The notes under the pieces: generated by a model | Databases searched by the model: none | Seen by the model: only the letters and a program-made list of their open reading frames with translations | What the model was told of the DNA's origin: nothing | From: Vanrija pseudolonga | Lineage: Eukaryota > Basidiomycota > Tremellomycetes > Trichosporonales > Trichosporonaceae | Direction: 5' to 3' | NCBI RefSeq assembly: GCF_020906515.1 | Contig: NC_085851.1 | Location: forward strand, 3,906,001 to 3,970,000 | DNA: 64,000 nt | Program-made: the position numbers and the translations under genes | Part shown: piece by piece, positions 1 to 64,000 of the stretch | Layout of the letters: the number at the start of each line of letters is the position of its first letter | Position numbering within the stretch: position 1 is the first letter of the stretch

Positions 1-22
1 CTCCTAACCCAGGCCAGCCGCG

Positions 23-1885
23 ATGGCAGCAGCCGCAGTCTCACAACAACGCTACGCGTCCCCATCTCACCCCCCGCCCACAATCCTCATCACACAGCAG
101 CCAGCCGAGCGGCCGCCCCTCGACCTCCTCTACCCAGCCAGCAGAGGCGAGTATCCCCTTTCGGCGGGCCTGCCATGCCTCGCACTCGCGGTCACAAAGC
201 AGACACCGCACACGTCGTTCCGCTCCACACCGCCATCGCCATCCACCTTCCGGCTGCCGGCGCCCGCCCTCTCCATCTCGCGGCTGTATGCCCTCACGCG
301 CGTGTACCATGTCCCATCTCAGAACGTTGTCGTGCTCACCTCGCCGAACCACCATGATGGCACCCGCGTCCGCCGCCTCATGGACCCTGTCCTCCTCCAC
401 CCCGCGGTCCACCCTGCCGTGGTCCAGATCATGCCCTTCCTCACCCGCGTCTCAGAGTTCACCGACGTCGACGTCGCAGGACCCACTGGCCGCCTGCTCG
501 AGTCGACGCTCGACCTCTGGCCCCTGCTCAACCCATACATGAACATCTGGAACCCCGCAGTCATGCGGTATATCCACGAATTCAAAGGGTGTCTCCCGCC
601 GTTCTGGTACAAGTGAGCCCGGGTCGCCTGCCGCTGTCGCTGCTCGCTGACCACCCAGAGGCCTGATAGAGTGTGACAACTGCTCGCATGACCACGGGCG
701 CGCCGGCAGCTGCCTCTTCGTCTCGTTTGGGCCGGACGCCTTCGAGTCGGACACCCCGGCCCTGGCACTCCGCTGTCTCTGTTGCGTCAACTTGCGCCAG
801 GCTTGCCGGTTCTCCTTCCGATGGCGGGGAGGCGTGGCACGCGACGTTGAGCTCCACGCGTTGCTACGGGGCCCGCATGGACTTGTCGATGTGGGCGACA
901 GTGTGTGGTGGGCAGGCAAGGCGACGCCCCTCGACTGGCATTCCTCCTCTGAGAGCGACGGGGCGTTGGGCCTGGACCTTGACGGGGGAAGGGGGCATCA
1001 CCGTGACGACCACTACAGTAGTGAGCCGTCGTTAGAAAAGACGAGGGGCTCGTTTCACGGCCCAATGGAGGAGGACCCCGGTCCCCTCTCGGCACCTCAA
1101 TATTCAGCAGTAGTTACTACCACTGCTCTGCATGGTGAGTCGGCCAGGCGGGGTATGAGACTGACGGAACAGAACACCTCGGTGCTACCCAGCACACCCC
1201 ATTGATCCACTTTACGCCTTCGAGTGCTGACTGGACGCCACGGGAACGGACACCCTCCATATCAGATACCCCAACAGTTGCACCACTTGCAAAGTCCTGG
1301 CTTCCGCATCACACGCCAAGGGCGTCAGTCAAACCTACACCCAAGTCTGTTCTCACACAGCATGCCCCTCTCGGCGAGCCAATACTGCGCCTTTCACCAC
1401 TACCTACCCGTCTGTCCCCACTGCACATCTCACCACCCACCCCGATCCACACAAGCCCGACTACACCCTCCAGCACACACACAGCCGACCTCACCCCGAT
1501 CCCCACCCCCGCGTCCCTCCACATCCTCCCATCCCCGCCGATGCTCCTCAACATCTCCGAGTTCCTCCCGTTCGAGGAGGCCGACGACCCGCTCCTCCTC
1601 CAGAACCTGCACAACGCGTTCGAGGCGAGCGCCAAGAGATCCCGCGAGGTCCTGGGCAAGACAATCTGTACCGCACGCAATGATCTCAACGTCCAGGTCG
1701 ACGCCGCGAGCGAGGTGTACTTTGCCAACGTGGAGCGCGCGTGCGACGAGTACAAAGCCAGAGTGGTGGCCGCGCTTTCGAGCCACAAGGCGCAGGTGGA
1801 GCGCATTAACGCGCATATCCGGGCTCTGGTGGGCATGGGGAAGGGGGAGAGGGAGGGGGAGGGAGCGGGGGCGGAGATGGAATGA
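23..1885 (+). CDS. LYP-CDNC family member A: N-domain, six-Cys module, coiled coil
   Basis: Three exons, 23-612, 659-1134 and 1173-1885, give 592 aa. I do not recognise a named family. Exon 1 (about residues 1-197) carries the LYP box (residues 36-38) followed by EYPLSAGLP, then a DPVLLHPA core and a closing LPPFWYK. A phase-2 intron (46 nt) joins it to exon 2, which starts KGLIECDNC near residue 202. Exon 2 holds the cysteine module (CDNC, SC, RCLCC, ACRF) and ends with VWWAGK. A 38-nt intron leads to a Ser/Pro/Thr-rich linker and a charged helical C-terminus (about residues 470-580, NISEFLPFEEADDPLLL onward) that looks like a coiled coil. The start is the first ATG of the open frame. The paralogue copies at 61-64 kb show the same layout. 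The cysteine spacing resembles a Zn2Cys6 cluster, so a nuclear role is possible but unproven. Confidence 0.82.
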
Positions 1886-2020
1886 TTGGGACGCTGTTCG
1901 TGGGGATCGCTATCGGAGGTGCCAGGACTCACTGACGTTTGGTGGTCCAGCCAGCTGCGATGTCCTCTGCCACCACCCCTGCTCATAACCACCTGAACCC
2001 GTCAAACAGCACCAAATAAC

Positions 2021-2105
2021 ACACTAATAGTCTAGTGGTTAGGATGCTTCTCTTCCATCTTCTGGTAGTTAAGAAGCGGCCGGTGTTCGAATCACCGTTA
2101 GTGTA
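2021..2105 (+). tRNA. tRNA-Gly(UCC), intron-containing
   Basis: The sequence folds as a complete cloverleaf: a 7-bp acceptor stem (ACACTAA/TTAGTGT), D arm GTCT/GGAT, anticodon stem CTTCT/AGAAG, and a T arm CGGTG-TTCGAAT-CACCG. The anticodon loop is 20 nt. Removing a 13-nt intron (2058-2070) after position 37 leaves CTTCCAA, anticodon UCC with the required U33. A and B boxes are present, and T-runs at 2128-2131 and 2135-2139 can terminate Pol III. The A1-U72 pair is unusual for an elongator glycine tRNA. A Glu(UUC) reading needs C33 and is less likely. Confidence 0.75.
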
Positions 2106-2330
2106 CAACTGCTGGAGCAGATCCAGCTTTTGCGTTTTTGGAGCTGACGACAAGGGGTGTGGCACATGGGCGCTGATTCGCTCGCCCCGCAGGGTGAAAA
2201 GGTAGGAGGAGGGACCACAGGTGACCGACCCTACATGCATTCTGCTATTGTCCATGATTCTACTTATGCTGATGGCTATAGTACACTGCGGTGCGTGTCT
2301 GGAGAAGTGCGACGCTCACCACTTTGCGTT

Positions 2331-2390
2331 GCGATGACTGAGATCCAAAGTGTCCCCGATGCGATGACTGAGATCCAAAGTGTTCCCAGG
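2331..2390. repeat. Two-copy 30-bp tandem repeat
   Basis: Two adjacent 30-bp units, 2331-2360 and 2361-2390, both start GCGATGACTGAGATCCAAAG and differ in only a few bases at the end. No coding role is seen. The unit lies between the tRNA gene and the 3' end of the secreted-protein gene. Confidence 0.85.
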
Positions 2391-2580
2391 GCGATTCGGG
2401 CGACCCAACCGGCCAGCTGGCCCCCGACGCAAGCAGCGCGCACAGTCGATCCCCTAACCTCCCTGACGCCTCTCCGTGAGCCGAGAAGAGAAGGAGTGGA
2501 GGCGGCGAGGCGTCGCCAGGCGCCACAGGGCCTCTGACGGCGTTTTTTCTTCGTTGTTTGTGTCCCCCAGCTTCGACAAC

Positions 2581-3129
2581 CTAGCTGGCCGTCGGTGCCG
2601 CCTCAGCCAGCAGTCCCAGCTCGGCCAAGTCGACCCCAGCGGGAGCGGGCAGCACCAGCCGGTCGCTGGCATACAGCTCGGCGTAGAGCCTTGCCTCGCT
2701 CGACCCGACGCGGAGCAGCGCACGCGCGAGCGCCTCGTCCACGCGCAGCGGCGTGCCGAGCGCGCTGCAGTCGAGGAGGAGGGCGTCGACGTAAGCGCCT
2801 GCTGCTGAGGGGGGCAGGGTGCGCGCGTCGCGGTGACACCAGAGGCAGGCTAGGAGGGCCGTGAAGGCTGTGGTCTGGGTGTGGGTCAGCGGGGAGGGGA
2901 AAGCTTAACGCACGTCGCACACGGCCAGACACAGCTCGTCGGCCTGCCAGCAGCTCGCGTCGACAACGCTCGTGATCGTGCAGTGGGTGCTGCATCTCGG
3001 ATCGGACCACAGCGGCGCGAGCACGGCGCGCGAGGAGGCGAGGGCGGCGCCGCGCTTGATCGGGGACGGCGCTCCGGCGGCGAGGAGCGCGTGGATGATG
3101 GCCGAGAGGAGCGTAATGGCCATCAGCAT
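2581..3129 (-). CDS. Small secreted cysteine-rich protein (unknown function)
   Basis: Two exons on the minus strand, 2914-3129 and 2581-2874, are joined by a 39-nt phase-0 intron (GTGCGT donor, CTGAC branch, CACCCAG acceptor) and give 169 aa. The N-terminus MLMAITLLSAIIHALLAAGA is a clear signal peptide. The mature part has about eight cysteines in the first two thirds (CSTHC, LCLAVC and LACLWC segments), then an Ala/Leu-rich tail. There is no transmembrane or GPI signal, so the protein is probably extracellular. A TATA-like TATAATTC (minus strand, 3181-3188) lies about 50 nt before the start. I do not recognise the family. A small secreted effector-like or cell-wall protein is one guess. Confidence 0.72.
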
Positions 3130-3903
3130 GGCGGTGGGAAGACTACGTGGAGATGATGATGCGAGTTGGACGTCTGACGGGAATTATACAGAGATCGATG
3201 GCAGACGCCGGGGTGATCTCGCTGGCTGGTGGAGGGCTTGGCTCGCCGGTGGCGCAGCAGGGTGTGGGGTGCCGCCGTGGTGCGGGGAAGGGCTCGGCGG
3301 TCGGTCGGGGCTGGCGTCGACTGGAGCCGGATCCATGCGTCGAGGAGCTGCGCATACTGCTGGATTGATGATGGGACTGGGGCAACTTGGCTTGTGAGGA
3401 GCGAGAGGAGCGAGGTGTTGAGAGCGGGGTGCCACTGGCCCCGGACCCGCGGCACTCGCGTCGGCTGTTTCGCCAGCCCAGCCCAAACGAAGCCACTGTG
3501 AAGCTCGCAGTGCAGCTCTACCGGACGCAGGGGCACGCCAGGGGGGATACGTTCACTATGTATCTACTGCAAGACAGCTGTGATGCGCTCGCTGCCTTGG
3601 CCACACCGCGCTGCTGTCATCGTCCGAGCCCCCAATCCAAGTGCGGTATGTCCCCGTGGACGACGGCGAGAGAGCGGCATGGAGGTGTGGTATGCAGGAA
3701 TCCTTGCGTCGCGACCGCAACCAGCACGAGCGAGTTACCACCTATGCACCTACACGGCAAGGTATGGGCTTGTGGGGTTCACACACTAGCCGTCGTCGTT
3801 GTCGAACAGCAGGACGGACACGGGGGGTATAAGGAAGGCCGCGACGCTGTGATCCCTCTGCCCTCGCCACTCGCCACTCGCCACTCACCCCCACACACAC
3901 ACC
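3130..3903. other. Divergent intergenic promoter region
   Basis: This lies between the 5' ends of the secreted Cys-rich gene and the 3904 gene. Open frames here lack family features or splice continuity. TATA-like boxes sit near both flanking genes (3181-3188 minus, 3828-3834 plus). Nothing else is supported. Confidence 0.6.
3828..3834 (+). promoter_or_regulatory. TATA box of the 3904 gene
   Basis: TATAAGG lies 76 nt before the ATG and is followed by a CACTCGCC-repeat, C-rich leader typical of fungal 5' UTRs. Confidence 0.6.
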
Positions 3904-4351
3904 ATGGCCCCGCTCTTCTGCTGCACAAGCATCACGCCGTACCGGCCCAAGACGCTGACCCACGAGCGCCTCTTCAAAGAGTTCATGTCGTGGGCCTCGC
4001 CCAACCCCGACATCGACCTCGACACCTCGCCCGCGCTCGACTCCGCGCCGTTCGCGGTCCAGCTCGCGCGGCAGGTCAACTACGGCCCGCTCGAGAGCAG
4101 GCGGTATTTCACGCCCGGGGACGCCGGGTTTGTCGAGGTCGGCGAGAAAGCGCTCGTGGACGCCAACTTTAAGAAACTCAACTCGTGCGTCAACGTGAGG
4201 TGAATGCTGACCCCGCGCCGCCAGGTTTAAGAACTTTCGCTGTGGCGCGCACAACCGCTTCTTCGAGGTGAATGTGTATCAGCTCGACCCGGTCAACACG
4301 CATCACTGGCGTTCCGACGTCGCGTGGCCCGGGACTGAGATTGATTTGTAG
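3904..4351 (+). CDS. Small unknown protein with N-terminal Cys pair
   Basis: Two exons, 3904-4184 and 4225-4351, give 135 aa. A 40-nt intron (GTGCGT donor, CTGAC branch, GCCGCCAG acceptor) restores one frame, so the protein reads KKLNSFKNFRCGAHNRFFEV across the junction. It has no signal peptide and no membrane segment. MAPLFCC at the N-terminus has two adjacent cysteines that could be lipidated. The C-terminal half is aromatic-rich (HHWRSDVAWPGTEIDL), suggesting a small beta-rich cytosolic fold. I do not recognise the family. Coding support comes from the spliced frame, the TATA box 76 nt upstream and the conserved-looking composition. Confidence 0.68.
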
Positions 4352-5023
4352 GCGAGTGTGAGTGGCGGAGTGGGGGTGCGTGGCGCGTCGCGCGTCGGCA
4401 GTGGACCGGCGTGCCCGGCTGCGGCGTCCGCGTACGACGTGTATAATCCCCTCCCGGCGGTTGGCTCGGAGTCTCGGAACGGCGGTGAGGAACATGTAAA
4501 GGAACGAATGAATGAAAGAAGTCTTGTTCGCCGCATGACCTCTGGGCCACTTATCAGTGCCAAGACCAAGTACCGAGTGGCACCACCGACATGGTTGACT
4601 GCTCGGGTCCTCCGATTCAGCGGCACTCCTCCCTCCATCCCACCACTCCTCCACACCACTAACTTAACTATACCGACACAACTGCGAGCGCAGCATTGCA
4701 TTCATGTTTCGTTGTGCTCGGCTCCTCGAGTCCGTCTGTCTTATCCTCGTCGCCGCGCACTCATGCACGCTGCTCGACGCGCCGACTGACGGCACACATT
4801 ACGCTCGCGACTGACCCAACCCCCGCTCACCACCACCACGCACCACTGCAAAGGTCCTCACTCGTCTCCGAGAAAGCTTGGCACGTCGCGCCAAGACACC
4901 GCTAGGTTGTCGGCACGCGGGGTCGACCGGCGAGATGGCCACGGCGTCCGCCGCACAGAGTGGAGTATAAAGGCGGCGCGTCGGGCTCCTCGACCTGCTC
5001 AACCAAAAACGCAAGCAAGCACA
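4352..5023. other. Intergenic region
   Basis: No gene is supported here. The last 60 bases hold the TATA box of the His/Cys-repeat gene. The open frames seen are short and lack splice or domain support. Confidence 0.6.
4966..4971 (+). promoter_or_regulatory. TATA box of the His/Cys-repeat gene
   Basis: A perfect TATAAA lies 53 nt before the ATG at 5024, within GAGTATAAAGGCGG. This suggests a strong, inducible promoter. Confidence 0.7.
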
Positions 5024-5629
5024 ATGCGCCCCGCCCTCGTCGTCCTCTCGCTCGCAGCCCTCGCCTCGCAGGCCCTCGCGCAGTCCGTCCCGCCGCCACC
5101 GGCAGAGTCGACCGGCTGCGTCCTCCACAACGACCACTACCACTGCGACGGCCCCGCAGCGGGTGTTGCGAGCGCGAGCGCGACTCCGACCGTGTCTGTC
5201 CCGCCGCCGCCGGCCGGCTCGTCGGGTTGCGTGCTCCACGTTGACCACTACCACTGCGACGGCGGCAACTCGACCGCGCACGACGACCACGATGGCCACG
5301 ATGACCACGACCACGCGGCCGAGACAACGACCGTCCCCGCCGCTGCCTCCGGCGCGTCGGCTTCCGCCTCCAAGTCGGTGCCCCCTCCCCCCGCCGAGTC
5401 GACCGGCTGCGTGCTCCACAACGACCACTACCACTGTGATGGCCCCGCGTCTGGCGCCGCCTCCGGATCGGGCACCGGCTCCGCCGCTGCCGGTGCTGCG
5501 TCGCCTTCGGCGTCGGCACCCTCCGCTTCGGCTTCGGCGAGCAACAAGCCTTCGCTCGGGTACGCGACCGCGTCGCAGTCGATCGTGGCGCTCGGTGTTG
5601 CCGCCCTCGGCGCCTTCGTCGCCCTCTAG
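5024..5629 (+). CDS. GPI-type surface protein with three His/Cys metal-binding-like repeats
   Basis: A single exon encodes 201 aa. The signal peptide is MRPALVVLSLAALASQALA, and the C-terminal hydrophobic tail after Ser/Ala-rich sequence (VALGVAALGAFVAL) fits a GPI-anchor signal. Three near-identical units of the form PPPPA-STGC-VLH-DHYHCDG each hold C-x2-H-x2-H-x-H-C, and a His/Asp stretch (HDDHDGHDDHDH) follows unit two. Such C/H clusters bind Zn, Cu or Ni in fungal zincophore-like proteins and in the N-termini of ZIP transporters. The role here is inferred: cell-surface metal capture or buffering. Ser/Ala-rich spacers are likely O-glycosylated. The first ATG of the longer frame (4907) was rejected because the TATA box and signal peptide fix the start at 5024. 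Confidence 0.85.
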   Translation: MRPALVVLSLAALASQALAQSVPPPPAESTGCVLHNDHYHCDGPAAGVASASATPTVSVPPPPAGSSGCVLHVDHYHCDGGNSTAHDDHDGHDDHDHAAETTTVPAAASGASASASKSVPPPPAESTGCVLHNDHYHCDGPASGAASGSGTGSAAAGAASPSASAPSASASASNKPSLGYATASQSIVALGVAALGAFVAL

Positions 5630-5709
5630 AGCAGTAGAGCAGTAGCAATTAGATGAATGATAACACCATTACGCACAGGCCAGGTTCATACAGCTGCTTC
5701 TACCGCGGG

Positions 5710-6195
5710 CTAGAAATAGTATGAGATGACGAGAGCCGCGGCACCGAGGGCCAGCGACAGCGGCGGGACAACGCTCGCCGCTGCGCCCGCGTTGTAGTTG
5801 GGTATCCACACCCCGACGCTCGCGGACACGACGGTCGTCGCAGAGTTGACAGTCACCGTCACGGTACTGTTGCCGTTGCCCGCCGGCGGCGTGACGTACA
5901 CGATGCTTGTCGATGCGTTGAGCGATGCCTGCGGCGCTGACGCGCGTGCCGAGGCGGAGCCGGACCACGTTATCGTGTGCGCTGGCGCGGAAGCACTGCC
6001 CGAGTCCACGGCCGAGCGCGAGGGCTCTGAGGACGCTGAGGCGGCGGGTGTCGTCGTCGCACCCAGCGTCAGTCCTGCCGCGCTCTGTCGCGGGACGTGT
6101 TGCGCGGTCGTGCCTGCTGTCAGCTATCAGCGGCGAACAGCTACCAACCCACAGGCCAGGAGCGCGAGTGTGGCGAGGTAGGGGATCAGCAGCAT
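5710..6195 (-). CDS. Ser/Thr-rich GPI-type cell surface protein
   Basis: Two exons on the minus strand, 6153-6195 and 5710-6113, give 148 aa. The 39-nt intron has a GTGGGT donor and CTGAC branch in phase 1. Splicing creates a complete signal peptide, MLLIPYLATLALLACTTAQ, which the unspliced frame lacks. The mature part is rich in Ser, Ala and Thr, has N-glycosylation sequons near GNGNSTVTV and ends in a hydrophobic tail (LALGAAALVISYYF), as expected for a GPI-anchored mannoprotein. It is convergent with the His/Cys-repeat gene, with only 80 nt between stops. No enzyme domain is visible. Confidence 0.72.
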
Positions 6196-6480
6196 TCTGG
6201 ACGCGGGATGTGGTCAGTTGGCTGTGAAGCTGCGTTGCTGTGAGAAGGAGAAGAAGAAGAACCTCGGAACGCAGCTGGTGGTGCCGATGGGAGGAGAGGA
6301 CGGGCAATGCTGACACCGCTTGATGGCTTCTGATGTCGAGCGCGGGCTCGAGCTCGTCCTGCGGGCAGGGTGGTGTCGGCATGACGAGTGCGTCGGGGCA
6401 CGCTCCCCGTGCCTCTCTTCTCTGTCGTCACCAAGCGTCCATGCAAAACAACCCATCTATATACATGCGCCTACAAGTCC

Positions 6481-8282
6481 CTAGTTGGCAGCGATGAGCC
6501 CAATCTGGCCGACGGCAGCGGCGACGGCGCGCACGCGGCGGTTGTGCTCCTCGACGCCGGCGGCGTGCTCGGCGCGCGCAGACTCCACCTTGGTGATGTA
6601 CCCGGCGTCGGCGGCCTTGATCTGCGCCTCGAACGCAACACGCGCCTCCTCGACCTTGGACGCGTGCTCCACCCGCGCGTGGTACACGCTCGTCGTGAGC
6701 GCCACGCGCGCGCTCTCGGCGTGCGAGTCGAACACGGCCGCCAGGTCGCGCACCAGGCTCGGGGCGGCAGCGGGGGCCGCGGACGCCTTGGGCGCCACGA
6801 CGAGCTCGGCGAGGTTGAGGACTGGGAGCGCGGGCTCAACCTTCTCTGTGAAGGTCGGGACGGGGGGAACGGTGATGAGGCCCTGGGGGTGGGTCAGCGA
6901 CGACATCCAAGAGTCCATTCGTGCCACCTCCGCCACCACCCCCCACCCCACTCACAAGCTTCGACTGATCCTTGAGGATCACCTGGAGGTTCTTGGGGTC
7001 GTGGGCGTCCTCCTTGTCCGTCTCGGGGGCGAGCGACTGGATTCCAGTGCCGACACCCTTGCCCTTGAAGGGCACGCCGATCTGGACCTCGGGGCGGAGC
7101 GGCACAAACACCTGGACCTGGCTGGTCGACTTCTCCTCCTTGGCGGCAGCGGGGACGCCCTTGGTCTGGGGACCCTTGTAGTGGCTGTTGTCGGCGACGA
7201 CAGGCTTGGGGTCCTTACCGTCCCACCACACGGTCGACTCGAAGGTGACGGGCGCGGGCTTGTCGTCGCCGTTGGCGGCCTTCGTGGGCTCGTCGATGAT
7301 GCGGGCGAACAGCTCGACGTTCTTCACCTCGACGCCCTCGGAAGTCTTGAACGAGAAGGTCGTGGGCTCGTTGTCGGCAATCGACCACAGGCAACGGAGG
7401 GCGAACGCGGGGGTCGCCGACCACGCCGCACGGCCGAGCGTGGCGAACACGCACGAGCCGGTGTGGTCTGGGTCGGCGGCGCAGCGGTCACACTCCTTCA
7501 ATCCCCTTGGATAGATATCAGCAGAGGAACGATAGGAGTGGGCGACGTAAGAACAAGAAGCGAGCAGTGCCTCTTGGGGGGCGCCCGACGCACAGATACC
7601 ACGGCGCTCCGTGGCGTGATGCGATCCGCTGAGACGCCCGGTGACTTTTTTTCCGTGTCATACCCGGCCACGGCACACCCCAACCAGCAGCACCTTGCAG
7701 AATCACTCTCAGAAGCTTGGCTCATCGTGCGTGACTGCCCCCCAAACCCCACAACCCCACGTCACACGACACACGACTCAACACTCACTTGAAGAAGAAG
7801 GGGGGAAGGTCACCGTCAAACTCGTACAGGTACTTCTGCACCTCGGGGCTGCCGAGCGCCAGGTTCTCGTTGACAACGTTGGCGATGCGGTTGGTGGCAT
7901 CGAGGAGACGGTACACTGGCGGGGGGATGCGGCTGAGGTCGACGGGAGTGAAGAAGGGGATCTTCTCCACGGCTCCGGGGAGCAGAGCAGGGTGAACCAG
8001 CACGACAGGGAAGGGGCGACGGCGGCGCGCAGGGGGGATGGGCGGCGCACCACCGACAACGACACGGCGCGTGATCTTGTTAAAGATACGTGTCGAGGCG
8101 TAGTGGCTCGCAAGGTAAAAGTTGGGCTGACCCTCGACAATGTCGTCGATCGACCCGGGGAGCATCTTGCGCGCCGACTCGGGGAGACCAGCAGCGACAG
8201 GGTAGCTCGCACCGCCCTTGGGAGGGTACAGCACGTCGATGTCGGGCGTGTCCTTGGCGGCGCGGGGGTAGAGGACGGACAT
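6481..8282 (-). CDS. LYP-CDNC family member B (degenerate Cys module, coiled coil)
   Basis: Three exons on the minus strand, 7789-8282, 6956-7505 and 6481-6882, give 481 aa. Exon 1 has two LYP boxes, SYPVAAGLP, LVHPALLP and closes with LPPFFFK. The phase-2 intron is conserved, but at 283 nt it is far longer than in most paralogues. Exon 2 opens KGLKECDRC, matching member A (KGLIECDNC). The second CxxC is CLWS and the last Cys is replaced, so three or four of six ligands remain; VWWDGK is kept. A 73-nt intron leads to an Ala/Glu-rich coiled coil (about residues 390-470). The start at 8282 follows family alignment, and a TATAAG lies 106 nt upstream. The frame is nevertheless open to 8969 and would add a hydrophobic segment, so a longer form cannot be excluded. 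Confidence 0.8.
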
Positions 8283-8387
8283 TGCTGGTGGTTGGGGTAG
8301 CGGTAGCTGTAGCTGAAGCTGCGGGGGTTGGGGGGTGGGTTGTTGTCGTGGGTTGAAGAATGTCGTCGCGAGGCCTGGGATGATGCG

Positions 8388-8393
8388 CTTATA
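8388..8393 (-). promoter_or_regulatory. TATA box of family member B
   Basis: TATAAG on the minus strand lies about 106 nt before the ATG at 8282 and is followed by an A/C-rich leader. It supports the downstream start over the longer open frame. Confidence 0.5.
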
Positions 8394-9230
8394 CCATTTG
8401 GTCTGGGCGACGACGACGTGAGATGCGGCCGAGACGGAACATGGGACACTCGCATCTTTGGGCGCCTTGGGCGGCTCGATGCGGGACATTTCGGGCGACA
8501 CGAGCAGCTGGGATCGCTTCTCAATGTCGACCTGCAACGCTTCGTGTGCACGAGCGCGAAAGCTCACGCCAGCAGCCGCGAGGTAGTGGTGGTGGCGCGG
8601 GCGGTGCGGGCGCTGGGGGTGAGGGTGAGGGTGGGGGTGCGCGGGGCGCGCCGGCAGCAGCAGCAGGCGGGAGCCGTAGAAGCGCGCCACGAGCTCGAGG
8701 GCGAAAGCGGCCGTCGACAAGAGCGACGGGGCGAGGAATGCCAGGCTCGCAAGTGCCAGCAGGGTGGGCACGATGGTCGTCATGCGCCGCGATGAGCCAA
8801 GCAGTGCGCGGCAGTACGAGCCAGGCGCGGCGATGACGGCGGTTGCTGTCGTGGTGGTGGTGGCGCGGGTCATGTCGATCCGGCCGGCTGGATACGCGCC
8901 ATCGAGGGGAGCGCGAGAGGGGCACAAGGCGAACAACAGCGGCCTGAAACGCAGTGCAGAGGGATACATAAGCCCAGGTGTGTGTCAAGGGATGTGGTCA
9001 TGTGGCTCGTGCAGATGCTGAAACGCGAGCAGCACCGCCGGCTTTGGCGGGTTGCGCGCGCGCTGCCACGTCCGCCACACTGGTGGCTCTGTGCGCCGCC
9101 ACGCGTCACGGACAACCTCGGCGTCGTCGGCCCACTAGTTTGCCCGCGGCAGCACGACGGCCCACGGCATCCGTCGAGATATGGGCACTGCCGAGGCCGC
9201 CCCTTGGTCGCTGCATGGGTGAGGGCGCGC

Positions 9231-9244
9231 GGCTCACGTGAGCC
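9231..9244. promoter_or_regulatory. Palindromic E-box (GGCTCACGTGAGCC)
   Basis: A perfect 14-bp palindrome is centred on CACGTG, the core site of fungal bHLH regulators of the Cbf1/Pho4 type. It lies about 0.8 kb before the CmcJ-like gene and 0.95 kb before gene B. A second CACGTG is at 9589-9594. Confidence 0.45.
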
Positions 9245-10038
9245 GCAGTGGATCAGTGGCGCGTTGAGAGGCACACCACCGACGTGTGTGGGACGTGCAG
9301 CCAGCGTGGCGTGTGGCGTCCTGCGGCCATGAGTATTCAGCGACCACCATACTGCGATAGGGGATCAAAATCGTTGTTGAGCGGCCATTTTGATCGTCGG
9401 TCTGCTCCCACTATCACCCTGGCAAAGCTGGGGCACCGTTAGATAACGCCTGCGTCTCATCCACGCCTCTCATCCTGCCTACACTTCCGCCCGTCCCGTC
9501 ACAATAGCGGCATACCGCTCAAGCCTAATGCAAAGACATGAATGTAATAGCATCAGGCATTAGCGGAATCAAAACGAAATAGAAAAGTCACGTGGTTCGC
9601 CGGGATCCAAACCGCACTCTATGCTGACAAATTCCGTGACATCACCGACATTCGTCGGAGACGATCCGCCGCGTTATCGCCAACTCGACGTCGGCATGTC
9701 AGCCGCAACAAGCCGCCAAAGCACGCAATGGGGGCGATGGGGGGGATGCGGGGCTCTGTAAGACTGACGCTCATGCTGCCAATGCTGAGTGAGCCTGAGT
9801 CAACCCACCGTCATGCAGACGTACATCACGAGTGGAGGTGCTAGTGGAGGTGTACCGAACTCGACAGGTATATAGACCAAGGCAGCTAACGACCAAAGTT
9901 CGCCATCAACAACTTTGAGCCTCCCACCACTGTCTCACCAACCACCGAAGCTCTATCACACCATCGCCACTTGGCTCACTAGTAATCAAACTGAACCGCC
10001 TCCTCCCCCGCCTCCTTCGCCCCACAACCACCCGCACA

Positions 10039-10995
10039 ATGACCGTCACCGCCGCCCCCCAGCCCTCGACGCACGCCGCGTTCCGGTATCTCGACCCGAC
10101 GACCATCAAGCCTGGCGTCAAGCCGTGGGCCAAGGTCGACACTGGCGAGGCAACCTCGTACGAGCGTATCTGGATCGACAGGCCAGTGTACAATGCGCGC
10201 GAGGACGCCGACGAGTTCCGCGACGTCGACAAGACGGGCTTTGCGTTCCACACCTCCCCCTCGGCCGTTGACCAGTCCGCCGTGCTTGCCGACAAGGACG
10301 ATACGGTGCTGGCAAAGTACTACCCCGAGATTGAGCGCGCACTGCGCGCAAACCTGAAGACGGGCAGCCGCGTCACGCGCATCATCCCCTTCGACCACAC
10401 GATCCGCATTCACGACCCTGCTGCCGCGCGCCAGCCCGTGCAGAGCGTGCATGTCGACCAGACGCCCGCGGCCGCCGAGGCCCGCGTGAGGCGGCACGCG
10501 CCCCCCGAGGATGTGGACGAGCTCCTCAAGCACCGGTTCCAGCTGATCAATGTCTGGCGCCCGCTCGAGCACGCCGCGTCTGATTTCCCACTGGGTGTCA
10601 TCGACTGGCGCTCCGCCAACGTCCGCGACCTCGAGCCTGTCGACCTGCTGTACCCCAAGCGCAAGGAGGGCCAGGACAACGACGACAGGGGCAAGGAGGT
10701 GCTCCCGGACGAGGCGTCGCTCAAGTCGACTGACGGCTACGAGGTCCGCGGCGAGACGTACTCTGTCAAGCCGGTCGACGGCCACAAGTTCTACTACGTC
10801 AAGGACATGACGCCCGACGAGGTCATGTTCATCAAGTGCTTTGACAGCCTGAGTGAGGAGCGTCCCGGCGGCGAGAAGGGCCTCGCGGGCTTCACGCCAC
10901 ACACGGCCTTCATCGACCCCAACACGCCCAAGGACGCCAAACCGCGCCAGAGCATCGAGGTCAGGACTCTCGTGTTCTACGAGAACGACGACTGA
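10039..10995 (+). CDS. CmcJ/AsaB-like hydroxylase/methyltransferase (GA4 desaturase family)
   Basis: A single exon encodes 318 aa. It fits the fungal AsaB/NvfI/CmcJ-like family of Fe(II)/2-oxoglutarate-type enzymes: a VHVDQTP motif (about residue 137), the HRFQLINVWRPL signature (about 164), a DFPLGVIDWRS segment, HKFYYVKDMTPDEVMFIK (about 254) and an FDS...PHTAF pair near the end. Likely ligands are the His and Asp of VHVDQ and the distal His of PHTAF. Family members act on secondary metabolites or small acids; the substrate is unknown here. No biosynthetic cluster surrounds it. A TATATAG lies 170 nt upstream. The C-terminus ends normally (VRTLVFYENDD). Confidence 0.88.
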   Translation: MTVTAAPQPSTHAAFRYLDPTTIKPGVKPWAKVDTGEATSYERIWIDRPVYNAREDADEFRDVDKTGFAFHTSPSAVDQSAVLADKDDTVLAKYYPEIERALRANLKTGSRVTRIIPFDHTIRIHDPAAARQPVQSVHVDQTPAAAEARVRRHAPPEDVDELLKHRFQLINVWRPLEHAASDFPLGVIDWRSANVRDLEPVDLLYPKRKEGQDNDDRGKEVLPDEASLKSTDGYEVRGETYSVKPVDGHKFYYVKDMTPDEVMFIKCFDSLSEERPGGEKGLAGFTPHTAFIDPNTPKDAKPRQSIEVRTLVFYENDD

Positions 10996-11100
10996 GCGGG
11001 AAGCTTGCTTGCCATATGTAACTAGATAAATGCGTGCAATGTATCCTTAACTCAAAGGTGTGGGGTGGAAGTTACTACTGACTAGGCTGTACTAACCCCA

Positions 11101-12790
11101 CTAACCCCTATGACTCAGTCCTCGGCCTCGGGTATACGAGTATGTCGGAGCAGTGTACGCTGGAAAGTGGGTCTTGGGCTGGGCATGGGTGTGGGCTACT
11201 GGAGGACGAGCAGGGGACGGGATACGCGCTGGCACCTCCTTGGGGGGGTAAGTGTGGCCTGGTGCGTGTGCCAGCGACTGTGCCCCCGCCTGCGCCTGTG
11301 CTTGTGATCGGATGGTTGCGACCGAGCTGCCACCGCTGCTGTGTACCCGCTGGTGCCCGTGTCCGATGGAGCGGCGTGTGCCGCTCGCCGAGCGCTGATG
11401 TGGCACCTGGCTGGTCGGCTTGACGTGTGGCAGCGACGGCGGCTGCGCAGCAACCTCTGGGCGCGTGGGGCTCGAGTTTCGGCGGGTCCCCCGGCTTGGA
11501 GAGGGGGAGCGGTCGCGCAGGCGGGAGATTGTCGGCGCGGGAGACGGGGGGACGGCGAGCAAAGACGACGAGGACGGCGTGCGCCGATACCCGCCCGGCG
11601 CGAGGGAGGACGGCGGCGTGCGCTTCATGAGCGGCGCGACCTCCACCAGCGGCGGCATCGAGTCCGGGACCAGGTCGACGAGGAGCCGCTCGTCGATCCG
11701 CCGGAGATACGGGCTCCCGCTCAGCTCGCGCGTGTACCGGTTCATCCCCTCCATCAGGTTGAAGTGGAAGCGGATACGGATGAGCGGGATGAGGAAGCGC
11801 CGCCCGAGCTGCTCGGTGAGGCTCGTGACTGCTTCCTGGAACTCGGAGTGGTTGTCCGTCCACCCCCAGTCGTGGACCATGGAGTAGAGGGCGGAGAGGA
11901 CGAATCTGGAGTGGGTGAGTGGCGAAGGAAAGGGAAACGTACCCGTCCACCTCGGAGCCGGGGTAGCGCTTGATCAGCACCACGACTGGCGAGCGTCAGC
12001 TTGATGGTGGGGGAGCAGCTGGCGCCACTCACACTCGTCGATGTCGTACGTCGACCGCGTGAGGATCGCCTTGAGCTGGTGCTTCCAGTCGTCAATGTCG
12101 CCCGGGAGCGGCGGGCGCTCAGCTTTCTCGAGCGACTGGGCGGCGGTCGGCACGCCGCGGGACAGCGTCGGCCAGCGCGCGGGGTACGCCGGCATCATGC
12201 GGTCTAGGCAACCTGGCCCGCCTAATGTGTCCCACAGTGACTTCATGAAGAGGTGCGGCGAGGGTCGGAGGCCGAAGTGCCGTCTGATCTTGATGAAGGA
12301 TTCGATGAACTGCGGGTGCTGGGTGTGAGCTGGCTCGGCTTGGCGGCGCGTACCTTCTCCTCCAGGTGACTTAGTGCCGTCTCGACACTCTCGACGGGCG
12401 CTTCTTCCCCCTGCGGCGCCCACAGTGTTGCAGCGACGAATGCGAGGACTACCTGCGTGGGGTACCTACACAGCTCAGCATGGTGTTGTTGTTCACGACG
12501 ACGCACGTCGAGTGCACCCGCCCGTTGAACAGATCGAGGCACCTGCTCGCCTGCTCCGTGTCCCAGATGACCTGGGGCACCTTGCCGCCGTCATCAGGCT
12601 CAAAGTCATCCAAAGCAAAGGGGACGGTGAACCGCTCGCTCGCCTGCGGCCACCAGGTGTTCCAATCTTCGCTCAGCCGCTCGAGCCACCCGAGTTTGAC
12701 GATCCAGTGCGAGTTGAGCGGATGGTCTGCGGGGTACGTTGGCTGCGGGGGAACGTCGCCGTCGAGCGCGGCGTCGAGGGGTGGTTCCAT
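11101..12790 (-). CDS. Conserved-looking hypothetical protein, multi-exon
   Basis: The minus-strand exons I can support are 12497-12790 (end uncertain), 12354-12452, 12033-12318, 11943-11985 and 11101-11905, about 508 aa. The last three introns have good signals (35, 47 and 37 nt). The first is problematic: the frames join either by a 17-nt gap with GT-AG ends or, more credibly, by a 44-nt intron with a GTGAAC donor. The N-terminal ~370 residues are a compact helical domain rich in Trp and Arg (WHQLKA, YPGSEVDGFVLSALYSM, FLIPLIRIRFHFNLMEGMN). The last ~170 residues are low-complexity Ser/Pro/Ala/His sequence. No signal peptide, membrane segment or known motif is recognised. Neighbours give no hint of function. 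Confidence 0.68.
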
Positions 12791-13357
12791 TAGTTAATAG
12801 GTCGGGGAGATGGTTGTTTGTTTGCAGTGCAGAATGAAGAGAAGACGCAACGAGCGGCGGCGAAAGCGAGTCATAACCTCAGGTGTGCCTGCTCGAGCCG
12901 AGCCGAGCGGTGCTCCCTCGCCCTTGCACGGACGCCTTGCGAACCATGCCACCGTCGGGTGGCGACTTGTGGGGATTCGGCATTGCGATCGAGACTACTT
13001 GGCGCTGACATCAGAGTGGCTCGGACCAGCACTGGTGAGTGCTCAGCGAGCTGGTGAGTGCGGTCGTGAATGTGGCGGTGAGTGCGGTTCCAAGTGTGGC
13101 GACAACGAGTGTGGCGATCAGACCACACGGCGGTGGGGTGCATGGAACGTGTTCAACTGTCAGTCGCCCCATGCTGTTGTTCAGCTGTCAGTCGCCCCAT
13201 GCTGTCAGTCACTCCATGCTACCGCATACACGCGTCTAGTACCACTCAGCAACACACCATGCACGTGCATTGTACCCTGGAACCATATAAACTTCTTCCT
13301 ACTTCTGTCCTATCCCTATCCCCCCCTCGTGGCGCCACACTACCACATCCACCTCTC
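12791..13357. other. Intergenic region with short tandem repeats
   Basis: No gene is supported. There are degenerate tandem repeats of a GTGAGTGCGG-like unit (about 13030-13110) and of a CAGTCGCCCCATGCTGT-like unit (about 13160-13216). Confidence 0.6.
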
Positions 13358-15018
13358 TTAGTACAGGTACACAAACTCGTCGTTCTTGAAGTCGGTCATG
13401 TCGAGAAGGGCGTTCTGGCCGAGACGGGGGCCGTCGCCCTCGTGCTGCTCGTCCTCCTGGCCGAAGGCAACGTACTTGCTCTCCATCGACGTGTCCTTGA
13501 TGTACTTTGGCTTGCCGGCCGCCACACGCTGGTTCTGGCGCACCTTGTTGTAGAAGAACAGGGCGGCGACCTGGAGGCCGATGCACACGAGCATGGCGCA
13601 GAAGATGCCAAGCACGGCCTTGAGGCCCGAGACGTAGTACGGCTTGCCCGAGGAGAAGAGGAGCGGGCCGATGATGTTTCCGGCGGCAGAGCCGGCGTTG
13701 TAGAGGCTGATCACGCTCGTCTTCTTCGTCTGTCCGGCCGTGTTTGCCATCATCCACGAGACAATGAGCGGGTTGCCGCCGAACAGAGCAGACAGAAGGT
13801 AGTAGCCGACCAGCGAGATCGACTGTTTGTGGGCGCCAGTGCTCTGCCAGTAGAGGAGGCCACAGCCGATGAGGACCGGCGCCATGAAGCCCGCGAGCAC
13901 CGCGCCTTTGATCCGGAACGCCTGGGCCATCCACGACGAGAGAAGGATCACAGCGAACTGCAAGAAGCCAAAGGGCATGTTCAAAAGAGTCGTCTTGTAC
14001 TTGTCGAAGCCGAAGCCGGCGATGAGGGTTGGACCGAAGACGTTGGTGACGGAGGCGCCGATGTTGAGGAGGAGAGCCATGGCGAGCCACAGCCACGACT
14101 TGACGTCGTAGAAGAGCTCCCAGACGTGGCTCCACTTGAATTCGTTGGATCCCGTGCCGGTCTGGTTGGCGCGGAGGCGCTCGATGGCCTGGGCCTTCTC
14201 AGTCTCGGTGAGGAAGCGGGCGGAGGGGATGTCCGAGTCGATCATCCACCAGATCCACGGGGCGGTCAGCACCGTGATCGCGCCGACGATGATGAACAGG
14301 AGCTGCCATGCGTGGATGTTGTCGTTCTTGACGTGTCCGAGGGCCCACGAGACGAACGCGGCGAAAATTGTGGCGAGACCGTTGGTCGAGTACCAAGCCG
14401 CCACACGGATCGGCTGCTCGGATCGGCGGTACCACTGGGCGGTGAGGACGCCGAACAGCGGCAGACAGCCTGCCTCGAACAGGCCGAGCAGGAAACGCGT
14501 AGCGACGAGCCCACCAAAGTTGTGCGCGGCGGCCATGCACGCCTGCGAGGCGCCCCAGGCGAAACAGAGGAAGGTGAGGAGGTAGCGAGCGGGCACCTTG
14601 ACGATGATGTAGGAGCTGAACGGCTGCCACCCGAGCTGCGCGATGGCGTTCATCATGGCCATCTGCGAGTACTGCTTGCTTGAGAGGCCAGTGTCGGCGG
14701 ACAGGCCCCACACGTTGCCGAGGCCGAGGACCGACTTGTCGAGGATCTGCAGGAAGTAGACCCAGCAGAGGACGCTGAGGATGATCTTGTCGGTCTTGCG
14801 GAGGATGCGGCGGTCCTGGGGTCGGCGTTAGCGGTGTGCAAGTACGCACAGATCTAGCCACTCACATCCTCCTCAGTCAGCTCGATACGCTCGTCGCCGA
14901 CGAGGTCGGCGCCGAGACCGGCACCCTTCGCGGTGCTGACGGTGCGCTTGAGCCCGGCGTCGGTGGACGACGCGCGCTCGAGCGCGCTGAGCTCCTGCTT
15001 CTCAATAGCAGCAGACAT
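13358..15018 (-). CDS. MFS permease, allantoate/Dal5-type anion:cation symporter family
   Basis: Two exons on the minus strand, 14866-15018 and 13358-14815, give 536 aa; the intron is 50 nt with a GTGAGT donor and GCTAAC branch. The N-terminal cytosolic part is about 50 residues, then DRRILRKTDKIILSVL leads into TM1. About 12 hydrophobic segments follow. Family marks include LDKSVLG after TM1, the TRFLLGLFEAGCLPLFG helix, WYRRSEQPIRVAAWYSTNG and a central loop ending in the SRFLTETEKAQAIERLR-like PSARFLTETEKAQAIERL. The C-terminal loop is SNEFKWSHVWELF onward, and the tail is acidic. Dal5-type carriers import allantoate, ureidosuccinate, dipeptides, vitamins or organic acids at the plasma membrane. 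The substrate cannot be read from sequence. Confidence 0.9.
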
Positions 15019-17309
15019 GGCTGGGTCGTGAATGCGGTGTGATGCGATGATGTGTTGATGTGTTGTGGGTGTCGCGTGAGTTGTTGTGTGATTGAGTGAG
15101 CGCGACCGCCGCCTTGATTGATGACGGGAGAGACAAATTTCCCCGCCGCTTATGTACCGCGCTGATGACGAGTGGAGCCTTGGCGGCTGCTATCAATCGG
15201 TCTGGAGGCCAGCCGAGGCAGCCCTGGCGGGGCGGGTGGGGGCGCGCGGGGGAGGGTGAGGAGGGGAGGGTAAGTGTCGGTCCGGCTGGCCGATAGCTTC
15301 GCGCGTGTAAGCGGCGACCTTGCATGCTTGCTTGCGCATGTGCCTGCCTGCTCGCCGCAATCTACCGCACTTCCCCCGCCTCCTGGGCGAATGCATGGTC
15401 CGGAGCGCTGACAGGGAGTAAGCACAACCGAGCCGACGACCGACCGTCAAGTTGGAAAACTTGGCCCCGCGCCAAGACTTCCAGGGCCGCCACTTGCCAC
15501 TCACATGTCCAGCCTGGACGGTGGATCTCAGGGCGCGCGGTGTGGGCAGGCAGCCGAGCCCAGCGCAGCGCGTCGCGACTGCTGCCTGCACTGGCTGAGC
15601 CGGTGGCAGTTCGCGGCTATTGACGGGCGTTAGGGTCGGCCCGTCGTTCCAGCGTATTGCCAGAGGATGGAAGTGGCACGGTTCAGTGCCAAGCAGGGCG
15701 GGGGAACTTCGCCTGACGCGATCAGTTGTGCCCTCAGTCCTCTGCTTCCACAACGACCACGACGGAGACATGCCGCCAGTTGCCTTGCCTGCCGTACTCG
15801 CCTCAGCTGATCAATTCCACGGATGCCGCGCTTCGGTACAGCGCGGTTCGCGAAGCAGCGGCACCAGCCGGTCCGATAAGCCTTGCGCCGTGCAACGAGT
15901 GTCGGCGACTCTACCTGCCTCCCTTGCTCCTCGCTGGGCCGACTGACCGACCGACCGCCATACGGCCGATATCGCGGTTCTTGCGCCGGTGCCAAGCTCC
16001 GTCAAGCGAGCACGGTTCAGTTGGAGCTCCTTGGAGCCCATCGGCTGTGGATTAGATACGTTACGCCGAAGCGACGGTCGATGGGCAAGCAAGCGACACG
16101 TAGTCGAGCGGGCCGGCGGCGCGACGTCGGCGCGGTCGTCGAGCCTTGTGGGTCTCGGCGTCTGACAGTGCGGGGCTGGCGCTTAGCCCCGCCCCGCTCG
16201 GCCCGGCGTCTTGGCCATGGCATGGCATCATGTCTGGCTGGCCTCAGTTGGCTGTGGCTGGGATGAGCAGTCTCGGCGACGTCCACGACAGAGACTGGCT
16301 CACATGCGGGTCTCGGCGTCTACCCGTTCTCTGGGCTCGGCGCTTAGCCCCGCGCCGCCCGGTCCGGGGTCTTGGACATGGTATGGCCAGTAGTCTCGGC
16401 GACGTCCACCAGAGACTGACTGGCTGGGTGGGTGGAGCGGTCCGGCCCGACGCTCGTATAGCGACACAGGCGAACGGCGGCGTCTCCGTCGCATCGCACT
16501 CAGCTGCGATATCGGCCCGGGCAGCAAGCATCGTGGCCCCATCCACACACACACGCATTGCGTCTTTGCGCCGGCGATGGCTGCGGGATCGACACGGCAC
16601 GGTGCCCCACCCATTTACTCACTGGGGCAGTAAGTCCGCCACGGTCACCCAACCAACACCACCTTGACCCGACAAACATCCGTCCAGAGGCACAGATACA
16701 GGAAGTAGCCACGCATGCGGCCTAATCACGGTCCGTGGCCAGGCCAGGCGGCTACTGACGGCTCAAGGGCCCCATGCCGCCCCGGGGGGCCGGTACGGTG
16801 GCGCCAAGCCTTCGTCCCCCTGGCTGGTGTGGAGTGGCTGCGCCCTGGTAAGCAGTGGAGAACACAAGCGACCTGCTTGCCTGCCTGCCTTCCTTGCTCT
16901 GCCGTCTGCCGCCTGCCTGAACCGTGCTCTGCCCGAACCGTGTCCGCGTGCGTGCGTGCGCTCGCTCGCGTGCACTCGGTCGCTCGCCTATCAGTTATGC
17001 CAGTGTGCCGTCGCCAGCCGTGGCCCACCGCCATGGCCATGGCATGCCGAATGCTCACTCCACTCTCTCTGGCAAATCCGAAATCCACGCCCACCATCTC
17101 CACACAACCCCACAGAATGGCTTATCGTTCCGGCCGGACTGCCTGTCGCTCACTCGGCATGTCGCGGCTCGGCTTGCAGCGACAGACAACAGTTCAGTGT
17201 CGTCAGTGATGACGCGATACTATACAACGATGCATGCAAGCGAACCGATGGGTAGGGCTGTGGCAATGTACACGTGATGGTGTGATGGTGGGGCAGCCGC
17301 ACCCCGCGG
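15019..17309. other. Gene-poor 2.3-kb region
   Basis: Open frames occur on both strands but none shows a domain, a plausible splice chain or a conserved neighbour. The only clear structure is the direct duplication at 16150-16425. The first 200 bases should include the permease promoter. Confidence 0.55.
16150..16425. repeat. Imperfect direct duplication (two units of ~120-150 bp)
   Basis: Unit 1 (about 16150-16300) and unit 2 (about 16308-16425) share, in order, GGTCTCGGCGTCT, GGCGCTTAGCCCCGC, GGCGTCTTGGCCATGG or its near match, and AGTCTCGGCGACGTCCAC followed by AGAGACTG. Unit 1 carries about 40 extra bases in its middle. No coding role is seen. Confidence 0.8.
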
Positions 17310-20300
17310 CTAACTGGGCACAGGCGTGCCAACAACTGCGGCGGCCGCCGCCGCGACGACGGGGGACACTTGCCGCGCGAGATCTTCGACAGATACGACC
17401 TTCTCCACGGCTGCGGGGACAGGCGCGGGGGTAGGAACCTTGGCTGGTGTTGGTTCTGGTGGTGCGGGGGCGTTGGCAACGATCGCCTCGAGTGCACGGC
17501 GGGCAGCCCCCACGCTCTCCAGATGGATCGGCAGGCTGCCGTCCAGGCCGTAACGCCTCCGACCAAGACATGTCAAGCGGTGGAACTCTGGCGCAAGGAG
17601 CGCGTGCGGGTCGCTGCTGACGTTGGGCAGCCCACGGTCGAACACGACATGATAGACCGCCGAGGCTGTTGACGTGCCTGTCGGCGTCGCGACACCAACA
17701 ACAAACGACGAGAGCGGGAAGAGAGTCGTCGTTATCGCGCCGTCCCCCGTCAAGCTGGACACAACGTCCACTGGCGGCCGGTACGACAGAGGCACGGATG
17801 ACCCGGCGAGGGTCTCGTCCACGATCGTTGCTGATGGGTCGCCAAATGTCGCCGGCGGAATGTTGGCGACAGCTGGTCGCGAGCGCACGGGGCCACCGTT
17901 TGGGGCTGGTGGGTCCACCATGACGATCGACAAGGGCGTCTGGCGCCCCGTTGCAAGCGCACGCCAAGCGTCAAGTTCGTCCTTGGGCATGATCCCATAG
18001 CTGCAGATGACCAACCGCCACTCGGTCGCAGCCCTGGCGGCAAACTGTGCAAACACGTCCCAGGCCGCAGCGACACGCTCACGCGCCGAGCCCTTGCCCT
18101 CGAGGCGGAGCGCGCGCAGTGTACACGCGTCGCCGTTCGTGTCGACGACGGCAATGAGGAGGATGTCGAGAGAAGGGATGAAGGTGTATGCGCCGTGGAC
18201 GAGACGCCAGCGGTTGAGCACGTCGAAACTACGCTGTGGCCAAGCCATGCTGAGCTGGGGCTTGGGCGCCGGGTCGGGCGAAAGCGTGAATGCGTGGTAT
18301 GGCATCCATGCCGTCGGCGCGTCCAGCGCCTTGCCGTGCGGTGTCACGCGGCGGATCTCGCGCGGGACAAGATCGTACACTTCGAACGCCATGCCCGGAA
18401 GGTTGGCCACGCTGATGGACCACGCGGGGACAACGTACATCCACGACGTGTTGGACGCCGATCCCAGAAGCGGCGCGAGGGCCGACACCGACAGGCTTTG
18501 GTTGTATGAGATGACGTAGATGACGGTCGGTGATGTTGCGCGTGCGCGGATTTTGACTGCAGGGTTAGCACTTTCTAGACCAGAAAACCCACCAGTAGCG
18601 TCAGCAATGGCAGACGGCGCAATGGAGACGATTCCGTCTGTCGCCAGTTCGTCCTCGCCGGCGGTATGCGTTCCGAGGTTGTACGCCTCATACGTTTCTG
18701 AAATATCCCTGAGGAAGTCCTTGGCTACGGCCGTGGCGTCATCTCCAACTTCGCACACGACAAAGGCCTTGATAGCCTTGGGTCCGCCGCTGGGTGACAG
18801 GCCCAGCTCGCGCCAGTATCTCAGCGCCGCGGCGCCGATACGCATGATGCTTGAGCCGTAACCAACATTCACGAAGGCGTTCGGGAGGGTGTAGCTAGGG
18901 AACTTGGACTCGGCGTCTGGGGCCTTTGCCTCGGCAAGCTCGGAGAGCTGGACGCCAGACTTGACGAGCGGGCCCGGAAGGCGGACTGGCGCGTGCGTCG
19001 CCGTGTCGGCATCGAACACGGAGCGGAAGAAGCGGTTGCGCACGACCGCATTGGCCAGCGCCTCAATGTTGAGCGTGCCGAGGAAGTCGCCGTCCAGCTG
19101 GGTGCGCGGTGACCGCGGCGAGGGGGGGTAAATTGAGGGGATGTCGAGACCAATGTCGACCCACACGGGGTTCCACGCTCGTGCCAGCGTCTCGGCGGCG
19201 CCAATGTCATCTTTCAAGCTGGTCCACTCGCTGCCGACACACACCGTGCCGTCAAACTCGACCTCGTCGTCGCCCACAGGCGCTGGCAACGCGTCGCTCG
19301 ACTGGCGGGGTGCTGGTGTGCCGTCGTCGCCCATGGTGTCAGAAGTCGGGGTCGGCGGTGCGCCTGTCGTGAACGCCGAGTCGTCCTCCGTGTCCGACTC
19401 GTCAGTGTCCAGGTCCCACCCAGACGAGTAGTTGTACTTTTGTGGCTTTTGCGACGCGCGCAACCGCTCCACGAGCTCGATGCGGAGGTTGTCCACCGGC
19501 GACGAAGGCGATGGGAGCCCGTACGCGAACCGCGCGCGTCGGCGCTTACCCAGCGTCAATGGCGCAAACTCTGGAGGTACCATGTCGACGGATACCCGTG
19601 CCCTCTTGGCTGGTCGGGGGTCTGCCTCTCGCTCGGGTTCTGCCACCACATCGACCTCGATAATCTCGGGTTCGTCGTTCTTGGGCGGTTCGCTCTCCTG
19701 GACTTCTTCCGCAAAGGTCACCGACAGCTCGGTTGGAGGCTCAGGCTTGCTCTCTGGCTCCTTCACCTCCGGCACCTCGGGCGCCGCGGCCTCGGCCTTT
19801 GGTGTCGTCGCATTGTCGACTTCTTCGGCCTTGGCCTCAGCCACAGGTTCCAGCGCCACCGTCTCCACAGCGGGAGAGTCGAAGAAGTTGAAGTCGTCCT
19901 CGGTGATGTCGACCTCGCCCGTCTCGCTCACGCCTCTGCTAGGACCGCGGGTGGACGGCTCCCTCGGCAGCGGCACAGTCAGGCCGGCATCACCACCCGT
20001 GTCCGAGCCAAAGAGGTCGTCGTCTTCCGCCTCCTCGGCAGCAGGCGCGGGGCGCGGGGTCGAAAACACGGACGCCGAGAACAGCTCCTTGGCGTCCTCG
20101 TCCATCGCGTCGTCGCCCGCGTTCGTCGCGTCGTCGGGCACTTGCGACTCCTGCTCCCCGTCCACCATGTCCACATCGGCCATGGACGGCGGCACGGGCG
20201 AGTCAGAGTGGGATGAGAACAGGTCGTCACCCTCGCTCGCGCCCTCCTCTTCTCTCTTGCTGCTCGTGTCGTCGGCGACCTCGTCACCCGGCAGCTCGTT

Positions 20301-21804
20301 CTCGTCATCCTCTGGGCTGTCGTCGGAAGGCGGCTCGATGTAGTTTGTGAGCACGTCGAATGCACCGACAGCAAAGCCAAGCAGGTCGGCCGGCGTGCCG
20401 AGCCCCGGGCCAGGCTGAGGCGGCCGCGTCGGCGTGACCCTCCGCTCTGGCGCAAGAGGGCGCGTAAGGTGCGTCGGCCAGACAGTGAGCACACCTTGCA
20501 CGCCGCGCCATCTCGTTGCCACCGGCAGAGGAGTCATGCGCTCCAGCATCGCAGGCGTGGGCCGCTGCTCCAGCGGGACAAAGTACACTGCCCAGTCGGG
20601 CTGCGGCCGGTGTCCCGCGGCCTGGGCCGCGATGCGCGCCTCTGTGCGCCCCGAACGCCAACCACAGCCGAGTGCGCTATCGAACGCGGCGGCCAGGCGC
20701 GCGTCCTGCGCGGTCGTGGCATGGTGCGGGGCGAGCAAGAGCGCAGGCAGCGCGAGCGGCGAGAGGACGTACGGCTCGATGCCCGCCTCGCGGCCAGGTT
20801 TGAACGCTGCGCCGATCGGGCGCGGCGCACAGTGGACCAGCGGCTGCGGGCGCGCAGTGAGCAGCAGCGCGCCCGGCACAGGCGTGAGTGAGACGTCGAA
20901 CGGCGGGGTCGAGGCGACGCTCGCCTCGGGTGCGAGGAGGGCGAGCCGCGCGCCGAGCCGCCACGCGAGCTTCTCCCCGACGGCGGCTTTGAACACGCTC
21001 CACGCGGGCTCGGGCGGCGTGAACGACGGCGAGCAGGAGCGGCGGGCGCCGGCGTCGTCCGCTGCAGGCGAGAGGCAGGCGAGCGAGTGTCCGTGCTCGG
21101 GGCAAGTGACGGTCGATGCGATGGTGATGGGGGCGGGGGGGTCGGATTCTGGCGCCGTCAGTAAGCAGTAAGCATCCCGGGAGGCCACACGCACCGGTCA
21201 GGCCGTCGAGCGCGAGCTCGTCCTCGCCGCCAAAGACCCAGAGCTCGCGCCCGCGCTCTCCGCTCGCGGGCCGGACGACGGCACACGCCGAGTCGAGCAG
21301 CCCGCGCGCTGCGGACGCCGCGTCGGGGGCCACGCCGTCCATGCCCTCCGAGTTGAGGGTGCGCCAGGCGCGTTCGAACGGGTCGTGCCGGAGCGAGTCG
21401 ACGAGCGCGCGGGGCGACGAGGCGGGTGCGGGGGGAGCGGCGGTGGCGCCGGCGGTAGCGGTCGGCGCAGGTGCTGATGCTGGTGCTGGTGCGGGTACGG
21501 CGGGTTGTGATGGAGGTTGCGGGGTCGGCGCACGCTGCGCGCCGCCGGGGAGTGCGAGGCCATTCGTGCTGGGCGTAGGGGCGGGTGCGGGTGCCGGGGT
21601 GCCCTCTTTCGCTGGGAGCTCGGTAGCGGCAGCAGCAACAGCAGCAGCAGCAGGAGGCTCAACCTCGCTCTCGTTGCTGCTCGGAGGCAGCGCCGGCGGT
21701 AGGGCAAAGACGCGGACTTTGACGACGGCCGGCGCGAGGACCCGCCAGAAGCCCGGAACTGGCGTGGACGGGCGCGGCGCGAGGCCCGTGAGCAGGTCTG
21801 TCAT
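17310..21804 (-). CDS. SSN2: Mediator complex subunit 13 (kinase module)
   Basis: Exon 1 is 21195-21804. A 46-nt intron (GTGCGT donor, CTGAC branch) leads to 17310-21148, within which 18557-18592 (36 nt, GTGGGT...GCTAAC...CTGCAG) is very probably a third, in-frame intron; about 1470 aa if it is removed. The N-terminus (GFWRVLAPAVVKVRVFAL) and a long acidic Ser/Asp/Glu middle (residues ~470-800) precede the Argonaute-like MID/PIWI part. Diagnostic C-terminal blocks are AALRYWRELGLSP, FLRDISETYEAYNLG, PTVIYVISYNQS, PLSIVMVDPPAP, VPLSYRPPVD and the closing LTCLGRRRYGLDGSLPIHLE. MED13 links the CDK8 module to core Mediator and represses or tunes Pol II transcription in the nucleus. The neighbour AGS1 is transcribed in the same direction, upstream. 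Confidence 0.9.
18557..18592 (-). other. Probable in-frame 36-nt intron in MED13
   Basis: On the minus strand, GTGGGT begins and CTGCAG ends a 36-nt segment with a perfect GTGCTAAC branch motif. It contains no stop and is a multiple of three, so retention would insert 12 residues between ADAT and VKIRARATSP, directly before the conserved PTVIYVISY block. Confidence 0.65.
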
Positions 21805-22295
21805 TAGGCTACGGGGGAGAGTGGGGTCATGTCGGTTGTGGTGCAGTGGATGGATGTTGTGATGGGCGTTGTTGACGAGACAAGATGACCAGAGTTGTTC
21901 GGGTTGCCTGTCGGTGGATGGGTCGGGTGTCACTCCGCCTGCGGGGCCGCGCGACCACCCTCTCACCCAATGACAGGGCGGCCGGCGTCAAACTCCCACA
22001 GTTTCGCTGGGCAGTGGTTAAGTACTCTGCGTCGCCGTGCCATGCATACATCCTCGCCCGTCTCGCCCTCGCCCACCCCCTCGTCATGTTGCAGATAGTT
22101 GTGCATATCAATACTAAGGTATCGGTGCGCAAAGGTCCATTGGATTGAACGTGGTTCGTGAGGGTAATCTCGTCGTGTGGGTCGTCGTCCGTGTCGGGCG
22201 GCCCACAAACACATGCTATAGTCTAAGTCACACAGACACACCCCGTCGTCGTCGTCTCTACCTCCTCCTCCCCTTCTCTGCTCCTCGTACACTGC
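21805..22295. other. Intergenic region, MED13 5' side to AGS1 3' side
   Basis: No gene is supported. The region near 21805 should carry the MED13 promoter, and the part near 22295 the AGS1 3' UTR. Confidence 0.6.
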
Positions 22296-25200
22296 TCATG
22301 GCTTGACAAGCTGCTCCTTGCGGAAGAAGCTGAAGTAGCCGAAAGGAATAATCAGCTGGCACACGAGACAGAGCCAGAACTCCCAGTGCGCGACAGGGTT
22401 GTTCTCGCCCGTAGAAGGCGACCAGAACGCGGCGTTGGGGAACACGTTGCCTGGGCCATTCTTGTCAGGTGCCGTGGCGCGTGCAATCATGAGCACGGCC
22501 GAGCCGACAAACTGCGCCGCGGCCAGCGTTGCGCACACGTGAAGACGTGAAAGTGTCTGGAGCAGGATCATGCCAAAGCCAACGCCCTGGATCGCGTCGA
22601 GCACACCAAGCCAGAGCCAAACACAGGTGCCACTGGGGTCTGTCAGCGCTTGCACTCTATCTGATTGTGTAGCCCACTCACATGTAAGGTCCAGCGACAC
22701 CTCCCCAAGGAACGTAGATGCCGAAGCCAGAGATACCCCAGAACATCTGGGCCCAGCGTGGCGCGCCTAAGCCCACTGCGAACACGGGCAGGAGCCACGA
22801 GTGCACCTTTGCGTACTTGATGAGTACTCCCATGAGCAGGCCCCAAATGCCGATGAAGAAGATCACGAGCATGATGACCACCGACCACTTCGGGACCTGG
22901 GCCTCGCGCCACAGGAACTGCCAGTTGCGGCCGTACTGCGGCGACAGCCAGTAGTTGCGCAGGATCTCCGAGATCATGAACCAGATGACCAGCTTTCGGC
23001 GTACAAGGGTGCGGAGGAAGTTGGGCATGTAGGGCGGAATCTGGTGGTAGTAGTCGGGCAGACCCCAGAACATGAGGTAGGCGAACGCGACGCAGACGGC
23101 GGCAAGCGGCCAGGTGACGCAGATGATGGCGCGAGGAGTGTTGTACGTCGCCGCGTTCTGGCCCACAAGCGTGTAACCCCAGTACCACAGAGCCGACACC
23201 CAGATCTGCTGGAGACCCTGGACAATGCACGCGCGCATAATCCAAATCTCGGCAGCCGCACCAGCTTCTTCACCAAAGTTGAGGCCGAAGAACAGGAAGC
23301 CGGCAGACGAGGCGATGGCGTAGAACCACGTTGCAACCTTGGTGAGCCATTGGCGAGGTGCCACGAAGGGACCGTAGAGTGCGGGGAGGCCGATCATGAA
23401 GAAGGCGATGGCGAAGAGCAGCCAGGGGATGGCAAGAACGTAGACCGAGGGACGCATGCGGAACAGCGTGTACCAGAACACCGTCGCGACACAGAAGATG
23501 GCACAAATGATGTAGAGGTCGGTAGCTGTCTGCGTGTTCGCGCCGCCGAGAAGCGAAAGCTGGAACGAGGTAGCACTGAGAAGTTGGCCGATAGAGATGA
23601 CAATGGCGTAGAGCGGCCAGCCGTAGATCGAGCGCTCCATGAGCACCTGCGTCCTAGTCATGGGCTTCTCAAGCTCGCCGTGCTCGTCGTACATCATCGA
23701 AGAGCTGTAGTAGTCCTCGGGGTGGCTGTGACCGGACAGCGAGTACTGACCCTGCGGTGCTGTACAAGGTTAGCGCGACGAAAGACTAGCGGCACGTACA
23801 TTCTGGGCGGAAGCCGTCGATGGTGCTCTGGTGCGAGGAACCGCCACCGTGAATCGAGTCACGCGAGCGAACGCTCATGGCCATGAGCTTCTCCTTCTTC
23901 ATTTCGTTGAAGAACTGCTTCTCGCTCTTCATCAGGAACTTCTCGATACACAGGTCGCCCTTTGAGTTGGCAGCCGAGAGGCCCTGCAGCTTCTGGACAA
24001 AGGTCTGCGAGACCTCGCCGTCAGCGTCGGTGAAGGATTCCATAGCCTTGTTGAGGGGCGAGGCATTCTTTTCATCGACAATGCTCGAGATCGAGTCGAA
24101 GGAGGAGACGCGCGAGGTGAAGCTGAACGGACGGCTAGGGACAAAGGTGGATGAGGCCGTGCTCATGGTGCTCATTCGACGCTCCATGAACGGGTCGGGC
24201 TGCTTTCGTCCGTCGGTCGTCTTGGCAAACTGTCGGTTGGCTGCGGCAAGGAAGCTGTCGTAGGCATGGCCAGTTGGAGTCTCGGACATCGTAGATGGCG
24301 CAATCATGCTCATGCTCTGGTCACCATGGTCGGAGGAAACCACACTTGAGGCCTCGTCGTCGCCAGCAAAGCCAAACTTGGGTTTGCCGCGCGGCCTGCC
24401 TTCCAAAGCTGCGAGTGGGTCCTGGTACATGGCAGCGGCGTTGGGGTCCTCGTCGTAGAACGATTCGCCCGAGCCACGGTTCTGTTTTCTGTCCTCGAAA
24501 CGACGGTGGTAGTCGCTGCCAGTGAATGTTGCCTCTCCGCCACCGGGGCTAGCAGCTCCGGGCGGCAGGTTGACACCACTAGAGACGCGTCTTGAGTCAG
24601 GGCGAGGTGATCCGGGGGCCGAGGCGCCAGAGCCAGAGTCGGGAGTACCAGGTCGGTTCCAGGTACCAAGCGACGTCGAGCTGTCGTTTTGTCCGGACGC
24701 GTAAAGGGTATGGCTGGCAGACTGTTCGTAGCCCCAAGCATGCTCGCCGGCAACCGATCGCGACATAGTGATACTGCGACGCTGGAAGTCCTCGAGACGC
24801 TGGCGCCACTCGACGACGGGGAAACGCTGAACGGCAGAGCGAGCACGAAGAATGGCACGCTCCTGGGGAGTCGACTTGAGGGCAAGCTTGATCGTCTTGG
24901 TCAACTGCGAGAGCATGTGCGTCGCCGTGCTACTCTCCACAGGGAACCACCAACCGGGCATAAGACCGAGGCCACCGAGACGAGAGCCGACACCAAGGGC
25001 GCCCTTACGACCGAACTCGACGGCGACGAGACCGAAGGGCTCGTCACGCGAAGGGATGAGGGCAAAGTCGGCTCCGGAGAAGAGGTAGGGCGGCAGAGTG
25101 GTGAACTCGGGCTTGGAGAAGACGCGGTCGGGGTACATTTCCATGAGGCGGGCCAGCTTTTCAGCGGCGAAACGTCCGTAAAGGTCGATGACGGGGCCGA

Positions 25201-28200
25201 CACAGATGAGCTGAATGTTCGACTTCTTGTCAAGGAGGCCAGGCATGACGTCGGCGATAAGGTCAACACCCTTCTGCTTGGACCAACGACCGACGAAGAC
25301 GAAGAGGTCGGCGCGGGGGTCCTGCTTGATACCGGCCCACTCCTGGGCCTGACGCTTGTGCTCCGGCCTCTTGGACTCGGCGACCTGGTCGACCTGAATC
25401 TTGTCCACGGCAACGGGCTGCTCGTCAAGGGCGGCAATGTCGGTAGGGTCGGGATTGGGAAGCGAGTCAATGTTCCTCAGCGTCCACAGGGCGGGGTAAC
25501 GAGCCCATGAACGCTTGCCGTACTTGTCGGACACACCAGCGACGCCAACCGACTTCTGGTGGTGCGAGATGAAAGAGGCGGCCGCGTGGAGGAGGTTGAA
25601 AGTGTTGCCAAACTGCACATATTTGGAGCAGACCTCCTTGGAAATGTTGAAGGCGGCACAGACTTCCTTCATCTCGTCCTTGGTGCGGAGAGGCCAGAGA
25701 CCCTGGAACTCGGCATTGTGGAGCGAGAGACAGACGGGGACGATCCTGGGCAAAAGGTAGAGAGGGGCCAGGGCACCGTGGTAGTCGTTGATGTGGTAGA
25801 TGTCAATGTCCTCGAAGCGGCGGATCGTCTCGGCAATAGCCTGGTTCCAGGTCGAGTAGAAAATGGCGGAGCTCAGGTCGTCCATGCGCTGGGGGTAGGG
25901 GTCCGACTTGGTTTGAGCACGGAACACTGGCGAGTCGAGAATAACGTATGTGATGTTGTCGACCTGGTGAGTCTCAACCTCGATGAGGTAGGGCTCGCCG
26001 AAGATGGTGACCTCGATGGGTTCAGCAAAGTCGCCCTGGGGGTAGTCGATGTCCTGGACCTTGGGAACAACCCAGATGAGGTCAACGTCGGTCATGGCCT
26101 TGCCCATGAGCGTCGACATGACACCAAGACCACCAATCTTGACCTTGACGGCCCAGTCGAGAATCTCGTACTCGAGGGTGGCGATAAGAACCCTGCGACG
26201 CTTGGTAGGGTCCTCGGGCCAACCGATAATGCGTTCCGGCTTCTTGACCTTTTCGTGCAAGATGACCGAGTGGTGCTTTTCAGAGACGGGTCCCTCCTTC
26301 TTGTCGTGGTGCGCTGCGGCGGCGCCGACGATTGGGAAGTAGTTGCTCGACTCCTTGGCCGGCTTGGTTCCCCACTTGTTGATCTTGATCGAGTAGAACG
26401 AGTAGCGGAAGATGGCTGCGGCCGCAAAGGCGGTGATGATGGGGATGGTAAGGAGGAGTGCAAAGGCGATGATTGACACGAGCTCGTGGCCGAGAGGAAG
26501 AACGCTCCAGCGGCCGCTTGCGTCGTCAATAAAGACCTGCCAGGCAAGATAAGGGCGCGGCGGGTAGGTCATGTTGAGGTAGTTTGGCGTAAGGGAGTTG
26601 GGAGGGTAACGGTCGAGAACACCATCATTATCCGCGTCGCCATAGTAGTAATCGTCAAACTTCCAGATGTTGATGTGGAACAGGTTCGGCCAGGTACTGG
26701 CAATAGGCATCGACCAGATGCCATCGCCGACACTCTTGAAGTGCGCGTTAACGCCAATGTCGTAACCCCACTGGTTGAAGGGACCGCTGAGAAGGACCTG
26801 AGGCCAGCGGCGGTTGTAGCCCTTGTAGTCCGGCGAATCGGCGTGAACGACCTGGGCCGCAGTGCCTGCAACCTTGGACCAGTACTGGACCATGACGTGC
26901 TCACCCTTCCACCAGTTGTTCTTCTCCTTGAACATGGTGGCGTTGAGCGTAGTGGACGCCTCGTAGGGCTGGTATGGGCTCCACGACTGTCCAAAGTTGG
27001 CAGAGTAGCGGAACATGTCGGCACCCCACGCATTGTGGTTGAGCGTGAAAGTGTCCCCGTCCTTGTGGAAGATCGAGTTGTTGTAGTCATTCTCGGGGAA
27101 GACAAACTGGTTGGAAGGCAGACCGGCGCGGAACATGAGGTGGTCCTTGAAGCCAGTGGAGGTGGCAGGGTTGCGCTGCGAGTTGACGGGGGCAATCTCA
27201 ATCTTGTAAATGCCCTCGGCGGCGTTGGTGATGTTGGCGACCCAATGCCACTTCGAAGGACCGACACCATTGAGCTCGGTAGGAGGCTGGTCAGGAAGGG
27301 TGAGGCAGCTTGGAGTGCCACTGATGCTTGGCGTCCCGTGGCTCGTGTCTCCGGTGAAGAGGAGGCTAACACCTCTGGTGACACTGTCACAATCCATCTC
27401 CTCATCCCACTCGAGGGTAATCTGGATGGTGTCGCCGTTGAGAACGACACGCTGGTCGTGGCCGGGCGAGAAGCCAGACAATGTGGGCCGAGGTGGAACC
27501 CACTGGTCGAGGGGAACAAGAACCTTGAAGTCGTAAGGCTGCAGGTTGATGGAACCAATGCAGCCACGGTAAGGAGCCTGACCGTTGTTGTAGAACGACT
27601 CTTGCGTGTTCTGGAGCGTGTAATTCTCGTAGGGGGACAAGAGGTTGCGGACTATCGACGAGCCGTTGCCGTTGACGGCGTATGGCGACCGAATCGGGTC
27701 CTGGCCACCGCAGTCGATGTTGTAGCTCATCGAGACGTTCTCGTTGGTGTACAGCATCCAGACCGCTTGGGAGATTTGACCATCGGTGTTGAAGCCATTG
27801 CTGCCTTGCTGCTTCTGCGAGGGAACACGAACGGACGACCACAGACCAAACTCGCTGACCGTACCGAAGGGCAGAATGCGCCAATGAGTGTGGTTGCTCA
27901 GCTGAGTAAGCATGAAGCCATCCTGAACCGCGGGGTAGTTCTCGCGGATGTGGTTGAAGTTGCGGAAAGCGCGGCGAGTGGTAGCCGTGGGGTCGAAGTG
28001 GTCGAGAGCGACTCCAGGGTCGTAGCAGCCGGTGAGAGCCGCGTCGTAGCCGAGCTGGTGGAACTGGTCACCTCCCATCTTGTAGCAGCCGTGACGCTTC
28101 CAAGCGGGGTTGGCAACCATGGCCTGACGAGCGTACACGTAGTTGGAACTACTCGAGTCGATAATGTACAGGCCCTGCTCCTCGCCGTACCACACCAGGG

Positions 28201-29906
28201 GGATGCCTGGAAGTAGCAGGTGGGTGATGAACGAACCCGCAAGCTGCTTCTGGGTGCCGTTCTCCAAAACCGGCCAACGGAAGATATCCTGGTTCGCGAC
28301 ACCGTACATGTGACGGGGGTCGAAGTCGCCAGTCTGCTGGTTGAGGAAGTCGTTGCTGGTCAACATCATGTTCCAGCCGTTGACAAAGTTCTGGTCAATG
28401 TCATTGGAGACGGAAAGCTGGCCGTCCACACCGAGGTAGTGGCAGATCTGACGGTAGACCGAGTAGTGGAAGCACGAGCCGTCGAGAGGGGCCAAGCCCT
28501 CGTCGCGGAGGAACTTTGTGTTGTCTGCCTGGGTCAAGTTCAAGGCCTCCTCGTACGTGGTGCGCATTCCTGGGGTACGACCGCGACCGTAGTAGATGGC
28601 ACCGAACGTGTCACCACCAGTGACTTCGCCGGGAATGAAGAAGTTTGTCTTGTTGAACGAAGCGGCGCAGGCCCTAGTGTGGTTGGCCCAGTCGGCGAGG
28701 GCATCGACAGTAACCTGGGTGGCCTTGTCGATACGAATGCCGTCAATGTCAAGCGCCTCAATCGAGAGACAGCTAAAGACCTTGAGTCGGTCTAACACTT
28801 CGGTACGCCACTCGCGAAGACGGTCCTGGACCGAGGCGAACTTGGCCAGCTGACGCTGCCAGTCGGGGAAGACACCGAAAGCCTCAATGTCACCGTAGTG
28901 GTCGAAACTAGACTCGTAGCAGCCCTGGATTCCGGGGTCGACAATCGAGCCATCGTCGGTGAAGAAGGTCGGGTAGACGCAGCTCTCGTTGTAGACGTTG
29001 GTAAAGTTCCAGTCGGGGTAGTGGTCGATTCCCCACGGTCCGTAGGCCGGGTCCTTCCAGACAACCTCGTACTCGTTCGTGTTGAACGGCGTCGAGGAGT
29101 TGAGATGTCTGGAAGAGCAGTCAGTTTCACGGCCTTGCCATCACTGCAGGGCACTCACCCCTTGAAACCAATCAAGTCACCCATGGTTCCAACAGTAAAG
29201 TCGACGAGGATGTACATGCCACGGGCATGTGCGCCGTCGATAAACTGCTGCCAAGCAGTGAGATTGCCAAAGTGAGGGTCCAACAATGTAAAGTCGAGCG
29301 CCGAGTATCCGTCCGACTGCCAGGGCATGTTGAGGAACACGGTGCCGGCCATGTAGATCATCTTGTAGCCCATGCTCTGAATGTAGTCGAGGCCACGCTC
29401 GTCGAGGAGACCCATGGCATCGCCACCGGTGCGAATCTGAGTCTCTCGCCAGTCGTACTCGTACGTGAGGTTGAAGAAGTCATTGTTGGTCGGGTCACCA
29501 TCAATCCACTTGTCGATAAGGAGAGTATATGCTGGGAGGGACTATATGGCCGCGGGTCAGCGATAAGCTTCACGGCGCCACCGCAATCTGCACGTACCCT
29601 CCAGTTTTGTGGCGATGGGAAGTAGCGATCCCTCCTGGGGGTAGTGTAGTCGATTGAATCATTTGCAGCTGTATGAGTACAATGACAAAGCAGAGCGAGC
29701 AAGAACACATGCGCGTCAGCAAAAGGCTAGGCTGCCGGCACGATCACCCCCGTCCCACAAGACTGACCTTGATTCTTGTTGAGGTTCCATGGGTCTAGAG
29801 TCTCATTGTAGACGTGCGCGGCTACACTTGCTGCGCAGACGGCTAGTGCCAGGAGGTGTGATGGTCGCAGCCAACGCAACGAGGGCGTGCTTGACCCTCT
29901 CCGCAT
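22296..29906 (-). CDS. AGS1: Alpha-1,3-glucan synthase
   Basis: Six minus-strand exons (29768-29906, 29598-29668, 29159-29541, 23800-29108, 22682-23759, 22296-22632) give 2438 aa, the usual AGS length. The signal peptide is RPSHLLALAVCAASVAA. Residues ~60-600 are a GH13 amylase-like domain, with DGIRIDKA (nucleophile Asp, ~325) and IPGEVTGG (acid Glu, ~357). An all-beta stretch follows, then one TM (~1075). The cytosolic GT5 glucan-synthase domain has KIGGLG (~1188) and EPFGLVAVEFGRKGALGVG (~1550). The final ~460 residues form the multi-TM exporter. It makes and secretes cell-wall alpha-1,3-glucan, which in Cryptococcus anchors capsule. A Ser-rich regulatory stretch (~1700-1960) lies between GT and exporter. 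All splice phases agree. Confidence 0.97.
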
Positions 29907-32900
29907 AGCTGCGCGGAGGGCAGAGGGTCTAGAGGGGAAGAGAGGGGATGGCGAGAGAGGGGGCTGATGGCGTGCAGTGCGCGTGTCAAAGAGTCGTTGC
30001 AGGCGTAAGAGGTGGTGTGTTCACGACTGTGTCGGCGGCGTCAGGTCGGTCGGTTGGTCGTTGCAGCGCTTTTGATAGACACGTCGTTGTCGTGAGATGG
30101 TGAGAGAGTGATGGTGAGCCAGTCGCCAAAGGGAAGGGAAGGTAGTGACGAGATTTGGTGTCCTGGGGGAGTTTGACGCGCGCGTTTGGCGTTACCTCTG
30201 GTAGGAGGTATAGTAGCTTTGTCGCGTCGGTGCCGAGTGAGAGAGGGAAGGCGAGCAAGGGTTGGTGGGTATCGGTCAGTCGGTCGGCAGCGACGGCGGC
30301 GAGCGGCAATGAAGTCGAGCCTTAAGTTGCAGTGCTAGTGTCCGAACTGGGAGGAAGGGAAAGGGAAGGAGGAGGGAGAGAGAGGGAGACGGGCGGGGCG
30401 GTTGAGAAATGTCAGGCTGGGAAATGATGGCGCGGAGCTGTGCGTCGTCGTGTTGCAATGTCGAGAGAGATTGTTGGTGGTTGCACGGCGACGGCAGCGG
30501 CGGCGGCGGAGACGGCGGCGACTTGGTGCTGGCTGACTGCCAACGCGAACTTCTGTAAAGCGCGGACGAGTGAAATGAAGGCCAAGGAGGGGAATTGAAT
30601 CAGTGCAGGCAGCAGGCAGGATTGTCGAGCCCAGAGTCTCCAGTCAGGGCCAGGGGCACACTGGCGACAGCCAGCAACAGAAGCAACAAGCAGCCCAGGC
30701 GCGCGTCGCCCAGAAGCCAAGTGTTAGCCTTATTTTTCAGCACAGGCAGGCGGGCGAGAGAAGGGGGCGCACGGAGGGGGGGTGACGGGCCAGAGGGCGT
30801 GCGCGCCAAGGGAGACCAAGGGAAGAGCAGAGTGGGCCAAGAGGTTCAGGGTTACCATGACAACCCTGATCCGGGGCGCACGAGCAAAGATACGCCCCCC
30901 CCGTGCCCCCCTCCGCGCGTGCTATCATGTCCACTCATCATCCATCTCATCCAGCGACGCCTCGTCGCGTCAGGGCGGGCAACCAAACACTTCACTGCGC
31001 ACAACGCGTGCGTGCGCGCCGCTGCCGCCGCCGCACCCGACGCCCGACGCCTCCTTGAGCTGGGCACATTCACGTTCATCAACGGCGCGCGCGTCGGTGC
31101 ATGAGCAATGTGCATGAGGTCTCTTTATTCAAGGGTTTGGCACTGTGGTCTCAGGGAAGACTGGCCATGTCATTCTGCATCAGCAGCACCCAAAATTCTC
31201 CTACACCGCCTGGTTGTAGTGGTCCGTAGCAGCAGGCGACTGACTGCCCATTGATTGAAACTAGTATTGACTGCAACTAGTCCAAGTCGTGTCCAAAAAC
31301 AAACATTTGCGACGCGACTGACTGCGACATGGACCGCGTCGTATTGACGCCCGCCCGCCCGCCTGCCCGGGGCGACACGCATCTGGGAACGCTGGAACTG
31401 TTAACACGCGCCCGGCGGCGCAGGAGGCTTGCGGCTCGCAGAAGCAGAAGCAATCAGTACACTTTGGCTGATCTCATTTCACTGCGCCCCCTCTTCCCCC
31501 GTTGCCCCCGTTTTCGCAAACGCCTCCTCCTCGGGCCTCGGGGGCAAGGCAAACCATGTTCACCTTTCCCTCGACGCCTCGTCTCGTCAGTGGCCCCCAG
31601 TGGCCCCCCTCTGCGCCCGCCTGCTACCAAGATGATCCATGTCCGACGTATCCGACATGACATGGACAGGAAGCAGTCCGGAAGCACCTGAAGGGAGTGA
31701 GGGGAGGTGGCGGCGAGCGGAGGGATGGGTAGACAGGCGACGTATGGCTCTTGCAGCAGGGCAGCTGCTAGGAGCAAGGGTCGGGGGTATGTGGATAGTG
31801 GGCGAGGTATCTGGCCATCCTCCAGCGGGCGAGCGAGCGAGCGAGCATTCCATGACAGGAATCGATAAAGCCACCACGTCCACCACAAACCTGCAAGCCG
31901 GAGCCACCGCCGCCCCTCCAGCTTTGGGGTCGTCTCGTGTCAGACAGACGTAAACACAGCAATGCCCATCCACCCAATGACAGCTGCAGTGAAACGCCCA
32001 GCACAGCTCGCCCTCGCCGTCGCTACCGCCGGTTCAAGCCGCCGCACGGACGTTGGACTGTGCAGCAGCAAGCAGCAAACAGTGGTTCAAGGTGACGACG
32101 CCACTCACTGGCGACTTGACGATATCAACAAGCACCAGGGAATGTTGGCGCTGTCTCCATAAAAACAAGGTCCGCGCATCACGGCATTGCAAGGGGAAAC
32201 CGTCGGAAGTTGCAATCATCGCGCTGCTCCTTCGCCTCGCTATCAGTTACCATGCATTCCCAGTAACTGATGCACCGCGGCCCGCGCTCGTCTCCATGAT
32301 ACACTCATGGGAACTGCACAGCTGTTTGTTGACACGGTATGCGGCGCCACGAAACAGCCCCGACCGGCCCGCTGTCCGGCTGCGGCGCGAGCGGAGGGCG
32401 CAACGCAGCAATGTTCAGACGCCGTGTCGCAAGCGCGCGACTCGAGCCAACGCCGTGTCGGTCGGTGTGTAGCCCGCCCCGCCCCGCTGTTTCCGCTGCT
32501 GCGCATTTCGTGTTTGTGTTACGTTTGTGTCTCGCCTTGGCTCCCGGCTCGTCCAGCGTCAAACCTGCGCGTACTGTATGCGAGTTGGTGCGGGCAAGCC
32601 ATGACCTGCAGCCACCAAACCGCGCAAGCGCGCAAGTTGGGGCGAGGTGGTGGCCGCTGCAGTGGGTCTAGGTCGCGGAAAATGGAGCGAAGGAAGGACT
32701 TTGCATAGCCTGGCAGGGACTTTTGACTGCACAAGCATAAGCCACAGGGTCAGATCGGGGCAAACACTAGATACTAAAAGGGTAGTCGAGGTGTGCTTCA
32801 GAAATTTTGGGCTAATAGAGGGCTTTGTTATTGTCGATTAGAAGCATTTCTATTCGTGCTGACACAAGTGTAAACCTTGGTTTTGTGATCCTGGTCTCCT

Positions 32901-33149
32901 GCAGACGTCGCCACGTCGCTCTGGGCGGAGGCAAAACGACAACGACTTTACACGTGGAATAATGGTAGCGGGAGTATTTATATCGTACATCTCCAAGTCC
33001 CAATACGTGTCATTTCCGACTCCCCTGCTCCGTATCACGCGCCTGGTTTGTTGTCAACACAAAGCACACCCCGGTCATGATCGCGCACGCACGGTCAAAA
33101 CAACAACACTCTCTCGACTGACCACGACAACCACAAGCCCTCGACCAAG
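29907..33149. other. Long divergent intergenic region, AGS1 to SMC2
   Basis: These 3.2 kb separate the two 5' ends. I checked the open frames (for example 31454-31888 minus and 30595-31104 plus); none has a domain, signal peptide or spliced continuation. Composition is C/G- and Pu/Py-skewed in patches. The first ~500 bases should hold the AGS1 leader and promoter. I see no tRNA or repeat. Confidence 0.55.
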
Positions 33150-36100
33150 ATGAGGATCGAAGAACTCATCCTGGACGGTGAGCTACGGATCAGGCTCGTC
33201 AATCACCACGCTGACATGCCGCAGGCTTCAAGTCGTATCCTGTCCGGACGACCATCTCAAGTGTGTTTGGCTCGGAGCCTGCTGCGATGAAGGCGCGCTG
33301 ACACCCCGCTAGACTTCGATGAGTCGTTCAATGCCATCACCGGCCTCAATGGTTCGGGAAAGTCCAACATCCTCGATGCCATCTGTTTCGTGCTTGGTAT
33401 CACCAACATGCAGTCGGTGAGCTAGCTCCACGATATTCGAGACAGCAGCTCATTCTTCAGGTTCGCGCAAACAACCTCATGGACCTCATCTACAAGCGGT
33501 GAGCTGCGCCCAGTGACCGAGTACTGATCAATCACAGTGGACAGGCAGGCATCACCAAGGCCTCCGTCACGATCGTGTTCAACAACCAGGACCGTTCCAA
33601 GAGCCCTGTCGGCTTTGAGAATGCAGCGCAAATTACAGTCACCCGTCAGGTAAGCTGGCCTTGAGTTGCTTCAGCTAACGTTGCAGATTGCGGTCGGAAA
33701 CGTATCCAAGTACCTCTTGAACGGCCACAAGTCGACTCTGCAGGCCATCCAGAACCTGTTCCAGTCGGTGCAGCTCAACATCAACAACCCCAACTTCCTC
33801 ATCATGCAGGGCAAGATCACCAAGGTGCTTAACATGAAGCCGGCTGAGATTCTCGGTATGGTCGAGGAGGCTGCGGGCACCAGGATGTTCGAGGAACGCA
33901 AGGACAAGGCTGTCAAGACTATGGCCAAGAAGGACAAGAAGGTCGAGGAGATTGAATCGGTCAGTTGGCGGGAGTAAGGGGAGTACCCAACAACTGACGA
34001 TGCCACAGCTTCTTCGTGAGGAGATCGACCCCAAGCTCGAGAAGCTCCGCGCCGAGAAGAGGTCGTACCTCGAGTACCAGAAGGCGACCAGCGAGCTCGA
34101 GCGCCTTACCCGCCTCGTCAAGGCCTACGAGTGGAAGCTCGTTGTCGACAAGCTCGACAAGGCCGCTGGTAACATCAACCAGAAGAAGAAGGACATCGAG
34201 GTCGCTAAGGAGGACATTGAGCGCGGTGGTCGCGAGTGCAAGGGTATGGAGAGTGAGCTCGCGGACATCGAGGCCAGGAGGACAAAGGTTCGTCAGCTGA
34301 GAGGGATGGTAGCTGACTTGTCAGGAACTGGCCAAGGGCGGAAAGGTCCAGGGCCTCACCGACGCAGTCAATGCGCTTGACCGTGAACTCGTCAAGACCA
34401 AGGCCCAGCTCGAGATCCACGAGAGCACAGTTGCGGACGACGCGAAGCGCATCGAGGTCGCCAAGAAGTCTGCCAAGGACCTGCAAGACTCCCTCGACAA
34501 TGGCCGCAAGTCGTCTTCCGCGGACTCTGCTGCTTTCGCAGAGCTCAAGGCGGCTTACGACGCCGGTGCCACCGAGCTTGCTCGCACAGAAGAACTCCTC
34601 CAGACTCTCCTCACCGGTGTCTCCTCGTCTTCCAACGACGACGAGAATGCTGGTGGCTACCTCGGTCAGCTAGCCGAGGCCAAGGCCCGTCTCGCTGCTG
34701 CTGGTACGGCGGCTGAGCAGGCAAAGGTCAAGATTGGCCTCGCTGAGCGTGAGCTCAAGGAGAAGGAGCCGCGCGCCAAGAAGGCTGAGAAGGAGGGTGA
34801 AGGGCTCATCAAGGAGCTCGCGGCCAAGCGCGCCGACGCAGAGAAGCTCAAGACCCGTGTTGAAGCTGCTGGATGGGACGAGACTAAGGAGAATGAGCTC
34901 CTCTCCCGCCAGGCCGAGCACGGTCAGAAGGTCGCCCAGCTCTCGGAGCAGCGTGACAACCTCAAGTCGCGTCTCGCCGCCATCGACTTCACCTACTCGG
35001 ACCCGTACCCCAACTTTGACCGCTCCAAGGTCAAGGGTCTTGTCGCCACCCTCGTTGACCTCGACAAGGCCAACTTCGCAAGCTCCACTGCTCTTGAGAT
35101 CTGCGCTGGTGGAAAGCTCTACAATGTCGTCGTCGAGGACGAGAAGGTCGGCTCGGCTCTCCTCGACAAGGGCAAGCTGCGCAAGCGTGTCACCCTCATT
35201 CCCCTCAACAAGATCAACGCCTTCCGCATGTCGGCCGAGAAGATTGCAGCCGCCAACAAGCTTGCGCCTGGCAAGGCCAATGTGGCCCTCGACCTCATCG
35301 GTTACGACGAAGATGTCAGCGCCGCCATGGCCTACGTCTTTGGCGACGTGTTCATCTGCAAGGACAAGGAGTCGGCCCAGGCGGTCACATTCAACAAGGC
35401 TATTGGCGTGCGTTCGGTCACCCTCGACGGCGACGTCTATGACCCCTCTGGCACTCTGTCCGGGGGTGCCGCTCCTTCAAGCTCTGGCCTTCTCGTCAAG
35501 GTCCAGGAACTTCGTGCTATTGAGCGCGAGATGAACAAGCACAAGCAGGCTTTGGAGGAAGCTTCGCGCGAGCTGGCCAGCGCCAAGAAGGTCATCGACC
35601 AGTGGCGCAAGGACAAGCGCGAGCTTGACCTCTGCTCTCACGCCGTCCATCTGCTCGAGGAGCAGGTCAGCGGCAGTAACGCCACCAAGGTGGGTACAGC
35701 AGTCGTATCGAAACTAACGTTGGCAGATCATCTCAGAGGTCGAGGCCGCCCGCAAGTCCCTCGTCGAGCTGAAGGAAGTTGTCAGCGAGGCCAAGGAGAA
35801 GCAGAAGATTGCCGCTGCCGACTGCAAGCGTCTCGAGAAGGAGATGGATGACTTCAAGAACAACAAGGACTCGAAGCTCAAGGAGATCAAGGCGGACATT
35901 GCCAGCAAGAAGAAGGAGCTTAGCAAGAAGACTACTCAGGTCAAGCTGCGCCAGAAGGAGGTCCAGACTGCCGAGCTCGAGCTCCAGCAGCTCGAGGCTG
36001 ACGTCGAGGCTGCACAGGCCGAGATCACGGAGGCCGAGTCTGCCCACTCGAAGAGCAAGGCTGAGCTCAAGGCCCTCGGCGAGACCTACGCTTCTCAGCA

Positions 36101-37154
36101 GTCCGACTACAAGGCTGCCGAGGCCAAGCTCAAGAAGGAGCGCGCCGTCCTTGTCGCGTTCGACACGGAGATGGCCGACCTCGAGAAGGACCTCAAAGCC
36201 AAGCGCCAGGAGATTGTCGACGCCGAGCTGGCCCTCAAGAAGCTCGACCATGACCTTGTCCTTGTCACCAAGGAGCGCTCCTCCTCCGAGGCGATGAAGG
36301 AGAATCTCGAGAAGCAGTTCACGTGGATTCCGGATGAGCACCAGTTCTTCGGCAAGCCTGGATCGCCTTACGACTTTGCGGGCGTCAACCTCAACCAGGC
36401 TCGTGAGCAGTGCCGAGAGCTCGAGGCGCAGCACAAGGGCATGGGCCGCAAGATCAACACCAAGGTCATGAACATGATCGACAACGTCGAGAAGAAGGAG
36501 CAGGCATTGCGCAAGATGATGGCGACCGTGCTCAAGGACAAGTCCAAGATTGAGGACACGATCGCCGAGCTCGACCGTTACAAGCGCGACGCTCTTCTCA
36601 AGACGTGGGAGAAGGTCAACAAGGACTTTGGTCTCATCTTCGAGGAGCTCTTGCCTGGCAACTTTGCCAAGCTGCAGCCTCCCGAGGGCCAGGACCTGAC
36701 CGAGGGTCTCGAGGTCAAGGTCCGCCTCGGCAGCGTCTGGAAGGCGAGCTTGACCGAGTTGTCGGGCGGTCAGCGATCGCTCATCGCGCTCTCGCTCATC
36801 ATGTCTCTGCTCCAGTTCAAGCCGGCGCCAATGTACATTCTTGACGAGATTGACGCCGCGCTCGACCTGCAGCACACACAACATATCGGCCAGCTCTTCC
36901 GCACACGGTTCAAGGGCAGCCAGTTCATCGTCGTCTCGCTCAAGGAGGGTCTCTTCACCAACGCCAACGTCCTCTTCCGTGCACGCTTCCGCGACGGTAC
37001 CTCGGTTGTCGAGCGCACGGCCAGCCGCTCCGCCAACGGCTTCTATGAGGACAAGGAGAACAGCGCCGGCGGCGATGGTGACAAGGCAGCCGCGGGCGGC
37101 AAGAAGCGGACAGCAGCGGGTAGCAGCACACGCGCGCCTCTCACTGTTAGATAG
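33150..37154 (+). CDS. SMC2: Condensin subunit SMC2
   Basis: Nine exons (33150-33177, 33225-33260, 33313-33416, 33461-33498, 33538-33649, 33687-33959, 34009-34287, 34325-35689, 35727-37154) give 1220 aa. The first five exons are tiny. The N-terminus [20 protein letters not shown] and Walker A NGSGKSN (~34) form the head with [11 protein letters not shown] and the [20 protein letters not shown] block, an SMC2 hallmark. Coiled coils flank a hinge (~514-660). The C-terminal head has LSGGQRSL (~1089) and Walker [13 protein letters not shown] (~1114). With SMC4 and kleisin it forms condensin, which compacts chromosomes in the nucleus. A basic Lys/Ala/Gly tail ends the protein. All intron phases are consistent and the start matches family length. 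Confidence 0.97.
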
Positions 37155-37317
37155 ACTTGCCGCCGACGATTGTGCCTGGGTGTTTTAGAGCTTGTTGTAC
37201 AGTGCATTGCTACATGGATTGAGTATCAGCAGTTGTGGTGGCGTTGTGATCGGGATCAATTGGCAATGTGGCAGGGTATAGGCTGCCGCCCGCGCGAACT
37301 GACAATCCGTTTACCGG

Positions 37318-37525
37318 TAGCGGAGGAGCAGTGGTGGACACGGAGCAAGCGTCTTGCACGCTTGTCTCCCTCTGGACAGCTGAGCGAGGCCAGGGTTCGA
37401 ATCCCGGGCTGGGCAATTCTATCATCCCCTGGCGTTAGAGGGGCCGATGAGAGTTCGGGAGTGGTTGTGTGCCTCCTTTTGTGGGTGCGAACACTGCCTT
37501 GTGTGTGTGGGGACAGACACGTACG
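37318..37525 (+). mobile_element. tRNA-derived SINE, diverged copy S0
   Basis: An A-box-like GAGCAGTGGTGGACACGG (37325 region), an anticodon-like hairpin CAAGCG-TCTTGCA-CGCTTG, the block TCCCTCTGGACAGC and a B box GGTTCGAATCC (37394-37404) follow the order seen in copies S2-S4. Downstream, GAGTTCGGGAGTGG and a GTGTGTGTGGGG tail resemble the SINE body end. It is not a working tRNA, since no matching acceptor stem is found and the T stem has a mismatch. Confidence 0.55.
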
Positions 37526-37739
37526 TGACTAATTTTTGGCGACGCTTCTACTGACTGTACGTCGCGGTATGGCGTCAAACTCTTCCTTTTGCGGTCCGTG
37601 GAGCCGCGGAAAACTCTCCAGCGAGCCCGCCGCGAATGCAGTGCCACGCTGCCGCCTTCGTGAGGCGTCTCGGCTTGCGGCCACTGATTTCATTCATTTC
37701 GCGGCTGATACAGCGAATAAGTAGACCAGCAATAACTAG

Positions 37740-38699
37740 CTATCCCGTAGTACCAGCGTGCGACCCGTTATGAGGCCCTTCCTCGCTCTTCTCCTCGGCA
37801 GGCGCCTCGTCGCACTCAGCCGCGTCCACAGCCTCCGCACCCCCCTCGCCACCCAGGCCATAAACCTCGATCCCCGGCCTCTGTCCAGGCCACCACACCA
37901 TATCTCCGAGCTTGAGGTCGGGTGTGTCGGTGTGACTCACGACGCGAGCATGCAGCTCGACCCCGCGGAGCACGACCTCGCCGTACGAGAACACACAGCG
38001 TAACGAGAAGATACAGCGGCGCTTGAGCTCGGCGCAGCTGAAGCACTTGAGCGCGTACCCGGTCACTCCCGGATGGGTGCGAGGGTCGGTCATGCGGCCG
38101 AGGTTGACGAATATGCACGGGCAGTTGTACGTCTTGCCGAGCTCGATGCAGCTATCGCACTTGAGCTGGCCTCTGGGGCGTGTCAGCTTCATCGTCGACG
38201 AGAGGGGCACTCACTCGAAGAGATACGGCGGCAGGTCGTTACGAAACTTCTTCACATACCTGGCGGTAACTGCGTCGCTCGAAAGCAGGACATTCAGCGC
38301 CTCACGAGCAGCCGAAGCTTGGCCAAGAAGGTCGAGCACCCCAGCGCCAAATGCCCCGCTCAAGAAGTTGGCCGGGCGGAGGAACGGCAGACGAGGCGAA
38401 AAGCAGGGCAAGAGGGCCGGGTGGACGAGCGCCGCGTCGACCAAGTATCCCGAGAAACGTGTCCCCGGTGTGAAATGCGTCTCCCACACGTCGGCGGCGA
38501 CGTAAATGTGCGGGTCGGGGTCAAGCTCGGGGTTGAACCGCTCGTTCCACCTTGCGACGAACGGCGCGGGGATGCCTGCGCTTTGCGGGTATGTGCCGGG
38601 GCGGCGGTCGCCGTATAGCGTGTTCATTGGGACTGGGGGGTCGACGCGGCGCCGGAAGAGGGTGCGGGTGCCGTGTGGGAGGTGGGGCTTTTCGGCCAT
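37740..38699 (-). CDS. LYP-CDNC family member C (intact six-Cys module, no coiled coil)
   Basis: Two exons on the minus strand, 38215-38699 and 37740-38172, give 305 aa. Exon 1 carries LYGDRRPGTYPQSAGIP, DAALVHPALLP, LPFLRP and closes NDLPPYLFE. The conserved phase-2 intron is 42 nt (CTGAC branch). Exon 2 starts EGQLKCDSC and keeps all six cysteines: CDSC, NCPC, CFSC and RC, followed by VELHARVVSH and MVWWPGQ. The C-terminus is a short acidic tail (AAECDEAPAEEKSEEG) in place of the coiled coil of A, B, F and G. It is divergent from member D, with 813 nt between starts. C is the cleanest copy in this island. The function is unknown; the cysteine spacing suggests a Zn-binding module. Confidence 0.85.
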
Positions 38700-39512
38700 T
38701 GTGAGTGGTTGGCCTGGTGTTGAAGACGTTATGACGCTGTGCGAAGCACGACATACTGAATGCAGTGTAGCAGAGCGACAGAGCGCGCGTGTACGGTGTG
38801 GGCTGCGACATGGGCGATTTGGCAGCGCGTCGACCCCGCACTCCCACGTGCTGCTTTGGGGTCGGACGGCGGCGAGCGAGGGGGTCATAACCCACCCCGC
38901 GACGACACGATCACCAGCCGGCTCCGGCAGAGGGGCGGGCCGAGAGGAGTGTTCCATCCCAAACACTCTTGATGGCGGCGGGGGTTCGATTCCAACATGG
39001 ATTCAACAACTGTCGTTTTGCTAGTGCTACTCGACTTTCGGCATGGAGTCGAGCGCGGCGGCGTGCGGTCGTGGGCACTGGTGAGAAGTGGTTGCCGGGG
39101 GTTGATTCTTTTTGCTCATTTTTGTCCTTTTTGCACGGGTACAGCAGCTGCGCTGAGCTGAGATCCCATGCATTGAAGCACCGGCCTGCAACTAGCAGCT
39201 CGAACGATACTACATCCACACCGTATACAGCTCTACTTCAGTGACCAGGTCGGCCACGTTGGTCCTGCTAGAGGGCCGCGAAACAAATCATGCGGACGTG
39301 GCGTGTGTGTGTGGCGGCGTGTGTTGTGTGTTTTGGTGCGAGTGGCGGACAGGCTGAGTGGATGGATTGATTGATTGATTGGCGGCTATGTACCAGTTCT
39401 TCGGCATTACCACCCCCCCGCTGTCTCTATTCCTTCCCCTCACTCTCCTTCACTGGGTCTCACCACTCGCATTCTACTCTTCTCCCCCCAAAGCAAGCTG
39501 AGACCAGTCGCG
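38700..39512. other. Divergent promoter region between family members C and D
   Basis: No gene is supported. It holds a B-box-like GGGTTCGATTCC near 38975 preceded by a hairpin (GAGTGTT...AACACTC), possibly another decayed Pol III element, and a short ATTG-unit repeat near 39364-39381. The last ~100 bases are a pyrimidine-rich leader for member D. Confidence 0.5.
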
Positions 39513-40539
39513 ATGAGCTCCGCCACCGCGGACGCAACACACGCACTCACTGTGCGCACCGCCACGAGCACACCGAACCCCAATACGCTCTACTCTCAGC
39601 GCGGGACATACCCTGCCGCAGCTGGACTGCCGTCGGGCAACGGCTGCCCGTTTAATCAGCTTTTAGTCGACATGCCCTCTCGCCCAGCGACACCAGTGAT
39701 CACCGTCGACGATGCCCTGTGGTCCATGTACTTCGCCGACGGCGCACCATACCTCCTCGACCCGGTGGTCGCGCACCCTGCCCTGCAGCCGCACTACCTG
39801 CCCTCTCTGCCGTTCCTCAGGCCAATCGAGCACCTCGCCGGAGAGAAGGGCGCGGCAATCCTCGAGTCCCTTGGGGGCAGCGGCCCGTCCCCGGCCTCGC
39901 TCGCGTTCAACAAGCTACGCAACACCGACAACAAGACCCAAGCCCACTTCGAGTCTTACTCCCAAGACTTGCCGCCGTATCTTGTCGAGTGAGTACCGGG
40001 TGCGTAATGAAACTCACCGGAAGACCACAGTTCCCCTGCGACAACTGCGCCGTGAAGGACAAGCCCGGCAAGCCGTGCCCATGCTTCATGGTCAACCTCG
40101 GCCGCCTCACGACCGAAACGGAGGTGTTTGGCATGACGTCGTATCACCTCGGTTGCTACAACTGCGCCGCCAACTCTCTCTCGTGCAAGTTAGCGTTGCG
40201 CAGGAGACGCTCACCTTCTGGTCAGTCAACCTTCATGCCAGGGTGCATCTCTACCCCGAGGGCGAGGGGCTCACACGTCTCCTGTACTGGAAGGGACAGA
40301 AGCAAGGGGAGGTGTCGCGTCCCGTCACCGTCGCTGAGCGCAAGTTGGCCTCGCAATCCGGCAACATCGAGACCAAGTACGCTCCCGTTGCAGGTGGCAG
40401 GAAGACCAAGCGCCGACAGTCTCGTGGCCCCGAGGTTGACCTGCCATGGCTACGCGGTGGCAACATGGCGGCCCACTCCAGCACTGGACCTGGAAAGGCG
40501 ACCCACTCCCGCGACAAGTCGCGTGCCAAGCCATACTGA
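39513..40539 (+). pseudogene. LYP-CDNC family member D, frameshifted copy
   Basis: Exon 1 (39513-39988) encodes LYSQRGTYPAAAGLP, DPVVAHPALQP, LPFLRP and LPPYLVE. A 35-nt phase-2 intron (39989-40023) joins exon 2 from 40024, EPQFPCDNC, matching member C. The module proceeds through KPCPC, FMVNLGR and CYNC to LSCK at about 40188. There the frame breaks: the expected continuation (VSVAQETLTF, VNLHARVHLY) lies in the next frame, with no room for an intron (about 15 nt). The signature motif is also altered (LLYWKGQ for MVWWPGQ). The second frame stays open to 40539. A sequencing error is possible, but the motif drift favours a decaying gene. The start was chosen by alignment with C. Confidence 0.7.
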
Positions 40540-40749
40540 GGGTGGGTAGGATATAGGCCATCGTAGAGTCCTTGTCTTTGGAAGCACGTCTGTACAGCGG
40601 TGGCTGCTGGGTTTGCGACCCATAACTTGGATGCATCGCCAAAGATGCATTGGATAGAAGGCACCGTTCGTCACTCTCACAAAAGCAGAGACACGTGGCT
40701 TTGTGTGTGGACCGCTGGCTGAGTGTGTGGGTCATGTTGGAGTAAACCG

Positions 40750-40960
40750 GCAACCAAGCACCACACCCGCCTACCTAAGCGGGTGCCCAGGCCTGTTGTC
40801 CACAGCAGGTCGGGGGTTCGAGGCTGCTCGCAGGATCCGGACCTGCCCCAGGAGGAAGGGGGTTGGCGGCCGGGGTCCTGGAGCGGGCGAGGAGAACCTT
40901 TTGCGTGTGTGTGTGTTGCAGACACACCGCACGGGCCGTGTGGCACCTTTCGCACTTGTG
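40750..40960 (+). mobile_element. tRNA-derived SINE copy S1
   Basis: It has a hairpin CACCCGC...GCGGGTG, a B box GGGTTCGAGGC (40814-40824) and the shared body ATCCGGACCTGCCCCAGGAG followed by GAAGGGGGTTGGCGGCCGGG, then a GTGTGTGTGTG run. With S2 it also shares a 3' segment GCCGTGTGGCNCCTTTCGCAC. The A box is degenerate. Confidence 0.8.
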
Positions 40961-41320
40961 TGCCACATTGGCCCCGCACGCCCCAGACACACGCACGTTT
41001 GCGGGTAAGCAACTTTTTCGTTGCGGTACGTTGCATAACTATCGACCATGTGGAAGCTGGTTCAAGGCTTTATGCACATGACAAAGCAGTTGGCTGTTGA
41101 GCATCTTCTCGCATAGATGACCATGTCTGCACTTTACCCACGTCGGCTTGCAGTTCGGCCACGCGCCTGCAGACTCTGGATGTGGTGTCGACCATGCCGC
41201 CAGTAAATACGTGGACAGAGACACGATGTGAAAAGACTGGAAATTACGAATGCAGTCTACGGGGGCGTTTCGACACGAGATCAAAACGGACGCTGGCTGC
41301 CACCAAACATCGCACCACAA

Positions 41321-41521
41321 GTGTGAAGCTGTGGCGGCCACGGAATAGCAGTACTTCTGCAACGTCCCTCTGGTCCTCACAGCGGGCGTTCGATTCGCTG
41401 CGCTGAATCCGGACCTGTCTCAGGAGGAAGGAGATTGGCGGCCGGGGTTCGGGCGGGGAGGAGAGTCGTTTTTGCCTGTCGATGCACACATGTGTGTGCC
41501 GTGTGGCTCCTTTCGCACCCA
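41321..41521 (+). mobile_element. tRNA-derived SINE copy S2
   Basis: It has an A-box-like GTGAAGCTGTGGCGGCC, a hairpin GCAG-TACTT-CTGC, the block CGTCCCTCTGGTC, a B box CGTTCGATTCGC, then the body CTGAATCCGGACCTGTCTCA and GGAGATTGGCGGCCGGGG. It ends in GT-rich sequence and the GCCGTGTGGC segment also found in S1. Confidence 0.8.
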
Positions 41522-41872
41522 CCCCTTTCGCACCCCTTCCACACACCTCCACACGTCTGCCAGGGGTAATGAATACGAGTGTGAGCCCTTCGACCACATT
41601 TTTACTGTCTTTTCACGCTCTTGGAAGCACGCGCTGCATGACTGTTGGGCACTGCACTTATTCTCTGGTCCTGGTGGTGCTGAATTTCCAAGGTTTGCAG
41701 CCCACCTTCACCTGGGCTCCGGTGGTCGGTCAGGTCTAATCACAAATGCAGGCATCCGCGTTCTGCTTGCATCTAGCACCAAGATCGCTGGTAAGGCATT
41801 ACACACCGAATGCGATTAGCAGCGTGGGCGGAGGTTATAGCCACACAAGCCTGACCGAAAACATCGCATTTC

Positions 41873-42062
41873 GGTGTCGAAGTGGTGAACATGGGAAAGC
41901 AGTTCTTCTGCTCCTCCCCTCTGTTCAACACGGCAGTGGTTCGATTCCGCTCGCTGAATCCGGACCTGCCCCAGGAGGAAGGGGGTTGGCGGCCGGGGTT
42001 CGGGAGTAGGGCGAGTTGCTGTTTTGTGCCTCGTGGGCGAGTGCGTGTGTGTGTGTGTGCGG
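41873..42062 (+). mobile_element. tRNA-derived SINE copy S3 (best preserved head)
   Basis: The A-box region reads TGTCGAAGTGGTGAACATGG, the anticodon-like hairpin is AGCAG-TTCTT-CTGCT, the variable-arm-like block is CTCCCCTCTGTTCAACACGG and the B box is GGTTCGATTCCG. The body CTGAATCCGGACCTGCCCCA continues to GGCGGCCGGGGTTCGGGAG and a (GT)n tail. The head layout is that of a class II (Ser/Leu-type) tRNA. Confidence 0.85.
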
Positions 42063-42392
42063 GGTAGTGGGGAACTTGCAGGAGCATGATTTTTGTTTTG
42101 TCTCTCAAGGAAGGAAACCTAAGAATGTCTCGATTCGTGCTATCTATTCTCAATTTGCGTTGCGTTGAGGGGCTCTACAATCCGGAAAATTATGGCGACG
42201 AGTGATCCAGCGGCCACCATGTCACGAGCAGTATCCACTTCTGTGTCATTGTGTTGTTGAACCGAACCCTCAGGACGTGGGGACAGACGAGACACGCTGA
42301 ATCCCAAGTTCCGCGCCAAAGTATTACTGCATGGCGCTGGGTCATGTGATCTGCTTTTAGGCGACCCAACCCGTCACCAGCACACACCAGAC

Positions 42393-42600
42393 GGTGGGAG
42401 TCGTGGTGATACGGAAAGGGCGGTAGTACCGCCAACCCGTTGGTCACCACGGCGGCGGTTCGAGCCCGCTCGCTGGATCCGGACCTGTCTCAGGAGGAAG
42501 GAGATTGGCGGCCGGGGTCCGGGGGTGGAGGAGAGTTGCTTTTTTGTGGTGCGTGGTGTGTGTGGTGTGTGTGTGTGGTGCGTGCGTCGTGTTTGTGTGT
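42393..42600 (+). mobile_element. tRNA-derived SINE copy S4
   Basis: It has an A-box-like GAGTCGTGGTGATACGG, a short hairpin GGCGGT-AGT-ACCGCC, the block GTTGGTCACCACGGC, a B box CGGTTCGAGCCCG, the body CTGGATCCGGACCTGTCTCA through GGCGGCCGGGGTCCGGG and a (GTGT)n tail to about 42600. Confidence 0.82.
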
Positions 42601-42987
42601 TGTGGCGGCGCCACTGACCCTGGACACCACACACACCCACACAACCGCGCTCATGCTTCTGTTAGCTCCGCGCGAGCGATTCAAGCTGGGTGCAGCTGCA
42701 TGCACAAGATGCTGATATCATGCTTGCGGGCCAGTTGGCCTATACTGACGCTCTCGCTTGCCATTGACGGCAGAGTCTGAGATGCCAAGAAGATGTGCTG
42801 TCTGAGCTGTGTGCACGACATCCGTGTGTGTGCACGCCATGAGTGTGTGTTTTGGTGCGAGATCGAGTGGGTCGGAGCGAGCGTGGGACGGCACGTTGAC
42901 CGACACGTTGACTGACACACGCACACACACCGCCCACCACCGACTCATGTCGCCTTCTTGACATTGTACTCCTTCCACCAACACACC

Positions 42988-44400
42988 ATGTCTCGCATCC
43001 TGCACGCCAACCGAACAATGCAGCACAAGGCTCCCCCGATCCTGCACAAGATAGAGGGGCGCCGCACCGCGCTCACGAAGCCGCCGTCCGCGCGCGACCT
43101 CTACGGGGGCAAGTATCCGCGCCTTGTGGGCGTGCCAGACAAGGAGGTCGCCGAGTTTCTCGACAACGACATGCGTAACGACCGCTATCCGGTCCTGTGG
43201 GTCGACGACAACCTGTACCGCAGCTACAAGGAGGACCTGTTCGACCGCCCCCGCAAGCTCATGGACCCGGTGCTGGGCCACCTCCACCTCCATCCGCGGT
43301 TTGCCTGGCTGCTGCCCTTCCTCAAGCCCCTGCCCCGTCTAGCGGGTATGCAGGGCGGCGCGGTGATCGACCTGCTCAACAAGCCCGCCTCGGGGCGGTT
43401 CGCGCTCAACAAGCAGCGCTAACCAGTGGACGACAAGGCGCAGAAGTACATCGACGAACACGTCCACGACTGGGCGGCATACCTGTATGAGTGAGTCTGG
43501 CGCTTGCGAAGCGGTGCTTTGTCCGCCGAGCGAGGCGTGCGGGCTGGGAGTGAAGCAGAAACGCCAGGTGCCTGGGCAGCTGTGTGACACTGGATGACTG
43601 CCACATTGCCACTCGTCCGAAGTCCTGCTCGTGCTAACCACAACAGAGGCCAAATCCCATGCGACCGCTGCCTGTCCATCGCCCAGAACCACCAAGACGA
43701 GCCATGCCCGTGCTTCTTCGTCAACCTCGGCGGCGTGAACAAGAAGCAGGGTGTGCAGGCGTACAAGCTCAACTGCTATCGCTGCGCGCAGGTCAACGAG
43801 GCGTGCACCTTCACCGTGGGGCAGGGCCAGATTGTCTTCCGCAGGATCCAGCTGTACGCGCGCTTCGTCAGTAACCCCACCCGCGACATGTCACTGGAGC
43901 AAATGGTCTGGTGGCCCGGCATGGTGAAGGGCCCTGCGACGGAGGCGTCGCCTACGGTGCTTGATAACCCCGATGAGCGCCGTCGTCCGGCTAAGTGGGA
44001 CGCGCCGAGCACCGCCCAGCCTGCCAGTGGCATTGAGGAGCGCCGACGGAAGCGCCCCAAACGTGGAGCTGTCACTAGTGACGGCGGTGCCACGCACGTT
44101 CTGCCGTCCCTTTCTGGGGCCACTGACTTGCACAGCGCGCATGTACAGGCCTCTGTCTCGGATGGTGACAATGGTCTTGACTCTGGCACCATCCCGCAGC
44201 TGCATGCGGAGGACCAGGCCAAGCGTGGCCAACGTGGGTCATCAGACACTGCCTCGGGAGGCACCCAGCAAAAGCGTAAGCGTGAATCCACTCCGCTGGA
44301 GGACGTTCGCAACGAGTCGGCCGCCACACGTGCGGACAACCCCAAGGCCGCCGTCAACCAGGTGGGGTCGCTCCTCAAGCTGGCCTCTGACTCAAAGTAG
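42988..44400 (+). pseudogene. LYP-CDNC family member E, with a premature stop in exon 1
   Basis: Exon 1 (42988-43490) encodes LYGGKYPRLVGVP, LMDPVLGHLHLHP and LLPFLKP. An in-frame TAA at 43420-43422 falls where the paralogues have coding sequence. The frame then resumes (DDKAQKYIDEHVHDWAAYLYE) up to a normal donor. The phase-2 intron is 156 nt with a GCTAAC branch. Exon 2 (43647-44400) is fully open: EGQIPCDRC, EPCPC, CYRC and ACTF (all six Cys), then QLYARFVSNP and MVWWPGM. A polar tail with basic patches (RRRKRPKRG, QQKRKRES) looks like nuclear localisation signals. Without the TAA the protein would be 418 aa. Either a young pseudogene or readthrough is possible; TAA-C is not a known leaky context. 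Sequencing error is not excluded. Confidence 0.72.
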
Positions 44401-47998
<3,598 letters not shown>

Positions 47999-48498
47999 AG
48001 TGTAGAAAGCCTGTAGGTTGTACCTTGTACCCATGGATACTTGACTCGGCTGGGTTGGTCGGCCGACCGCCCTCGTCGCGAGGAGGTGGACGCAGCGTCG
48101 CATCATTGCTAACCGCTCCCATGCACACTGACCTACAGCATGTCGCGCTATGCACTTGGAAGCAGCGGTGCGAGGGGCTGCTGCATGCGGAATCCGTCGA
48201 TGTGACGACTGATGCGGTCGTCGCTGTTGTTGCCACTTTGCCACCCCCGCATCCGCACTGGGTGTTGTTGCTTCCTTTGCGCCCCGCCGGCGTCCAAAGT
48301 CGACGCATCATCCACACACTCACTCACCCTCTCTCACTCTCTCACTCACACTCTCACTCTCACTCTATATCAGCCCCCTTCACTCTCACCTACATCCTCT
48401 ATCCTCACTCTTCCTCTCTCATCATCCCCCTCATCCACCTCACCCACCAACCGTCCTCCTCGTGAGGCACACCTTTCACTCAACTTACCACCATCAGA
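47999..48498. other. Intergenic region with pyrimidine-rich promoter
   Basis: No gene is supported. A long CTCACT/CACTCT repeat tract (about 48320-48366) followed by TATAT marks the promoter of the 48499 gene. Confidence 0.65.
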
Positions 48499-50711
48499 AT
48501 GGACCTCACGCCCTTACCCCCCTCGGACAGCATGCGCCGCTCGTCTTCCCCCCTCTCGACGACCATGTCGGAGGCCACCGAGGGCTCGATCATGTCGTAC
48601 CCCACCACCTCGGCGGGTGGCAAGAAGCAGCAGCGCACCGGCGGTGGTGACAAAGGCGACAAGGTACGTGCGCACGGACCGAGGGCGTCACCCTTCCCTT
48701 CCCTTCCGTCACACGTCACTCACCCACACAGAACATGACGGGCAACAAGGACAACGCCAACGCCAGCGACACGGACACGGCACAGCAGCAGCAGCAGCAG
48801 CAGTCGACTGTTGGCTTCGTCCTTCCCCGTATCCAGTCCCTCTGCCCCGACTCGGACGAGGACGGCGACACGACCGACGACGACGAGCTGCTCCGTGCTT
48901 CCAAGCGCGAGCTGGCCAAGATTCTCAAGAGCAAGAACAAGGGGCGTTCTGCAGTCGAGTCGTACGTCACCTCCGAGGAGGAGGACGGGGACGAAGGCAA
49001 GGAGAACTGCAACTCGGAGGACGACGGAGACATCGACATCGACTGCGAGAGCGATGCCTTCGAGGCGTGTTCCGACGACGACGAGGAGATGAACCTCGAC
49101 GAGGACGAGGATGCGTCGGACGAGGACCTCGACTTTAACGACGACGAGGAGCACAGCGAGGAAGACAGCGAGATGGAGGCCGAGTGTGACTGCGGCATTT
49201 GCGGTCACGACGCTTCGTCGTGCGAGGACGACAGCGAGCGCTCGCACGACTCGGATGAGGAGAGCAACCTCGACAACGAGCTGAGCGATGACGACGCGCC
49301 AGAGGTTAGAAACGAGGGCGCTACGGCGGGCAAGCCCACTCCGCAGCCTCGCCAGACGTCGTTCCTCGCCGCAATTTCCAGTCGCGGCAGCAAGTCGTCC
49401 ATCTCGAGCGCGCCGACTCCCAAGGTCGTCACGCCCCCTGATGTTGAGGAGTGGTCGCCCGTCATGGTTTACAAGAAGCCTAGCAGCTCTGCCCCCCGCC
49501 CGACCGCCAAGCCATCCACTGGTGGGGCTGGCGGTGCGGTCTCGCCAGCTACTGCCCCAGGTCCCGATTGGAGATGCGGCGTGTGTTTGGGCCGCAACTC
49601 CGACTCTGACAAGGAGATGTGCTTCATCTGCGAGACGCCTCGCCCGAACGCGGCGGCCACTCCTGAGATCGGTCGCGGCGAGGGGGCTCCCAAGCGCGGC
49701 GACATGACGCCGACCACGCTCAACATCACTGGCACCAAGACGATTGCCCTCCCGACCTTTACCACCCCGCTGGCACTTCCCCCTCTCGACTCGATCGAGC
49801 TCCCTGTGTTCGGCCCCCGTATCAGCCTCAACAAGGGGACCGCTACCCCCAAGACTGTGACGCCGCCCACTGGGGCCCTCGCTACGCCCACGAACACTTG
49901 CACCCGCCGTCCCGAGGAGGACAAAGGCAACGTCAGTGGTGGCAATGTTCCTGTCAAGAAGTCTGCCCCGCCATCTTCCAACGCCTCTCGCAAGGGTCTC
50001 ATGGTCAAGCGCGTCACCCCGACGGCTGCAGCGGCGGGGCGTTCTCTACTCGAAGCTACGCTGCAGCGCCACCGCCTGCGCGACCTGTTCAACACCCACC
50101 AGAGCACTGCGCCGGCCCCACCTACCAACACCCAGACGTCGGCGCGCAGCCAGCCTCCTACGACGCAGGCGCAGACACCGAGCCAGGCCCAGAATCCGAC
50201 CCAAGCCCACCAGAGCACCGACGAGGACTGCCACTGCAGCATCTGCCTTCGTGACAAGAGCCCCGACAACATCACCATTCCCAACCTGCCCCGCCTCCGC
50301 ATCTTTGAGGAGCTCACCGATGGCATCGACTCGCACTTTGACGACTTAATGCACCAGCAGATTGGTGACGGTCTCAAGCGCCGCCGTGAGGTCATCGTCA
50401 AGGACATTGACCGCGCGCGTGCGAAGCGCATGAAGAAGGAGAAGAAGGCGAACAAGCACATTAGCGAGGCGGACGCCAAGGTCCAGGCTGAGACGGAGAA
50501 GGTCGAGGCGGCGCGCGCGGCGCTCACCGAGGCGGAGAAGGGGCTCGAGGGCGCGTGCAACGTTCGTCACGCGGCGGTGGCCGAGCTGAACGAGCTTCGC
50601 AACACGGCGCTCGTGATTGGCGAACAGTCGGCGGCCGACATTATCGCCGCCCACAACGAGCAGGTTGGCAAGTTTGCCGCCGGCTTTGGGTGGAACGAGA
50701 CGATGGCCTGA
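48499..50711 (+). CDS. Acidic protein with RanBP2-type zinc finger and C-terminal coiled coil
   Basis: Two exons, 48499-48663 and 48732-50711, give 714 aa. The start is followed by a Ser-rich leader. Residues ~60-70 hold a short poly-Gln run, and ~85-230 are strongly acidic (DDDEEMNLDEDEDASDED). A CDCGIC cluster lies near 210. At about 330 WRCGVC-x10-CFIC is a RanBP2-type finger, which usually binds ubiquitin, RNA or Ran. A second CHCSIC cluster is near 560. The last 150 residues (DDLMHQQIGDGLKRRREVI onward) are a long charged coiled coil with RARAKRMKKEKK as a likely NLS. A nuclear scaffold or chromatin role is plausible. I do not recognise an orthologue. Confidence 0.8.
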
Positions 50712-51272
50712 GGGGTGGGGCGAAGCAGCAAGTATTGGAAGGCGCAGCATAGTATCATGGAGCCGAGCACGAGCACGAGAACAACGAGAGCCAGCATGTG
50801 GAGGGGGTGGGTCGACGAGTATATGTAGTAGTCTGTAGAGCATGACGTCAGCATTTGTTTACACGGCGCGCGTGCACGCGGTCGTCGGTCGCCGCGCGCG
50901 CCGCAAAAGTCGGTCATGGGTCGAGCCACGCGCCGCCGCATGACGCCGCGCGCGCCGAAAGGAGCATGCGCCGCGAGATCTAACTTGCAAGGACAGGTGA
51001 CCACCCACGCGCGACGCATGCAAATGGGCCGCTGCTTGGCGCCGCGTGATGCATGTCGAGAAGCGAGAGCCCACGACGATGTTGTTGGCGACGTCCACCA
51101 TCTCATAACTAAACTGTGGGGCCACGACCTTCGTCGCCCATCTCATACCTTGTGATTCCCAGCGTCGCGTCGTCGTCGCCGCCGCATCGCCGATCAACAG
51201 AGAAACACATAAACAAAGGCACCCCCGACCACCCTCCTCTCTCCCTCCCTTCCTGCTCGGCCCACCTGCACA
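50712..51272. other. Intergenic region
   Basis: No gene is supported. CG-rich, GCGCG-rich sequence at 50860-50960 gives way to a CT-rich leader before 51273. Confidence 0.6.
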
Positions 51273-53039
51273 ATGGCACAAACAGCAGTACGCAACCTGA
51301 TCCACGGGCACCAGCCGGCCCACTTCACGACGTACGACGTAGTGCACCCGCAGCACGGGCTAGTGCACGCGGTCGAGCGCTCGACCGAGACGGACGTGTT
51401 TGCCGCCATCGGCGCGGCGCACCGCGCGAGCCTGTCCTGGCGGCAGACGAGCCTGGCCGAGCGCACCGAGATTGTGCGCAAGGCGGCCGACCTGCTCGCG
51501 GACGACGGCTCGGGCTGGCGCCGGCGCATCGACGACGCGAACGAGGCGGAGACGCCCGTGTCGCCTAAATGGCTGGGCGTGTTCGACGTGCCTGCCTTCA
51601 TGAGGGGCTTGGCGGACGTCGCGGAGCGCGCGCTCGCCGACGAGGAGGTCAAGGCGAACGGATGTGAGTTGGGGGAGGCGAGCGAGCTGACGCTGCAGCG
51701 ACGTACACTATCGAGCGAAGGCCGTACGGCGTCTGCCTCGCCATGGCGGCGTGGAATGCGGTGGGTAGCGAGTCTGGACGTGGCCAAGCTGACCTACCAG
51801 GCCACGATCCTCATGATGCGCGCGACCGTCACCCCCTTGCTGGCGGGCAACACGGTCGTCTTCAAGACGTCCGAGACGACGCCGTACACCCAGACGCTGG
51901 TCGCTCAGCTCCTCCACGAGGCGGGCGTGCCGAAGGACGCGCTCGTCGTGCTCCATGTCGCGGTGGAGGACGCGCCCAAGCTCGTGCAGGTGCTCATCTC
52001 GGACAAGCGGGTGCGGTGAGTTGCGGCGAGGGGCGGGGCACCGGTGCCTTGGGGGCAGCAGGCGGAGGTGGTCGCGACGCGCAGCAGCAAGCTGACACGC
52101 CTAGCCACGTCAACTTTACCGGCTCGACGCGCGTGGGCTCCATCATCGCACGCACGGCCGGCGAGCACCTCAAGCCCGCGATCGTCGAGCTGGGGGGCAA
52201 GGCGCCGCTCGTGCTCCTGCCCGACGCGGACCTCGATGTGGCGGCGAGCAATAGTACGTGCAGACGGGCATCACTAACGCTAACGCACGCCCAGTCATCG
52301 CCGGCGCGCTCCTCAACGCGGGGCAGATCTGCATGTCGACAGAAAAGGTCATCGTCCCGGCAACAATGTACCCCGCGCTCGTCGTGGCGCTGCGCGAAGA
52401 GTGGAGCAGCTACGAGGGCAAGGCCGCGCGCGGGGTGGCGAGCGCGACATCAGGCGACCGGATCAAGAAGCTCGTCACGGACGCGCTGGACAAGGGCGCG
52501 AAGAACATCCTCCCCTTCCCCAGCTCTGCGGCGTCGCTGCCCCCGGGCAAAGTCTACCCGTCCATCCTGGGCGGGGTGACGCGCAAGATGCGCCTGTACA
52601 CCGAGGAGTCGTTCGGGCCGACGCTCGCGATTGTCGCGGTGCCGGACGAGGGGCGCCGCGAGACGAGCGTCATCCACGACCTGGTCCAGATTGCGAATGA
52701 TACAGAGTATGGACTGAGCGCGGCCGTTTGGGGCAAGGACGTGGCGCGCGCGAGGGCCGTCGCGAGGGGCATCGACGCGGGCGCGGTGCACATCAACACG
52801 ATGGTGAGGGCATGGCGGCGACAACAAGCTGACACGCACCAGACGCCAGGCGACTCCCCCCTCGTACCGCATGGAGGGTGCAAGTCGTCCGGATGGGGAC
52901 GGTTCAACGGCGTCGAGGGCCTGCGGGCGTTCACCCAGGTGAGGGAGAGCCACCCGCACACGCTGACGACAAGGTACGCAGCATTGAAGTCCCGGATGCA
53001 GGCGCGCAGCGCGTCCCGCTGCACCTGTTTGATCTGTAG
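51273..53039 (+). CDS. NAD(P)-dependent aldehyde dehydrogenase (salicylaldehyde/vanillin DH type)
   Basis: Seven exons (51273-51663, 51699-51760, 51801-52015, 52105-52253, 52295-52803, 52843-52938, 52974-53039) give 495 aa, the usual ALDH length. Introns are 34-89 nt and all phases agree. Motifs: PYGVCLAMAAWNA (cofactor entry), PLLAGNTVVFKTSE (adenine pocket Lys), VNFTGSTRVGS, VELGGKAPLVLL (general base Glu), NAGQICMSTEK (catalytic Cys) and ESFGPTLAIV. C-terminal PHGGCKSSGWGRFNG replaces the common HGGVKSSG. It oxidises aromatic or aliphatic aldehydes to acids in the cytosol. PHGG and the INTM segment favour the salicylaldehyde/vanillin subgroup. The last intron (GTGAGG...GACAAG) is the least certain. 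Confidence 0.92.
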
Positions 53040-53203
53040 GGAGCAGGGGGAGGGGTCTTGCGGGGGTCATGTATCAGCAACAGCAGCAGGCATATGCATA
53101 AGAGTCGAGCGAGCCAGCGAGCCAGCCAGCTCAGTGGTCTAATCTTGTCGCTAACTCAGGGCAAGTTGGTGTCGACAAACTTGCAACCAACAACACCACC
53201 ACG

Positions 53204-53764
53204 ATGGCCCCGATCCAAGTCGTGCCCTACGACGCGACCTGGCTTCAATCCTTCGACACCATCGCAGCCCGGCTACGCGCCCTCTTCCCCCCAAGCCTCC
53301 CCATCACGATCGAGCACGTCGGGTCTACCTCGGTGCCCGGGCTCGCGGCCAAGCCGATCCTCGACATCGACATTGTCGTCGCCGCGTCCGACCTCGCGCA
53401 GGGGATAAGCGTGCTCAAAGCAGCAGGGTACGAGCACAGAGGGGACCAGGGCGTGCCGAGCCGCGAGGCGTTCCGGCTCCCAGCCGCACCGGCCGCGAGT
53501 GGGCCACGCGTGAACCTGTATCTGTGTGTCGACGGCGTCCTCGCACTGCGCAACCACCTCGCGGTGCGCGATGTGCTCCGCGCCGACGACGCGCTGCGGG
53601 ACGAGTATGCCGCGACCAAGTACCGCCTGGCGAGCACCCAGGGCATCGATATGGACAGTTATGTCGAGGGCAAGAGCGAGGTGCTGGGGCGTATTCTGGC
53701 CAAGGGCGGGATTGGCGCCGCGGAGCTCGCGCAGATCGAGGAGGTTAATCGCGATACGAGGTAG
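53204..53764 (+). CDS. GrpB family protein (UPF0157, nucleotidyltransferase-like fold)
   Basis: A single exon encodes 186 aa, the typical GrpB length. The N-terminus VPYDATWLQSFDTIAARL and the block IEHVGSTSVPGLAAKPILDI (HVGSTSVPG is the family hallmark, with the DID acidic pair following) place it in the fold of the minimal nucleotidyltransferases. NHLAVRDVLRADDALRDEYA and KYRLAST near the end are also typical. Bacterial members are poorly characterised, and fungal ones are often thought to be acquired. No intron is present, unlike most neighbours, which is compatible with but does not prove horizontal origin. It lies 165 nt after the aldehyde dehydrogenase, same strand. Confidence 0.92.
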   Translation: MAPIQVVPYDATWLQSFDTIAARLRALFPPSLPITIEHVGSTSVPGLAAKPILDIDIVVAASDLAQGISVLKAAGYEHRGDQGVPSREAFRLPAAPAASGPRVNLYLCVDGVLALRNHLAVRDVLRADDALRDEYAATKYRLASTQGIDMDSYVEGKSEVLGRILAKGGIGAAELAQIEEVNRDTR

Positions 53765-53987
53765 CGCGGGCGTGGGGCATGTATACACTGCATCTCTGTC
53801 GTTGGTGCTTCGTTTGCCTGAATGGCGGTACGGAGTGGCTTGGATTTGGACTGCGAGTCATCGAGGTCGACGACGCGTCGAGCACGCGAGCTGCCGAGGA
53901 CAGTCACGGCACTGACGTCAGCGACGAAGCTCCTCCTCACAAAACGGCATCAACACCCAGAACGCTCGCTTTCACCCACACCACACC

Positions 53988-54758
53988 ATGGCCCAGATCA
54001 CCCTCGTCGGGAGCACAGGCCTCGTCGGCGCAGCAGCGCTCTCGGCCCTCCTATCCAGCCCGACCAAGCTCGCGCTGACGACACTCACGCGGCGCGCCGT
54101 GCCCACGCCGGCGCCCGCGAACACGTCTACGACGCTCACTGCCCTCGTCCAGCCCAGCCTCGCGGACGCTGTCGGCGCGCCAGAGCCGCTCGCGCACAAC
54201 GGGTCAGTGTACATAACCGCCCTGGGCACGACGCGCGCGGCGGCCGGGAGTCTAGAAGGGCAGGAGAAGATCGACTACGTGTTGAATCGCGACCTTGCTG
54301 CGCGGGCTCACGCGGACGGCGCCGAGACGGTACGCAGCGGACGAAAGGACGCGCTGACCCCAGATCATCCTCGTGTCGTCTGGGCGCGCGGACAGCGCCT
54401 CGTACTCTGGCTATCTTCGCATCAAAGGCTTGCTAGAGGACGCGGTGCTCGAGATGGGGTTCAAGCGGACCGTTATTCTGCGGCCTGGTGTGCTGCTTGG
54501 CCGGTACGTCGGCGACAGGCCGAACAAAGCTGACGCCTACATAGGCCCGACGCGCGGTTTGCAGAGAACGCCCTCGGGTACGCCATCAGGACACTGCGCT
54601 GGGCCGGCCTGCCCGTCGTGCGGTATGGCATTGATGCGTCCGACGTCGGGGCCGCCGTTGCCCAGCTTGCGCTCGAGCCGGGCGAGGGGGTGCATTATGT
54701 GTATGGCGAGGAGATGGTCGCGCTTGCGGCCAAGTATAGGGCTGGGTTGGGGGAGTAG
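53988..54758 (+). CDS. FMP52: FMP52-like NAD(P)-binding Rossmann protein
   Basis: Three exons, 53988-54329, 54364-54503 and 54545-54758, give 231 aa. The N-terminal dinucleotide motif LVGSTGLVGAAAL lies at about residues 5-17. The active-site region is ILVSSGRADSASYSGYLRIKG (SS...Y...K layout of atypical SDRs), followed by LEDAVLEMGFKRTVILRPGVLLGR, diagnostic of the FMP52/HTATIP2 group. The C-terminus is AVAQLALEPGEGVHYVYGEEM. Yeast FMP52 is found at the mitochondrial outer membrane and ER; its substrate is unknown. No cleavable presequence is seen. Introns are 34 and 41 nt with good CTGAC branches. Confidence 0.85.
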
Positions 54759-55250
54759 GAGATGCACGGTGTTGGGCGCGCGTCACGAGGAGCTCGGCCG
54801 TGTGGCTACGGACGACTCGCGCGGCAAGAGGCGACATCGACCAGCGGCACTGCCACAGCCTTATACCTTATACTTGACTTCCCACCCCACCTCTCCATCC
54901 ATACCAACACACTCACCACACATACACAGCCCACACTACACATGCACAGCCCACGCACCCACACACCTCAACCCGCACGACGCAAAAGTACCGACCCCTC
55001 CCGGCGCGGGGTCGCAATGTCTCGCGGGCTCGAACCGCGGACCTGGGGCTGTCACACTTGCCAGGTGATGCGAATTCATCGTGGGTGTTCGCAGGCGCCG
55101 GGCCCCTGGCCCGGCGTGAGGAGACTGGCTCCCAAGGCTAAGTCCTGCGCGGCGGCGTCGCGTGCGTCGCTTCGGCCGTGTCAGTCGTCCTCCGTTAGCA
55201 GTCAGTCCCGCGTGCCGTCAAAAACCAGCCACCATACATCCCAACAGCTC
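54759..55250. other. Convergent intergenic region with hairpins
   Basis: No gene is supported. It contains CGACCCC...GGGGTCG (about 54991-55013), a T-arm-like CTCGCGGGCTCGAACCGCGG (minus B box) and a 9-bp inverted repeat CGCCGGGCC-CCT-GGCCCGGCG (about 55097-55117). Some of these may serve as 3'-end structures of the two convergent genes. Confidence 0.5.
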
Positions 55251-55979
55251 CTACAACACGGCCTCCTCCTGCCCGTTCCCCTCGTGTAGCGCGAGGCGGA
55301 ACAGCGCCAGCGCGGACCCCATAGCAAGGTCGCGGAACGCGCCGTCGGCTGGCACGACGACGGCTACAAGACTCGCGTCGCGCGCGGCGGTCTCGAGCTC
55401 GGCGCGCGCGGCCTCGCCCTTTCCGGTACTGTTGCGCGCGACCTGCGCGCCGAGCACGTCGTGAATGTGCCCCACGACGCGGGGGGCACGCGCGCCGAAC
55501 AGGTCGCGCAGGGGGTAGCACGGCACCGCGGGCTCCGTGTGCCCCATGTGCGCGAGGAGCGGGACGTGTACCCCGCCCGTTACGGTCTTGCGCTTGTCCC
55601 CGTCGCCAAGGGTAGTAGGTACAGGCCGCAGGTCGAGGTCGAGCAGCGCGAGCACCTCTGCCCCGGGGCTCGAGGGCACCTGGCCCATGTTGACGAAGGC
55701 CGTCTCGTCGCGCGAGAGAGGCCGGAACCACGCCGCGTCGGGCGACGCGCCCCCGCCCATTCCTGCGATCTTGGACCGAAGCGTCGACAGCTCGGCCTCG
55801 ACGGCCGAGCGCAGGTCCGCGCCTTGTTGTTGTTGTGGGAGGTGCGGCGTCGCATGGGAGGACGCCGCGCGGAGCTGGAGGAGGGCAGGTCGGGCGGTGG
55901 CGGCGCGTGATGCCTGTACTGTGGGAGCCACGGCTCGAGAGAGCGCGGGGACGCTCGCTCGTGCTAGTGATCGCAGCAT
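55251..55979 (-). CDS. Putative mitochondrial matrix protein, unknown function
   Basis: A single exon on the minus strand encodes 242 aa when started at the ATG at 55979. The frame is open upstream to 56123 without a better start. The N-terminus MLRSLARASVPALSRAVAP is Arg/Ser/Ala-rich with no acid, a good mitochondrial presequence, and the region to about residue 45 is Ala/Arg-rich. The remaining ~190 residues contain EAELSTLRSKIAGMGG, AEVLALLDLDLRPV and SALALFRLALHEG. No catalytic motif is recognised. Both neighbouring genes that might explain it lie on the other strand. It is a confident ORF with unknown role. Confidence 0.7.
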   Translation of the reverse strand: MLRSLARASVPALSRAVAPTVQASRAATARPALLQLRAASSHATPHLPQQQQGADLRSAVEAELSTLRSKIAGMGGGASPDAAWFRPLSRDETAFVNMGQVPSSPGAEVLALLDLDLRPVPTTLGDGDKRKTVTGGVHVPLLAHMGHTEPAVPCYPLRDLFGARAPRVVGHIHDVLGAQVARNSTGKGEAARAELETAARDASLVAVVVPADGAFRDLAMGSALALFRLALHEGNGQEEAVL

Positions 55980-57168
55980 GCTGATGAGCTTTTGTTGTTC
56001 AGTTGAGGTGGTGGTTGGTGACAAGTCGGCCGATAGGCGCGATGAGAGCGAGGAAAGTGGCGACGCAACGACGTCATTGGCTCGCGTGGGTGACACGCGC
56101 TTTTGGCTCCGAGGACTGGCCACTCTGCGCCACTGAGGCAGCGCGTTGCGCGCGTCCTCGGGCTCTCGCTGACAAGAATTGCATGCAGCATGTACGGCCT
56201 ACGTTCGGGGATGTCGGTGGTTTCTCAAAGACCCGAACGACGTGGTGGGAAGTATGGAGCGAGGCAGAGCCGGGTGTAGGAGGTGAATTTGCTGGCTCTC
56301 TGACTGGCTGTGGCGTGGCACCTTGCCTGGAGCCATCAACACTGTGACCAAGGCTCCCTTCAAAACGCCCCACAGTCCAAGGACGACATCAGCACCTATA
56401 GACTGCAGACAAGACAAGAGTACCCCGCCCAGGGGCATATGCAACACCAAGAAAGTCGGAAGTAGCCCGCGCCGAGCCCGAACCCACCGCAAACTGGGAA
56501 TCTCCGGGTCGATGCCGGACATCCTCATCCCCAGGGGCACACGGGGTCGCTTAAAGCAAGTGATGCTGCTGCATTACCCGGCCAAGCGAAGATGCTTGCT
56601 ACTTGAGCTGTACAGTGCGTTGTAGGCAGGCACCTTGGCGCCGCGTCAAGGTGCGATTGTCGGCGACTCCGACGCGCGTGTTGCCCGTTCGGCAGCCTAC
56701 GTCCCCAGAGAAGAGAGCGTACACATGCCTTCGGGGCTGGAAATACGCAAAGGTAAGTGAGGCCGGTGCCCGGCACCGATGGTGGCACCGAGGGCGCCGT
56801 TCCGAGCCACCACCCCGCCCAGGGTGGAGGAGGCAGGATGTTCCTTCCTTCTCCCGAATCGCCGGCGAATCCTGGGTATACAATAAGCGGGGCGAGTGGG
56901 CAGCCGACTGGCGGCAGCTGTGGGGTTGGATCGATCGCGGCGGGCCTCTTGTGATTGTGGCGATGTAGCCCAGATACCGATGAAGCCGAGATTGCGCGGG
57001 TACGGCAAGTGCCACGCCACGCTGGCCGCCGGCCAAGTCGAGCTGCCGGGTTCGCGAGCTGACGACCGACGGGTCTCAGTGCACTTCGTGGCAGTCGCAG
57101 TTCGCGTCTGTGGCGATATATCTTCGCCTACAACAGCGCGTCCCAGTCCCCACCTACACAGTGCCACC
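55980..57168. other. Intergenic region
   Basis: This is divergent space between the mitochondrial protein gene and the amino acid permease. Several open frames overlap on both strands (for example 56599-57036 minus), but none shows domain, signal or splice support. A TATA-like GATATATC lies about 55 nt before the permease ATG. Confidence 0.55.
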
Positions 57169-58903
57169 ATGACCAAGACCGACCCCGACTGCAAGCACGA
57201 CGGCAGTGTCTACATCACCGCAGCAGACGACGTCGATGTAACGTACCCCTCTAACAAGGACGGCACCGCCGATGCCGCCGTCGACGGCGTGTTCGGCGCG
57301 CTCGACGACTCGGCGGCACAGTCGTACCGCTCCGTGACCACCTTCGGCGCGTTCGCGCTCATCACCAAGGCGAATATCGGGCTCGGCGTGCTCTCCATCC
57401 CCTTCGTGTTCCAGGTACTCGGGATCGTGCCGGGGATAATCGTGATCCTTGTGCTCCACTGCATGTTTGCGTGTGCGTGGCATCACCTCCGCACACGGCG
57501 CTAGGTACGCTGACACGCTGTTAGACTCCGCGGCGGCCATCGGGCCGTTCAAGGCCAACCATCCCGAGGTGTACGGCGTCGCGGAAGCGGGCTTCGTCGT
57601 CGGCGGGCGTTGGGCCAAGGAGGTGCTCTACGTCTTCTTCTACATGCGTGAGTGTTGCACCTGTTGCACCTAACTCCGCTGACGACGAAAGTAATGGTCA
57701 TTGCAGCGTCCGGCGCCATGGTCTCCCTCTCCGCGGCGCTCAACGCCATGAGCTCGCACGGGGCGTGTACAGCCGTCTTCATTGCCGTCGTCGCTGCCGC
57801 AGGCGCGCTCCTCGGCGCCATCCCCACGCTCTCGCGCATTACGTGGCTCGGCTGGGCGGGCATCGCGTCCCTCATGGCCGCGCTGCTCACCCTCACTATC
57901 AGCGTCGGACTCCAGGGCCGGCCGGCGGATGCGCCCCGCCCTCCGGCTCCGTGGACTAAGGAGTTCAAGATTGTCGGCAGGCCGACGTTCGAGGAGGCTA
58001 TGGCGGCCATCAGCACTGTGCGTGGGGTAGAGGCACCGCTGACGACATTACATAGGTCCTGTTCGCCTACTCTGCCACTCCGACGTAGTAAGTCGCTGTA
58101 TGGCTCAAGGGCCATGAACGACGCTCACGCCACACACAGCTTCAATATCGCCGCAGAAATGCGCGACCCGCGCGGGTACAACCGTGCCATGCTCACGTCC
58201 ATCTCGCTCATCACGCTCGTGTACCTCGTGCTCGGGAGCGTAGTGTATGCGTTTTGCGGCCAATACGTCTCGACTCCGGCGCTCGGGTCCGCGGGGCCGC
58301 TCATGAAGAAGGTCTGCTACGGCCTCGCGGTGCCCGCGCTTCTGGCCTCGCTCACAATCGTCACCCACGTAAGTGTCGGGTGACGACGCCACTCACCCGC
58401 CCCAGCTCGGCGCAAAGCACATCTTCGTGCGCGTGCTGCACGGAACGCACGACCTCACGCACCCGACGGCAAAGCACTGGATCGTGTGGCTCTCAACCGT
58501 GCTGGGCACCACACTCGTCGCGTACGTCTTCGCGTCGGCCATCCCAAACTTCGGCTCCATCATCGGCTTCTTCGGCGCCATCGTCGTGCCGGGCGTCTCG
58601 CTCCTCCCCTACACCGCCATGTGGTGGCACGACAACTGGCGCCACGCGCCCGCGGCGGAGCGCACCCCCCGCCGCTGCGCGCTCCTCGCCGTCAACATCT
58701 TCATCGCGGTCGCGTCGCTCTTCTTCACCATTGCCGGCGCGTACGGCGCCGGCGTGGAGCTCGTCAAGTCGAGCGCTACGCGCGGCCCGTGGAGCTGCAC
58801 CGACAACTCGGGTCGTAGGGGTATGGGTGGGGTTAGCGACAAGGTGCGGTGCTGCGCGGTGGTAAATGGAAGCAGAGTAAAGTTGTCTGGAAGTGTTGGT
58901 TGA
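57169..58903 (+). CDS. Amino acid permease, AAAP (Aa_trans) family
   Basis: Six exons (57169-57470, 57505-57647, 57692-58017, 58056-58087, 58140-58368, 58406-58903) give 509 aa. A ~60-residue acidic cytosolic N-terminus leads to TM1, KANIGLGVLSIPFVFQVLG, the AAAP signature. TM2 is IVPGIIVILVLHCMF. After the junctions comes YADTLLDSAAAIGPFKAN. LFAYSATPTYFNIAAEMRD (TM6 region and following helix) is the family's strongest block, formed across exons 3-5. About 11 hydrophobic segments are present, ending at NIFIAVASLFFTIAGAYG. It probably imports neutral or aromatic amino acids at the plasma membrane or vacuole. The final ~45 residues after SCTDN are unlike relatives, so an unrecognised 3' intron is possible. 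Confidence 0.88.
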
Positions 58904-59645
58904 ATGTCAAAGGATCCTGTGTGTTGTGGCTGAGCTTGGCCGCCACTGTTGTTCGAGCTCCGCAACGATAGAGCCACATCCAAGCATCACAGCTGCCTCT
59001 TCTTGTCTCTTCACATACCTAGAGCCAGGCCACCCCGGCCGCCGCCGCCTTGGCTGGTGGGGGCGGAATGCAGCCAACTAACTCCCCACGGATGATAATC
59101 TCGGGGACCAAGCAAGGCCTGTCTGGGTCACGCACGTCGCCGGTGAGCCTAGCCGCGCTACTGGAGACTGTGATGTGTGCATCCCCGACCCCCACCGGGC
59201 TCCACGGCGCCCATGGCTAGTATGGCCATCTTATCCGCCATCTGCATGTACGCCAGCATATCCGGCAGTGTGTGTCTGTCGCCATCAGCAAGGCATCCTT
59301 GCCAACAAACTGCCAGTGCTGACGTCAGGGCGCTGATAAATAATCTCGGCTCAGCCGCGGTCGTCGTCGTTTCAGCCAGCGCCCAGCCAGGTAGCCAGCG
59401 CCGACGCACACAAGCATCGCCGTCAACACATGCATCGTGAAGACGCACACTCACTCGCTCTCAACCTCACCTTTGACGACGCCGCCGTCTCTGCCCTCCT
59501 CATCCCCGCCCGTGCTTCTGCTGCTTGTTGCGCGTGTAAAAGAACCCCGCACGTCCTCGGTCACGGTCAAGCCCGCTGGCTGTTGACTGCCCCCTCGGCT
59601 ACGGTCCCAGCCGGTCCCTCGCGTCGCCGGCCCGGCCGACTAGTC
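58904..59645. other. Intergenic region
   Basis: No gene is supported. The frame of the MaoC-like gene is open back to 59430. GATAAATAATC near 59334 could be a TATA element for that gene. Confidence 0.55.
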
Positions 59646-60879
59646 ATGGCATCGCTCGTCATGCGACGTCGCCTCACTGCTGCAACTGCTGCATCCCTCT
59701 TAAGCACCAGCCGCACTTCCCCACAACACACCTTTCTCATCCCCACATCACTCCGTCTCGCACGACAAAACAGCACTACTACCACCACACGCACAATGTC
59801 CGGACCAGGCCAAGGATTCGAGTACGACCCCCAGGAGGTCAGCTGGCTCCAGCGCGATGCGCTCCTCTTCGCCAACTCGATCGGCGCGACGGCCGACGAG
59901 CTCCACCTCCTCTATGTGAGTAGTGACAGCAGCGTAGCGCGAGGTCACACGCCTTTCGGCATGGCCTGCAGTCCAAGACGAGCTGTAGGAGCCTCGCCGC
60001 TACCCCCGCTCCCTTGCGTGAGCACAACCGCTGACACCGCCCAGGAGCTCAACCCCAAGTTCGCCGTGTTCCCCACCTACCCCATCATCCTTCGTACGCA
60101 CCCCTCGCCGAGTAAGGCTAACAACCCCAGCTTTCAAGGGCACCACCCAGGAGGTGATCGACTTCTACGGCTCCAAGTTTACGCAGGCGATTCCCGGCGT
60201 GCCCAAGTTTGACCCGCGCCGCGTGGTCGACGGCCAGCGCTCGATCCAGGTGTTCAAGCCGCTCCCCACTTCGTCGGCCGGCAAGAAGTTCTACATCAAG
60301 AACAAGGTCGTCGGCGTGTGGGACAAGGGCAAGGCGTCGGTCGTCGACACGCAGCAGGACCTCGTCGACGACAAGGGCACGCTGTACGCGACTGTGCTCT
60401 CGTCGTCGTTCTACGTCGGCCAGGGCGGCTGGGGCGGCCCCAAGGGCCCCGCGGGCGTCAACTACCCCATCCCGTCGCGCGCGCCCGACGCGACCATCTC
60501 CAACCAGACGACCCGCGAGACGGCCCTCCTGTACCGCCTCAACGGCGACTACAACCCCCTCCACGCGACGCCCGAGCCCGGACAGAAGATGGGCTTTGGC
60601 GGCGAGATCATCCACGGCCTCTACTCGTGGAACTCGACCGCCCACGACCTCCTCCGCGCCGTCGGCGGCTCGGACCCCGCCAACCTCAAGGAGTACTCGG
60701 CGCGCTTTGCCAGCCCCGTCAAGCCCGGAGACAAGCTCACCACCGAGCTGTGGAAGACGGGCAACGTCGACAAGGACGGCTTTGAGGAGATCCTCTTTGT
60801 TACCAAGGGTGCTGGCGGCAAGCCCGTGCTCTCCAACGGCCGTGCTCTTATCCGCACTGCCGCGCAGTCCAAGCTGTAA
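59646..60879 (+). CDS. MaoC-like enoyl-CoA hydratase with PTS1, possible dual-targeted
   Basis: Exons (59646 or 59796)-59915, 60045-60093 and 60131-60879 encode 355 aa from the first ATG or 305 aa from the second. The hydratase-2 motif is LYRLNGDYNPLHATPE (Asp and His catalytic), with IIHGLYSWN following. An N-terminal half-hotdog has SIQVFKPLPTSSAGKKFYI. This two-hotdog layout matches the hydratase part of peroxisomal MFE-2. The C-terminus AAQSKL is a canonical peroxisomal signal. The longer form adds MASLVMRRRLTAATAASLL, basic and acid-free, a mitochondrial presequence. It hydrates trans-2-enoyl-CoA to (3R)-hydroxyacyl-CoA in beta-oxidation. The first intron is 129 nt, long for this window, and could allow regulated splicing. 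Confidence 0.9.
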
Positions 60880-61017
60880 GCTGTTGTATGGGAGAGAAGA
60901 TGTTTGTAGGTCGAGGACCATGCAGGTATGAAGTGACGGGGACACACACGCTCACATGCTAACTCTACTGCTAACTGAGCTGATCTACTGATACAGACAC
61001 ACGCCGTCACTCACGCG

Positions 61018-62229
61018 CTACTCAGCGACACACTCAAACGGCACGGCGAACGCGCGCACCTTGTCATTAAAAGCCTCGACCTCGGCCCTGAGCCCCGCCT
61101 CGTCCTCCACGCGCGCAATCTTCTCGTCGCGCAGGCGCGCAGCCTCGGCACAGCACGCGTCGTAGGTGGCCTGCGCGGCTTCGAGGTCACGCCGCGCGCG
61201 GGCAACGACCTCGTCGTAGCTGGCCTCGACGGCGGCCTTCTCCCGGCGCGCAGCGGTGCGGCGGGACGCAATGTCGCGCTCGAGCTTGAGCCGGTTGAGC
61301 TGCAGCGAGCGTGCGACGGGGTCCATCATGGCGTTGGTGAGCAGCGGGGTCGGGGCAAAGTTGGACAGCGAGAGGAGCTTGGGCAGCGCGGCGGGCGCGG
61401 CGTCGAGCACCTTGACGCGCTTTGGGATAGGGTCGGAGCGCGCGAGCAGCCGCTTGCCCTTGCTCTTGCCCTCCCACCACACTTTGTCCTCGGTCTCCAT
61501 CTTGCCGGGACTCTCGAACATGAGCGCGTAGAGCTTGACGCCCTCGGCGAATCCCTGCGCGGCGGAGAAGGTGAAGGTGCAGCTTGCGCCGGTCGCATGG
61601 CACCTATCGCACTCGAGCGGGGTCTTGGGTTCGGCGGTGTCGGGGTCACGGATGGGCGCGTAGATGGCCGAGAAGGTACAGCTGCACGCCTCGTCGTCGT
61701 CCTCGCCGCTGCCCAGGAAGCAGTTGTCGCACGTGAGTGCGCCGCTGGGTGGGTCAGCCTGGACGCCATCCACAGCAACCCACGTATACCACAGGGGGCG
61801 GATCTTGTGCGCGTTTTCCGCGAGGTACGCCGCGGCCTCGGGGTTCGACGTGTCGAGGGAAGGCGCGTGCGGGCCGAGCTTGAGCGCGAGTTGTGGGTCG
61901 ATGTGCCGCTGCCTGGCTCCGATGTGGGCCAGCGGCTCCGGGCAGAAGAAGGGCATGTGGCGCACTACTTCGTCGTGGAGTACGGGGTGCGTGAGCACGC
62001 GCGGCGCGAGGGCTGCCTCCCCGCGCCGAAGGGGCGACAGGGGGTCGTCGCGCAGCGCCCACTCGTCGGCGTGTAATTCGTGGTTGTCTTCCTCGACTGG
62101 GCGGAGGCGGAACCATGGCGCCGCGATGCGCGGCAGGCCTGCGCTGAGGGGATAGCGCTGCGTTGGGTGCGGGTAGAGGGTGTCTGCGTGGGGCGTGTGG
62201 GCGGGGTGTCGCACGGTGAGGGTCTTCAT
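61018..62229 (-). CDS. LYP-CDNC family member F (full architecture)
   Basis: Two exons on the minus strand, 61784-62229 and 61018-61744, give 390 aa. Exon 1 has LYPHPTQRYPLSAGLP, LTHPVLHDEVV, MPFF and closes IRPLWYT. The phase-2 intron is 39 nt, 3n and stop-free, so retention adds 13 residues without a frameshift. Exon 2 begins GALTCDNC and keeps all six cysteines (CDNC, CSC, CDRC, SC), then VKLYALMFES and VWWEGK. A basic patch (PKRVKVLD) precedes a continuous coiled coil (about residues 280-385, LQLNRLKLERDIASRR onward). The start at 62229 follows the family; the frame is open 108 nt further up. F and G are tandem and only 219 nt apart. Confidence 0.86.
   Translation of the reverse strand: MKTLTVRHPAHTPHADTLYPHPTQRYPLSAGLPRIAAPWFRLRPVEEDNHELHADEWALRDDPLSPLRRGEAALAPRVLTHPVLHDEVVRHMPFFCPEPLAHIGARQRHIDPQLALKLGPHAPSLDTSNPEAAAYLAENAHKIRPLWYTWVAVDGVQADPPSGALTCDNCFLGSGEDDDEACSCTFSAIYAPIRDPDTAEPKTPLECDRCHATGASCTFTFSAAQGFAEGVKLYALMFESPGKMETEDKVWWEGKSKGKRLLARSDPIPKRVKVLDAAPAALPKLLSLSNFAPTPLLTNAMMDPVARSLQLNRLKLERDIASRRTAARREKAAVEASYDEVVARARRDLEAAQATYDACCAEAARLRDEKIARVEDEAGLRAEVEAFNDKVRAFAVPFECVAE
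61745..61783 (-). other. In-frame 39-nt intron in member F
   Basis: GTGGGT donor, GGCTGAC branch and CACCCAG acceptor on the minus strand, at the conserved phase-2 position. It holds no stop codon and is a multiple of three, so a retained transcript stays translatable. Confidence 0.75.
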
Positions 62230-62448
62230 TGTGAGGGTGTCGCTGGAGAGAGGAGTGAGGAGAAGGACAGTGTGAGGTGGGAAAGGAATGATGAGGAGGA
62301 GGAGACGAGGAGGTGGAGAATGGGGGGGGGGGTCCACTTGCCCCTCCAGAGGTCTTCTACACGGACGCGTTCATGCGGATACAGTGCACTACACTATGAC
62401 AACAACAGCTCGAGCTGTATACTAATATAACAACCACCCACACGCCAC

Positions 62449-63911
62449 TCACTCACCACGCGCGCGCCAAAGCGGGCCGCGCCACGCGGGCCCCTCGCCA
62501 ACCTCATACCTCACCCCGGTACCGCGCGCGAGGGCCACACGGCGGTCCTTCTCGCCCTCAATCTTGGCGAGTTCGCGCTCGCGCCACTCGTTGGCCGCCT
62601 TGCGCAGCTCGGCGTCCGTGTCGTGCGCCTGCTGCAGCAGGTATGCGGCGCGGGCGATCTTGTCGGCGTACTCGGCCTCCACCGCCTCCGTCTTCCTCAT
62701 CGCCTCGTCGATCGCGTTGCCTAGCTTCGCAGCTGAGGAGGGGCTCAGCGGTCCTGGTGCGGGTGCGGGGGTGTATGTTGGTGTTGGAGTGTTGAGGGCG
62801 GTTGACGACGGGGTGTTGAGGGCCGTTGATGCGCTCGTGGAGGGCTCGGAGTAAGGGGTCTTCCGTCAGCGAGGCCACGTTGCCACATACCATGCCGAAC
62901 GCGTCCTCGTCGTCTGAGATAGTGACGACTGACGCCGCCTTGCGGGGCCTGCCGTACTCGGTCTTGACCTGCACGACAGCCTCGGCCTTGCGCTTCCCCT
63001 TGCCCTTCTCCTCGGTGGGCTTGCCCCCACCGCCCCCGCCGGGCCCCTTGCCCTCCCACCATACCATCTCGCCGACGTCCATCTGGGACGCGACGCGACG
63101 GCGCTCAAACACGACAGCGTAGAGCTTGACCCCCGCGTGATACCCGCCCCCGTGGTGGAGCGAGAAGCGGCAGTCCACCCCGTCGAGGTGGCACAGGTCG
63201 CATGTGAGCGGGATCCCTGGCGCATCCGAGTCGGGGTGCCGCAGCGGCTCGTACACCGACGAGAAGGCGCAGCTGTGCGCTCGGTCCAGCTGGCCAGTGG
63301 GGCTGGTGTGCGAGGTGCAGTTGTCGCAGCTCACTCCGGCCGGTGGGCTGAGCGTGGGTGGTGAGCTTCGCAGGCGGGCATGTCACCACTCACCGGTACC
63401 ATATCGGCCGAACAGCGTGCTCGAACTGCGCGACGAACGCCCTCACCTCGTCATTGGCCATATCGACAGCCGGCAGATGCGGGCCCTGCACGCGCATGAG
63501 GAGGGACACGGGCACGTCGCTTCCGTCGTCGCCGAAGCGCGTGATCCGGCGGAGGAAGGGCACGTACTCCGCGTTCTGGGGCAGGAGGGCGGGGTGGACG
63601 AGCACGAGCGGGGAAAGATGGGGCACGCCGCCTGGGAACCGGCGCGCGCCATGCTGCTGGAGGTAGAGCGCGAGCGCGCGCTCGAGCGCGCGCTTCTCGG
63701 CGAGCAGCTTGACCTTGTTGTCTGCCTCGGGGGAAGGTTGCGGCGTGCGGCTGACGGCGACGCGGGGCCCGCCGGCTGAGATGGGATAGGGCTGGGCGGA
63801 GCTGAAGAGGACCGCGAGCGGCGGCTGGGGCGTGTGTGGGAGCAGGACGAGGGCCTGTGTGCGCGCCTTGGGCTTGGGCTTGGGTGCTGGGACTGGGGGT
63901 GGGGAGGGCAT
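62449..63911 (-). CDS. LYP-CDNC family member G (full architecture)
   Basis: Three exons on the minus strand, 63394-63911, 62891-63347 and 62860 downward (62449-62859), give 461 aa. The LYP box is altered (LFSSAQPYPISAGGP), then LVHPALLPQNAEYVPFL and VRPIWYR. The conserved phase-2 intron is 45 nt. Exon 2 reads RPPAGVSCDNC with SCAF, CDLC and DCRF (all six Cys), then KLYAVVFE and MVWWEGK, followed by basic GKGKRKAE and an acidic ISDDEDAF. A 31-nt intron (GTATGT donor, CTGAC branch, GGAAG acceptor) switches the frame. The last exon has a Thr/Pro linker and a coiled coil (AIDEAMRKTEAVEAEYADK to EKDRRVALA, about residues 370-440). Without this intron the frame would lose the coiled coil, so it is well supported. 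Confidence 0.85.
62860..62890 (-). other. Very short (31-nt) intron in member G
   Basis: GTATGT begins and CGGAAG ends the segment, with CTGAC in between. Exon frames agree only if these 31 nt are removed. This is close to the lower limit known for fungal introns. Confidence 0.7.
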
Positions 63912-64000
63912 TGTGGGGGTGTGGGTGGTTGAGAGAGTTGAGATGATGGGATGAGATGGTGAAATGAGGATTGGGGGCGGGGGAATGCGGGAATGGACGA

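Follow-up and report, generated by a model that had tools for sequence, protein, structure and literature searches.

What is the gene family that recurs along one stretch of the Vanrija pseudolonga (Trichosporonales) genome, how did it arise and what might its products do? The stretch analysed here, the window, comprises 64,000 nucleotides (C3:3906001-3970000) on a 4.26-Mb contig of a 24.87-Mb genome assembled in nine contigs. An earlier note had proposed that seven of its loci, A to G, form a dispersed, apparently lineage-specific expansion that it could not match to a named family.

A clustered family of at least nine loci

Loci A to G were modelled by hand, and the reading frame was open in A, B, C, F and G and not in D and E. 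Two of the window proteins carry database names, LOC62_03G005070 and LOC62_03G005085. We also prepared exon-1 and exon-2 profiles from the window members, two further loci (H and I) and two orthologues from V. albida, and used them to search the window and a further 30 kb of sequence in six-frame translation. The profiles matched the seven loci, H and I with E-values of 7e-63 to 1e-15; beyond these nine, nothing in the sequence scanned had an E-value below 0.2 and no tenth member was found. Together with the gene models and the core alignment, these data directly support the seven loci as real and homologous, as the note had proposed.

The membership of seven was too low. We searched the V. 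pseudolonga genome with eight queries (C, F, E, A, G, B, H and I; D was not among them). Single queries recovered part of the family and the combined queries recovered nine loci, which is a lower bound because the search scores its best candidates; the genome thus contains at least nine. Nor are the members dispersed: eight of the nine are clustered within 68.5 kb of C3, and I lies on another contig.

All nine loci follow a common plan in which an exon encoding an N-domain is followed by a phase-2 intron and an exon encoding a cysteine module. The core alignment comprises the LYP / YPxxAGxP box, the HPAxxP...PF[LF] core and the module; the N-domain motifs were found in most members, and the module usually ends with a [VL]WWxG segment. 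The first intron separates the LPPFWY-type closing segment from the first CxxC. Its phase and place are the same in all seven window loci, as originally noted, and also in H and I (the latter by inspection); a second intron is found in A, B and G. The proposal that the motifs are shared throughout held for the plan, although B has four of the six cysteines, D reads YWKGQ where others have VWWxGK, and E reads VWWPGM.

The individual members

The gene model of A (+ strand; exons 23-612, 659-1134 and 1173-1885) encodes 592 aa comprising the N-domain, the module with VWWAGK, a linker and a proline-free tail; it contains one cysteine besides the six of the module. An NCBI protein, P0002 (LOC62_03G005070, 201 aa), has an exon 1 identical to that of A and a different C-terminal end, PDRV. 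Judged from this end, P0002 would fit a splice acceptor two bases further on than that of our model. A tRNA-Glu (CTC) gene lies directly downstream of A (2021-2106, + strand).

B (- strand; exons 8282-7789, 7505-6956 and 6882-6481; 481 aa), whose V. albida orthologue is P0005, carries the four-cysteine module and a proline-free tail. Upstream of it, 8283-8873 (- strand) remains open in the same frame and encodes a hydrophobic segment. In the alignment, the annotated V. albida protein contains this stretch too and starts 172 residues further upstream. The conservation of the segment suggests that B might be membrane-anchored, with 8283-8873 as a possible N-terminal extension yielding a longer protein.

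Members C, D and E are neighbours. The model of C (- strand; exons 38699-38215 and 38172-37740) encodes 305 aa, with a CPC-containing module and VWWPGQ and without a long proline-free tail. Near C, at ~37320-37420, is a stretch with a B-box-like GGTTCGAATCC, for which neither ARAGORN nor Rfam called a tRNA. Locus D (39513-40539, + strand) has exon 1 at 39513-39988 and exon 2 from 40024, with a frame break near 40181. The frame up to ~40181 corresponds to exon-2 profile positions 2-58 (E 1e-15), and a second frame past this point to positions 56-105 (E 0.43); the break could reflect a decayed gene or a sequence error. E (LOC62_03G005085; + strand; exons 42988-43490 and 43647-44400) has a basic tail and an in-frame TAA at 43420-43422. 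The NCBI protein P0001 is without 27 codons at this TAA, equivalent to an 81-nt GT-AG intron at 43346-43426. Either reading of E, an in-frame stop or an extra intron, is possible.

At the far end of the window, F (- strand; exons 62229-61784 and 61744-61018; 390 aa) has, according to its gene and structure models, a predicted 91-residue helix near the C-terminus. The model of G (- strand; exons 63911-63394, 63347-62891 and 62859-62449) encodes 461 aa with a proline-free tail. Outside the window, H lies 2.4 kb upstream (C3:3901404-3903599, - strand). Its 698-aa model has the same length as NCBI LOC62_03G005068 (P0004), with which it agrees as judged by eye. The genome search placed I at C2:49839-50767, ~50 kb from the contig end.

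The cysteine module

The spacing C-x2-C-x(9-15)-C-x(20-23)-C-x2-C-x6-C was observed directly in eight of the nine members, B being the exception; in CPC and CSC variants, the third cysteine is the last Cys of the variant. The first CxxC reads CDxC in eight members and CHRC in H, and the first loop, of 9-15 residues, is poor in basic residues, that of F being acidic. In all eight six-cysteine members but D, the sixth cysteine is followed by x-F. The fifth and sixth cysteines are absent from B, its V. albida orthologue and one relative tagged 'lgn'. Since B is conserved with four of the six cysteines, the full site is not required in every member. AlphaFold2 modelled the module of E alone at moderate confidence (pLDDT 75.4, pTM 0.66), with several strands and with helices at residues 6-14 and 44-48, each starting at a CxxC pair. 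From the cysteine spacing, we suggest that one or two zinc ions are bound by the module, which would offer a protein- or nucleic-acid-binding surface.

In agreement with the earlier note, no named family emerged: Pfam and NCBIfam yielded none at the cut-off in the members scanned, and PDB sequences yielded none from the members searched. We compared the module with the Zn2Cys6 cluster (PF00172, Zn_clus), whose consensus spacing is C-x2-C-x6-C-x(5-12)-C-x2-C-x(6-8)-C and whose classical form has a first loop of six residues and a basic helix. The six-cysteine order is alike and the second half, C-x2-C-x6-C, fits the consensus; the first half and linker depart from it, with a longer first loop and a longer linker (eight of nine members; B has four cysteines). 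The Vanrija module is also unlike the cluster in lying mid-protein, in having few basic residues in its first half, in closing with [VL]WWxG and in its predicted extra strands; to our knowledge, the classical cluster is without strands. PF00172 was not listed at E ≤ 5 for seven members (A, B, C, F, G, H and I) or six modules (A, B, C, E, F and G), a setting at which the HMMER filters still drop most matches above about 0.1. Similarly, PF00172 matched the genome 147 times at E ≤ 10, in part below its cut-off, and never at the nine loci. Because profile matches were absent and the spacing differs, we rejected filing the module under Zn2Cys6 and liken the two in cysteine order.

Tails and basic patches

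Near their C-termini, A, B, F, G and H contain proline-free stretches of 83-107 residues; the longest such stretches in C, D, E and I span 34-55 residues. The tail helix prediction comes from F, the sole member folded: its model has a helix at residues 304-394, with a block pLDDT of 95-96 at residues 311-350, and an N-domain of low confidence (blocks 1-15, pLDDT 28-58). Compared with 200 shuffles, the C-terminal 125 residues were alike in A and B (z 9.7) and in F and G (z 6.9) and weakly similar for A-F, B-F, A-G and B-G (z 2.4-3.2). The resemblance of the H tail to the others did not stand out from that of shuffled sequences (z 0.2-1.8). A Fourier test for a hydrophobic period of 3.4-3.7 residues was not significant for any tail: of 300 shuffles, 41 scored as high for A, 147 for B, 249 for F, 44 for G and 73 for H. 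The tails thus gave no support for a canonical coiled coil.

Basic patches occur in E (RRRKRPKR), F (PKRVKV), H (SKKKKAKVE) and I (RPRRRRRGE). A, B, C and D contain isolated K/R matches only, in the tail, in the N-domain or past the frame break of D, which need not be nuclear signals; G has no such match. No secretion signal was apparent by eye.

Relatedness and range

BLASTP of the cores gave E-values of 9e-35 for C-D, 3e-37 for C-E, 2e-34 for A-B, 2e-39 for F-G, 9e-15 for A-C and 2e-19 for A-F. Of all pairs of the nine, the weakest were D-F (0.007), D-G (0.03), E-G (0.04) and D-H (0.14), and E-H gave no match. As a query against its own genome, H recovered only G, F and C (E 4e-4 to 0.03), and this narrow, weak reach marks it as the most distant member. 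A tree of 11 cores supported the groups F+G (95/94) and C+D+E (98/99), left A, B and I unplaced, and put H on a long branch whose position is uncertain. Members of each supported group lie next to one another in the genome, consistent with old tandem duplication.

A and B are directly observed to be conserved in V. albida. The orthologue of A, Q8F55_001754 (P0008, 593 aa), has 89% core identity, and that of B, Q8F55_001749 (P0005), has 87%, with 86% over the whole query; both are themselves uncharacterised hypothetical proteins. In A, the module is 92% identical, the N-domain 87%, the tail 76% and the linker 51%. This contrast between linker and domains is not general, since the linker of B is as conserved (86%) as its domains (82-89%). 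By contrast, paralogue identity is 23-40%. The proposed expansion, a real multi-gene family, is therefore an old, maintained set and not a recent burst. The two V. albida genes are five locus tags apart and are both listed on a 3,929,487-nt contig; this database listing, as distinct from DNA, fits a conserved order of A and B.

We searched ~5.8 billion proteins by a method that requires shared exact words; for one query, scoring was limited to the 8000 candidates with the most words in common. Eight homologues were found: three from V. pseudolonga, two from V. albida and three tagged 'lgn', which we take to denote Logan assemblies. Within this search, no relatives were found outside Vanrija and the 'lgn'-tagged entries. 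Because of the shared-word requirement and the scoring of best candidates, this absence is suggestive only. The claim of lineage specificity accordingly holds within the reach of the protein database and the shared-word search, the DNA scan being of the family's own genome.

Possible roles and origin of the family

We tentatively favour the reading that the members are intracellular, probably nuclear, zinc-module adaptors or regulators derived from old tandem duplication. Duplication of one ancestral plan would have yielded a family so far seen only in Vanrija; the module would hold zinc and offer a surface for protein or nucleic acid, and the tail would gather copies or partners, that is, mediate oligomerisation. 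The metal-site cysteine spacing, the basic patches and the helical tail all suggest a role inside the cell, probably in the nucleus, and, given the patches of E, F, H and I, our best guess is a nuclear adaptor or regulator. The hydrophobic segment upstream of B, if part of the protein, would clash with such a role. It is conceivable, if unlikely, that the module represents a new, independently evolved or far-diverged binuclear-type metal fold confined to Vanrija, with its nine carriers forming a clustered set of nuclear regulators and B a partial-site variant.

It is rather more doubtful that the proteins are diverged Zn2Cys6 (GAL4-type) factors that bind DNA through the first CxxC half and dimerize through the helical tail. 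The classical spacing of the second half and the CDxC first pair, each in eight of nine members, would suit such factors, as would the helices at both CxxC pairs in the E model. The missing PF00172 matches, the long first loop poor in basic residues and the strands after the cysteine region in the same model argue against them. A precedent exists in PacX of Aspergillus nidulans, which is reported to have a zinc cluster away from the N-terminus and far from a long predicted coiled coil and to be almost exclusively nuclear (PMC4832277). The likeness is by description, and there are differences: the coil of PacX is N-terminal to the cluster, the cluster fits the consensus, and homologues occur within the Leotiomyceta (PMC4832277).

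The clustering, the divergence of the paralogues and the broken copies are also what a self-recognition cluster might display, with paralogues diversifying their surfaces in allorecognition, incompatibility or defence. Such a cluster is improbable: the strong conservation of A and B across species is unlike rapid diversifying selection, and Pfam scans of four and then seven members revealed no NACHT, HET, TIR or similar domain. Lesions in two of the nine copies (the frame break of D and the in-frame stop of E) and the repeat element between D and E could alternatively mark fragments of a mobile element that has spread and is decaying or domesticated, such as a gag-like or transposase-associated zinc-knuckle protein. 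This origin we also consider improbable. A and B share 87-89% core identity with their orthologues in V. albida, all nine loci have the first intron in common, and the members are divergent and mostly clustered. Moreover, Pfam identified no reverse transcriptase, integrase or transposase in 25 chosen ORFs of 174; the search for terminal repeats covered 36800-45200 only.

Its recognisable plan, clustering, at least two conserved members and lack of a named relative in the searched libraries make this family a tractable case for studying how a new protein module arises and persists in one genus. Should the module prove to be a diverged zinc cluster, the range of spacings known for a major class of fungal regulators would become wider.

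Neighbouring genes and a repeat between D and E

Among the same 25 ORFs, genes between the members encode an MFS transporter, Mediator 13, a starch-synthase-like glycosyltransferase, an SMC protein, an aldehyde dehydrogenase and an amino-acid transporter. An ORF at 47276-47998 (+ strand) contains a ricin-B-type beta-trefoil lectin domain (PF00652, E 1e-23).

Between D and E, at 40700-42620, a repeat occurs four times at intervals of 519-572 nt, with cores at 40849, 41421, 41972 and 42491. The 27-nt core had 39 genome matches at ≤3 mismatches, and a reversed control had none. Of the 39 copies, 19 were aligned; in these, TTTT lies downstream, followed mostly by GT-rich sequence, and most have a B-box-like GTTCGAnnC ahead of the hairpin described below. 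ARAGORN called no tRNA in the 19. Rfam gave no family at the gathering score, its two matches (E 0.13 and 0.31) being far below. RNAalifold predicted a 21-pair 3' hairpin around AGGAGGAA in the aligned copies, in which 97.7% of cells pair and seven pairs are changed on both sides. Its covariation score exceeded those of all 500 shuffles and all six slid versions, against which a structure derived from the same alignment is favoured. The repeat looks like a candidate Pol III-transcribed structured RNA or tRNA-derived SINE.
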